Assembly: GCF_004364155.1 (NCBI RefSeq)
Contig: NZ_SOAZ01000026.1
Span: 1-41,716 of the forward strand
Origin: Fonticella tunisiensis
GTDB taxonomy: Bacteria > Bacillota > Clostridia > Clostridiales > Caloramatoraceae
Length of the DNA: 41,716 nucleotides
Direction: 5' to 3'
The notes under the pieces were generated by a model. That model saw only the letters and a program-made list of their open reading frames with translations. It made no database searches and was not told where the DNA came from. Position numbers and translations under genes: made by a program. Positions 1 to 41,716 of this stretch are shown here, piece by piece (positions within the stretch are counted from its first letter, which is position 1; the number at the start of each line of letters is the position of its first letter).

Positions 1-95
1 AGTAATTAAGATGGGCTTAAGGTTAAGTATGGGCTATCTTACCCTATTCAACATGATTTTTCACTAAGTGTTGCATTTAATATTGCAATTTAAGT
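1..95. repeat. Left copy of 95-bp terminal inverted repeat
   Basis: Bases 1-95 are identical to the reverse complement of bases 41622-41716, and the match stops at base 96 on the inner side. Inside the repeat there is a small inverted repeat (TTGCA...TGCAA, about 71-88) and two direct ATGGGCT copies (11-17, 29-35). It contains no gene. It could be the end of an insertion sequence or another dispersed repeat at which an assembled contig stopped on both sides, or a real pair of inverted repeats flanking the locus. Confidence 0.9.
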
Positions 96-119
96 TTAGA
101 TATTTATTATATTGACCTA

Positions 120-148
120 TTGACAGGATATATATATTAATCTATAAT
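120..148 (+). promoter_or_regulatory. Consensus sigma-A promoter of the tRNA unit
   Basis: TTGACA (120-125) is followed after exactly 17 bases by TATAAT (143-148), a perfect match to the vegetative consensus. The expected start of transcription lies about 10 bases before the first tRNA base. It drives tRNA-Met and tRNA-Tyr on the plus strand. Confidence 0.85.
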
Positions 149-165
149 AATAATTGTTAATGCAA

Positions 166-242
166 GGGCCTTTAGCTCAGTTGGTTAGAGCAACCGGCTC
201 ATAACCGGTTGGTCCGGGGTTCGAGTCCCTGAAGGCCCACCA
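166..242 (+). tRNA. tRNA-Met (anticodon CAT)
   Basis: A 77-base cloverleaf: acceptor stem GGGCCTT pairing with AAGGCCC, D arm with GCTCAGTTGGTTAGAGC, anticodon stem ACCGG/CCGGT around the loop CTCATAA, T arm GGGGTTCGAGTCCC, and an encoded CCA end. The anticodon stem lacks the three G-C pairs typical of initiator tRNA, so it is read as elongator Met. A tRNA-Ile with modified CAT anticodon is formally possible but the body resembles the elongator Met type. Confidence 0.93.
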
Positions 243-247
243 TATAT

Positions 248-332
248 GGAGGAGTTCCCGAGTGGTCAAAGGGGGCGGACTGTAAATCCGTTAGCTCAGC
301 TTTCGATGGTTCGAATCCATCCTCCTCCACCA
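248..332 (+). tRNA. tRNA-Tyr (anticodon GTA)
   Basis: An 85-base class II tRNA with a long variable arm. Acceptor stem GGAGGAG pairs with CTCCTCC, the anticodon loop reads CTGTAAA (anticodon GTA), the T arm contains GGTTCGAATCC and the CCA end is encoded. It starts five bases after tRNA-Met and shares its promoter and terminator. Confidence 0.93.
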
Positions 333-368
333 AAAGAAACCTCATTGAACTGAGGTTTCTTTTTTTAT
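333..368 (+). terminator. Rho-independent terminator of the tRNA unit
   Basis: A 10-bp stem (AGAAACCTCA 335-344 with TGAGGTTTCT 351-360) and a 6-base loop are followed by a run of seven T. It begins directly after the CCA end of tRNA-Tyr and closes the two-tRNA unit. Confidence 0.88.
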
Positions 369-403
369 TTGAAAATCATTCTATTGTCTGGTCTTTTTCA
401 TAT

Positions 404-442
404 AAAAATTAGACAGCTTCTTTTATTCCGAAGTTCTCTAAT
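404..442 (-). terminator. Likely terminator after the M20 hydrolase gene
   Basis: On the minus strand, seven bases after the stop codon of the amidohydrolase gene, TTAGA and TCTAA enclose an inner CTTC/GAAG stem with a small internal loop, followed by five T. The hairpin is imperfect but its position fits a terminator that keeps this gene from running into the opposing tRNA unit. Confidence 0.5.
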
Positions 443-448
443 CTTTGT

Positions 449-1624
449 TTACTTTGCTGATAGCTTATCTAAAAAATCATAGGCAATTTTACTCTGAATA
501 AGGCATCCTAAAATTAAACTATCCTCGTCAATATCAAAATAGCTTCCATGTGCAGGATTACAAATTCCCTTAACTTCGTTTCTGCAGCCAAGCTTATAAT
601 AAAGCCCTGGAACTACTTCAGTATAATATGCAAAATCCTCTACTCCCATAGAAGGATATGGTACATCTATAACATCTATTTCTTTCATTTTAGAAGTCAC
701 ATCCTTGAACCAGCAATAGAGCATTTCATCATTGCTGAAGGATGGATAGCCTTCTATAAATTCAACTGAAGCATTTCCCCTATACATCTTTGCAGTAGAT
801 TCTACGATATCTTTTATTCTTTCTTTACAGAATGACCTTAAATCATTTCCAAGGGTTCTAAGTATGCCTTCCATAATTACCTGGCTGCTTACAGCGTTGG
901 GTGCAGTACCTCCACTAATTTTGCCTATTGTTATAACAGCATTATCAACTGCCCTTACCTCACGTGAAATAATGCCCTGTAAATTATCTATTACTTTAGC
1001 TGCAATATATATGCTGTCGATGCCGTCATACGGATGTGCCCCATGGCACCCTTTTCCCTTTATCTCTATTTTGAAAGGATTTGATGCTGCATGTACAACG
1101 CCCCTTTTTATACCCACTGTTCCGGTACTTATGGTTTCATCCATATGAAGGCCTATTATAGCCTCTACACCATTAAGAGCCCCTAATTCGATCATATCCC
1201 TGGCCCCTCCATCGGTTTCTTCAGCAGGTTGGAATATAAGCCTTACAGTTCCATTTAAATGGTCCTCTATTGATTTTAAAACAGCAGCAGCGCCTATTTG
1301 TATCGCTGTATGTGCATCATGACCACATGCATGCATATAACCATTTCTAAGCGATTTATAAGATGTTTCTTTCAAATCGTTTATTTCAAGTGCATCCATG
1401 TCCGATCGTAAAGCTACTATTTTACTTCTATCATTTCCAATTTCTGCAATGATGCCGCTATTATCAAAACGTTTATAAGATATACCCAGTTCATTCAGCT
1501 GACTGCATACTAACTCCGTGGTAAATGGAAGATTACGATCTATTTCTGGATTTTTATGCATTTCCCTTCTGACGTACATCATTCTGTTAAATTGTTTTTT
1601 TGCTTCATTATAAAAATCTATCAT
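449..1624 (-). CDS. M20 family metallo-amidohydrolase
   Basis: The 391-residue product has the M20D amidohydrolase pattern (hippurate, N-acyl-amino-acid or IAA-amino-acid hydrolase type, also indole-acetamide-like deacylases), which removes acyl groups from amino acids in the cytoplasm with two metal ions. Visible motifs are the N-terminal RREMHKNPEI, ALRSDMDAL near residue 75, the metal site HACGHDAHTA near 100, PAEETDGGA near 135, and a C-terminal AHGSYFDID. The length is normal. The start is backed by a GGGGGAGGG ribosome binding site. It is a single gene with its own putative promoter and terminator and is not obviously part of motility. The exact substrate cannot be read from the sequence. 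Confidence 0.9.
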   Translation of the reverse strand: MIDFYNEAKKQFNRMMYVRREMHKNPEIDRNLPFTTELVCSQLNELGISYKRFDNSGIIAEIGNDRSKIVALRSDMDALEINDLKETSYKSLRNGYMHACGHDAHTAIQIGAAAVLKSIEDHLNGTVRLIFQPAEETDGGARDMIELGALNGVEAIIGLHMDETISTGTVGIKRGVVHAASNPFKIEIKGKGCHGAHPYDGIDSIYIAAKVIDNLQGIISREVRAVDNAVITIGKISGGTAPNAVSSQVIMEGILRTLGNDLRSFCKERIKDIVESTAKMYRGNASVEFIEGYPSFSNDEMLYCWFKDVTSKMKEIDVIDVPYPSMGVEDFAYYTEVVPGLYYKLGCRNEVKGICNPAHGSYFDIDEDSLILGCLIQSKIAYDFLDKLSAK

Positions 1625-1741
1625 TAGGTTATACCCTCCCCCTAAGAAATATAAAGTATTGGTTTTAATTTTTGCTTTTACTCATATTGGAATTGTATCT
1701 TTGCAATATTCATGGCCTAGAGGAAGACCGTGATGAAAATG

Positions 1742-1769
1742 ATTATAGCATAAAAATATAAGCTTCCAA
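1742..1769 (-). promoter_or_regulatory. Candidate promoter of the M20 hydrolase gene
   Basis: On the minus strand TTGGAA (1764-1769) is followed after 16 bases by a perfect TATAAT (1742-1747). The -35 box sits inside the hairpin that ends the flagellar operon, so terminator and promoter overlap. The -10 box is strong and the -35 box is weak. Confidence 0.45.
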
Positions 1770-1776
1770 AGGAAGC
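1748..1776 (-). terminator. Weak terminator at the end of the flagellar operon
   Basis: A 6-bp stem (GCTTCC/GGAAGC, 1762-1776) with a 3-base loop is followed on the minus strand by TTATATTTTTAT. It lies 10 bases after the stop of the TPR gene. The T tract is interrupted, so termination may be leaky. Confidence 0.5.
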
Positions 1777-1785
1777 CGATTAAAA

Positions 1786-2238
1786 TTAGGAAACTTTTTT
1801 TATAAATTCCAGTAGAAATTTTTCAATACTATATAGTTCAGGATCTTCAATTATTGATATACAGCTTTTCATAATCCTGTAAGCCTTTTTTATGTCCCCA
1901 TTTTTATAGTATATATATGCTAAATTGATATAACTATTTTTAAAATTTCTATTCAATCTAATGGATGAAGTAAAGGCCTTCTCTGCATTTTTGAAATCCC
2001 ATAATTCCATGTATGTAACTGCCATGTTATAATACAAAAGATAATGTTCTAAACCGTATTTTTTAGCCAGATTAAAAAATATCAGTGATTTTGGCAGATT
2101 TCCTTCCGCATAATAACATAAACCCGTGTAATAATGATATTTTTTTAAGTTATCCTTAAAAAATTTGTTAATCATTTCCTTGGCGTGTTTATATTTGCTA
2201 TTCCTAATTAAATTTAACACTAATTCGTCGTATTCCAT
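1786..2238 (-). CDS. TPR-repeat protein, last gene of the flagellar run
   Basis: The 150-residue product is made of tetratricopeptide-like helical pairs: clear repeats at about residues 32-65 (YHYYTGLCYYAEGNLPKSL), 66-99 (YNMAVTYMELWDFKNAEKAF) and 100-133 (YINLAYIYYKNGDIKKAYRI). No signal peptide or membrane segment is seen, so it is likely a cytoplasmic protein-binding scaffold. It follows flgG by 68 bases on the same strand and precedes a terminator, which suggests co-expression with the flagellar genes, but a long hairpin covering its ribosome binding site lies between them. I do not recognise a named family; a role in flagellar assembly is only inferred from position. Confidence 0.75.
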   Translation of the reverse strand: MEYDELVLNLIRNSKYKHAKEMINKFFKDNLKKYHYYTGLCYYAEGNLPKSLIFFNLAKKYGLEHYLLYYNMAVTYMELWDFKNAEKAFTSSIRLNRNFKNSYINLAYIYYKNGDIKKAYRIMKSCISIIEDPELYSIEKFLLEFIKKVS

Positions 2239-2240
2239 AG

Positions 2241-2292
2241 AAAAACCCCTCTTAAGTATTCCTTTAGATTATATACTTTAAGAGGAGTTTTT
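2241..2292 (-). promoter_or_regulatory. Long hairpin covering the TPR gene ribosome binding site
   Basis: In the minus-strand transcript, bases 2292-2273 pair with 2259-2241 to form a stem of about 18 bp with one G-U pair and one bulged A, and a 13-base loop. The 3' arm contains AAGAGGGG, the ribosome binding site of the TPR gene seven bases before its ATG, and ends in TTTTT. The element can therefore act as a terminator after flgG, as a block on translation of the TPR gene, or both. Confidence 0.65.
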
Positions 2293-2306
2293 ATTCCAAT
2301 TTATTA

Positions 2307-3050
2307 TTATTTATTCCTTAAATTGTTTGCAATCTGCCACATTTCATCTGCACTTTTAATAGTCCTTGAGCTAAGTTCAAAGGCCCTCTGGGTTATCATC
2401 ATGTCCGTCAATTCCTTAGTTATATCAACGTTTGAACTTTCTAAAAAACCCTGCTTGACTTTTCCATTCGATTCAATAATCTGAGTGGCTCCACTGAATA
2501 GATTTTCTCCTGATGACATCATATTATCCTTATCGATAAAATTATATAAATTGATTTTTCCAATCCGTACACCATTGGAGTAAATCTCACCCTTTTCATT
2601 GATTGCAAAAGGCTCTTTTAAATTCTGAGGTTGAAAGCCTTCTATATCAAGTATTAAACCCGACGAATGTACGAAATTCCCACTTCCATCAATATGAAAT
2701 GATCCATCTCTTGTATAGTATTCATTTCCATCTCCATCAATTAATCTGAAATAACCGCTGCCTTCTATGGCAATATCTCCACTTCTTCCTGTATTCAACA
2801 AAATACCCTGGTTCTGATTTCTAACCAATATGTCAGCTCTGCTGCCCGTACCTGCAATCGTTTCATTTCCGTCAGCAGATGTTAGGGGAACGCCTTTTCT
2901 ATTGACTGTCTCATAGAATATGTCTCTAAATGCTACGTCCACCCTTTTATAACCGTTTGTTTCTGCATTTGCTATATTGTTGGAAATGGCATCTAGCCTG
3001 TTTTGATTTGAATAGAGCCCGGTCCTTCCATTCCATAAAGCCCTCAACAT
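2307..3050 (-). CDS. flgG: Flagellar basal-body rod protein FlgG-type
   Basis: The 247-residue product belongs to the FlgE/F/G family that forms the distal rod. The N-terminal rod signature MLRALWNGRTGLYSNQNRLDAISNNIANAETNGYKR is shortened here: key residues are the NNIANAETNGYKR block at about 27-39. The C-terminal FSSNVDITKE-type block with TDMMITQRAFELSS matches the conserved coiled-coil end. A hook-family middle (AIEGSGYFRL, YTRDGSFHID) is present. Start ATG has GAGGTGAT upstream. It is the second of two tandem rod genes; which of the pair is functionally FlgF and which FlgG cannot be settled from sequence alone. Confidence 0.88.
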   Translation of the reverse strand: MLRALWNGRTGLYSNQNRLDAISNNIANAETNGYKRVDVAFRDIFYETVNRKGVPLTSADGNETIAGTGSRADILVRNQNQGILLNTGRSGDIAIEGSGYFRLIDGDGNEYYTRDGSFHIDGSGNFVHSSGLILDIEGFQPQNLKEPFAINEKGEIYSNGVRIGKINLYNFIDKDNMMSSGENLFSGATQIIESNGKVKQGFLESSNVDITKELTDMMITQRAFELSSRTIKSADEMWQIANNLRNK

Positions 3051-3063
3051 ATTATCACCTCTA

Positions 3064-3834
3064 TTATCTTATACTCCCAACCTCATTTACAGTTTTGCCT
3101 AAAGTCTCATCCATTTGCTGAACTACTTTTTGGCTGGATTCATAACTTCTCATGATTGAAATCATTTGTGTAACAGATTCAATAGCATCGACGTTTGATT
3201 TTTCAAGTGCCTTCTGACTAACATTTCCAGATGAAACGCTGGAAGCTTCGTTTACCGACTTAAACATATTATTCCCTTCTTTTATTAAATCGCTTACATT
3301 ATCAAATCTGCTGATGCAAAACTTTACATTCCCTTCGCTGTTTTCAATAGTTCCATCCTTTGAAAGAGTAATATTGTCATTTAAAAGTTTTATAGGCGTC
3401 TTTCTTCCATTTTCATCGATTCCTAAAATTATATTACCTTCCATGGTAGCCAGATATCCATCCTGATTTATTTGAAACCTTCCGTTTCTAGTATACCTCT
3501 CTGTTCCATCCTCTCCCAGTACAGTAAAAAAACCATCTCCGTTTATAGCAAAGTCAAGGTCGCGATCTGTATCCTCTATAATCCCCTGAGAAAAGTTAGT
3601 TTTACTTTCATCTATACCAACGCCAAATTCCATAGTACCTAAAACACGTCTGAAACTTTTGGATCCTATTTGCCTGTCCCTGTTTTCAATCAAAAGCTCG
3701 TCAAATGATTTAAGGGCCATTTCATCCTTTTTAAAACCAGGTGTATTAATATTTGCAATGTTATTGCTTAGGTTTTCCAACTGAATCTGTCTTGTAATCA
3801 TTCCTGAAGCAGCCGTATATAAACCTCTTATCAA
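3064..3834 (-). CDS. flgF: Flagellar basal-body rod protein FlgF/FlgG-type
   Basis: The 256-residue product is a rod/hook family protein exported through the flagellar type III gate. It begins with IRGLYTAASGM and the NNIANINTPGFKK signature at about residues 25-37, has the AINGDGFF and YTRNGRFQI blocks in the middle and ends in a conserved helix containing KSNVDAIESVTQMI. The start codon is TTG, supported by AGGAGGG nine bases upstream; that site overlaps the stop codon of the small ORF before it. It is paralogous to the next gene (FlgG-type). It would form part of the rod linking MS ring and hook. Confidence 0.87.
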   Translation of the reverse strand: MIRGLYTAASGMITRQIQLENLSNNIANINTPGFKKDEMALKSFDELLIENRDRQIGSKSFRRVLGTMEFGVGIDESKTNFSQGIIEDTDRDLDFAINGDGFFTVLGEDGTERYTRNGRFQINQDGYLATMEGNIILGIDENGRKTPIKLLNDNITLSKDGTIENSEGNVKFCISRFDNVSDLIKEGNNMFKSVNEASSVSSGNVSQKALEKSNVDAIESVTQMISIMRSYESSQKVVQQMDETLGKTVNEVGSIR

Positions 3835-3845
3835 TTCAATCCCTC

Positions 3846-4001
3846 CTATTTGGTGTCATTTTTGAAAAAAGCCTTTATTTCATCCTCATACCTCATTCCA
3901 AGATCCCTTGCCTGTTTTTCAATCACATACTTTGGTATGTTTCGCGGGAAATATGACAGCATTAGAAGAGTTGCTATGATAAGTCCCAGGCCGAAACCCA
4001 A
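3846..4001 (-). CDS. Small single-span membrane protein (51 codons)
   Basis: A 51-codon frame fills the gap between the SwrB-like gene and flgF. It begins with TTG seven bases after AAAGGA and encodes a hydrophobic N-terminal segment (GFGLGLIIATLLML) followed by a charged tail with VIEKQARDLGMRYEDEIKAFF. Its TAG stop overlaps the ribosome binding site of flgF, which suggests translational coupling and supports it being a real gene. The frame extends further upstream without a standard start codon. The tail resembles short motifs (IIExAxxLGM) I associate with small membrane-anchored proteins of Firmicutes, but I cannot name a family or a function. Confidence 0.55.
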   Translation of the reverse strand: MGFGLGLIIATLLMLSYFPRNIPKYVIEKQARDLGMRYEDEIKAFFKNDTK

Positions 4002-4030
4002 AATAAAATCCTTTTTTTGGGAATAAGTTT

Positions 4031-4444
4031 TTATAATTCTTTTTGCTTTCTTAAACCAATTCTTAATAGGACTTCACCCTTTCCCATATTTAAAATAGAA
4101 CAGATTTCCTCTATTGACTTTCCTTCATCATAAAGTTTATATATTTGAGAATTTTTATCGTTATGACTTGCTGTTAAAGAGCGCTTTACATTTTTTGATT
4201 CTTTAATTTCTACATCTGATGTATCTTTAATTTCCCTATCGCCTAATAGAAGAATCGCTTTTTCAATTTCCTCAACTCTTATTGTCAGTTCGCTTATAGT
4301 TTTTTTTAACTCTGATATTTCGTCTTTATTAATTTCTTTATTTAAGATATTATGGAAATTCATTTCCCTTTCTTGATGGTTACTGTTATTTTTAAGAGAT
4401 ATATAAATCAATATTAATCCAACAATTAGAATAACATATGGCAT
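4031..4444 (-). CDS. SwrB/DUF6115-like membrane-anchored protein
   Basis: From the ATG at 4444, preceded by GGAGGAAACT, the product has 137 residues: one N-terminal transmembrane segment (YVILIVGLILIYISL), a charged coiled-coil stretch around residues 40-75 and a C-terminal helix-turn-helix-like end (IYKLYDEGKSIEEICSILNM). An earlier in-frame ATG would add seven residues but lacks a good ribosome binding site. The architecture and position directly after sigD match Bacillus SwrB (YlxL), which promotes flagellar basal-body maturation. Sequence identity to SwrB is expected to be low, so the link rests on layout and architecture. Confidence 0.65.
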   Translation of the reverse strand: MPYVILIVGLILIYISLKNNSNHQEREMNFHNILNKEINKDEISELKKTISELTIRVEEIEKAILLLGDREIKDTSDVEIKESKNVKRSLTASHNDKNSQIYKLYDEGKSIEEICSILNMGKGEVLLRIGLRKQKEL

Positions 4445-4467
4445 AGTTTCCTCCATAAATAACATCT

Positions 4468-5199
4468 TTACAAAGTATATTTCAACTTTTTCAGATTTTC
4501 TCTTATCCTAATGATAGCTCTGCTGTGAAGCTGAGACACCCTTGACTCTGAAATATCGAGTACTTTTCCTATTTCCTTTAATGTCAATTTTTCCTCATAA
4601 TAAAGGTTTAATATAATTTTATCCTTTTCGGGCAGCATACCTATAGCTTTCTTTAGAACATCAAACAGTTCCTTTTCCTCCATTATTTTATCTGGCTGTG
4701 GGCTGGTTTCATCCTCTACCATATTTTTGAAATGTAGATCATCCTCATCGGATTTAAAAAATACCTCATCAAGGGAAATTATAGAAACATAATTAACATA
4801 AGACTGAATGTTTCTCAGCTCTCCAACATCTATATTCATATAGGATGCAAGTTCGTCCTCCGATGGGTCCCTGCTCAACTTAAGCTCCAGTGCTTCCCTT
4901 GCCTGGTTAAGAAGTGAGAGCTTTGAAAATGCACTCTTTGGAATCCAGCTTATTTTTCTAAGCTCATCAATAATCGCACCTCTTATGCGAAGTGTCGCAT
5001 AGGTTTCAAACTTTAAACCTTTAGAAGAATCAAACTTTTCAATTGCATCTATAAGTCCAAGTATTCCAAAACTAACGAGATCATCAAATTCAATCCCTGG
5101 AGGTTTTCCCACTACAAGCCTTGAAGCTATATACTTAACATAGGGAATATATTTCAAAATCATCTCTTCCCTCTCATCAAACTGTTGATAACATTTCAT
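4468..5199 (-). CDS. sigD: RNA polymerase sigma factor SigD (sigma-28, FliA/WhiG family)
   Basis: The 243-residue product has the three regions of sigma-28 factors: region 2 (YIASRL, FDDLVSFGILGLIDAIEKFD, GLKFETYATLRIRGAIIDELR), region 3 (PSEDELASYMNI) and region 4 with a helix-turn-helix (LTLKEIGKVLDISESRVSQLH). It directs RNA polymerase to late flagellar promoters of the TAAAGTTT-N11-GCCGATAA type; two such sites occur in this window (before flgM and flaG). AGGGGGGAT lies before the ATG. It sits near the end of the long early operon, as in Bacillus, and is expected to be held inactive by FlgM, encoded here. Confidence 0.95.
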   Translation of the reverse strand: MKCYQQFDEREEMILKYIPYVKYIASRLVVGKPPGIEFDDLVSFGILGLIDAIEKFDSSKGLKFETYATLRIRGAIIDELRKISWIPKSAFSKLSLLNQAREALELKLSRDPSEDELASYMNIDVGELRNIQSYVNYVSIISLDEVFFKSDEDDLHFKNMVEDETSPQPDKIMEEKELFDVLKKAIGMLPEKDKIILNLYYEEKLTLKEIGKVLDISESRVSQLHSRAIIRIRENLKKLKYTL

Positions 5200-5210
5200 C
5201 GTTATCCCCC

Positions 5211-5873
5211 CTATCTCAGCAATTTGCTCTGTTCACGGAATTTGCTGAAAATAAACCTGATAATCTTATCCCTGAGCTTTTCTTCAATACTTTCAAATTT
5301 TAAGGCTATTCTATAATGCCTGTTTATCTGACTATATTCTGTTCGCATAACAGTACCTATGATGGTTAACTCTTCAGGAATATGAATTGACAAAACGATT
5401 TTTTGCCCTTTTTTGGGGTTATGTTTTGATATTATTTTGACTCCGCCCCCGCTTAGATCCACTGTCAAAGTTTTTTTCATTCTTTTTAAATATCCAGATG
5501 GTACATCCTGTAAATCTATATAAGTATTATCCTCTGGAAGGATGATGTATTTTGCCTCCATTGATATTGGAAGCCTGAAGTATTCTCTTCTTTGTACTCT
5601 TTCTATAACAACAGGTTTGCTCAGAACCGCCATATGTATATTATTTTCTGAGGTCCTACCCACAACAATAGATTTACATTTTACAACGTCCCTTTCAGTA
5701 CAAATAAAAAATTCAAGAGTGCTTCCAGTATGCATGGAATAATATTTTATTCCAGAGTACGGCATATTTATCAGTATGGAATCATCCCTGATATCCTGTA
5801 TGTTACACTTATAAGCAATGTTGTTGTCCAGTATTTCCAATTTCTGATTTATTTTAAAATTCAATTCATCCAT
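5211..5873 (-). CDS. YcgR-like PilZ domain protein (c-di-GMP receptor)
   Basis: The 220-residue product has an N-terminal YcgR-type beta domain (about 1-95) and a C-terminal PilZ domain (about 96-215). The cyclic di-GMP binding residues are intact: an RxxxR motif in QRREYFRLP and DLSGGGV (D/NxSxxG). Proteins of this layout brake or modulate the flagellar motor when c-di-GMP is high, acting on MotA or the switch. Start is supported by GGGGAGATG just before it, four bases after flhG. Its position between flhG and sigD is common in clostridia. Binding of c-di-GMP is inferred from the motif. Confidence 0.88.
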   Translation of the reverse strand: MDELNFKINQKLEILDNNIAYKCNIQDIRDDSILINMPYSGIKYYSMHTGSTLEFFICTERDVVKCKSIVVGRTSENNIHMAVLSKPVVIERVQRREYFRLPISMEAKYIILPEDNTYIDLQDVPSGYLKRMKKTLTVDLSGGGVKIISKHNPKKGQKIVLSIHIPEELTIIGTVMRTEYSQINRHYRIALKFESIEEKLRDKIIRFIFSKFREQSKLLR

Positions 5874-5876
5874 TTG

Positions 5877-6734
5877 TCATCTCCCCATTATCCTTAATAA
5901 TCTACTAAAGTAATCCTTCATGGAGCTGCTTTTTTGACTGCTGCTCTTTCCCAAAAGCTCAGATGATATTTTATGGATGCATATACTTGCTTCACACCTG
6001 GGATATGTTATTATGAAGGGCTTTTGTTCCCTTACTGCTTGTCCAACTTTTTGATCATCTGGTATATAACCAAGGTATTTTATTTCTCTTCCTATAAAGG
6101 CATCCACAGTTCTTTTTAGTTTATCGAAAGTATCTCTAGCGTCTTTTATATTCCTTGCCCTATTTATAACAACGTTTATATTGCTATTTATGTTCCCTTT
6201 GAGTACTACTTTTATTAAACTATAGGCATCGGTTAAAGCAGTTGGTTCAGAATTTGTAACAATTACTACCACATCGGCAACTTCGATAAAATTTAAAACA
6301 GTACTTGACATGCCTGCTCCAGTATCTACAAGAAGGATGTCTATATCATGCAGTTTTTCAAATTCTTTTATTAACTTTTTACGCATATCAGCATCTAATT
6401 CCGACAGTTCCTTTATGCCCGAACCTCCAGGTATCACTACTATCCCATCATCAGTTAAAACCATAACTTCATTAATCTCTTTGTTGTTATGTAAAATATC
6501 ATAAATACTATATTCTGCATTAATACCATATAAAATATCAACGTTTGCCATACCAAAGTCGGCATCTAGTACAGCTACTTTCATTCCCCTTTTTTTTAAA
6601 GAAGATGCAAGATTAATAACAAGATTTGTTTTACCTACTCCACCCTTACCGCTTGATACGGTAATAACTCTAAATTTATAATTTTTACCGTTTTTTATAT
6701 TTACTAGTTGTCTTAACTTCTCTGCCTGATCCAT
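5877..6734 (-). CDS. flhG: MinD-like ATPase FlhG (YlxH)
   Basis: The 285-residue product is a ParA/MinD-type ATPase with a deviant Walker A motif SSGKGGVGKT at about 27-36, DADFGMANVD for switch I, and DILLVDTGAG for the Walker B region. FlhG controls flagellar number and placement with the GTPase FlhF, whose gene overlaps it by one base upstream. An N-terminal QAEKLRQLV stretch resembles the DQA(x)xLR segment that activates FlhF GTPase. The C-terminus may bind membrane through the basic helix FSRLLRIM. Start has GGAGCTG upstream. Confidence 0.92.
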   Translation of the reverse strand: MDQAEKLRQLVNIKNGKNYKFRVITVSSGKGGVGKTNLVINLASSLKKRGMKVAVLDADFGMANVDILYGINAEYSIYDILHNNKEINEVMVLTDDGIVVIPGGSGIKELSELDADMRKKLIKEFEKLHDIDILLVDTGAGMSSTVLNFIEVADVVVIVTNSEPTALTDAYSLIKVVLKGNINSNINVVINRARNIKDARDTFDKLKRTVDAFIGREIKYLGYIPDDQKVGQAVREQKPFIITYPRCEASICIHKISSELLGKSSSQKSSSMKDYFSRLLRIMGR

Positions 6735-7804
6735 CAGTTTTCAGCTCCTATTATAAGTTTTGACAGCCTGTTTAAATCCGCCTCCTCAATATCATCCGGT
6801 ACATTCTGGCCGGTTGATATATAGGAAACAGGCATATCGCTGTAATATATGGATGCTAAAATAGATCCATAAGAGTTCGTCTCATCAACTTTGGTAAGAA
6901 TTAGGCTATTATAATTTGTAACCTTATAATCCTCAATTATCCTTTTAAGATCCTTTTGCTTTGTTGTCATACTGAGTACAAGGTGTACAGTATCAGGGTT
7001 GATTTCATTTATAAAACTTCTTATTTCAGAAACCTGCATTGCATTTTTACTGTTTCTTCCTGTAGTATCTACAAGAATAACATCACAATCGCTCATTCTA
7101 TTAATTGCTTTTGATAGATCCCTGGCAGATATCACTACGTCAAAAGGGATTCCAAGGATTTCGCTGTATGTTTTTAGCTGTTCAACAGCTCCAATTCTAT
7201 AGGTATCTATAGTAATGAGTCCTACCTGTTTGTTCTTGTATAGGGTATAAAGACTTGCAAGCTTGGCTATTGTTGTAGTTTTTCCAACACCTGTAGGTCC
7301 AACAAGAACCTGAACTCTATTTGAAAAATTATTATTTATTTTAATCATTTCATTCAAAATATTTTTAAACTCCTTTTCATAATGGCTCACCGTAAGCTTT
7401 TTATCCCTGTTTTTTTCCCTTATCCTGCTAAAAATTACCTCAGCGATTTCCTCTGGAATATCGTTTTCTATTAACTTTAACTTAAATTTGCTTTTGCCTG
7501 TTTTTTTACCTTTACCGTATTCATATTTAGAAGGTATGTTTGGGGTTATTACACTTTGTAGCATTGTTTTAAGTTCTAAAATCTCATTCTGGAATAATTT
7601 ATTATGTTCTTCTAGTTCCTTATTTTTTTTGCTCCTATCGTCAACTGCTGCAGTTACTTCAAGCTTTCTTGGTTTAAATAAGCCCAGTGGCCCTTTTTGT
7701 TTTATTTTCCTCTGGCTTACAATTACTGCGTCACTTCCAAGCTCATACCTTATTTTAATCATTGCTTCATTCATATTATCAACGATATATCTTTTAATAA
7801 TCAT
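6734..7804 (-). CDS. flhF: SRP-type GTPase FlhF
   Basis: The 356-residue product has the FlhF N-terminal domain (MIIKRYIVDNMNEAM, ELGSDAVIVSQR), a basic, variable linker, and an SRP-family NG domain with G1 VGPTGVGKTTTIAKLA at about 167-182, GLITIDTYRIGAVEQL, DVILVDTTGR and a TKVD G4 motif. It recruits early basal-body parts to the site of assembly. It overlaps flhA by four bases (ATGA) and flhG by one base, a tight translationally coupled set. Regulation by FlhG is expected from the family. Confidence 0.95.
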   Translation of the reverse strand: MIIKRYIVDNMNEAMIKIRYELGSDAVIVSQRKIKQKGPLGLFKPRKLEVTAAVDDRSKKNKELEEHNKLFQNEILELKTMLQSVITPNIPSKYEYGKGKKTGKSKFKLKLIENDIPEEIAEVIFSRIREKNRDKKLTVSHYEKEFKNILNEMIKINNNFSNRVQVLVGPTGVGKTTTIAKLASLYTLYKNKQVGLITIDTYRIGAVEQLKTYSEILGIPFDVVISARDLSKAINRMSDCDVILVDTTGRNSKNAMQVSEIRSFINEINPDTVHLVLSMTTKQKDLKRIIEDYKVTNYNSLILTKVDETNSYGSILASIYYSDMPVSYISTGQNVPDDIEEADLNRLSKLIIGAEN

Positions 7805-9867
7805 TGTATTGTCACCATCCCTATTGTTTCTATTTGTACATCAGTTGGTATTTCATTCATTGACAATACAGTAATGTTAGGGAATACTATCTCCGTTAAT
7901 TTTCTAAAGGCAGGCCTTATTCTTGGAGAACAAAGGACAACTGCCTGTCTATTTACAAAGTCAGACATTTCTATGTTAGCCTGCAGAGATTCAAATATTT
8001 TTTTTGTTGTGTCCGGGTTAAGTGCAGGGTAAGACCCCTGGAAGGATTTTTGTATATTATCAGCTATTAACTGCTCTAATGATGGATGGAGAGTTAACAC
8101 CTTAATTACATTATTCTCATCCACAAGGTTTTTGCATATAATTCTTCCAAGGGCAAATCTTACGTATTCAGTGAGAAGTTCAATGTCCTTTGTGTTTACC
8201 GCATTATCTGCAAGGCTTTCAAGTATTGTTACAAGATCTCTTATAGGAACCCTTTCCTTTAAAAGATTTTGAAGTACCTTCTGAACTTCACCAATGCTCA
8301 AAAGGTTAGGAATGAGTTCTTCGACTACGGCACTATAGCTTTCTTTGATATTGTCAATCAGCATCTTTACTTCCTGTCTTCCAAGAAGTTCACTTGCGTG
8401 ATTTTTAATAATTTCAGTTAAATGAGTCACTAAAACGGTTGTAGGATCAACAACTGTTATTCCAATAAGTTCGGCATCCTCTTTTTTACTGTCTGGAATC
8501 CATACTGCAGGCAATCCAAAGGTAGGCTCTACAGTTTTTATCCCATCGATTCCAATACCCTCTCCAGTGGCATCAATTGCAAGATAGTGATTGCATAGTA
8601 TGTTTCCCTTGGCAACAACAGTTCCCTTTATCTTTATGCAGTATTCATTTGTAGCAAGCTGAAGATTATCCCTTATTCTTATAGGCTGTACTATAATCCC
8701 CATTTCAACTGCACACTGCCTTCTAACGCCTGCAATTCTATCCAGCAAATCTCCTCCTGAAGATACATCAGCAAGAGGAATAAGCCCATAGCCAATTTCA
8801 ATTTCAAGAGGTTCAACAATTAGAAGATTTAACACGTTTTCCGGTTCTCTGTTTTCAACAGGCACCTCTCCCGTGTCTGCAGCAACCTCTTCATCGAATT
8901 TATTCCTATCTTCCTTGATTAAAATATATGCTGACACGGCGGCTGCTGCAGACATCATAAGAAATACAAGTGATGGCAGCGAAGGTATTGCAGCTAAAAG
9001 AAGCATTATGCCGCTTGCTATTGCAAGAACCTTTGGATAAAAGGTTATTTGCCTTGATAGTTCTTCTCCAAGATTGGTATCGCTTGCGGACCTTGTAACT
9101 ATTATACCTGAAGCAGTAGATATCAAAAGTGCCGGTATCTGGCTTACAAGCCCATCCCCAACTGTAAGAAGAGCATAGGTCTTTAAGGCATCCATTGCAG
9201 ACATTCCGTGTGATAATATTCCAATAATAATACCGCCTACGATGTTTATAATAACTATAACTATACCTGCAATGGCATCTCCTTTAACAAATTTGCTGGC
9301 ACCATCCATGGAACCGTAAAAATCAGCTTCCTGCTGAAGCTTTTTTCTCCTTAGCTTTGCTTCTTCCTCTGTTATTATTCCAGCATTTAAGTCGGCATCT
9401 ATGCTCATCTGCTTTCTAGGCATTGCATCAAGCGTAAACCTTGCTCCAACCTCCGCAACTCTTCCTGCGCCATTTGTTATAACCACAAACTGTATTACGA
9501 CTATTATAATGAACAGTATAAATCCAACAACATAGTTTCCTCCAACGACGAAGTTACCAAAGGCCTTTATGATTTCTCCAGCCGCTGCCTGGCTCAAAAT
9601 AAGCCTTGTTGAAGATATATTAAGCCCAAGTCTGAAAAGTGTTGTAATAAGAAGCAACGTAGGAAATACAGAAAATTCAAGTACTTCAGTTGTGAACATG
9701 GTAAGTAGCATTATTACCAATGAAAGAGTCAAATTAAATGCTAATAATATATCAAGCAGCCATGCTGGCAGAGGAATTATAATCATTAAAACAATCATGA
9801 TAACCATGATCGCAACTATAATATCCATATTATTTTTTATAGCAGAACCTGTTTTATCTTTTGCCAT
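7801..9867 (-). CDS. flhA: Flagellar export apparatus protein FlhA
   Basis: The product is 688 residues from the ATG at 9867, which has AGGAGGAAG six bases upstream; an earlier ATG (9882) overlapping the fliR-flhB stop would add five residues. About eight membrane segments occupy residues 15-320, with the FHIPEP-family signature (RFTLDAMPRKQMSIDADL) between segments. The cytoplasmic domain (about 345-688) forms the nonameric ring that receives chaperone-substrate complexes. It is a core part of the proton-driven export gate with FliPQR and FlhB. Confidence 0.96.
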   Translation of the reverse strand: MAKDKTGSAIKNNMDIIVAIMVIMIVLMIIIPLPAWLLDILLAFNLTLSLVIMLLTMFTTEVLEFSVFPTLLLITTLFRLGLNISSTRLILSQAAAGEIIKAFGNFVVGGNYVVGFILFIIIVVIQFVVITNGAGRVAEVGARFTLDAMPRKQMSIDADLNAGIITEEEAKLRRKKLQQEADFYGSMDGASKFVKGDAIAGIVIVIINIVGGIIIGILSHGMSAMDALKTYALLTVGDGLVSQIPALLISTASGIIVTRSASDTNLGEELSRQITFYPKVLAIASGIMLLLAAIPSLPSLVFLMMSAAAAVSAYILIKEDRNKFDEEVAADTGEVPVENREPENVLNLLIVEPLEIEIGYGLIPLADVSSGGDLLDRIAGVRRQCAVEMGIIVQPIRIRDNLQLATNEYCIKIKGTVVAKGNILCNHYLAIDATGEGIGIDGIKTVEPTFGLPAVWIPDSKKEDAELIGITVVDPTTVLVTHLTEIIKNHASELLGRQEVKMLIDNIKESYSAVVEELIPNLLSIGEVQKVLQNLLKERVPIRDLVTILESLADNAVNTKDIELLTEYVRFALGRIICKNLVDENNVIKVLTLHPSLEQLIADNIQKSFQGSYPALNPDTTKKIFESLQANIEMSDFVNRQAVVLCSPRIRPAFRKLTEIVFPNITVLSMNEIPTDVQIETIGMVTIQ

Positions 9868-9878
9868 TAACTTCCTCC

Positions 9879-11696
9879 TCATGCTCTTTTAAGACTGTAA
9901 ACATAAGCAATTATTTCAGCAACTGCCTGGTAAAGTTCAACAGGCACTTCTTCATCTATATTAACTCTGGCATATAAAGTTCTTGCCAGTGATTTGTTTT
10001 CAACCACAGGGACATCATTTCCCTTTGCTATTTCCTTTATTTTTAAGGCGATTAAATCCATACCCTTAGCCACAACCCTGGGTGCTCTATCAACACCACT
10101 TTCATATTTTAGCGCCACAGCAAAATGGGTTGGGTTTGTAACCACAACAGTGGCTTTTGGAACCTCATGCATCATTCTCTTCATAGCCATCTCACGCTGC
10201 TTCTGTCTTATTCGTGATTTAATCTGAGGATCGCCTTCTGACTGTTTTAGTTCTTCTCTTATTTCCTGCTTTGTCATTCTCAGATCCTTTTTGTATTGCC
10301 TCTTTTGAAAAATATAATCCGTAATTCCTATAATAAACATGATTATAACTGATCTAATGAGCTGGCTGTCCATAATATTTTTAACAAATCTGTAAAGCCC
10401 CCTGGGATTTAGATCCGATGTTTTTAATATTTCATTAAAATTGTCCTTTACAAATCGAAAGGATATATAGCTTAAAACTGAAATTTTACCCAGGGATTTA
10501 AAAAGTTCAACAAAAGCCCTCTTTGAATAAAAATGTTTAATGCCTTCTATTAGATTGAACTTTTTTAAATCAGGCTTTAAACCTTCAGTTGTATATAAAA
10601 ATCCGGTTTGAAGGATGTTGCCAATTATTCCTAAAAGCATAACGGTTAATATTACTGGCAAAGCTGCAATTAACCCGTTTTTTATCATATATATTAAAAT
10701 ATTAAACACATTTCCTGAAGTTAAATCTGATTTATTAACGTATTTAAAGCTGTCAATAATAAATAGCCTTCCATTTGTATAGTATTGATTTCCAAAAAGA
10801 ATCAAAATAACTGCAATACCTAACAACACTACAGATGAAGTTAAGTCTATGCTTTTAGCAACCAGTCCTTTTTTTCTTGCATCCTGCAGCTTTTTATAGG
10901 TTGGCTCCTCCGTCTTATCATCAGCCATAAGCATTATAAAAGGAAATACGTTAAAGAACTTAAGAAGATTGGTATAGATACTTTCAAAGGATTTTATATA
11001 AATATGGGTTAGCCCTGGTAAGACAGCTGATACTGCAAGAAGCCCAATAAGTACTTTAAGAGGCATTCCAAGTATAAATATATTAAGTTGAGGTACAGTT
11101 CGGGCAATAAGCCCCATGGTAAAATCAGTTACAAATAAGATGATTACTATTGGCGCCGAAAGTTGTATTGCAAGATAAAAGCTATTTGAAAAAATATCGG
11201 TAGTGGCTAAGAAAACATTTGAATTTGCACTGTAAGTTCCTACAGGTATAACATCAAAACTCTTTATAACTGCCGATAATATAATATGATGAAAATTGAA
11301 TACTAAAAAAAGTACCAATGCAAACCAGTTGAAAAACCTTTCAAGGGGTGTAGAGTTTCCTGCAGTTGAAGGGTCATAATACTGCGACATGGAAAATCCA
11401 ATATGGAAATCCATAAGCTGTGCAGAAACCCTCACTGCGTTGAATATAAAAGTTGAAATGTAACCTATGGACACCCCTATAAATAGTTCCTTTCCCACAT
11501 ATAAGGATAAACTAAACCAGTTAGATGGCAGTGATATTTGAGTACTGACTGAAGCTGCTATCAAGGAGCTTATAACAAGAGATAAACCAACCTTTATATA
11601 GACTGGTATGTGCCTTAAAGAAAATACCGGTGATGTAACAAGCATTGCAACAATTCTTACTGAAATCAGGGAAAAAATAAGAAAATCCTTCTGCAT
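9879..11696 (-). CDS. fliR/flhB: Fused flagellar export protein FliR-FlhB
   Basis: One uninterrupted 605-residue frame carries FliR (about 1-250; membrane segments, MDFHIGFSM, ARTVPQLNIFILGMP) joined directly to FlhB (about 255-605; KTEEPTYKKLQDARKKG, four membrane segments, cytoplasmic tail). The FlhB autocleavage site NPTH is intact at residues 521-524. FliR is part of the FliPQR export pore and FlhB the substrate-specificity switch, so the fusion ties the two at fixed 1:1 ratio. Such FliR-FlhB fusions are known in clostridia. No internal stop or frameshift is seen. Confidence 0.95.
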   Translation of the reverse strand: MQKDFLIFSLISVRIVAMLVTSPVFSLRHIPVYIKVGLSLVISSLIAASVSTQISLPSNWFSLSLYVGKELFIGVSIGYISTFIFNAVRVSAQLMDFHIGFSMSQYYDPSTAGNSTPLERFFNWFALVLFLVFNFHHIILSAVIKSFDVIPVGTYSANSNVFLATTDIFSNSFYLAIQLSAPIVIILFVTDFTMGLIARTVPQLNIFILGMPLKVLIGLLAVSAVLPGLTHIYIKSFESIYTNLLKFFNVFPFIMLMADDKTEEPTYKKLQDARKKGLVAKSIDLTSSVVLLGIAVILILFGNQYYTNGRLFIIDSFKYVNKSDLTSGNVFNILIYMIKNGLIAALPVILTVMLLGIIGNILQTGFLYTTEGLKPDLKKFNLIEGIKHFYSKRAFVELFKSLGKISVLSYISFRFVKDNFNEILKTSDLNPRGLYRFVKNIMDSQLIRSVIIMFIIGITDYIFQKRQYKKDLRMTKQEIREELKQSEGDPQIKSRIRQKQREMAMKRMMHEVPKATVVVTNPTHFAVALKYESGVDRAPRVVAKGMDLIALKIKEIAKGNDVPVVENKSLARTLYARVNIDEEVPVELYQAVAEIIAYVYSLKRA

Positions 11697-11704
11697 CCTA
11701 CCAC

Positions 11705-11974
11705 CTATCTAACTATCGAAGTAATGTTTGTCAGCATTACCTGAGTAAAATATACAAGCTTTTTAAGCATCCATGGACCAAGAACAAGCATTATTACAAT
11801 AATGGCTATCATTTTAGGCACAAAGGTTAAAGTTTGTTCCTGTATTTGTGTTGCAGCCTGGAATATACTAATTATAAGCCCTACAACCATTGATACTATA
11901 AGTATTGGAGCTGCAACTGTAAGTGCTGTAACTATGGCTTCCTTTCCAATGGAGAGGATAAATGTTTCAGACAT
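11705..11974 (-). CDS. fliQ: Flagellar export protein FliQ
   Basis: From the ATG at 11974, preceded by GTAGGAGTGATT, the product has 89 residues, the usual FliQ length. Two long membrane helices (about 15-40 and 50-75) carry the family pattern VAAPILIVSMVVGLIISIFQAATQIQEQTL. FliQ packs around the FliP-FliR pore of the export gate. The longer frame start at 12001 would overlap fliP and lacks a ribosome binding site. Confidence 0.95.
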   Translation of the reverse strand: MSETFILSIGKEAIVTALTVAAPILIVSMVVGLIISIFQAATQIQEQTLTFVPKMIAIIVIMLVLGPWMLKKLVYFTQVMLTNITSIVR

Positions 11975-11984
11975 ATAATCACTC

Positions 11985-12755
11985 CTACATAAAGCTTTCA
12001 ATGAGGGACTTTACCACAAGATGCCATCCATCTGCAAGTACAAACAGCATTATTTTAAAGGGTAGAGAAATAGTAACCGGTGGAAGCATAAACATACCCA
12101 TGGACATGAGCACACTTGCAACTACCATATCTATTACAATAAAGGGAATAAATATTAAAAATCCCATTTGAAATGCTGTTTTAAGCTCGCTTATAACAAA
12201 GGCTGGTATCAGTACATTAAATGGTACTGCGTATCTGTCATCTGGTTTGTCCATCTTAGCCGCATTATAAAATAAGGCGATGTCCTTCTCTCTGGTTTGA
12301 TTTAACATAAAATCCTTTATAGGTTTACTTCCAATTTCAATAGCCTTTTCCTGGCTTATCTCTCCATTTAAATAGGGCTGAATAGCCTTGGAATTAACCT
12401 GATTATAGACTGGTGCCATAATAAAAAATGTCAAAAATAGGGCTGTTGCAATCAGTACTTGGTTTGGAGGGGATTGCTGTGTGGAAAGAGCATTCCTAAC
12501 AAATCCAAGTACAACTATAATCCTTGTAAAGGAAGTCATTAGAAGTATGATTGAAGGAATAAAAGTTAATGAAGTGAAGAGTAACAAAAGTTTAATGTTG
12601 TCAACATACTCCTTCGGATTTTTTGCCCCATCAACGGATAAAGATACCTTCGGTATCTGTATATTTTCAAGAGGGGACGCAGAGGCTGGCAAAACTGCAA
12701 TTCCAAGTATAATAAGAGTAAGAACTATAATTCTTCTATTAATTTTCATCATCAT
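11985..12755 (-). CDS. fliP: Flagellar export protein FliP
   Basis: The 256-residue product has a cleavable N-terminal signal (RRIIVLTLIILGIAVLPASA) and the FliP core: MTSFTRIIVVLGFVRNAL, QSPPNQVLIATALFLTFFIMAP and a C-terminal pair of helices with FIVIDMVVASVLMSMGM. It forms the central pore of the export gate. Three ATG codons in a row start the frame, right after AGAGGAAAG, so the exact first residue is uncertain by two. It overlaps fliO by 17 bases. Confidence 0.95.
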   Translation of the reverse strand: MMMKINRRIIVLTLIILGIAVLPASASPLENIQIPKVSLSVDGAKNPKEYVDNIKLLLLFTSLTFIPSIILLMTSFTRIIVVLGFVRNALSTQQSPPNQVLIATALFLTFFIMAPVYNQVNSKAIQPYLNGEISQEKAIEIGSKPIKDFMLNQTREKDIALFYNAAKMDKPDDRYAVPFNVLIPAFVISELKTAFQMGFLIFIPFIVIDMVVASVLMSMGMFMLPPVTISLPFKIMLFVLADGWHLVVKSLIESFM

Positions 12756-13098
12756 CTTTCCTCTTTCTAATGTTTAGCTTTGATAGTTGGTTTAATAAAA
12801 AATCGCTGTTTACGGTTCTGCCTCCCTGATAGTTTTTTAAAATTTCTTCATCAAGTTCCATTAATATTTGTGCTCCATTTTCCCCATTAGTCATAAGATA
12901 AGGTTTTCCCTTCACTGTTACAACAGCAAGAAAAGTATTCTGAGAAAGTGGAACACGTTCGTATACTTTAATTATTCTACCGCTATTAAACCTTTCCGCA
13001 TATCTACTTCCATACTTCAAAGTAATATATATTAGTAACAGAATTGCTGGAAGAAGGAATATAAGTTTAAGTACTTCTATTAAAAAATTGCCATCCAT
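12739..13098 (-). CDS. fliO: Flagellar biosynthesis protein FliO (FliZ)
   Basis: The 119-residue product has one N-terminal membrane helix (LIEVLKLIFLLPAILLLIYITL) and a small cytoplasmic domain with IIKVYERVPLSQNTFLAVVTVKGKPYLM, the FliO/FliZ pattern. FliO helps assemble the FliP ring. Its place between fliL and fliP is the normal one, and the 17-base overlap with fliP suggests coupling. Confidence 0.88.
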   Translation of the reverse strand: MDGNFLIEVLKLIFLLPAILLLIYITLKYGSRYAERFNSGRIIKVYERVPLSQNTFLAVVTVKGKPYLMTNGENGAQILMELDEEILKNYQGGRTVNSDFLLNQLSKLNIRKRKDDDEN

Positions 13099-13111
13099 TA
13101 AACCACCCTAT

Positions 13112-13570
13112 CTACTGTATTATAAAATCGTTTAAATAAACGTTTGTGATCTTTCCTTCATCTAACAATGTGTTAATCTGGTCTGTAAGTTCTTTTTTAA
13201 TCTTATCCAGGTATTGTACATTGAAGTTCTCTGATGTTTTCTTACCTAATGTTACTGAAATCTTTTCTTTTATTTGAGGCATCTTGTTGTTTACTTCTTT
13301 TTCAATTTTTTTGGCTTCTGTGTCCGAATATGCCAAATACACCTCAGTTTTTAGATATTTAGTTTCATTTTCATCGGCAAGGTTCACAATAAACTCACCC
13401 AATGCCAGCGTTTTTTCAGCAATGTTTTTAGATGAATTCGTATTTTGAGTTGAAGCCCCAGGTTTAATAAAAAAATAATAACTAAAAAAAGCTGAAATAG
13501 ATATTAAAATTGCTATTATCAATACAAGTAAAATTATTAATAGCTTATTTGATCCTTTACCTTCACTCAT
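13112..13570 (-). CDS. fliL: Flagellar basal body-associated protein FliL
   Basis: The 152-residue product has a single N-terminal membrane helix (LLIILLVLIIAILISISAFFSYYFF) and a periplasm-side (outer-face) stomatin-like FliL domain with LGEFIVNLAD and YLKTEVYLAYSD. FliL surrounds and stabilises the MotAB stator. Its start overlaps the motB stop by one base, which fits joint expression with the stator. Confidence 0.92.
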   Translation of the reverse strand: MSEGKGSNKLLIILLVLIIAILISISAFFSYYFFIKPGASTQNTNSSKNIAEKTLALGEFIVNLADENETKYLKTEVYLAYSDTEAKKIEKEVNNKMPQIKEKISVTLGKKTSENFNVQYLDKIKKELTDQINTLLDEGKITNVYLNDFIIQ

Positions 13571-14319
13571 TACTGATTACTCTCCTTTTTAGATGAAACG
13601 ATAAGAATATTTACCCTTCTGTTTTTTTGCCTTCCCTCAGGAGTACTGTTGTCTGCAATGGGTCTGTATTCTCCGGCTCCAACAGCATAAAATTTAGTAG
13701 GATCAAGTTCCTTTACTTCTGTAAGATAACGAACCACCTTAACAGCCCTATCCATTGAAAGTTCCCAGTTGCTTTGATAAAATCCTTTATTCATTTTAAC
13801 GTTATCCGTATGGCCCTCAACCATAATTTCGTTTGGAAATTTAACTAATAGATCAGAGATCTTATCGAGAACAAGCCGACTCTCTGGCTTGATATCCGCC
13901 TTTCCTGAGTCAAACAATATCTTCTCCTGAAGTTCAATAATGACCCCTCGAATATCCTCTTTAACTGAAACTTTAGTATCCAGATTATTTTCCTTTATGT
14001 AGCTGATAACATCACCATAAATTTTCTTTGTTTCCTCGTCTATTTGTTCTATCTTTGCATTTCCAGCATCTTTCTTTTTTTCACCAGGATTTTCATTGAC
14101 AGGTATAGGTCCTATATTTCCTCCATCGGTTATTATACCAGAATTCCCTCCCAGGGCGCGGGATAAAGATAATGCAATCTGTTTAAATTTTACTGCGTCA
14201 ATGCTTGAAAAAGCATAGAGGAGTACGAAGAAGGTTAAAAGCAGCGTCATAAGGTCTGCGTAGGTTGTAAGCCATTCCCCTCCACCTGATTCACTCCTCT
14301 TCCTGCCGCGCCTACTCAT
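13570..14319 (-). CDS. motB: Flagellar motor stator protein MotB
   Basis: The 249-residue product has a short basic N-terminus, one membrane helix with the proton-carrying aspartate (TYADLMTLLL, D22), a plug/linker rich in G, N and K, and an OmpA-like peptidoglycan-binding domain (about 125-245) with VEGHTDN and NRRVNILI. It anchors the MotA ring to the wall. The gene overlaps motA by eight bases. The membrane aspartate and hydrophobic pattern fit proton use, but ion choice cannot be decided with certainty. Confidence 0.95.
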   Translation of the reverse strand: MSRRGRKRSESGGGEWLTTYADLMTLLLTFFVLLYAFSSIDAVKFKQIALSLSRALGGNSGIITDGGNIGPIPVNENPGEKKKDAGNAKIEQIDEETKKIYGDVISYIKENNLDTKVSVKEDIRGVIIELQEKILFDSGKADIKPESRLVLDKISDLLVKFPNEIMVEGHTDNVKMNKGFYQSNWELSMDRAVKVVRYLTEVKELDPTKFYAVGAGEYRPIADNSTPEGRQKNRRVNILIVSSKKESNQ

Positions 14320-15139
14320 TTCCAGTCACCACTTTTCCGGAGGTAGATTCGTAAGACATTTTTAATCTTTCCGCAGGTGAGAGGTATGTCCTTAACTTGT
14401 CGCCTACTATTCTTGGATTTACACCCGACTGTATTGCCAGAATACCCTCAAGCATCATCTCCCTTCTATCTGCCTCCTGGGCACTCTTATCCTCAAGCTT
14501 ATTTGCAAGTGGTGTAAAAATGAAGTTAGCCATAACCGCGCCATAAAAGGATGTAATAAGTGAAACTGCCATAGCTGGCCCCAATTTACTCTGATCTTGA
14601 AGTTGTGCCAGCATCTGAATCAAGCCAATCAGTGTACCAATCATACCATATGCTGGTGCAAGGTTTGCCCATGTTTTTAAAACAGCTATACCGTTTTGAT
14701 GTCGTTTTTCCATTTCACTTATTTCTAATTCCAGTATTTCTCTTATTGTTTCAGGCTCAATACCGTCAACCACCATCTGAATACCATTTCTGAGAAATTC
14801 ATCTTCTATGCTTTCAATCTGGTCTTCAAGGGACAGCAATCCTTCCCTTCTTGCTTTTTTAGATAATAGAGTGAACCTTTCAATTATCTCTGAAGCAGAA
14901 GCCTGCTTTTCTAGAAAAGCATTCTTTAAAGTGGCTGGCAGCTTCTTTAATGTAGAAAGTGGATAGGCAATAAACAAAGTAAAGAATGAGCCAAAAACAG
15001 TTATAAAAATTGATGGCGGGTCCCAGAAGAGTCTTAAACCGGAAAAATTTAATTTACCATTGCTGAATGTCATTCCCAAAATAATCGCAACAGCACCAAG
15101 TACTATGCCTACAACTGTTGAAAAATCCTTTTTATTCAT
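14312..15139 (-). CDS. motA: Flagellar motor stator protein MotA
   Basis: Starting at the ATG at 15139, which has GGAGGTACGAA directly before it, the product has 275 residues and four membrane segments (about 6-25, 35-55, 150-170, 183-205). The cytoplasmic loop has charged residues that touch FliG, and PAYGMIGTLIGLIQML is the MotA/ExbB proton-channel signature. The start overlaps the flbD end by eight bases. With MotB it forms the torque-producing stator. Confidence 0.95.
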   Translation of the reverse strand: MNKKDFSTVVGIVLGAVAIILGMTFSNGKLNFSGLRLFWDPPSIFITVFGSFFTLFIAYPLSTLKKLPATLKNAFLEKQASASEIIERFTLLSKKARREGLLSLEDQIESIEDEFLRNGIQMVVDGIEPETIREILELEISEMEKRHQNGIAVLKTWANLAPAYGMIGTLIGLIQMLAQLQDQSKLGPAMAVSLITSFYGAVMANFIFTPLANKLEDKSAQEADRREMMLEGILAIQSGVNPRIVGDKLRTYLSPAERLKMSYESTSGKVVTGNE

Positions 15140-15338
15140 TTCGTACCTCCGAATCGTAATACATATACTGTTTTCTAAACTCAACTATTCTTCTGATTAT
15201 AACTTCGGGTGGTTCTAAGACGACGAATTTTTTACCTGTAGTTAATGTAATTACTGTATCGGGCGTTACCTCCAGTTTTTCAATTAAATCACAGTTTAAA
15301 TAAAATTCTTTATTGTTCAATCCTGTTAATTTGATCAT
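15132..15338 (-). CDS. flbD: FlbD family flagellar protein
   Basis: A 68-residue protein with the FlbD (SwrD) pattern: MIKLTGLNNKEFYLN, IEKLEVTPDTVITLTTGKKFVV and a C-terminal VIIRRIVEFRK helix. In Bacillus the orthologue SwrD raises motor torque, apparently through stator function, which fits its place right before motA. It overlaps motA by eight bases and follows flgE by 13. Confidence 0.92.
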   Translation of the reverse strand: MIKLTGLNNKEFYLNCDLIEKLEVTPDTVITLTTGKKFVVLEPPEVIIRRIVEFRKQYMYYDSEVRNE

Positions 15339-15351
15339 ATATTATACTCCA

Positions 15352-16263
15352 TCATCTCTTAAGATTTAAAAGTTCCTGAAGCATTTCATCAGAGGTAGTT
15401 ATTGTTCGCGAATTGGCCTGGAATGCTCTGCTTGTAATTATCATATCAGTGAATTCGTTAGCGAGGTCAACGTTTGACATTTCAAGCATCTCCTGCTGAA
15501 TATTGCCATATCCAGATGAAGCTGCCGTACCGTAAACAGGATCACCTGAGTTTAATGAAGCCATGTAAGTATTACCGCCCATTTTGGTAAGCCCTGCAGT
15601 GTTCTGAAATGCAGCAAGGATGATTTGTCCAACTTTTACGGTCTTATCTCCATATACAGCTCTTATTGTACCATCACTTTCTACTCCAAAGCTTGTTATT
15701 TTTACAGTATTTCCTCCAACGGTTGCTTCAAGAGGGATAATGATATTTTTAAGATCACTGGATGTTGTTGTATTATCAAAGGTACCTGGATCAGGGGTTA
15801 AATTCTCACCTGAATCAGCATCGAAGGTTCCACTTCCAATGTTGTCATTTACAGCGCCCATAACATGATAACCTTCTGAAGTAATTAAATTACCGTCTTT
15901 ATCCAGTGTAAAGGAACCATCCCTTGTAAATCTTGTTTCATTTCCGTCAGACACAACAAAGAATCCATTGCCTTCTATTGCAAGGTCAGATGCCCTTCCA
16001 GTTGGTTGAAGACCTCCCTGAGTCATATTAGTGTCGATGCCTGCAACAGCAACTCCTAAACCCACCTGCTTGGGGTTAGCCCCGCCTCTTCCCTCTGAAG
16101 GTGCGTTGGCGCTTTGTATCGTCTGACTGAGCATGTCCTTAAAATTAACCCTTCCTGACTTAAAAGCAGTTGTATTTACATTTGCGATGTTGTTACCTAT
16201 AACGTCCATTTTTGTTTGATTGCTTTTCATTCCGGTTACTCCTGAAAATAACGATCTTAACAT
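15352..16263 (-). CDS. flgE: Flagellar hook protein FlgE
   Basis: The 303-residue product has the hook-family N-terminus (LRSLFSGVTGMKSNQ, NNIANVNTTAFKSGRVNF), the AIEGNGFFVV and FTRDGSFTLDKDGNL blocks, and the C-terminal helix EMSNVDLANEFTDMIITSRAFQAN. It is at the short end for FlgE, but its place after flgD and fliK fits hook rather than rod. AGGAGG lies eight to ten bases before the ATG. Hook length is expected to be set by FliK, encoded just upstream. Confidence 0.9.
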   Translation of the reverse strand: MLRSLFSGVTGMKSNQTKMDVIGNNIANVNTTAFKSGRVNFKDMLSQTIQSANAPSEGRGGANPKQVGLGVAVAGIDTNMTQGGLQPTGRASDLAIEGNGFFVVSDGNETRFTRDGSFTLDKDGNLITSEGYHVMGAVNDNIGSGTFDADSGENLTPDPGTFDNTTTSSDLKNIIIPLEATVGGNTVKITSFGVESDGTIRAVYGDKTVKVGQIILAAFQNTAGLTKMGGNTYMASLNSGDPVYGTAASSGYGNIQQEMLEMSNVDLANEFTDMIITSRAFQANSRTITTSDEMLQELLNLKR

Positions 16264-16332
16264 TTATTTAAACCTCCTAATTTCCAATCTATTTTAAATT
16301 TAAAAGCTGCTTCATGGCTATGATTATTAATT

Positions 16333-16743
16333 TTATTTATCAACTGTCTCATCTCCAACCTGTATAACCTGGTCGATATCAAATTTACCGCTGTCAGTTA
16401 TTATATATACGCTATTATTTTCTACCCTTACTGCCCTTGCGACATCTTTAATGGAGTTTTCTTTGTCCAATTGAATTTCAACATTCTGTCCAATGAGTAA
16501 AGTACCCTGTGTCATCTTTTCGGACAGCAAAAGCTTCTCAACAGAAGAGTTTAAATTCTGAGTTTGTTCAAGGGCTGTAAATTGAGCCATCTGCGAAACA
16601 TATTGAGTATTGTCCGTTGAATTCAATGGATCCTGATTGCTAAGTTCAACGGTAAGAATTTTTAAGAAGGCGTTTTTATCGATTATATTGCCCTTAGATT
16701 GAACAACACTGCTACTTTTGTTATTAACCCCACTAACCTCCAT
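16333..16743 (-). CDS. flgD: Hook assembly scaffold FlgD
   Basis: From the ATG at 16743, with AAGGAGG seven bases upstream, the product has 136 residues and the conserved FlgD N-terminal segment: KNAFLKILTVELSNQDPLNSTDNTQYVSQMAQFTALEQ is represented by NQDPLNSTDN and QMAQFTALEQ at about 35-60. Only the N-terminal region plus a short beta segment is present, a compact form common in Firmicutes. It caps the growing hook. The 69-base gap to flgE holds no gene. Confidence 0.9.
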   Translation of the reverse strand: MEVSGVNNKSSSVVQSKGNIIDKNAFLKILTVELSNQDPLNSTDNTQYVSQMAQFTALEQTQNLNSSVEKLLLSEKMTQGTLLIGQNVEIQLDKENSIKDVARAVRVENNSVYIITDSGKFDIDQVIQVGDETVDK

Positions 16744-16756
16744 ATTTACCTCCTTT

Positions 16757-18610
16757 CTAGGCAATTATATTTAACCCTTCACCTTTCATTTCATCTATAT
16801 AATCATCCCTAGGATTATTTGTATATTCAGGTACGTAGCTTTTATTCTGCCTGCTGCCTGAATAGCTGCCAGAGTTTTGCCCTGTGAAGTCCCCGCTATA
16901 ATCACCGCTGCTGCTAATATTCACTGACAAACTATATAGGTTAATATTGCTGTTTTTAAGTTCCTGCCTCAACGAGTCCAAATTCGCCTGTAATATGTTT
17001 ACAACTTCCTGGTTGTTTGACATTATACTCCCATTTACATGCCCTTTTTCCAGTGAAACTTTAATTATAATCTCTCCAAGCTCCTCAGGCCATATCTTTA
17101 CTCTTAATTCTGTTATATCTGGAAGTTTAATCGCTTTAAATTTACTAGCGGTAAGTTCAATTAAATCCCTATTGTTTAAAATTGTTGAAAATTTATTTAT
17201 TTCTTTAGCTGATTTTAAACTTATTCCATCCACAAAATCATTTTCCAAGTTCGATACGCCATACATTTCATGTTCAGGAAGAGTATCGATTTTTTGTTCT
17301 TCTTCATGGCTATTGGTTTTTATGACGATTTTATCATCATCAATTTGATAGTAACTTCTGTATTGATGAAACATATTTATAAATTGATTTCCATTGTTGT
17401 TTAGAATTATCTTTTCTATATCGAAATTCTTAGGTGATTTAAATGATAATATTTTGATATCATCATGTATATTATATTCAGCGTTATTTTCATTATCTTT
17501 AATTCCACGTACATTAAGACCATTCTCCTGTGCAGTTGATCGACTATCTGCTGCATTGACACAGTTGATCTCATCTGCTGTATTTTGGAAGTTCTTAATG
17601 CTAACTTCATTTTTCGGAGTTTGTTTCATTTGCACATCAAATGCAGCATCTGTTTTTTCTGCTTTAACCTGTTTAAACTCTGTAGAGTCTGTCTCCATAT
17701 TCACTTTATTGTTTACTAAAACTTCATTTCTAAAATCCAATTTATTGGAGGCTTTTTTAATAACTCCCTGCTTAACCTCTGAAAAACTAGTTACTGAATT
17801 TTGGGCAGCAATTTCAGAACTTTTATTTTGAATAATATCGATCTTAAGCTTACCATCAATATCTGTATCAAATTTAACTCCATGTTCAGCTTTTAATATG
17901 CTTGATCCTTGGTAAATAACATCACCTTGAGATCCTTCTGTTTGAGCATAATTTCTTTTAAATTCATCACATGATAAGACAGCTGAATTAACTGCCTGAT
18001 TAGATTCTGCTATATTTATTCCACGAAACTGCACACCATCTTCATTGTTTTCTTTTTGAAGGTCATTGATTTTATTTTTAATATTTAATATATTTTCAGC
18101 TACAACTCCCCCACTAACTAGCTGTACTCCATAGGAAGTAAATTTCTCAGCAGTTGTTTTGTTTCTTAACTTTTCCAATTCAGAAGACAATGCTTTATTT
18201 TCTTTTAATAATTCTCGATGATTATGTACAGGATATTTACTTTCTTGAAAACTTAACTGCAGCGATAAGCTGCTATTCAATGAAGCCACAGCAGTTGATA
18301 GTTTATCATTTTCTCCTTCAGACTTATCAATTTCCTGAGTAAAGTCATTTGTTTTGAGCACACTATAACTCATAGCATCATCATCTTGGAAATTATCATG
18401 GCCTAGCTTTTCCACTTTATTGAACTGTCCATCAAGGGGGATTAAGCTTTCTAAAGCCGTTAAATTTTTTCCGTTATCGTTACCACTTTCATTCTGAACA
18501 TTTATGAGCATCAGAGAAATAAGGTCGTTAAAACCATCATCAGATATTGCCTTTATCGTTTCAAAGGTATTTTTGTTTATATTAGATATACCTGTGGCCT
18601 TAATCTCCAC
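16757..18610 (-). CDS. fliK: Flagellar hook-length control protein FliK
   Basis: The most likely start is the GTG at 18610, with GGGGGTGA just before it, giving 617 residues; an ATG six codons earlier (18628) is inside fliJ and lacks a site. Residues 1 to about 470 are Asn-, Ser- and Glu-rich and poorly conserved, as in FliK ruler domains. The C-terminal domain (about 490-575) has the Flg_hook pattern LRVKIWPEELGEIIIKVSLE and LQANLDSLRQELKNS. It is exported, measures hook length, and triggers FlhB to switch substrates. It is long for the family; the extra length is in the variable ruler. Confidence 0.85.
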   Translation of the reverse strand: MEIKATGISNINKNTFETIKAISDDGFNDLISLMLINVQNESGNDNGKNLTALESLIPLDGQFNKVEKLGHDNFQDDDAMSYSVLKTNDFTQEIDKSEGENDKLSTAVASLNSSLSLQLSFQESKYPVHNHRELLKENKALSSELEKLRNKTTAEKFTSYGVQLVSGGVVAENILNIKNKINDLQKENNEDGVQFRGINIAESNQAVNSAVLSCDEFKRNYAQTEGSQGDVIYQGSSILKAEHGVKFDTDIDGKLKIDIIQNKSSEIAAQNSVTSFSEVKQGVIKKASNKLDFRNEVLVNNKVNMETDSTEFKQVKAEKTDAAFDVQMKQTPKNEVSIKNFQNTADEINCVNAADSRSTAQENGLNVRGIKDNENNAEYNIHDDIKILSFKSPKNFDIEKIILNNNGNQFINMFHQYRSYYQIDDDKIVIKTNSHEEEQKIDTLPEHEMYGVSNLENDFVDGISLKSAKEINKFSTILNNRDLIELTASKFKAIKLPDITELRVKIWPEELGEIIIKVSLEKGHVNGSIMSNNQEVVNILQANLDSLRQELKNSNINLYSLSVNISSSGDYSGDFTGQNSGSYSGSRQNKSYVPEYTNNPRDDYIDEMKGEGLNIIA

Positions 18611-18614
18611 CTTT

Positions 18615-19052
18615 TCACCCCCTTCCATGTCTTATAAACGAGTTCATTGCATAGTCATCGTTTATTTTCTGCTCTCTTCTATTCATTTCAAAGTAAAATT
18701 CTTCCTTTGCCTTTTCTTTTAATTTTTCAAGTGTCTTTCTATCAGAAGCAGACCTTATAAGTTCAGATTTTTTTTCAATGAGTATTTTTTCTAGTTTTCT
18801 TAAGTTATTCATTTCGCCTTCTATTTTTCTATCGAGATATTCGATATATCTTAAATAACTTTGAAACTCAAAGCTATTTCTCAGCTTTCTATTTATGTTT
18901 AATTCTCTATTCTTTTCCTCTATTAGCTCACTAACAAAGTTTTTCTGAATAAGATAATTTTTTTGTGCCTTTATAAATTCTTCTTTTTTTCTTTTTTCAA
19001 CGTTTTTTTTAAAATCCAGAACTTTTTGGAGACTAAATTTAAACTTATCCAT
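18615..19052 (-). CDS. fliJ: Flagellar export protein FliJ
   Basis: The 145-residue product is almost wholly an antiparallel coiled coil rich in Lys and Glu, beginning FKFSLQKVLDFKKNVEKRKK, the FliJ/CT670 start. FliJ is the stalk of the export ATPase and links FliI to FlhA. It follows fliI by 11 bases and precedes fliK closely. The family is recognised mainly by coiled-coil structure and position. Confidence 0.88.
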   Translation of the reverse strand: MDKFKFSLQKVLDFKKNVEKRKKEEFIKAQKNYLIQKNFVSELIEEKNRELNINRKLRNSFEFQSYLRYIEYLDRKIEGEMNNLRKLEKILIEKKSELIRSASDRKTLEKLKEKAKEEFYFEMNRREQKINDDYAMNSFIRHGRG

Positions 19053-19063
19053 GTGCTCACCTG

Positions 19064-20368
19064 CTATTCTATGGACATCATACTTCTAGTGGTTTCCTGA
19101 AAATTTGAATATTCATTCATTCCCTGCCTTAAAAAATCATTGATCCTGCCAATTAGGCTTATTGCCCTGTCAACCTCTGGGTTACTTCCCTTCTGATATG
19201 CACCTATGTTTATTAAATCCTCCGATTCTCTATATAATGCCATAATTTCTCTGAGTTCCCCTGCCTTTAGCCTTAAGGACTCATCAGCTATTTCTGGCAT
19301 AAGCCTGGAGATACTTGAAAGAACGTCGATGGCAGGATAATGGTTCTTGCTCGCAATTTTTCTTGAGAGGACTATATGCCCATCAAGTATGCCCCTTGCA
19401 GCATCGGCTATTGGATCGTTCATATCATCACCATCTACAAGTACTGTATAAAAAGCAGTTATAGAACCCCTTTCTGAATTACCTGAGCGCTCCATAAGCC
19501 TTGGTAGCATTGCAAAAACTGAAGGAGTATAGCCCTTTGTGGCTGGAGGTTCGCCAATAGTAAGCCCTACTTCCCTCTGCGCCATGGCAAATCTTGTTAC
19601 AGAGTCCATCATGAGCATTACCTTAAGGCCTTTATCTCGAAAATACTCAGATATAGCAGTTGCTGTAAACGCACCTTTAAGCCTTAGAAGGGGAGGTTGA
19701 TCCGATGTCGCAACAACAACCACAGATTTTTTCATTCCTTCCTCTCCTAAATCCTTTTCAATGAATTCTCTTACTTCTCTTCCCCTTTCGCCAATAAGTC
19801 CTATTACATTGACATCGGCATCGCTGTACCTTGCTATCATTCCAAGAAGAGTGCTTTTACCAACGCCACTGCCTGCAAATATACCTACTCTTTGACCAAC
19901 TCCACAGGTCAGAAAACCGTCTATGGCTCTAATTCCTGTGGTCATAACTGTCTTAATCCTTTGTCTTGAAAGTGGGCTTGGAGGATCGTTATCAAGATTA
20001 TATTCATCCTCAAATTCAATCTTACTTTTATCCATTGCACGCCCTATTCCATCTAAAACTTTACCAAGAAGGCCGGGTCCCACCTTTACCTTCAGAGCTT
20101 TTCCTGTAGGTTCAACGGGTGAACCTGGGGAAACGCCAGTGAGTTCTCCAAGTGGCATTAGAAGAACAGCATTATCTTTAAAGCCAACGACCTCTGAAAA
20201 TATTTTTCTTCCGTCTATTGCATAAATTATACACACTTCTCCAACAAAGGCTTGTATTCCTTCAACCTCTATTGTAAGTCCTACAACCTTTTTGACTTTC
20301 CCTTCAACTTTTAAACTGTTGATGTTATAAACCTTATTTTTGATTTTTTTAAAATCAATGTTAATCAT
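19064..20368 (-). CDS. fliI: Flagellar export ATPase FliI
   Basis: The 434-residue product is an F1-beta-like ATPase with Walker A AGSGVGKS at about 165-172, the LIGERGREVREF block, LMMDSVTRFAMAQREVGL (Walker B) and an ALPRLMERSG-like stretch. It unfolds and delivers substrates to the export gate with FliH and FliJ. Length is typical. Its start overlaps fliH by eight bases, with GAGGGAAAA upstream. Confidence 0.96.
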   Translation of the reverse strand: MINIDFKKIKNKVYNINSLKVEGKVKKVVGLTIEVEGIQAFVGEVCIIYAIDGRKIFSEVVGFKDNAVLLMPLGELTGVSPGSPVEPTGKALKVKVGPGLLGKVLDGIGRAMDKSKIEFEDEYNLDNDPPSPLSRQRIKTVMTTGIRAIDGFLTCGVGQRVGIFAGSGVGKSTLLGMIARYSDADVNVIGLIGERGREVREFIEKDLGEEGMKKSVVVVATSDQPPLLRLKGAFTATAISEYFRDKGLKVMLMMDSVTRFAMAQREVGLTIGEPPATKGYTPSVFAMLPRLMERSGNSERGSITAFYTVLVDGDDMNDPIADAARGILDGHIVLSRKIASKNHYPAIDVLSSISRLMPEIADESLRLKAGELREIMALYRESEDLINIGAYQKGSNPEVDRAISLIGRINDFLRQGMNEYSNFQETTRSMMSIE

Positions 20369-21128
20369 GATATTTTCCCTCTAATAGATTTTTAAGTATA
20401 ATCTCAAGCTGAGTGTCGATATCGCCATCAATGAAACCAGACGGTGTTTCTGCCTTTATGCTTCCCTGCCTTAAGCTTGAGTCGGCTATTATAATTAAAT
20501 TATTTGGATCCTCAACATAAATAGAAAGATCATCCTTACGATTTTTAACGATATTAAAATCCTGTGGGTTTACCTTTAAAACTATTTGCCTTTTATCAAT
20601 TGCCTTTGAAATGATGCTCTCTGCCATCTTATAAATCGCTTCCGTATTTACTGTAAGTTCAGTATTTAAAATTTTTCTTGCTATCTGCACGCTTAGGCCT
20701 ATAATTTCATCCTTTGTTTCTTCAATATATTTTCTTGAAGCTTCATGGCATTTTTTTACATAATCCTCAGCATCTTTAACCATTGCATCAACTTCATTCT
20801 TTGCCTCATTTAATCCATAGCTGTAACCTTCTTCATAACCTTTTCTAAATCCACACTGATATCCTTCATCCTTGGCTGAAGCTTTGATATTTTCGACTTC
20901 TTGAAGGGCTGTATTAATAATCTCCTTTGCCTTTTCTTCAGCACCTTTGATTATCTGTGATTTAACATCATTTGCCTCTTTTATTATCCTTTCATAAATT
21001 TCTCCAAAATTGAAATTATTAGCTTCTGAACTATGAGAATTTCCAATGATTTTTTCTATAACCGGCGGAAAAACTAATTTATCCTTTTCAACTATAGTGG
21101 ACTTTAAAATTCTATATGATAATTGCAT
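20361..21128 (-). CDS. fliH: Flagellar assembly protein FliH
   Basis: From the ATG at 21128 (AGAGGTGGAG upstream) the product has 255 residues. Residues about 50-120 are a charged coiled coil with the GYQCGFRKGYEEGYSYGLNEA glycine-repeat region (GxxxG type), and the C-terminal domain (about 130-250) has IGLSVQIARKILNTEL, as in V-type ATPase subunit E relatives. FliH regulates FliI and docks it to the C ring. It overlaps fliG by 17 bases and fliI by eight. A GTG three codons earlier is an alternative start. Confidence 0.9.
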   Translation of the reverse strand: MQLSYRILKSTIVEKDKLVFPPVIEKIIGNSHSSEANNFNFGEIYERIIKEANDVKSQIIKGAEEKAKEIINTALQEVENIKASAKDEGYQCGFRKGYEEGYSYGLNEAKNEVDAMVKDAEDYVKKCHEASRKYIEETKDEIIGLSVQIARKILNTELTVNTEAIYKMAESIISKAIDKRQIVLKVNPQDFNIVKNRKDDLSIYVEDPNNLIIIADSSLRQGSIKAETPSGFIDGDIDTQLEIILKNLLEGKYHD

Positions 21129-22122
21129 CTTCTCCACCTCTTGAAATTACAATATCTCCAGCTTCATCAAGCCTCCTAATTATTCCAACTATGGACTGTT
21201 GAGCTCTTTCTACATCTATTAGCCTTACTGGTCCCATGAATTCCATATCTTCCTTTAAAGTTTGGGCTGCACGCTTTGACATATTACTAAATATTACTGC
21301 TGCAACCTCTTCCGATGATCCTTTTAGGGCCAGTGCAAGATCCTTAGTATCAACTTCACGAAGTATACGCTGAATTGAAGCATTATCAAGTGTGATTATA
21401 TCTTCAAAGACAAACATGCTTTCTCTTATTCTTTCAGCAAGCTCAGGTACATCCCTGTCAAGCTCTTCCATTATAGACTTTTCAGTTCCTCTATCAACGT
21501 TATTTAGTATTTCAACAAGGGATTGAACGCCTCCGATGGTTGCCATGTCTGTTGTTATCACACTGGATAATTTCTTTTCCAGTATTTCTTCTACTTCTTC
21601 AATTACAATGGGTGAAGTTGTATTCATGACTGCTATTCTTTTAGCAACATCAGACTGAAGCTCCTCAGGAAGGGCCGAAAGTATCTGCGCAGCCTTTTCA
21701 GGTTGAAGGTAACAAAGTATTAAAGCAATAGTCTGGGGATGCTCATTTATTATGACATTTAGAAGATGATTGGCATCAGCCTTTCTAGCAATGCCAAATG
21801 GTCTGTACTGCTGAGTTACCTCAGAAACCTTTTCTATAATCTCAGCTGCTCTCTGAGCACCCAGGGCCTTACTGAGAAGATTTTTGGCATATTCAAAGCC
21901 TCCTTCAAGTATGTATTCCTTAGCCTTATTTAAATCTACAAACTCCTTTAAAACCTCTTCCTTGACTTCCCTTTTTATTTTTGACATATTTGCTATCTCA
22001 AAGGTTATTTTTTGAATTTCTGCTTCAGGAAGCTTTTTTAATATGGAAGCAGATGCATCAGGTCCAAGGGTTATGAATAATATTGCAGCCTTTTGAACAC
22101 CTGTTAGCTTTCCCCTGGGCAT
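21112..22122 (-). CDS. fliG: Flagellar motor switch protein FliG
   Basis: Starting at the ATG at 22122 (GAGAGGTGATC before it), the 336-residue product has the three FliG domains: KLTGVQKAAILFITLG at the N-terminus, which binds FliF; the middle EHPQTIALILCYLQPEKAAQIL, which binds FliM; and the C-terminal torque helix region VPELAERIRESMFVFEDI with LALKGSSEEV and GPVRLIDVERAQ. Charged residues that meet MotA are present in the C-domain. Four bases separate it from fliF. Confidence 0.96.
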   Translation of the reverse strand: MPRGKLTGVQKAAILFITLGPDASASILKKLPEAEIQKITFEIANMSKIKREVKEEVLKEFVDLNKAKEYILEGGFEYAKNLLSKALGAQRAAEIIEKVSEVTQQYRPFGIARKADANHLLNVIINEHPQTIALILCYLQPEKAAQILSALPEELQSDVAKRIAVMNTTSPIVIEEVEEILEKKLSSVITTDMATIGGVQSLVEILNNVDRGTEKSIMEELDRDVPELAERIRESMFVFEDIITLDNASIQRILREVDTKDLALALKGSSEEVAAVIFSNMSKRAAQTLKEDMEFMGPVRLIDVERAQQSIVGIIRRLDEAGDIVISRGGEDAIII

Positions 22123-22126
22123 ATGA

Positions 22127-23698
22127 TCACCTCTCATCCTCTGCAAGCCATGTCTTAATTAAATCCACTACCTGATCGGGTTTGCTGCTTGCAAACTGTC
22201 TTATTTCTTTTTCAATATCCATAACCTCTTCCCTATCTTCAAGCACAGGACTATAGGCTATAGGCTGTTTAGGTATTACATTGTCGTTTATAACAACGTC
22301 AAGGTTTGGTTTTTCAACAATTTCTTTCTTTTTCTTAATAGACTTTCTTATAAATAGCAACGATAGTATAAGTAGAATTATTCCTCCAGATACACTGCCT
22401 ATTGTTGTATACAGCTTAATCTTCCTTTGATTTTCTTCTTCCTGCTGTATCTTTTTAAGATCATCCTGTACTTTCTGCTTAAGTTCAGGATTAAATGGAA
22501 TACCTTCTATATTAATTTGATCTCCTCTATTCGGATCATATCCTATGGCAGAAGATACAATGTTTTGAATTGTTGTTTTATCTTCATCACTCAAATTTCC
22601 ATCTACTAAAACAGATACCGTCATCCTTTTTACTTCACCAGGAGCTTTCACTACTGTTTCCTGGGTTTGTCCAACATTGTAGTTTGTCGTTTCCTCTGTA
22701 CTGCTTGAATCAGAAGATTGGTTATTTCCGTTGGTTATATTAGGTGTATATTGATTATCTATCGGGCTTGAACCAGCATTACTGGAAGCAGAGTCTTTGG
22801 ATGACTGCATTGACTTATGGGTGCTTATGATCACCGGATTCTTATCATAGGTTATGGTGGTAGTTTGCTTTGAATCAAAATCAAGATCGGTATTAACCTT
22901 GACAGACAGCTTGTCATTCCCGAAAACTTTTCCAAGCAAATCTTTTATATTGTTTTCTATCTGGCCTTCAAACTGTCTTTCAATATCCCTTTGTTTGGTT
23001 ATTGAAGTTATGCCAGAAGGATTGGCTCCATCAAATAAATCCTCAGTTAAGCTCACCATTGTATTTGCATCTATAACCTCGACATTTTCCTTGGGTAAAT
23101 TTTTTACACTCCCTGAAATAAGAGCTACTATTGCTTTTACCTGTTCTGGTGTTAGCCTTGTACTATTCTTAAGCTTTAAAGTTACAGAAGCCCTTGCATT
23201 ATCGGTTTCCCTGGCAAACACCGAATCATCCGGAAGCACAAGATGAACTATCGCTTTTTCAACCTGTTCGAAGCTGGATATTGTTCTTGAAAGCTCACCT
23301 TCAAGGGCCCTCTGATACATTACCTTAGCTTCAGTATCTGTAACACCAAATTTGCTCTCATCAAAAAGCTCCCATCCCTTGCCCGATGAAGGCACAGCGT
23401 CCGATGACAGTACAGACATCCTGAGTTCATCAACTTTATCCTCAGGTACAAGTATAGAGTTTCCTTCTATTTTAACGTCTGCCTTATCGCTCTTAAGTTT
23501 TTCATATACTCTGGCTGCATCCTTGGGATCAAGGTTGGCAAATAAAGTAGCATATTTTACCCTGTTTATGTACATAAAAAACACAGCGATTGTAGCTAAT
23601 AAGGCGGCCGAAATTACTATTAAACCTATTTTTTTTGCACTGCTTAAACTTTTCCATTTATTATTCAGGGATTTTAATAGTTCCCTTATTTTATTCAT
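22127..23698 (-). CDS. fliF: Flagellar MS-ring protein FliF
   Basis: From the ATG at 23698 (AAGGAG eight bases upstream) the product has 523 residues. Two membrane helices flank a large outer domain: IGLIVISAALLATIAVFFMY near 22-41 and GSVSGGIILLILSLLFI near 435. The YscJ/FliF pattern (YATLFANLDPKDAARVYEKL, ALEGELSRTISSFEQVEKAIVHLVLP) and the acidic C-terminal FliG-binding tail (VDLIKTWLAEDE) are seen. A GTG three codons earlier is possible. It is set off from fliE by about 160 bases holding a terminator-like hairpin. Confidence 0.95.
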   Translation of the reverse strand: MNKIRELLKSLNNKWKSLSSAKKIGLIVISAALLATIAVFFMYINRVKYATLFANLDPKDAARVYEKLKSDKADVKIEGNSILVPEDKVDELRMSVLSSDAVPSSGKGWELFDESKFGVTDTEAKVMYQRALEGELSRTISSFEQVEKAIVHLVLPDDSVFARETDNARASVTLKLKNSTRLTPEQVKAIVALISGSVKNLPKENVEVIDANTMVSLTEDLFDGANPSGITSITKQRDIERQFEGQIENNIKDLLGKVFGNDKLSVKVNTDLDFDSKQTTTITYDKNPVIISTHKSMQSSKDSASSNAGSSPIDNQYTPNITNGNNQSSDSSSTEETTNYNVGQTQETVVKAPGEVKRMTVSVLVDGNLSDEDKTTIQNIVSSAIGYDPNRGDQINIEGIPFNPELKQKVQDDLKKIQQEEENQRKIKLYTTIGSVSGGIILLILSLLFIRKSIKKKKEIVEKPNLDVVINDNVIPKQPIAYSPVLEDREEVMDIEKEIRQFASSKPDQVVDLIKTWLAEDER

Positions 23699-23783
23699 TC
23701 CATGCACTCCTTCAAATACTCAATGTCATAAGAAAAAATATAAAAAGATTTTAATTCCATAATGTACCACGAACAGCATCTAC

Positions 23784-23838
23784 CTAAAAAAATATTTTGA
23801 TACGTATTAATGATAGGATAGCATTAATAGCGGTATCA
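23784..23838 (-). terminator. Attenuator-like hairpin between fliE and fliF
   Basis: On the minus strand TGATAC and ATTAATG (in reverse from 23838) pair with CATTAAT and GTATCA in a two-part stem (7 bp and 6 bp with a small internal loop, 9-base loop), followed by AAATATTTTTTTA. It lies inside an otherwise tightly packed operon, 85 bases before fliF, so it looks like a partial terminator that lowers readthrough from flgB-flgC-fliE into the long downstream part. Confidence 0.6.
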
Positions 23839-23862
23839 GAAATACAGTTCAGCTTTTAAAAA

Positions 23863-24165
23863 CTATAACTGCATCCTCATTAATTCCTGATAGGCTTCAA
23901 CCAGTTTGTTTCTTACTTGTACCGCAAGTTCGAGGGAAAGTTTTGCCTCCTCAGTTGCAAGCATTACCTGGTGTATGTCAGTGGCTTCGCCTGTAATTAA
24001 CTCAGTTGTAGCGTTTTCTGCATTTATCTGTATTTCATTAACTTTATCGAGTGCATTTTTCAGCACATCGGCAAAATTTACCTTGCTGGAATTGTTTTGA
24101 TTGTTTTTATTCTGGATTTCAGTAAGACCTTGAAATGATACAGTATTAATATTCAAATTTATCAC
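23863..24165 (-). CDS. fliE: Flagellar hook-basal body complex protein FliE
   Basis: The 100-residue product has the FliE pattern: FADVLKNALDKVNEIQINAE and the C-terminal TDIHQVMLATEEAKLSLELAVQVRNKLVEAYQE region, represented by IHQVMLATEEAKLSLEL and VRNKLVEAYQELM. FliE joins the MS ring to the rod and is the first exported rod part. It overlaps flgC by one base. Confidence 0.95.
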   Translation of the reverse strand: MINLNINTVSFQGLTEIQNKNNQNNSSKVNFADVLKNALDKVNEIQINAENATTELITGEATDIHQVMLATEEAKLSLELAVQVRNKLVEAYQELMRMQL

Positions 24166-24596
24166 TACCTCCCTATTTCTAATGCTTTCATAGCCATTTG
24201 TTTTTCTGCATTAATCGCTGTAACATTTGCTTCGAATGCCCTCGATGCAGCTATAAGATCCACCATTTCGTTGAGTATATTAACATTTGGCATTAGAACA
24301 TAACCCTCTGCATCGGCATCTGGATGGGAAGGGTCATATACTCTCCTTAAAGGACTATTATCCTCCGTAATCTCACTTACCCTGACACCATTTAATTTGT
24401 CCACATATCTGTTGGATACCCTGTCGAGCTCTCTGCCTAAATTTTCCTCAAAGGTTACTACCTTTCTCCTATAGGGTCCTCCCTTTTGAGTTCTGGTTGT
24501 TTCTGCATTTGCGATGTTATCTGCAATAACGTCCATCCTCAGCCTCTCAGCCGAAAGACCACTTCCACTTATTTTTAGTGCAGAAAAAATATTCAT
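24165..24596 (-). CDS. flgC: Flagellar basal-body rod protein FlgC
   Basis: The 143-residue product has the proximal rod signature (NIFSALKISGSGLSAERLR, DVIADNIANAETTRT), the YRRKVVTFEE block, DADAEGYVLMPNVNILNEMVDL and a C-terminal SRAFEANVTAI helix. Length is normal. It starts three bases after flgB and forms the proximal rod with FlgB and FlgF. Confidence 0.95.
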   Translation of the reverse strand: MNIFSALKISGSGLSAERLRMDVIADNIANAETTRTQKGGPYRRKVVTFEENLGRELDRVSNRYVDKLNGVRVSEITEDNSPLRRVYDPSHPDADAEGYVLMPNVNILNEMVDLIAASRAFEANVTAINAEKQMAMKALEIGR

Positions 24597-24599
24597 ATA

Positions 24600-25010
24600 C
24601 TATCTTCTCCCCTCATTTATCACATATCGCATCATTGCTATCCTACTGTTCGCCTGACTTATTAATGTATTATAAAGTATGGTATTTGCCGCCAAGTTTG
24701 TCATTTCGCTATCGATATCAACGTTATTTCCATCAAGTCTCATAGAGGTAGACTTGTCCTTTATCACATCATAGCTTAAATCACTAATGGAATTTCCATT
24801 AGAAATATGTTTACTATCCGTGGTCTTTAACCTTATATTTTCACCATTTAATATTTCATTCAATTTTTCCTCAAATACAACTCTTGAGGCTTTAAATCCC
24901 CTGGTATTAATATTTGCAATGTTATGGGCTATAACTCTTGATCTTTCAGCCGAAGCATCCAAAGATTTTTTGATAAGAATATATGTATTACGATCAATAT
25001 CTTGCACCAT
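24600..25010 (-). CDS. flgB: Flagellar basal-body rod protein FlgB
   Basis: The 136-residue product has the FlgB layout: LIKKSLDASAERSRVIAHNIANINTRGFK near 12-40 (key block HNIANINTRGFKA), and a C-terminal DGNNVDIDSEMTNLAANTILYN. It is the first gene of the long early operon. The ribosome binding site AAAGGA is 11 bases before the ATG, further than usual, so its translation may be modest. Confidence 0.94.
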   Translation of the reverse strand: MVQDIDRNTYILIKKSLDASAERSRVIAHNIANINTRGFKASRVVFEEKLNEILNGENIRLKTTDSKHISNGNSISDLSYDVIKDKSTSMRLDGNNVDIDSEMTNLAANTILYNTLISQANSRIAMMRYVINEGRR

Positions 25011-25055
25011 TTTACAATAATTCCTTTCTTTCGAAATAATAATCCTCTATCGACT

Positions 25056-25084
25056 AATTTATTACATATATTAGCAAAAGTCAA
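25056..25084 (-). promoter_or_regulatory. Likely sigma-A promoter of the flgB operon in an AT-rich leader
   Basis: On the minus strand TTGACT (25079-25084) is followed after 17 bases by TAAATT (25056-25061), about 50 bases before the flgB start. The 200 bases upstream (to about 25230) are almost wholly A and T, with many A and T runs that could act as UP elements or bind AT-loving regulators. No riboswitch-like structured leader was seen. Confidence 0.5.
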
Positions 25085-25234
25085 TACAATATAATAAAGA
25101 AAAAAATTAAATTATGTTATATTTTAATAAATAATTCAGTAATATTAATTTTTATATTAAAATTATTTTGTGATCTATATTACTTTAATTATATTTTATT
25201 ATAGGATTACTAAAAATTAAAGAAATTTCTATGC

Positions 25235-25272
25235 AAAAAATGACCTCAATTTACTATTGAGGTCATTTTTTG
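25235..25272 (-). terminator. Strong bidirectional terminator after fliS
   Basis: A 16-bp stem (25235-25250 with 25256-25271) built on TGACCTCAAT and ATTGAGGTCA with a 5-base loop has A runs on one side and T runs on the other, so it can act on either strand. It closes the flaG-fliS unit and insulates the flgB promoter. The 120 bases between it and fliS hold no supported gene. Confidence 0.9.
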
Positions 25273-25392
25273 TATTAATTTTGTTTTTATTAACTTTTTC
25301 GTAACATTCTGTGCAAGCATTAATACGATTTGGCAAATTCATATCGTTTTTATAACTTTATTATAATACTTCCTTTACATATCACGAAACAT

Positions 25393-25773
25393 CTACTTTT
25401 TTATTTGCTGGTATGCTTTTTCAAATGCATCCTTAAGCTCCTCGGCGTAACCAAGAATTTCTTTTGCTATTTCAGGATCCTTCTTGACGTTCGCTTCTAT
25501 AAGCCTTCTATACATATAATCATACAGGAGCATAAGGGACTTTGACAGCTCACCACCTATCTTCATGTTTAATGTGGCCATCAATTCCAGTAAAATATTC
25601 TGGGCCTTTATAAGGTTGGTGTTTGACTTTTGAATATCCCTTTCTTCTATTCCAGAGATGCCAAGTTTTATAAACTTCACAAGACCATCATAAAGCATTA
25701 GCAAAAGTTTTTCTCTTGATGCTGTGTTTACACTGTTCTGTTGATATGCATTGAGTGCATTTGCATTATACAT
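25393..25773 (-). CDS. fliS: Flagellin chaperone FliS
   Basis: The 126-residue product has the FliS pattern: NALNAYQQNSVNTASREKLLLMLYDGLVKFI, seen as AYQQNSVNTASREKLLLMLY and a four-helix fold with ELMATLNMKIGGELSKSLMLLYDYMYRRLIEAN. It keeps flagellin unfolded in the cytoplasm and, with CsrA and FliW, can tune flagellin synthesis. AGGAGTGAT lies before the ATG. It is last in the small sigma-D operon with flaG. The flagellin gene it serves is outside this window. Confidence 0.95.
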   Translation of the reverse strand: MYNANALNAYQQNSVNTASREKLLLMLYDGLVKFIKLGISGIEERDIQKSNTNLIKAQNILLELMATLNMKIGGELSKSLMLLYDYMYRRLIEANVKKDPEIAKEILGYAEELKDAFEKAYQQIKK

Positions 25774-25831
25774 ATAATCACTCCTAACCTTACTTATCTA
25801 TAATTGCGCTGACTACAAACCTCCTGGCAGA

Positions 25832-25927
25832 TTACCACTTCATTTGTTTACTTAAGATGGCATTAGGTTCAACTTGCTTTAGGGAAGCGGATTTATATAC
25901 ATAATCTTTTCCCTTAACGCTTTTCAT
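25832..25927 (-). CDS. Possible 31-residue protein between flaG and fliS
   Basis: An ATG that overlaps the last 14 bases of flaG opens a 31-codon frame (MKSVKGKDYVYKSASLKQVE...KQMKW) ending 58 bases before fliS. The codon choice looks like the neighbours and the frame fills most of the gap. No clear ribosome binding site precedes the ATG, but overlap with flaG could allow re-initiation. I do not recognise the family and cannot exclude chance. Confidence 0.4.
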   Translation of the reverse strand: MKSVKGKDYVYKSASLKQVEPNAILSKQMKW

Positions 25928-26267
25928 CTATCAATATGCCTGCTATTTCCCAGAGCCTTGCTACCATATCAAGTATCTTCTCTGGAGGTATTTCCTTTAA
26001 CACCTCTCCTGTTTCGTCGTTTACAATCTTAACCATAACATCTTTTGTTTTATCGTGAATTTCAAATTTCAAGTGAGTATTGTTTTTAAAGAGCGCTCTG
26101 TTTGCTCTATCAACTGCGGATTGAAGGTCCTTATTATCTAGTTTACCAGTGTACTGTTCATTATCAATTTTAGCAAATAATCCAACTTCTTTCTCTGAAA
26201 ATTGTTTGAAATTATTAATATTGCTTTTTATTTGTAGATTGTTGGGGCTCATTTGACTGATATCCAT
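25914..26267 (-). CDS. flaG: FlaG family flagellar protein
   Basis: The 117-residue product ends in the FlaG/YvyC domain (about 50-117): FEIHDKTKDVMVKIVNDETGEVLKEIPPEKILDMVARLWEIAG, seen as VKIVNDETGEVLKEIPPEK. The N-terminus is variable. FlaG proteins affect filament length. It is the first gene after a sigma-D type promoter, 35 bases downstream of the -10 box, with AGAGGTG before the ATG. Confidence 0.93.
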   Translation of the reverse strand: MDISQMSPNNLQIKSNINNFKQFSEKEVGLFAKIDNEQYTGKLDNKDLQSAVDRANRALFKNNTHLKFEIHDKTKDVMVKIVNDETGEVLKEIPPEKILDMVARLWEIAGILIDEKR

Positions 26268-26301
26268 AAATTACACCTCTACTATTTAATTTCTATTAGA
26301 A

Positions 26302-26328
26302 TTATCGTTTTGATAGGAGTTTACTTTA
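26302..26328 (-). promoter_or_regulatory. Sigma-D (sigma-28) promoter of flaG-fliS
   Basis: On the minus strand TAAAGTAA (26321-26328), an exact 11-base spacer and AACGATAA (26302-26309) match the sigma-28 consensus TAAAGTTT-N11-GCCGATAA at 6 of 8 bases in each box. It lies just upstream of flaG and after the terminator that follows the fliT-like gene. Confidence 0.75.
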
Positions 26329-26394
26329 TATAGAAGTGTGGGCAATTCGCAGAAAAAACAATGAAAATGAAAATCGTGCTACTATTCGCCATAA

Positions 26395-26431
26395 TAAAAT
26401 TTAAAACCGGTTGGAATGCTCCAATCGGTTT
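26395..26431 (-). terminator. Likely terminator of the flgM-fliD operon
   Basis: On the minus strand AAACCGATTGGA pairs with TCCAACCGGTTT (12-bp stem, one mismatch, 4-base loop; 26404-26431), followed by a T-rich but interrupted TTTTAAATTTTATT. It lies 26 bases after the fliT-like stop codon. Confidence 0.6.
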
Positions 26432-26456
26432 GGTAATATCAATTATTTCTATAAAA

Positions 26457-26801
26457 TTATATTTTCTTGTTTAAAAATATCGGATCTACGTAAAACTTTT
26501 TATTGTAGCTTGCATTAATACTTTTACCAATTGATATTCTACTTAAATTTTCTTTTAATTTTTTTTGTTTTTCAAACATTAAAATATGGAGCTTTTCTTC
26601 CCATTTTATTAAATTAAGTTCTTCGGAAATACTTATAAAATCCTGACTGTTATACTCTATCGATTTCATTCTATTTATTAAGCTTTCCCTCTTCTCAATT
26701 AACTCATTGATTTTGTCATAATCCTCATTTTCAAGGAACGAACATAAATTCATAGTTATGTTTTTGAATTCTGTTAATAGTAACATTAAGTCATTCTCCA
26801 T
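26457..26801 (-). CDS. FliT-like chaperone downstream of fliD
   Basis: The 114-residue product is helical and charged, with LTEFKNITMNLCSFLENEDYDKINELIEKRESLINRMKSI as its clearest part (LENEDYDKINELIEKRESLI, about 22-41), the pattern of FliT-type and related flagellar chaperones. It overlaps the fliD stop by one base, which fits a FliD chaperone. Identification rests on fold pattern and position, as these proteins are poorly conserved. Confidence 0.6.
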   Translation of the reverse strand: MENDLMLLLTEFKNITMNLCSFLENEDYDKINELIEKRESLINRMKSIEYNSQDFISISEELNLIKWEEKLHILMFEKQKKLKENLSRISIGKSINASYNKKFYVDPIFLNKKI

Positions 26802-28747
26802 TAGCTAACACCGCCTGAAAATCCAAGCTGCTGCATGAGCCATGCTGACTGCTGGTTCATCTTTTGCATTGCAACTTCCAACCTTGCGAATTGTTCATAG
26901 TATTTGTCTTCCTTTTCAGATAGCTTATCTGTAAGTTCACTTATTTTCTTATCATAGTCATTTGCTATCTGCCTTGAAAGCATATTGTTAAATTCAGATA
27001 GATCCCCCACTATTCCAGCTGTTTCAATAAGTATTCCCTTTCTACCGCTGCTATCACGGGTTGTCCTCGTATAATCCTTTAGTATATCATTAATTCTCTG
27101 GAATATACCTATTTGATCATATCTTTCGCTGTCATTTTTATGATCCGGATCATAGTTAATATCGGAATCCTTCATAAATAGCTTGGCCAACTGTTCACCA
27201 CGGTTTTGTATTGCATCCTTAAGCTTTGCTTCATCTATAATAATTTTTCCTCCTTGAAGATAGTCGCTACTGGTTGATAAGCCTGCATCTTTAAGGGATA
27301 TTCCTGCTCCTTCTACACCATCATAGAAGGCTCTTCTCATCGAGTACAACATGTTTTGAAGCATGGAATCATTTTTCAATAGCCCTTCTTTAGCCTTTTC
27401 TTCCCATCTTTTTATATCATCATCCTTCATTTCCTTCTTTTGATCATCCGTTAAGGGCTTATAATCATACTGTCTTTTTTCGTTTAACTTTTTTTGAATT
27501 TTATCTACTATTTCATTATATTTATCTATAAACGCCTTTATCTTATCAAAGGTTTTTTGAACGTTTGATGTAAGGGTTATATTGGCAATTTTCGGAGGAT
27601 CACCTGACTCCTGCAGAATATTGTAAGTTATACCGTCAATCGTAAAGGTATTGCTGGATTTTTTTATAGTTGTAGCACTGCCTCCTGGAGGAGTAATCGT
27701 AACCTCCGCATCCTCCCCCGGTAAGCCATCTCCTGAAGTAATTCCAAGGGCATTTAAAAGTTCTGTGGAACTGCTGCTGTCTATTGTTAAACTCTTTGAA
27801 CTTCCAGTTTGGACAGTTTGTATGGTAAAGGTTTTCGTAAGTTCGCTATACTTTGCGATTACATTTCCTGACGTAGCTTCGCTGATTGCGTCTATAACAT
27901 CCCCTATGGTTTTGTTTGTATCTATATTTATAGTTGTGCTATTTCCACCGTCATAGCTCAATTTAAGAGAAGTTGGCCCCGTAACGCCTAAATCCGATAA
28001 CTTTGTTGAAGTTGTTGGATTTATGATTTTCCCCTTTAAATTTGCAAGAATATCGTTTGCTGGGTCAGTAACAGAAGCACTTGTAATCTTCACGATACTG
28101 TTTGTTAAGGCATTAAATCTTATGTAATTATCGCTTCCTTGGGTTATAATTTCTGCCGTTACCTTACCCTTTAGATTTATGTTGTTTGATATCTGATCGT
28201 TTATGGCACTGACAAGATCCGTTACTGTGTTAATTGTATATGGTTGTCCATTTTCATCTTTATCAAGTTTGATAGTTTCTTCTGAAGCTCCATCTATGCT
28301 AAAGCCTATGGATTGCCCCAACCATGACTGAGCTACTGTATCAGTTACAGCCAAACTCTGGTTTAAAGCATTTCCGCTTATTTTGGCAGGCTCAGCAAGG
28401 TTTATAACTTGAACGCTATAAGTACCCGGAACAGCACCAGCCCCTGCACTCACAGACACAATAGAACCCGTCGTTGTGCTGCCTTCATCAGAATGTGATA
28501 TATCAAAGGCTGCGTAACTATTTACAGATAACATATAACTGTCGGGCTTTAAAACATCAAAGTATGTACTCTTAAATGTGTTTATATCTCCCAGTATCTC
28601 CCTGTATAATTCCTGCTTCCACTGCACAATTTGCCTGTCCTGCTTTAGCTTATCCAATTTTACATTTTCAGCCTTCATCATTGTCTTAACCATACTGTCA
28701 ACGTCAAGTCCCGTTGCAAGGCCTGTAATTCTCAGCATATCGCTCAT
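26801..28747 (-). CDS. fliD: Flagellar filament cap protein FliD
   Basis: The 648-residue product has the FliD N-terminus (LRITGLATGLDVDSMVKTMM), the conserved KxKLDKLKQDRQIVQWKQELYRE stretch (WKQELYREI about 48), flagellin-hook IN-type segments, and the C-terminal coiled coil (KKISELTDKLSEKEDKYYEQFARLE, MQKMNQQSAWLMQQLG). FliD caps the filament and folds flagellin on the outside. AAGGTGGTGAT precedes the ATG. A 155-base leader separates it from csrA. It is somewhat longer than the Bacillus protein, in the variable middle. Confidence 0.95.
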   Translation of the reverse strand: MSDMLRITGLATGLDVDSMVKTMMKAENVKLDKLKQDRQIVQWKQELYREILGDINTFKSTYFDVLKPDSYMLSVNSYAAFDISHSDEGSTTTGSIVSVSAGAGAVPGTYSVQVINLAEPAKISGNALNQSLAVTDTVAQSWLGQSIGFSIDGASEETIKLDKDENGQPYTINTVTDLVSAINDQISNNINLKGKVTAEIITQGSDNYIRFNALTNSIVKITSASVTDPANDILANLKGKIINPTTSTKLSDLGVTGPTSLKLSYDGGNSTTINIDTNKTIGDVIDAISEATSGNVIAKYSELTKTFTIQTVQTGSSKSLTIDSSSSTELLNALGITSGDGLPGEDAEVTITPPGGSATTIKKSSNTFTIDGITYNILQESGDPPKIANITLTSNVQKTFDKIKAFIDKYNEIVDKIQKKLNEKRQYDYKPLTDDQKKEMKDDDIKRWEEKAKEGLLKNDSMLQNMLYSMRRAFYDGVEGAGISLKDAGLSTSSDYLQGGKIIIDEAKLKDAIQNRGEQLAKLFMKDSDINYDPDHKNDSERYDQIGIFQRINDILKDYTRTTRDSSGRKGILIETAGIVGDLSEFNNMLSRQIANDYDKKISELTDKLSEKEDKYYEQFARLEVAMQKMNQQSAWLMQQLGFSGGVS

Positions 28748-28784
28748 CTTATCACCACCTTATCTTTAAAGCTTACATATTTAG

Positions 28785-28818
28785 TGTAAATTAACTTGTT
28801 GTGCTAGATAAATTTACA
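28785..28818. repeat. Inverted repeat in the fliD leader
   Basis: TGTAAATT (28785-28792) and AATTTACA (28811-28818) form an 8-bp inverted repeat with an 18-base loop in the 155-base gap between csrA and fliD. It could be an RNA stem or a binding site. No gene and no convincing promoter was found in this gap. Confidence 0.4.
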
Positions 28819-28903
28819 GATAGGCGCTGTGATAAAAAAATATTTCATTCACCAGCACTCTTGGCAAAGAAGTTCTAAGGCTTGGGATTTGAAAAAAACG
28901 AAG

Positions 28904-29116
28904 TCATTTTATTTTCTTTATAATGTCTTCGATATTTTTAGTTGACTCTATATTTTCCCTTCCAATTTCAACAATGAGTTCTTTTCTTAAAATACTAATA
29001 TTTTTAGGAGCTTCTATTCCGATTTTTACACTTCCACCTTGGATTTCTAGTACCGTTATTTCTATATTATCATCAATAACTAAAGACTCTCCCTGTTTTC
29101 TTGTAACTACAAGCAT
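28904..29116 (-). CDS. csrA: Translational regulator CsrA
   Basis: The 70-residue product is a typical Csr[27 protein letters not shown] at the N-terminus (RKQGESLVI) and [19 protein letters not shown]. It binds GGA motifs in mRNA leaders; in Bacillus it blocks flagellin translation and is sequestered by FliW. Here it overlaps fliW by 10 bases, with AGGAGATACC before the ATG, so the two antagonists are made together. Confidence 0.96.
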
Positions 29117-29526
29117 GGTATCTCCTGCCTTATACTATATTTACTATCAGATAGTATTATTTGCTTGCCCTTATTGTTTATTATATTTATTACTATGGGT
29201 GCAAGAAGGTTTGCAGTTATTTTATCTCCCCTCACAGTAATTATATTATATATTAAAACATCACGTTCTTTTTCGATTTCAAGCTCCTCTACTTCGTTAT
29301 CCGATAGCTTTATTTCATAATCCTTAAAATAAGTCCAGGGAGAGATCATCATAAGACAGATGGATTTCTCCTCCACACTCTGAAGACACTTTAAATTGGG
29401 GTTATCCTCCAGATTTAAAATCACAAACTCCTTTAAATGTTCAAATCCTGGAATACCATATTTGAATTTTATTATTTCTTTTTCATCTATTTCTATCTCC
29501 CCAAAGAATCTAGTTCCAATTTTCAT
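29107..29526 (-). CDS. fliW: Flagellar assembly factor FliW
   Basis: The 139-residue product has the FliW pattern: [30 protein letters not shown] ([20 protein letters not shown]) and [17 protein letters not shown]. It binds CsrA and flagellin, so that CsrA is released onto target mRNA when flagellin accumulates. It overlaps csrA by 10 bases and follows flgL by 10. Confidence 0.95.
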
Positions 29527-29536
29527 CTATACCATC

Positions 29537-30436
29537 CTACCTTAAAAAGTCTAATAAGCTTGGCTGAAGTATTTTTGCTCCTGCCTGAAGCGAAGCTGTA
29601 TATATTGATTCCATAACACTATACTCCATAATCTTTTGTGCTATATCTATATCAACTGTCTTAGACAAAAGCTCCGTCATATTAAATATTTCATCTTCAT
29701 TCTTGGATTTCATAGCATTAAGCCTGTTGGATTTGGCACCAACCTCTGCACGGAGTTTTAATATATTATCTATCTGTTCATCAAGCTCTTTGAGCCTATC
29801 TGAAGGCGACTTATTATTTGCAAGATCATTGATTATTTCACTTATAACTTTAAAAACTCCATCTTCATCAGCAGGTTGTATTTTTGAATCGTTCGCAAAC
29901 TTATTGCCGTTTATGGCAATGTCCATTATAACTCCCTGGGAAAATTCCTTTTTTAATCCATTCGTTGAGCCTTGATAGATTACTTTACCATCAACTATTT
30001 TAAAGGGAGGTTCTGTTGTCTTATCCCCTCCAAATATATACCTGCCATCATAAAAAGTATTGCCTATCTGGGCCAGGGATTCCTTGAGCTGTTCAATCTC
30101 TTTTTGAATTGAATATCTCTGGGTACTGTCATAGGTGCCATTGCTTCCCTGTACCGTCAACTCCCTTATTCTCTGCAGGGCATCGTTCATCTGTCCCAGC
30201 GCAACGTCTGTGGTCTCAAGCCAGCCAATACCCTCATCTATGTTAGCTTTATATCTTTCATTTACCGCTATGCTTGTCGTAAGCTCCATTGCCCTTGCAG
30301 CCTTAAATGGATTATCTGAAGGTCTTCTTACTTCCTTGCCTGAAGAAAGTTGTTCCTGATATTTTTTCATATTTTCAAGATTAGCAGTTAAGTCTGAGAG
30401 GTAGCTTTTTACAAGCACTCTGTTCGTAATTCTCAT
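29537..30436 (-). CDS. flgL: Hook-filament junction protein FlgL
   Basis: From the ATG at 30436 (GCAGGTGAT upstream) the product has 299 residues. The flagellin-like N-terminus (MRITNRVLVKSYLSDL, KYQEQLSSGKEVRRPSDNP) and C-terminal helix (SKTVDIDIAQKIMEYSVMESIYTASL) match FlgL. It joins FlgK to the filament. A GTG three codons earlier is also open. It belongs to the sigma-D operon. Confidence 0.95.
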   Translation of the reverse strand: MRITNRVLVKSYLSDLTANLENMKKYQEQLSSGKEVRRPSDNPFKAARAMELTTSIAVNERYKANIDEGIGWLETTDVALGQMNDALQRIRELTVQGSNGTYDSTQRYSIQKEIEQLKESLAQIGNTFYDGRYIFGGDKTTEPPFKIVDGKVIYQGSTNGLKKEFSQGVIMDIAINGNKFANDSKIQPADEDGVFKVISEIINDLANNKSPSDRLKELDEQIDNILKLRAEVGAKSNRLNAMKSKNEDEIFNMTELLSKTVDIDIAQKIMEYSVMESIYTASLQAGAKILQPSLLDFLR

Positions 30437-30452
30437 CCATATCACCTGCCTA

Positions 30453-32102
30453 TTATCTTATTAAACCGTTTACAACTACGTCAAGAAGCTGATCTAAAAC
30501 GCTAATCATCTTTGCATTTGCTTCATATGCCCTCTGAAACTGAATCATGTTAGTCATTTCTTCGTCCAGGGAAACGCCGGATAGGGAATCCCTTCTAGTT
30601 TCTAGCTGCGTTAAGAGGGTGTTCTGGTTTGTTACCATTTTCTTTGCTTCCTGATTTAAAATTCCAAGGTTTGCAATGGAATCCTTAAAGTAGCTGTCAA
30701 TGGTTGTACCTGTCTGACTGTTGTTTATTTCCAATTCATTCAGGTCAAGACCTGACTTTTCAATAAAATCGTCTCTATCTTTTATATCAAGTATGTCAAG
30801 CCTGGTATTTCTAATCTGTCCTATCAAAAGGGCCCTTTCGCCGTTTCCGGTATTACCTCCTATCTCCTTACCAGCGTTTATAAGAGATGGATCATCCAAG
30901 ATTTCTGCTCTAACTCTAATGGTTTTTGCCGGTTCCTTATCCGTTTCAGCTGAACTAAGAAAAAAGTCATTATTCCCTGAAGGATCGTTATTTGAATGTA
31001 TTGTATTAACGGAAATTGCGAGTACCCTTGCTAGATTGTTAAGTTGATCCTTAAATCTGCTTATCTCCTGTGATACAGATTCATATCCATTTAGACTCCC
31101 GTTTTCAAAATCCGCAGGTTCAATTAACGGTTTATTTGCATCAGAAGAATAATAAAAAACTGTATGAACCTTTAAAGAAGTCACCTTATCGTTTTCGATG
31201 TTTGCGTACTTCGTTACCTCATCATCAGACACAACAAGAGTTGTTCTATCGTTTATCTCTCCTCCGTTATACAGCTCCAATTTCCATTCTCCGCTGTCTT
31301 TATCCTTATAAATGCTATTTATATATGAAATTCCAGTATTTATGGTACCGTCGGAGAGCAATTCCTTTTTATTCCCATCGTTAAGACGTGCATATATTTT
31401 TATACCACCAAAATCAGTTTTCTCAATATCAAAACTAAACCTTTCAGAGAGCTTATCCAAAAGCAAATCCCTTCTGTCCAATAAATCGTTAGGTGTTTGT
31501 CCTGAAATAATAACGGATTTTATTTGTACATTAAGCTCATTTATTTGCTTCAATATACTGTTTATATCAAATATCTGTTCCTTAATAATATCTCCTGCGT
31601 TAATCTGCATTTTTTGCAATTGCTCGTAGTTATGATTTATAGCGTTGGTTAAGGCTTCTGCATTTTGGGCTACTATTGTTCTGGCTGTAGAGCTTTCAGG
31701 TGTTGTTGAAAGCTGATTCCATGCATCCCAGAACTGGCTCAATGTATTTGAAAGGCCTGTGTCTGATGGTTCCATGAATATGGTTTCTATTTCTGAGAGA
31801 AACTCTTCACGTGATGTAAATTTTCCTAAGCTGCTTTTTTCTCTTCTTATCTGATAGTCTATAAATTCATCCCTTGCCCTTGTAATAGTTGAAATTTCAA
31901 CCCCTGTTCCAAGCTGTCCAGGCCCACTAGCAGAAGTTAATGAAGGCATGCCAAAGGGTTTTGTGGTTTCAAACTGAGCTCTTTGAACAGAATATCCTTC
32001 AGTGTTAGCATTGGCTATATTATGTGAAGTTACCTGAAGTGCTGTCTGTTGTGCCTGCATTCCTCTTTTAGCTATATTAAACGTATTGAAAAGTCCGCTC
32101 AT
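30453..32102 (-). CDS. flgK: Hook-filament junction protein FlgK (HAP1)
   Basis: The 549-residue product has the rod/hook N-terminus (LFNTFNIAKRGMQAQQTALQ, HNIANANTEGYSVQRAQFE) and the FlgK C-terminus (SGVSLDEEMTNMIQFQRAYEANAKMISVLDQLLD). It is the first junction protein on the hook. AGGAGGG precedes the ATG. It lies after its putative chaperone FlgN and before FlgL. Confidence 0.95.
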   Translation of the reverse strand: MSGLFNTFNIAKRGMQAQQTALQVTSHNIANANTEGYSVQRAQFETTKPFGMPSLTSASGPGQLGTGVEISTITRARDEFIDYQIRREKSSLGKFTSREEFLSEIETIFMEPSDTGLSNTLSQFWDAWNQLSTTPESSTARTIVAQNAEALTNAINHNYEQLQKMQINAGDIIKEQIFDINSILKQINELNVQIKSVIISGQTPNDLLDRRDLLLDKLSERFSFDIEKTDFGGIKIYARLNDGNKKELLSDGTINTGISYINSIYKDKDSGEWKLELYNGGEINDRTTLVVSDDEVTKYANIENDKVTSLKVHTVFYYSSDANKPLIEPADFENGSLNGYESVSQEISRFKDQLNNLARVLAISVNTIHSNNDPSGNNDFFLSSAETDKEPAKTIRVRAEILDDPSLINAGKEIGGNTGNGERALLIGQIRNTRLDILDIKDRDDFIEKSGLDLNELEINNSQTGTTIDSYFKDSIANLGILNQEAKKMVTNQNTLLTQLETRRDSLSGVSLDEEMTNMIQFQRAYEANAKMISVLDQLLDVVVNGLIR

Positions 32103-32114
32103 ATTAAAGCCCTC

Positions 32115-32546
32115 CTATGCCTTTGTAGTAAAAATACTCGTTTTTTGATTATCCTGTGCCTTTCCACTATTTCCATATGTTATTACTCCTTTTGAAGGGC
32201 TCAGTGCCGAAATTATCATCCTGATATAGTTGAGTGACTGTCTTGTGAGCATCAAATTCATTTCACCTTTTTCCTTGGCACTTGCTAAAAGTATCTGCAT
32301 CGTTCTGATGGTTTGCTTATCTATCAATCCATCCTTTATTAAATCGCTGGATGTTTTATCACCGCACAATTCTATCCTTTCCTTTTCAAGGAGGGACATT
32401 TTTTGGGCTATCAACTTTTTCTTTTCTACGATTTCAGGTATTTCGCAGGCCCTGTCTTTAATTAAAACCTCCTTTTCAAGATCAAGAAGTTCATTTAATT
32501 CTATAAGGCATTCCTTTTGGTTCGTTATTATTTCCTTTAATTCCAT
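32115..32546 (-). CDS. flgN: FlgN family chaperone
   Basis: The 143-residue product is helical, with ECLIELNELLDLEKEVLIK and EIPEIVEKKKLIAQKMSLLEKERIEL, as in FlgN (YvyG), the chaperone for FlgK and FlgL. It sits between flgM and flgK, the standard place. Its ATG overlaps the flgM stop by one base (TAATG). Confidence 0.85.
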   Translation of the reverse strand: MELKEIITNQKECLIELNELLDLEKEVLIKDRACEIPEIVEKKKLIAQKMSLLEKERIELCGDKTSSDLIKDGLIDKQTIRTMQILLASAKEKGEMNLMLTRQSLNYIRMIISALSPSKGVITYGNSGKAQDNQKTSIFTTKA

Positions 32547-32827
32547 TAAAAATCCCTTTCCTTTATGTGCTTTAATATGCTTTCAGCGAGTTTTTCCGAA
32601 TCGATATTGTATTTATTTTGCTTTATAAGTTCCTTTATTTCTCCTGCTCTGTTGCTCTTTATGTCAGTATTTTTTGCTACGTCGATATACCTTGCAATCT
32701 CTTTTCCTGTTTTTGATATTTCAACCTTATCGTTTATATTTTTCTTTACTTCCTTTGAGTTGTCGGGTCTTAAATTTTTGTTATAAATAGATATTATACG
32801 GTTTACGTCATTGTTGTTTATTCTCAT
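32546..32827 (-). CDS. flgM: Anti-sigma-28 factor FlgM
   Basis: The 93-residue product begins at the ATG at 32827, preceded by GGGAGTGAT. The N-terminal half (MRINNNDVNRIISIYNKN) is likely unfolded and the C-terminal half (AGEIKELIKQNKYNIDSEKLAESIL) is the sigma-binding region typical of FlgM. It inhibits SigD until it is exported through the finished hook. It is the first gene after a sigma-D promoter, giving negative feedback. A longer frame to 32911 exists but runs over the promoter. Confidence 0.92.
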   Translation of the reverse strand: MRINNNDVNRIISIYNKNLRPDNSKEVKKNINDKVEISKTGKEIARYIDVAKNTDIKSNRAGEIKELIKQNKYNIDSEKLAESILKHIKERDF

Positions 32828-32880
32828 TTTATCACTCCCTGGCTTTGTGTTATTTACACCGCTCAGCTCCGCTATATAAT

Positions 32881-32907
32881 TTATCGTACTGAAAATCATA
32901 AACTTTA
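32881..32907 (-). promoter_or_regulatory. Sigma-D (sigma-28) promoter of the flgM operon
   Basis: On the minus strand TAAAGTTT (32900-32907) is a perfect -35 box, followed after exactly 11 bases by TACGATAA (32881-32888), which matches GCCGATAA at 6 of 8. It lies 53 bases upstream of the flgM start and two bases after the T run of the fliY terminator. Confidence 0.88.
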
Positions 32908-32909
32908 GC

Positions 32910-32940
32910 AAAAAGTCTGCGGGTTATTTTCCCTGCAGAC
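32910..32940 (-). terminator. Terminator at the end of fliY
   Basis: GTCTGCAGGG pairs with CCCGCAGAC (9 bp plus a bulged A, 7-base loop; 32915-32940) and is followed by five T. The 5' arm is made of the last codons of fliY. On the other strand a run of T also follows, so it may work both ways. It separates the chemotaxis block from the sigma-D operon. Confidence 0.85.
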
Positions 32941-33997
32941 TTTTTACTCTCTCCACATTGCTTACTATGCTTGTAATTCTAACTCCAAAGTTTTCATCAA
33001 CCACAACAACTTCTCCAAGTGCCACCTTTTTGCCATTGACAAGTATTTCCACAGGTTCTTCAGTGAGTTTATCAAGTTCAATAAGGGAGCCTGCCCCGAG
33101 AGATAATATTTCCTTTATGGTCTTCTTTGTTCTACCTAGAACAACCGAAATTTCAAGTGGTACATCAAGTATTAAGTCGATGTTTTGCTGCTCTTTTTGT
33201 GCAATTGGTGTCAAAGGCATAAATTGTGCTCTTTGAACTTTTGGCTGTGGTTCATTATATTTTAAAGTTTCATATTCCAATCCTTCAGGCTTAAAAACCG
33301 GTTCACTGGCCTCATGCACTTTTCTGCCCTTCGATAAATCATCTTCGGAATTACCGATCATTTTATCTATAATATCCCTTGAAGTCTTTACCGGAAGCAG
33401 CATCATTATTTCACTATCCACCAGCACATCTATGGTCAGCTTAAAGGAAATGCATACAATATTTTCCTTCTCGCTTATATTTTGAGAAAGCTCTTCAGTT
33501 TTTCCATCGCATATCTTTGCAATTGGTGGTGAAATGTTTATAGGAATGTTAAGCATGGTAGAAAGCGATGTTGCTGAAGCTCCTATCATCTGATTCATTG
33601 CCTCTGACACAGCGCTTATCTCAATTTCTGAAAGGCTTTCGGATTTTCTTTCTCCCGTACCTCCCATCATTATATCAGCAATTACAGAGGCATCTGTGAT
33701 CTTCATTAAAAGTATGTTCATCCCTTTAAGGCCTTCTACATATTCCACCTCAAGAAGGATGTATGGCATTTCAAAACCTTTTTTTATTTCTTGCATCGTT
33801 GTTATTGAAACCTTTGGAGTAGTTATGTTAACCATTTTATTTATTATCGTTGAAAGGGCCGTTGAAGCAGAACCCATTGATATATTACCAATTTCTCCAA
33901 GAAGATCCTTATCGCTTTCTGATAAACCGGGAGAAGAAGAAACTCCACCATTTAAAAGCGCATCAATTTCTTCCTGTGAAAGTATTCCATCATTCAT
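32924..33997 (-). CDS. fliY: Flagellar switch protein and CheY-P phosphatase FliY
   Basis: The 357-residue product starts with a CheY-binding peptide (LSQEEIDALLNGG), has a CheC-like phosphatase domain (about 30-210) with two active-site motifs (EIGNISMGSASTAL and EAMNQMIGASATSL), and ends in a FliN/SpoA domain (about 275-355; DVPLEISVVLGRTKKTI, LVNGKKVALGEVVVVDENFGVRIT shortened to LVNGKKVALGEVVVVDE). It replaces FliN in the C ring and removes phosphate from CheY-P. It overlaps fliM by eight bases. Confidence 0.95.
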   Translation of the reverse strand: MNDGILSQEEIDALLNGGVSSSPGLSESDKDLLGEIGNISMGSASTALSTIINKMVNITTPKVSITTMQEIKKGFEMPYILLEVEYVEGLKGMNILLMKITDASVIADIMMGGTGERKSESLSEIEISAVSEAMNQMIGASATSLSTMLNIPINISPPIAKICDGKTEELSQNISEKENIVCISFKLTIDVLVDSEIMMLLPVKTSRDIIDKMIGNSEDDLSKGRKVHEASEPVFKPEGLEYETLKYNEPQPKVQRAQFMPLTPIAQKEQQNIDLILDVPLEISVVLGRTKKTIKEILSLGAGSLIELDKLTEEPVEILVNGKKVALGEVVVVDENFGVRITSIVSNVERVKSLQGK

Positions 33998-34979
33998 ACT
34001 CTTTCACATCCTCATCTATAATTTCTACAATTTGAACTCCAAGTTTTTTACCTATAGTTCCAGGGTATACCTTAAAGTGAGCCTTATCTTCAATATAAAG
34101 TTTTAAGGTATCGTTTATTTTTTCGTTTAAGGTTATGCAGTCGCCAACTGAAATATTGAGAAAATCTTCCACTGTCAGATAACTCCTTCCAAGCTCCACA
34201 AAAATATCTACCTTTACGTCCGATAGATTCTTTTCCATTCTTTTTTTGTTTTCAAGATCGTCTACGCTGGAAACAGCAGTTTTATACTGTATTATGAGTT
34301 TTTCCATGTGTTTTTCCAACGACATATAAGGTATGCACATATTCATAAAGCTCTGGTTTTGGTCTATTTCCACACTCATAGTAACTAGCACAACCGGCTC
34401 GTTTGGAGCTATAACCTGATTCAAAACCGGGTTGGTTTCAAGGCTTTCAAATCTAACATTAACATCCATTATATCTTCCCAGGCAAGCTTTAAATTTTCC
34501 AACATCTTTAAATTAATCTTTTTCATAATGTTTTTTTCAATTTCAGTAAATTCTCTGGTTTTTATAATGGATTTACCTGTGCCTCCGAACAAAATATCTA
34601 TGAGCTGGAATACAAACTGAGGTTCTGTCTCAAACATCATAGGCCCAGTAAATGGGTCAAGATAAAAGGTCATTAAAATTGTAGGATTAGGTATAGAACG
34701 TATAAATTCCTCAAAGGTAATCTGTTCTGTAGACACCACCTTAATGTTTACAGATGTTCGAAGTTGAGCAGTGAGGAAATTTGATACTGTCCTTGAAAAG
34801 TTATCATAAACCATCTCAAGGGTTTTTATATGCTCCTTAGAAAACTTGTTTGGCCTTTTAAAATCATACTTTTTTACCCTATGCTTTTCTTCTGGAGGAG
34901 AATCTTCAAATTCTATTTCTCCAGATGAAAGAGCCGAGAGGAGGGCATCTATTTCGCTCTGTGATAATACTTCACCCAT
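33990..34979 (-). CDS. fliM: Flagellar motor switch protein FliM
   Basis: The 329-residue product has the CheY-P binding N-terminus (LSQSEIDALLSALS), a CheC-like middle domain (about 45-230) without phosphatase motifs, and a C-terminal SpoA domain (LSDVKVDIFVELGRSYLTVEDFLN). It forms the C-ring wall and reverses rotation when CheY-P binds. AGGAGGGATATT precedes the ATG. It overlaps fliY by eight bases. Confidence 0.96.
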   Translation of the reverse strand: MGEVLSQSEIDALLSALSSGEIEFEDSPPEEKHRVKKYDFKRPNKFSKEHIKTLEMVYDNFSRTVSNFLTAQLRTSVNIKVVSTEQITFEEFIRSIPNPTILMTFYLDPFTGPMMFETEPQFVFQLIDILFGGTGKSIIKTREFTEIEKNIMKKINLKMLENLKLAWEDIMDVNVRFESLETNPVLNQVIAPNEPVVLVTMSVEIDQNQSFMNMCIPYMSLEKHMEKLIIQYKTAVSSVDDLENKKRMEKNLSDVKVDIFVELGRSYLTVEDFLNISVGDCITLNEKINDTLKLYIEDKAHFKVYPGTIGKKLGVQIVEIIDEDVKEYE

Positions 34980-34989
34980 AATATCCCTC

Positions 34990-35382
34990 CTAACTGTTTA
35001 ACAACATTTCTCCCTCCAAAAGTGTTACAATATAATCCTTAAAATTTATAACACCCTTTATATATCCTGAAGACTCCGATATCCTTTCAATCATGTCGTT
35101 CTGGATATCAACCACTTCATGTACGTTATCAACTAGAAGCCCTATTCGCTCGTCGTCTATTTCAACTATTATAATGTTTTCCTCTTCTTTTACATATTCT
35201 ATATTCAGATATGCCTTTAAATCAAGTATCGAAATTATATTGCCTCTTAAGTTTACAAGGCCTTTGATGTAGTAAGGTGCCGTTGGGACCCTGGTTATAC
35301 TCATAACTTTTTCGATTCCATGCACAAGCTTTGTGTCAAGAGCATACTTTTCATTGCCAAGAGTAAAAACAATAACCTGCAC
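34990..35382 (-). CDS. cheW: CheW-like coupling protein, second copy
   Basis: The 130-residue product is a single CheW domain: VIVFTLGNEKYALDTKLVHGIEKV, RVPTAPYYIKGLVNLRGNIISILDL and GLLVDNVHEVVDI. It links receptors to CheA. The start is GTG with AGGAG eight bases before it; an overlapping ATG is in another frame. Its place between cheY and fliM differs from the first cheW at the operon head, so the two may serve different receptor groups; that is inference. Confidence 0.93.
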   Translation of the reverse strand: MQVIVFTLGNEKYALDTKLVHGIEKVMSITRVPTAPYYIKGLVNLRGNIISILDLKAYLNIEYVKEEENIIIVEIDDERIGLLVDNVHEVVDIQNDMIERISESSGYIKGVINFKDYIVTLLEGEMLLNS

Positions 35383-35393
35383 TCATATCACTC

Positions 35394-35753
35394 CTAACCC
35401 AGAACCTTCTTAATGGATTCAATAACTCTATCTGGTTGAAAAGGCTTCACTATAAAGTCCCTTGCTCCCGATTTAATCGCTTCCATAACCATAGCCTGCT
35501 GCCCCATGGCAGAGCACATTATTATTTTGGCGTTTGGATCGATCCTTTTTATTTCTTTAACGGCCTGGATACCATCCATTTCAGGCATTGTAATATCCAT
35601 TGTGACTATATCGGGTTTTTCAGATTTATAGATTTCGACAGCCTTTATACCGTTTGGTGCTTCACCGCATATTTCAAAACCATTTTTTGTTAATATATCC
35701 TTTAACATCATTCTCATAAATGCAGCATCATCAACGATTAATATTTTTGCCAT
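35394..35753 (-). CDS. cheY: Chemotaxis response regulator CheY
   Basis: The 119-residue product is a lone receiver domain with acidic pair D8/D9, phosphorylation site D53 (TMDITMPEMDG), the CSAMGQQ switch Ser and K in VKPFQ. It carries the signal from CheA to FliM and FliY. AAGGAGGTC precedes the ATG. Confidence 0.96.
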   Translation of the reverse strand: MAKILIVDDAAFMRMMLKDILTKNGFEICGEAPNGIKAVEIYKSEKPDIVTMDITMPEMDGIQAVKEIKRIDPNAKIIMCSAMGQQAMVMEAIKSGARDFIVKPFQPDRVIESIKKVLG

Positions 35754-35765
35754 TTTTTGACCTCC

Positions 35766-36365
35766 TTAGTTTAACCCCAATTTAGTTAGTATTATATCCA
35801 GTGAACCTGGTTTAGGTATATAGAAAAAGTTGCCTCCTGATTTTTTTCCATCTTCTATAAAGTTAGTATCTATTGCCAGTACATAGTCGCTGTATTGTTG
35901 TGCATCCATAAATGAGGAGCTAAGTACCGCTGCAAGCATATCAATTGAAATTGCAGGTACAGATGTTAATAAGCTTAAAGATGTTAGTCTGGAAATTGCA
36001 TTAATATATGAATTTCCAAGTATGTTACCAACTTCTTGGAAAAGGGATAAATATATTTCATCGGTTACTTCACTAAAGCCACCGAGAATGGTCTCAGCAA
36101 ACTCCTGTGCCTTATCCTGTTTCATCAAAAATAATATATTTCCAGGCGCATCTCCAAACACCTTGAGCAATACAGCAACTACTATTTCTTCTTCAGTACC
36201 AACTCTTTTTATCATATCTTCAAATGAAAGTATATTAACCTGCGGTAGAGACATATCTATTCTTTTTCCCATCATCTGCGACAGGGCAGTAGCAGAATTA
36301 CCAGCACCTATGTTTCCAACCTCCCTAAGGGCATCCAGCTGGATTTCACTCAATTTCCTATCCAA
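35766..36365 (-). CDS. cheC: CheY-P phosphatase CheC
   Basis: The likely start is a TTG at 36365, with AGGTGA four bases before it and 13 bases after the cheA stop, giving 199 residues, the usual CheC length. A longer open frame reaches back into cheA (to 36446) without a good ribosome binding site. Both active-site motifs are present: LREVGNIGAGNSATAL (E15, N18) and FQEVGNILGNSYINAI. CheC removes phosphate from CheY-P and forms a regulatory complex with CheD, encoded in the same operon. Confidence 0.9.
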   Translation of the reverse strand: MDRKLSEIQLDALREVGNIGAGNSATALSQMMGKRIDMSLPQVNILSFEDMIKRVGTEEEIVVAVLLKVFGDAPGNILFLMKQDKAQEFAETILGGFSEVTDEIYLSLFQEVGNILGNSYINAISRLTSLSLLTSVPAISIDMLAAVLSSSFMDAQQYSDYVLAIDTNFIEDGKKSGGNFFYIPKPGSLDIILTKLGLN

Positions 36366-36378
36366 AATATCACCTACT

Positions 36379-38337
36379 TTATACAAGAGCCGCCACATCA
36401 AGTATAAGGGTAACAAATCCGTCACCAAGTATAGTTGCACCGACATATTCCTTGAGGTTTTGCAGTATCTTTCCCATTGATTTTATAACCACTTCCTGTT
36501 GTCCAAATAAAGAATCAACTAAAAGCCCGACAGTTCTTTCTCCAACATTTACGATTACTACAAATTTTTCATCATTGTCATCTTCAACCAGATTTAACCT
36601 TCTAGCCACTCTGACTAAAGGTATAACGTTTCCTCTGTATATAATAACTTCTCTATTGTTGGTTTTCTTTATTTCATTTGTATTTATATTTATTACTCTG
36701 TCTATAAAACCTAGAGAAATAGCAAAGGTTTCTCCACCAACCTTTACAAGAAGAGCCTGTATAATAGAAAGTGTAAGGGGAAGCCTGATAACGAAGCTTG
36801 TACCCTTTCCAATTTCGCTTATAACGTCAATTGTTCCTCCAAGGGATGAAATTTTAGTTTTAACGACATCCATACCAACTCCACGGCCTGATATATCCGT
36901 TACCTTATCCCTTGTGCTGAATCCATTCATAAAGATTAAATTTTTGATATCAGAGTCACTCATACCTTCAGTATCTATCCCTAGGCTCTGTGCCTTTGAT
37001 TTTATTTTCTCGACATCCAGGCCCCTTCCATCATCTTCAACCCTGATTACAGCCTTATTTCCTTCCTGGTAAGCGATTAACCTAATCGTGCCTTTAGACG
37101 GCTTTCCCTTTTTCAATCTTTCATCGCTCGGTTCAATACCATGATCCGCAGAGTTTCGTATTAAGTGTACTAAAGGTTCCCCTATCTCGTCAATTACTGT
37201 TCTGTCCAGTTCTGTATCTTCACCCTTTATAACAAGCTCTATATCCTTATTTAATTCCTGCGATAAATCCCTTACCATTCTTGGAAATCTGTTAAATACC
37301 CTTTCAATGGGAAGCATTCTAATCTTCATAACCAGATCTTGAAGATCCGATGTAATTCTCCCAACCTGCTCAAGCGTTTCATGAAGATCGACAAGCTTAT
37401 GGCTGCTGCTTATCTGTTCAAGCCTTGTCCTATGGATAACAAGCTCTCCAACAAGATTCATAAACTTATCAAGCCTTTCAAGGTCAACCCTAACTGACTG
37501 ATGAACCTTTTTAAAAGACTTTTCCTCTTCCCTGCGGCTTTCCTGTACCTTATCGTTTTCACGGACTGCCACAGCAACTTCTGCAGCTGCTTCATCATTC
37601 TTTCTTTTTGAAATTTCCTGTATGTTAACGCTTTCAATTTCAGATATTCCTTCAATTATTTTCTTTACATCATCACTGCTTTTCTGAGTAATGAATATTA
37701 TGCTGAAGGAATTGTTGAATTTTTCCTGTTCAAGTTCCTCAATGGTAGGTATGGTCTTTATGATTTCACCAATATCCTCCAGAGCCTTATATACTAAAAA
37801 TGCCCTTGCAGATTTTAGTATACAGTCACTATATAAAGTTATATCAGCCTTTAATACGTTATAATTCTTATCCTGTGCCTGTTTTATGATGTTTTTGTCA
37901 TATTCATTTAGTTCAAGTTCAAAAATATCCTTTTTAATTCCAGGCCCTTCTTTTGTTTTTTCTGACTCTATACATTCAATTAAACTTATGATTTCCTGAA
38001 GATCTACATGTTCATTTTTATCATTTTGTATATTATCTATCATTATTTCAAGAGTATCAAGGCACTTAAACAGAAGTGTTATAACATCAGTGGTTACCTC
38101 CAGCTCGTCATTCCTAAATTTATCCAGTATATTTTCCATCCTATGTGTTAACTCCGCTATATCACTAAAACCCATGCTGCCAGCCATACCCTTTAGAGTA
38201 TGTGCTACTCTAAAAATAGAATTTATCGTTTCCTTATCCTGAGGGTTTTTTTCAAGCAAAAGTATGCCTTCGTTTAGATTCTGCAGATTTTCATGGGATT
38301 CTTCCAGAAATATATCAAAATACTGCGACATATCCAT
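36379..38337 (-). CDS. cheA: Chemotaxis histidine kinase CheA
   Basis: From the ATG at 38337, with GGGAGGG seven bases upstream, the product has 652 residues. P1 carries the phosphorylated H46 (RVAHTLKGMAG), a P2-like CheY-docking part lies at about 145-245, P3 dimerisation near 285-345, P4 kinase has the N box (HLIRNSADHGIEP), G1 (VEDDGRGLD) and G2 (GRGVGMDVVK), and P5 is the CheW-like end. All catalytic motifs are intact. The start codon is one base after the cheR stop. Confidence 0.96.
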   Translation of the reverse strand: MDMSQYFDIFLEESHENLQNLNEGILLLEKNPQDKETINSIFRVAHTLKGMAGSMGFSDIAELTHRMENILDKFRNDELEVTTDVITLLFKCLDTLEIMIDNIQNDKNEHVDLQEIISLIECIESEKTKEGPGIKKDIFELELNEYDKNIIKQAQDKNYNVLKADITLYSDCILKSARAFLVYKALEDIGEIIKTIPTIEELEQEKFNNSFSIIFITQKSSDDVKKIIEGISEIESVNIQEISKRKNDEAAAEVAVAVRENDKVQESRREEEKSFKKVHQSVRVDLERLDKFMNLVGELVIHRTRLEQISSSHKLVDLHETLEQVGRITSDLQDLVMKIRMLPIERVFNRFPRMVRDLSQELNKDIELVIKGEDTELDRTVIDEIGEPLVHLIRNSADHGIEPSDERLKKGKPSKGTIRLIAYQEGNKAVIRVEDDGRGLDVEKIKSKAQSLGIDTEGMSDSDIKNLIFMNGFSTRDKVTDISGRGVGMDVVKTKISSLGGTIDVISEIGKGTSFVIRLPLTLSIIQALLVKVGGETFAISLGFIDRVININTNEIKKTNNREVIIYRGNVIPLVRVARRLNLVEDDNDEKFVVIVNVGERTVGLLVDSLFGQQEVVIKSMGKILQNLKEYVGATILGDGFVTLILDVAALV

Positions 38338-38338
38338 G

Positions 38339-39115
38339 TTAATTCCCTCCCGGCTTTTTATATATAAATGTGGAAGCTTTTTCAAACCCTAGTTCTCGAT
38401 AATTAAATATGCTCTCTGTAGCCCCTACAAAAAGAAGTCCGCCTGGCTTTAATGATTTATAAAACCCTTTATATATTTTGTTTTTTGCCTCCTGAGTAAA
38501 ATAAATAACCACATTCCTGCATACAATTAAATCGAAATTTTCTTCATATCTATCCTGTATAAGATCATGCCTTTTAAAATTAACCCGGGATTTTATATCA
38601 TCTTTAATTTCATATTTGTCTTCACGGATGTTGAAATACTTTCTTAGAATATCGATGTCAACGTTTTTTATATCGTTTTTAGTGTATATGCCGCGTTTTG
38701 CAGTTTCAAGTATTGTTATGTCTATGTCCGTTGCAATGATTTGATGCCTTCTTCCCGGGGTAAGTCTGTCTAAAATAATAGCAAGTGTATATGGCTCTGC
38801 ACCATTTGAACAGCCCGCGCTCCATACCTTTATAGGGCATGTGGTTTGGCTTGTCATTTCCCTGAGCTTGTCCTCTAAATCCATAAATATTTCTTTATTT
38901 CTGAAGAATTCGGATACGTTTATGGTTAGATGATCCCTGAATTTTTTGTTTAAAAGGTTGTCACCTTTCAAACGTATTATGAACTCATTTTCATTTATTG
39001 CGCCTATGCGTGACATAAAGCTTTCTATCCTTCTTGTAAGCTGCTTTGATTTATATGCACTTAAGTTTATGCCATACTCCCTTAATACAAATTCTTCAAT
39101 TCTTTGAAACTCCAA
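38339..39115 (-). CDS. cheR: Chemoreceptor methyltransferase CheR
   Basis: The 258-residue product has the CheR N-terminal helical domain (1-70) and an S-adenosylmethionine-binding domain (WSAGCSNGAEPYTLAI, IIATDIDITIL, DLIVCRNVVIYFT). It methylates receptor glutamates. The start codon is TTG, with AGAGGACG before it, four bases after cheB. It would act against CheB in adaptation. Confidence 0.95.
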   Translation of the reverse strand: MEFQRIEEFVLREYGINLSAYKSKQLTRRIESFMSRIGAINENEFIIRLKGDNLLNKKFRDHLTINVSEFFRNKEIFMDLEDKLREMTSQTTCPIKVWSAGCSNGAEPYTLAIILDRLTPGRRHQIIATDIDITILETAKRGIYTKNDIKNVDIDILRKYFNIREDKYEIKDDIKSRVNFKRHDLIQDRYEENFDLIVCRNVVIYFTQEAKNKIYKGFYKSLKPGGLLFVGATESIFNYRELGFEKASTFIYKKPGGN

Positions 39116-39119
39116 ATTA

Positions 39120-40160
39120 TCACGTCCTCTTAACCATTTTAACTATTTCATCGCATATTCTGTAGTCTGGCAGCACCATATCAACACATCCCGTTTCAAA
39201 TGCAGCCTTTGGCATTCCATAAACCGTTGATGTAGCCTCGTCCTGAGCTATTACTAGTCCACCCCTTTCCTTAATAGCCTTAACTCCTGCAGCACCATCC
39301 TTGCCCATTCCTGTTAGAACAACTCCAAGTACATTTCCATTATAACTTTCAGAGGCAGAAATAAAGAGTTTATCAGCGGCAGGCCTTACCCCATGTAACG
39401 GTGGAGTCGTATCCAATTTGATTTTATCTTTTTTTATAAGCATATGGTATCCTCCCGGGGCTATATAAACGCAATTCTGCCTTATGATATCTCCATCCTT
39501 CGCTTCAACAACATCAAGACTGCTGCTGCTATTTATCCTCTCCGCAAATGCCTTGGTAAAACCAGGAGGCATATGTTGAACTACAAACACTGGTATACCC
39601 AATTTTTCGGGCAGCCTAGTTATTACATCGTAAAGAACTCTTGGACCACCGGTAGATGCTCCAAGTACTAAAGCGTTTATGACTCTATTTCTGCTCAGAG
39701 TTGATATGAATACCCTATTTTCATTAAGATTTCTGACGGAGGATTTAATTTTTTTTAGATGGCCCTTTGCATATCTGATTTTTTCAACTAAATCCTCCTT
39801 AACCTTATCAATATCTAAGGATATAGAACCGGATGGTTTCTGGATGAAGTCGAAGGCTCCAAGCCTCAGGGCCTCTATCGTTATTAATGAACCTTCAGCA
39901 GTTAAGCTGCTGACCATTACAACCTGACTTTTAGAAATTTCTTTAATGATCTTCAATGCCTCAAGCCCATTCTTTTTGGGCATTTCTATATCTAAAGTTA
40001 TAACATCAGGTGATAAAGCCTGGGCTTTTAATATAGCCGACTCCCCATCCTTTGCCGTGTCAATAACTGTCATATCTGGCTGGCTGTTTATCATATCAGA
40101 AATCATTTTCCTCATAAAGGCTGAATCATCTACAACAAGCACTTTTATTTTTTCAAACAT
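39120..40160 (-). CDS. cheB: Chemoreceptor methylesterase/deamidase CheB
   Basis: The 346-residue product has a receiver domain (1-125; D11/D12, D57 in LDIEMPKKNG) and a methylesterase domain (about 155-345) with the Ser site GASTGGPRV, the His site VQHMPPGFTKAFAERI and the Asp site TGMGKDGAAG. Once phosphorylated by CheA it removes methyl groups from receptors. AAAGGAGTTG precedes the ATG, and cheD ends two bases before. Confidence 0.96.
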   Translation of the reverse strand: MFEKIKVLVVDDSAFMRKMISDMINSQPDMTVIDTAKDGESAILKAQALSPDVITLDIEMPKKNGLEALKIIKEISKSQVVMVSSLTAEGSLITIEALRLGAFDFIQKPSGSISLDIDKVKEDLVEKIRYAKGHLKKIKSSVRNLNENRVFISTLSRNRVINALVLGASTGGPRVLYDVITRLPEKLGIPVFVVQHMPPGFTKAFAERINSSSSLDVVEAKDGDIIRQNCVYIAPGGYHMLIKKDKIKLDTTPPLHGVRPAADKLFISASESYNGNVLGVVLTGMGKDGAAGVKAIKERGGLVIAQDEATSTVYGMPKAAFETGCVDMVLPDYRICDEIVKMVKRT

Positions 40161-40162
40161 AG

Positions 40163-40651
40163 CTACAACTCCTTTATACCCTTTCCAGCTGTTCTTATGT
40201 ATACCTTACCAGTTTCAGCCTCGACAATCATTGTCCTTCCAAAATTACCTCCAGTATCCTCCGCAATTAACGATATATTGTTTTTTGACAATACGCTCAT
40301 TACTGATTTTACGTTTCTGCTTCCAATGTCCAATATAGAATTTTTATCTGTAAAGGAAAACATGCTTGCACCTCCAGCTATCTTGGCTCTTAGGCGAACT
40401 CTACTTGCTCCCTTTTCAAGCATTTTATCTATCAAAATTGGAATTGCAGCATCTGCAAACTTCATGGGATTTTTTTGGTTTTTAAAACATGAACTATCAG
40501 GAAGCATTATGTGCGCAAGCCCGGCAACCTTGCTGATACTATCGTATAGCGCTATACCAACACAGGAGCCAAGGCCAAGAGTTATTAATCTATATGGCGG
40601 CAAAGCAACATTCAAATCACCTATTCCAACTTTTATGTCCTTTTCATCCAT
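40163..40651 (-). CDS. cheD: Chemoreceptor glutamine deamidase CheD
   Basis: The 162-residue product has the CheD catalytic region: Cys in TLGLGSCVGIALYD (C30) and His in AGLAHIMLPD (H47). It deamidates receptor glutamines and is controlled by CheC and CheY-P. Length is normal and GGAGAGATATT lies before the ATG. Presence of both CheC and CheD marks the Bacillus-type adaptation scheme. Confidence 0.96.
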   Translation of the reverse strand: MDEKDIKVGIGDLNVALPPYRLITLGLGSCVGIALYDSISKVAGLAHIMLPDSSCFKNQKNPMKFADAAIPILIDKMLEKGASRVRLRAKIAGGASMFSFTDKNSILDIGSRNVKSVMSVLSKNNISLIAEDTGGNFGRTMIVEAETGKVYIRTAGKGIKEL

Positions 40652-40665
40652 AATATCTCTCCAAT

Positions 40666-41121
40666 TTATTGTGATAATGTTTCCAGATTGTTTAGCTCTT
40701 CCTTTGTTAATATGCTCAGTGTGTCAATTAAAATAATAATCCTTCTGTCAAGTTTTATCATTCCTGTGACATACTTATTTGATATTCCTTTTACGATATC
40801 AGGAGCAGATTCAATATTCTCTTCTGATATGTCAATGACCTCGGATACCATGTCCACAATTAGACCAATGCTTTTATTATCATTTTTCACCACGATTATT
40901 TTAGAATCATTCTTTATTTCATTGCTGCCTATGTTTAGTCGCTTTCTTAAATTCATTATAGGCAATATTCCATCCTGATATCTTATAACACCAACTATGT
41001 AATCCGGAGAATCAGGTACTCTTGTAGGTTCTATGTATCCGAGTATCCTTTCAACCTCCATTATATCAGCTGCAAAATATTCCTCATCGATTTTAAAGAC
41101 AACCACTTTCTTTTCATTCAT
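40666..41121 (-). CDS. cheW: Chemotaxis coupling protein CheW, first copy
   Basis: The 151-residue product is a full CheW domain: VVVFKIDEEYFAADIMEVERILG, RVPDSPDYIVGVIRYQDGILPIMNL and SIGLIVDMVSEVIDI. AAAGAGGTGG precedes the ATG. It is the first gene of the chemotaxis block in this window; no promoter before it is convincing. It differs clearly from the second CheW at 34990-35382. Confidence 0.93.
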   Translation of the reverse strand: MNEKKVVVFKIDEEYFAADIMEVERILGYIEPTRVPDSPDYIVGVIRYQDGILPIMNLRKRLNIGSNEIKNDSKIIVVKNDNKSIGLIVDMVSEVIDISEENIESAPDIVKGISNKYVTGMIKLDRRIIILIDTLSILTKEELNNLETLSQ

Positions 41122-41223
41122 ATTACCACCTCTTTAGTTTTAGTTTTCCTATAATAAGTTCACCTTCGAACATATATGTTTATCGCATTTCTTACAGGAT
41201 ATTCGATCTTATATATCTGCTCA
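41122..41223 (-). promoter_or_regulatory. Leader of the chemotaxis block with a 12-bp palindrome
   Basis: The region upstream of cheW holds a perfect palindrome AACATATATGTT (41169-41180) next to a sigma-D-like -10 element TGCGATAA (minus strand, 41180-41187), whose -35 partner is poor (4 of 8). A weak sigma-A pair TTGCAC/TATATA with an 18-base spacer lies further upstream. Either may start the che block; the palindrome could bind a regulator. Confidence 0.3.
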
Positions 41224-41381
41224 TTAAATGAAAGTGCAATATTTTTGATAAACGGTTTCAATCTCTATTTTTCCATCCTTACATACACAGATCCTTACTG
41301 TTTTGGCAGCAGTATACCGTTATAACTAAAGCCCTATATTGTAATAATCGACTTTTCCTCCCACTTCTAGAGGCTTTTTTT
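41224..41381 (-). pseudogene. Frameshifted gene remnant upstream of cheW
   Basis: No intact frame is present, but three short open stretches on the minus strand read as one protein if two single-base shifts are allowed: PLEVGGKVDYYNIG, SYNGILLPK and TVRICVCKDGKIEIETVYQ, the last ending at a stop at 41224. The last junction is in an A run, a common slip site. I do not recognise the family. It may be a decayed gene disturbed by the nearby repeat; chance cannot be excluded. Confidence 0.3.
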
Positions 41382-41407
41382 ATACTCGGCTGTAAAAATA
41401 TTTTATT

Positions 41408-41570
41408 TTAATCATAGGGGTTAATTGGTTCAGGTACTCCGGTGATTTTTCTTATTACTTCTTTTACCCTGACCTTTAAATTCTATTTCTTTATACTTTA
41501 TTAAAGTCTTCGAAGATGTTTTATGTTCTGCGTATTTAACATAATATCCTTTTATGTACAAAATTTTAAA
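41408..41570 (-). pseudogene. Second frameshifted gene remnant near the right repeat
   Basis: On the minus strand a frame without a good start reads YIKGYYVKYAEHKTSSKTL and IKYKEIEFK, then the coding-like text moves to another frame and ends VKEVIRKITGVPEPINPYD at a stop at 41408. A single-base change would join them. No ribosome binding site is seen. The protein is not recognised. It lies between the first remnant and the 95-bp repeat. Confidence 0.3.
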
Positions 41571-41621
41571 CTATATTTTTTACTCTTTAAAATTCAACTT
41601 TTTTTAACAAATTATTTTTGT

Positions 41622-41716
41622 ACTTAAATTGCAATATTAAATGCAACACTTAGTGAAAAATCATGTTGAATAGGGTAAGATAGCCCATACTTAACCTTAA
41701 GCCCATCTTAATTACT
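41622..41716. repeat. Right copy of 95-bp terminal inverted repeat
   Basis: The last 95 bases are the exact reverse complement of bases 1-95. The identity ends sharply at the inner side (41621), and the outer limit is the window end, so the true repeat may be longer. See the left copy for content. Confidence 0.9.

Follow-up and report, generated by a model that had tools for sequence, protein, structure and literature searches.

The analysed contig of Fonticella tunisiensis was found to end on both sides in a multicopy IS30-family insertion sequence (IS): each end is the right terminus of one copy, and the assembly stopped there. The window, meaning the whole stretch of DNA that was analysed, is the complete contig C26 (41,716 bp) of a draft genome with 64 contigs and 3.10 Mb. 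With a multicopy IS such a contig end is ordinary in itself; the unexpected part is the choice of target, because the element shows a fixed geometry relative to promoters, long target-site duplications and insertion in either orientation. We hold with high confidence that the best joint explanation is two separate IS30-family insertions of opposite orientation at the window ends, together with frequent insertion at a fixed offset from promoters, which would be guided by RNA polymerase or promoter DNA.

Bases 1–95 of the window equal the reverse complement of bases 41622–41716 exactly, and the two sequences diverge from base 96. A 95-base match of the ends is far beyond chance. The first-pass annotation, which had described exact 95-bp inverted repeats at both ends, was confirmed in this respect and needs only a refinement: the biological repeat is 94 bases long, and base 95 matches by chance because two different flanking duplications both start with T. 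Copy A occupies positions 1–94 on the plus strand, with its terminal inverted repeat TGTTGCATTTAATATTGCAATTTAAG at 69–94 and the rest of the element beyond the contig; it was recognised by the end match and by comparison with the genome and with the family relative G005. Copy B, recognised by the end match, occupies positions 41623–41716 on the minus strand in the opposite orientation.

Querying this genome with the 95-bp sequence yielded 18 matches; all were near full length except one of 31 bp. Nine of the 17 right ends were identical to the window copy, two were 95% alike (on contigs C37 and C51) and six were 89–90% alike. The genome also contained 14 left ends: ten were cut after about 89–93 bases at contig ends, three lay in longer pieces that also reached a contig end, and one (on C6) was internal. 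The contig stopped after 91–95 IS bases in 15 of the 17 right-end copies, those on C37 and C51 running on, and the outer limit of the repeat was thus set by the assembly. The near-constant stop point at both IS ends probably reflects the overlap length of the assembler. No complete IS copy was present among the 32 element matches listed for the genome, the longest being 815 bp.

In G005, whose genome is closed, the same right end terminates an element of 1.34 kb. Ten copies fetched from that genome were more than 99% alike and carried an IS30-family transposase, which scored 280 bits against NF033563 (cut-off 80), matched HTH_38 and rve in Pfam, and showed the triad D197, D258 and E292, that is D..D-33-E. 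In the IS30 family, the last D and the E of the DDE triad are spaced by 33 residues. The terminal inverted repeats, left GGTTCATTGTAAAATTAAATGCAACAG and right TGTTGCATTTAATATTGCAATTTAAG, are imperfect inverted copies of each other of about 26–27 bp. In the window genome the repeat comes after a transposase fragment on C37, and the transposase fragments scored 38–76 bits against NF033563, none of them above the cut-off of 80. Since the same end closes the transposase-carrying element in G005, sequence comparison assigns the 95-bp sequence to an IS30-family element as its right (3′) end, and we infer that both flanking copies are full length (about 1.34 kb). A plasmid search for transposase relatives returned 763 records, all below 60% identity.

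The preferred reading of the first-pass annotation, that the contig ended on each side in a copy of a dispersed repeat, was therefore right, and the whole-genome search that it had proposed, with many copies and a transposase as the mark of an IS end, identified the repeat as such an end. It had also considered that the repeat might be a short assembly overlap with no biological meaning. The nearly constant stop point, 91–95 bases into the IS, fits a pure assembly overlap, but the inner boundary of the repeat consists of a terminal inverted repeat and then target-site duplications, and the same element is found whole in the closed genome of G005. These features contradict an overlap without a biological repeat, which we regard as scarcely credible.

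Directly inside the two IS ends lie target-site duplications. At the start of the window, positions 95–108 (plus strand) carry TTTAGATATTTATT (14 bp), which is repeated exactly at the left IS end at the start of C6. At the other end, positions 41608–41622 carry TACAAAAATAATTTG, read on the minus strand from 41622 to 41608, which is repeated exactly at the left IS end at the start of C21. The window start thus pairs with C6 and the window end with C21. Throughout the genome, an exact direct repeat of 14–15 bp at the IS boundary paired 11 of the 14 left ends with exactly one right end each; in a chance control of 28,000 random placements, the longest match was 10 bp. Exact duplications were also found in relatives, of 13–14 bp in eight of ten copies in G005 and of 14–16 bp in all four copies tested in Thermobrachium celere DSM 8682 (G011), which is placed in the same family as the window genome. 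Duplications of 14–15 bp can therefore order the contigs of a fragmented draft genome without long reads.

For three left ends and seven right-end matches, the 31-bp match included, we found no duplication partner. The unpaired IS ends were L151 (end of C31), L154 (start of C46), L143, L006, L025, L005, L013, L011 and L016. Their partners may be missing from the assembly or may have been changed by rearrangement.

Judged from the duplications, the window was flanked at the time of insertion by C6 on the side of base 1 and by C21 beyond base 41716. The join with C6 is supported by gene order in relatives: in 13 of 16, the CotS-type gene that comes first on C6 and the amidohydrolase gene that comes first in the window share a contig and are no more than about 2.2 kb apart. 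The junction was absent from G002, in which the two genes are on different contigs, from G007, in which the best CotS match is elsewhere, and from G014, in which no amidohydrolase match was found; in G016 the CotS-type and amidohydrolase matches were broken. For the other side, the first C21 gene and cheD were together in none of the eight relatives holding both genes. This junction is not conserved, so that the evidence for joining the window to C21 is the duplication, which indicates that the two were already joined when the IS landed.

Between the insertions, positions 449–41121 (minus strand) hold a host chromosomal locus from the amidohydrolase gene through flagellar genes to cheB, cheD and cheW; the closed G005 genome shows the same order of its end genes. 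The amidohydrolase gene was found in 15 of 16 relatives and cheD in 13 of 16. Seven relatives carry both on one contig, 38–58 kb apart and in the same relative orientation; in the others the two genes are on different contigs or one is missing. Considering this occurrence of the end genes and the shared orientation in seven relatives, the motility locus is ancestral.

The first-pass annotation had raised mobility of the locus as a unit, in which case the 41.7-kb motility segment would be a composite transposon moved by its two flanking IS copies. This idea draws on the presence of two inverted copies of one IS at the flanks. Such a transposon should have one duplication shared by its outer ends, but each flanking copy has its own, different duplication. 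The end genes are moreover present in 15 and 13 of the 16 relatives, on one contig and in the same order in seven, and the left neighbour is ancestral in 13 of 16. These findings contradict the proposal, which we consider extremely unlikely. Since each copy has its own duplication, copies A and B are better read as separate insertions that face each other.

Both right ends face the window and form inverted repeats of possibly 1.34 kb, and recombination between them could flip the 41.5-kb locus. The first-pass annotation had suggested such an invertible segment, but the suggestion gained no support, and no inversion was observed. The duplications and the left-end gene order in relatives give the ancestral orientation and nothing indicates inversion, while contigs alone cannot reveal the present orientation. 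An invertible segment is therefore a very improbable account of the window.

Near cheW, positions 41135–41406 (minus strand) contain a decayed remnant of a gene that we take to be FapA/DUF342-like, recognised by scattered collinear matches (best E 1e-4). The gene is intact upstream of cheW in G005 and G009, and a search for it elsewhere in the window genome gave one distant match of 29% identity. Since only collinear remnants survive at this position, the gene order near cheW has changed in the lineage of the window.

All promoters described here are sequence predictions. At the start of the window, a perfect promoter (TTGACA-17-TATAAT, 12/12) was predicted at positions 120–148 on the plus strand, with its −35 box 25 bp from the IS end. 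It reads into a tRNA-Met gene (166–242) and a tRNA-Tyr gene (248–332) on the same strand, which are followed by a terminator-like hairpin at 332–363. The perfect −35 and −10 boxes had also been considered as a possible small-RNA promoter; this was dropped, as two tRNA genes come after them. At the other end, a promoter-like sequence (TTGAAT-16-TATAGT, 9/12) was predicted at positions 41570–41597 on the minus strand toward cheW, and its −35 box is again 25 bp from the IS end. This cheW-facing promoter is weak and lies in an AT-rich stretch with nine promoter-like matches against 3.5 expected. Insertion B has predicted promoters on both sides, one on the cheW side of the window and one in C21.

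To score promoters, a TTG start, at least 4/6 matches in each box, at least 8/12 in total and a spacer of 16–18 were required, and the offset was defined as a −35 box lying 25 bp from the right end of the IS or 26 bp from the left cut point (25–26 bp on the left). Among 59 flanks from three genomes, TTGAC occurred 14 times within 60 bases reading outward, 11 of them at one fixed position, and none pointed inward at that position. An outward promoter stood at the offset in 9 of the 11 paired insertions of the window genome, in 2/10 insertions of G005 and in 3/10 of T. celere; at other offsets the paired-insertion test gave means of 0.05–0.11 and a maximum of 2. In the pooled distinct flanks, promoters at the offset numbered 12 of 77 on the right and 9 of 39 on the left (means elsewhere 0.29 and 0.15), and 11 and 7 under a stricter −10 rule.

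The offset had been discovered by inspection and p-values from the discovery set are biased, so the data were split and held-out flanks were used. On the right, 5 of 46 held-out flanks carried a promoter at the offset (mean elsewhere 0.24, maximum 3, p about 5e-6). On the left it was 1 of 11, with p values of 0.04 for the promoter, 0.06 for TTGA and 0.15 for TTG. The right flanks thus replicated the signal clearly, the left flanks weakly. In further genomes, TTG stood at the offset in 4/8 right flanks of Clostridium thermopalmarium (G023) and in 1/8 of Clostridium acetireducens; among copies with the same inverted-repeat tip, it was found in 0/5 in Halanaerobium salsuginis and 0/5 in Acetivibrio mesophilus. 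The specificity is not strict, as 8/10 insertions in G005 and 7/10 in T. celere miss the promoter criterion, and the promoter signal is weaker in the relatives than in the window genome.

Besides the tRNA-Met and tRNA-Tyr pair, IS copies at the offset were found at the promoters of two tRNA operons, Leu-Met-Met (C31) and Glu-Val-Asp-Thr (C2), of two T-box leaders (C27, and C50 before cysK), and of htpG (C41) and an acylphosphatase gene (C39). Further targets are the cheW side of the window, the first C21 gene and one site on C9. The recA promoter on C6 carries a truncated, unpaired IS copy with stops (L143, C6:31046-31860) at the usual offset. Two of the 11 paired insertions failed the promoter test: one at the tRNA-Trp promoter (C41) had a −35-like box one base off, and at the C1/C37 pair no promoter was seen. 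The promoter of the tRNA Leu-Met-Met operon is occupied both in the window genome (L150, start of C31) and in G005 (L117). Because the −35 box is at the same offset and the IS orientations are opposite, the two insertions are most simply explained as independent.

A solitary 31-bp copy of the right tip (L024, C3:90225-90255) is internal to its contig and has TTGACT at the offset, but a poor −10 box; it is possibly the remnant of an old insertion.

The fixed offset might simply be the result of selection, insertions elsewhere near promoters having been lost. The surviving insertions do lie before tRNA operons, recA, htpG and cysK, where disruption is probably costly. Harmlessness, however, would permit any distance beyond about −60 and not one base position, and the neighbouring offsets are near background. 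We consider selection an improbable source of the offset.

The transposase might also read a TTGAC-containing DNA motif and not a working promoter. TTGA is indeed the strongest feature at the offset (12/77 right and 10/39 left flanks). Nevertheless, a good −10 box is much commoner there than at other TTG sites, with a mean match of 5.1 of 6 against 3.1–3.3 for TTG sites elsewhere, and for this reason real promoters are favoured over a bare hexamer. A motif reader therefore seems unlikely, though less so than selection.

The two cuts, about 10–11 and 25 bp upstream of the −35 box, would fall near −46 and −60 of the promoter. The duplicated stretch would lie between them, where the upstream element and the rear edge of a bound polymerase are located. 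On either side of the IS, a sigma70-type −35 box often starts 10–11 bp past the duplication. We propose that RNA polymerase bound at the promoter, or the promoter DNA itself, guides the transposase. Insertion would then leave the promoter and its upstream element intact, and the IS could settle harmlessly before tRNA operons and essential genes. Guidance by promoter-bound RNA polymerase would account for the precise spacing, for the −10 box that goes with it and for the variety of targets; selection alone does not account for a single-base position. In its full form, the proposal is that an IS30-family transposase independently evolved RNA-polymerase-guided integration, inserting at about −60, duplicating the upstream-element stretch and colonising tRNA operons, T-box genes, recA, htpG and a motility operon with their promoters unbroken; we give this an even chance of being correct.

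The element resembles IS30 of E. coli in its transposase family (NF033563), the DD(33)E triad and the terminal inverted repeats of about 26–27 bp. IS30 makes 2-bp duplications, according to the part of the literature consulted (PMC9333248), whereas the element here makes duplications of 14–15 bp and targets a promoter offset. The 2-bp duplication of IS30 is thus lacking here, and as a criterion it is not strict, given the long duplications of IS1630. This IS30-type element of Mycoplasma fermentans is described, in the portion of the source consulted, with 27-bp inverted repeats and, for four of its seven copies, duplications of 16, 23, 25 and 26 bp, and a title in the reference list of the same paper presents it as targeting inverted repeats of variable length (PMC3317919). 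Long duplications are common to both elements, but here their length is near constant. A palindromic target as in IS1630 was ruled out, the duplications being no more palindromic than shuffles (0.317 versus 0.330 ± 0.030, 23 sites).

Promoter targeting is described for other transposons in the sections consulted of one paper: TnGBS/ISLre2 elements (p-MULT 3) insert upstream of sigmaA promoters in one orientation, 15–17 bp from the −35 box, ISKra4-type elements (p-MULT 4) lie at a fixed distance upstream of sigmaA promoters on either side, and the transposases of both belong to the Mutator superfamily (PMC3942029). The element here shares with them the fixed distance upstream of the −35 box and, with the ISKra4-type, promoters on either side; it differs in the distance, which is 25 bp and not 15–17 bp, and in its IS30 transposase (HTH_38, rve), which is not of the Mutator type.

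In yeast, Ty3 and Ty1 are retrotransposons that settle near tRNA genes via RNA polymerase III factors. The likeness to the element here is that the transcription machinery determines a safe insertion site, which is often at tRNA genes; the difference is that Ty3 and Ty1 are retrotransposons and use polymerase III factors.

Among the titles and abstract openings of open-licence PMC papers that we surveyed, none described promoter targeting by an IS30-family element. The insertion points described here follow promoters at single-base precision, in a family for which no such report was found. If confirmed, promoter-guided integration would have arisen separately in another family of bacterial DDE transposons, and the element would offer a simple IS for testing how a transposase senses RNA polymerase.
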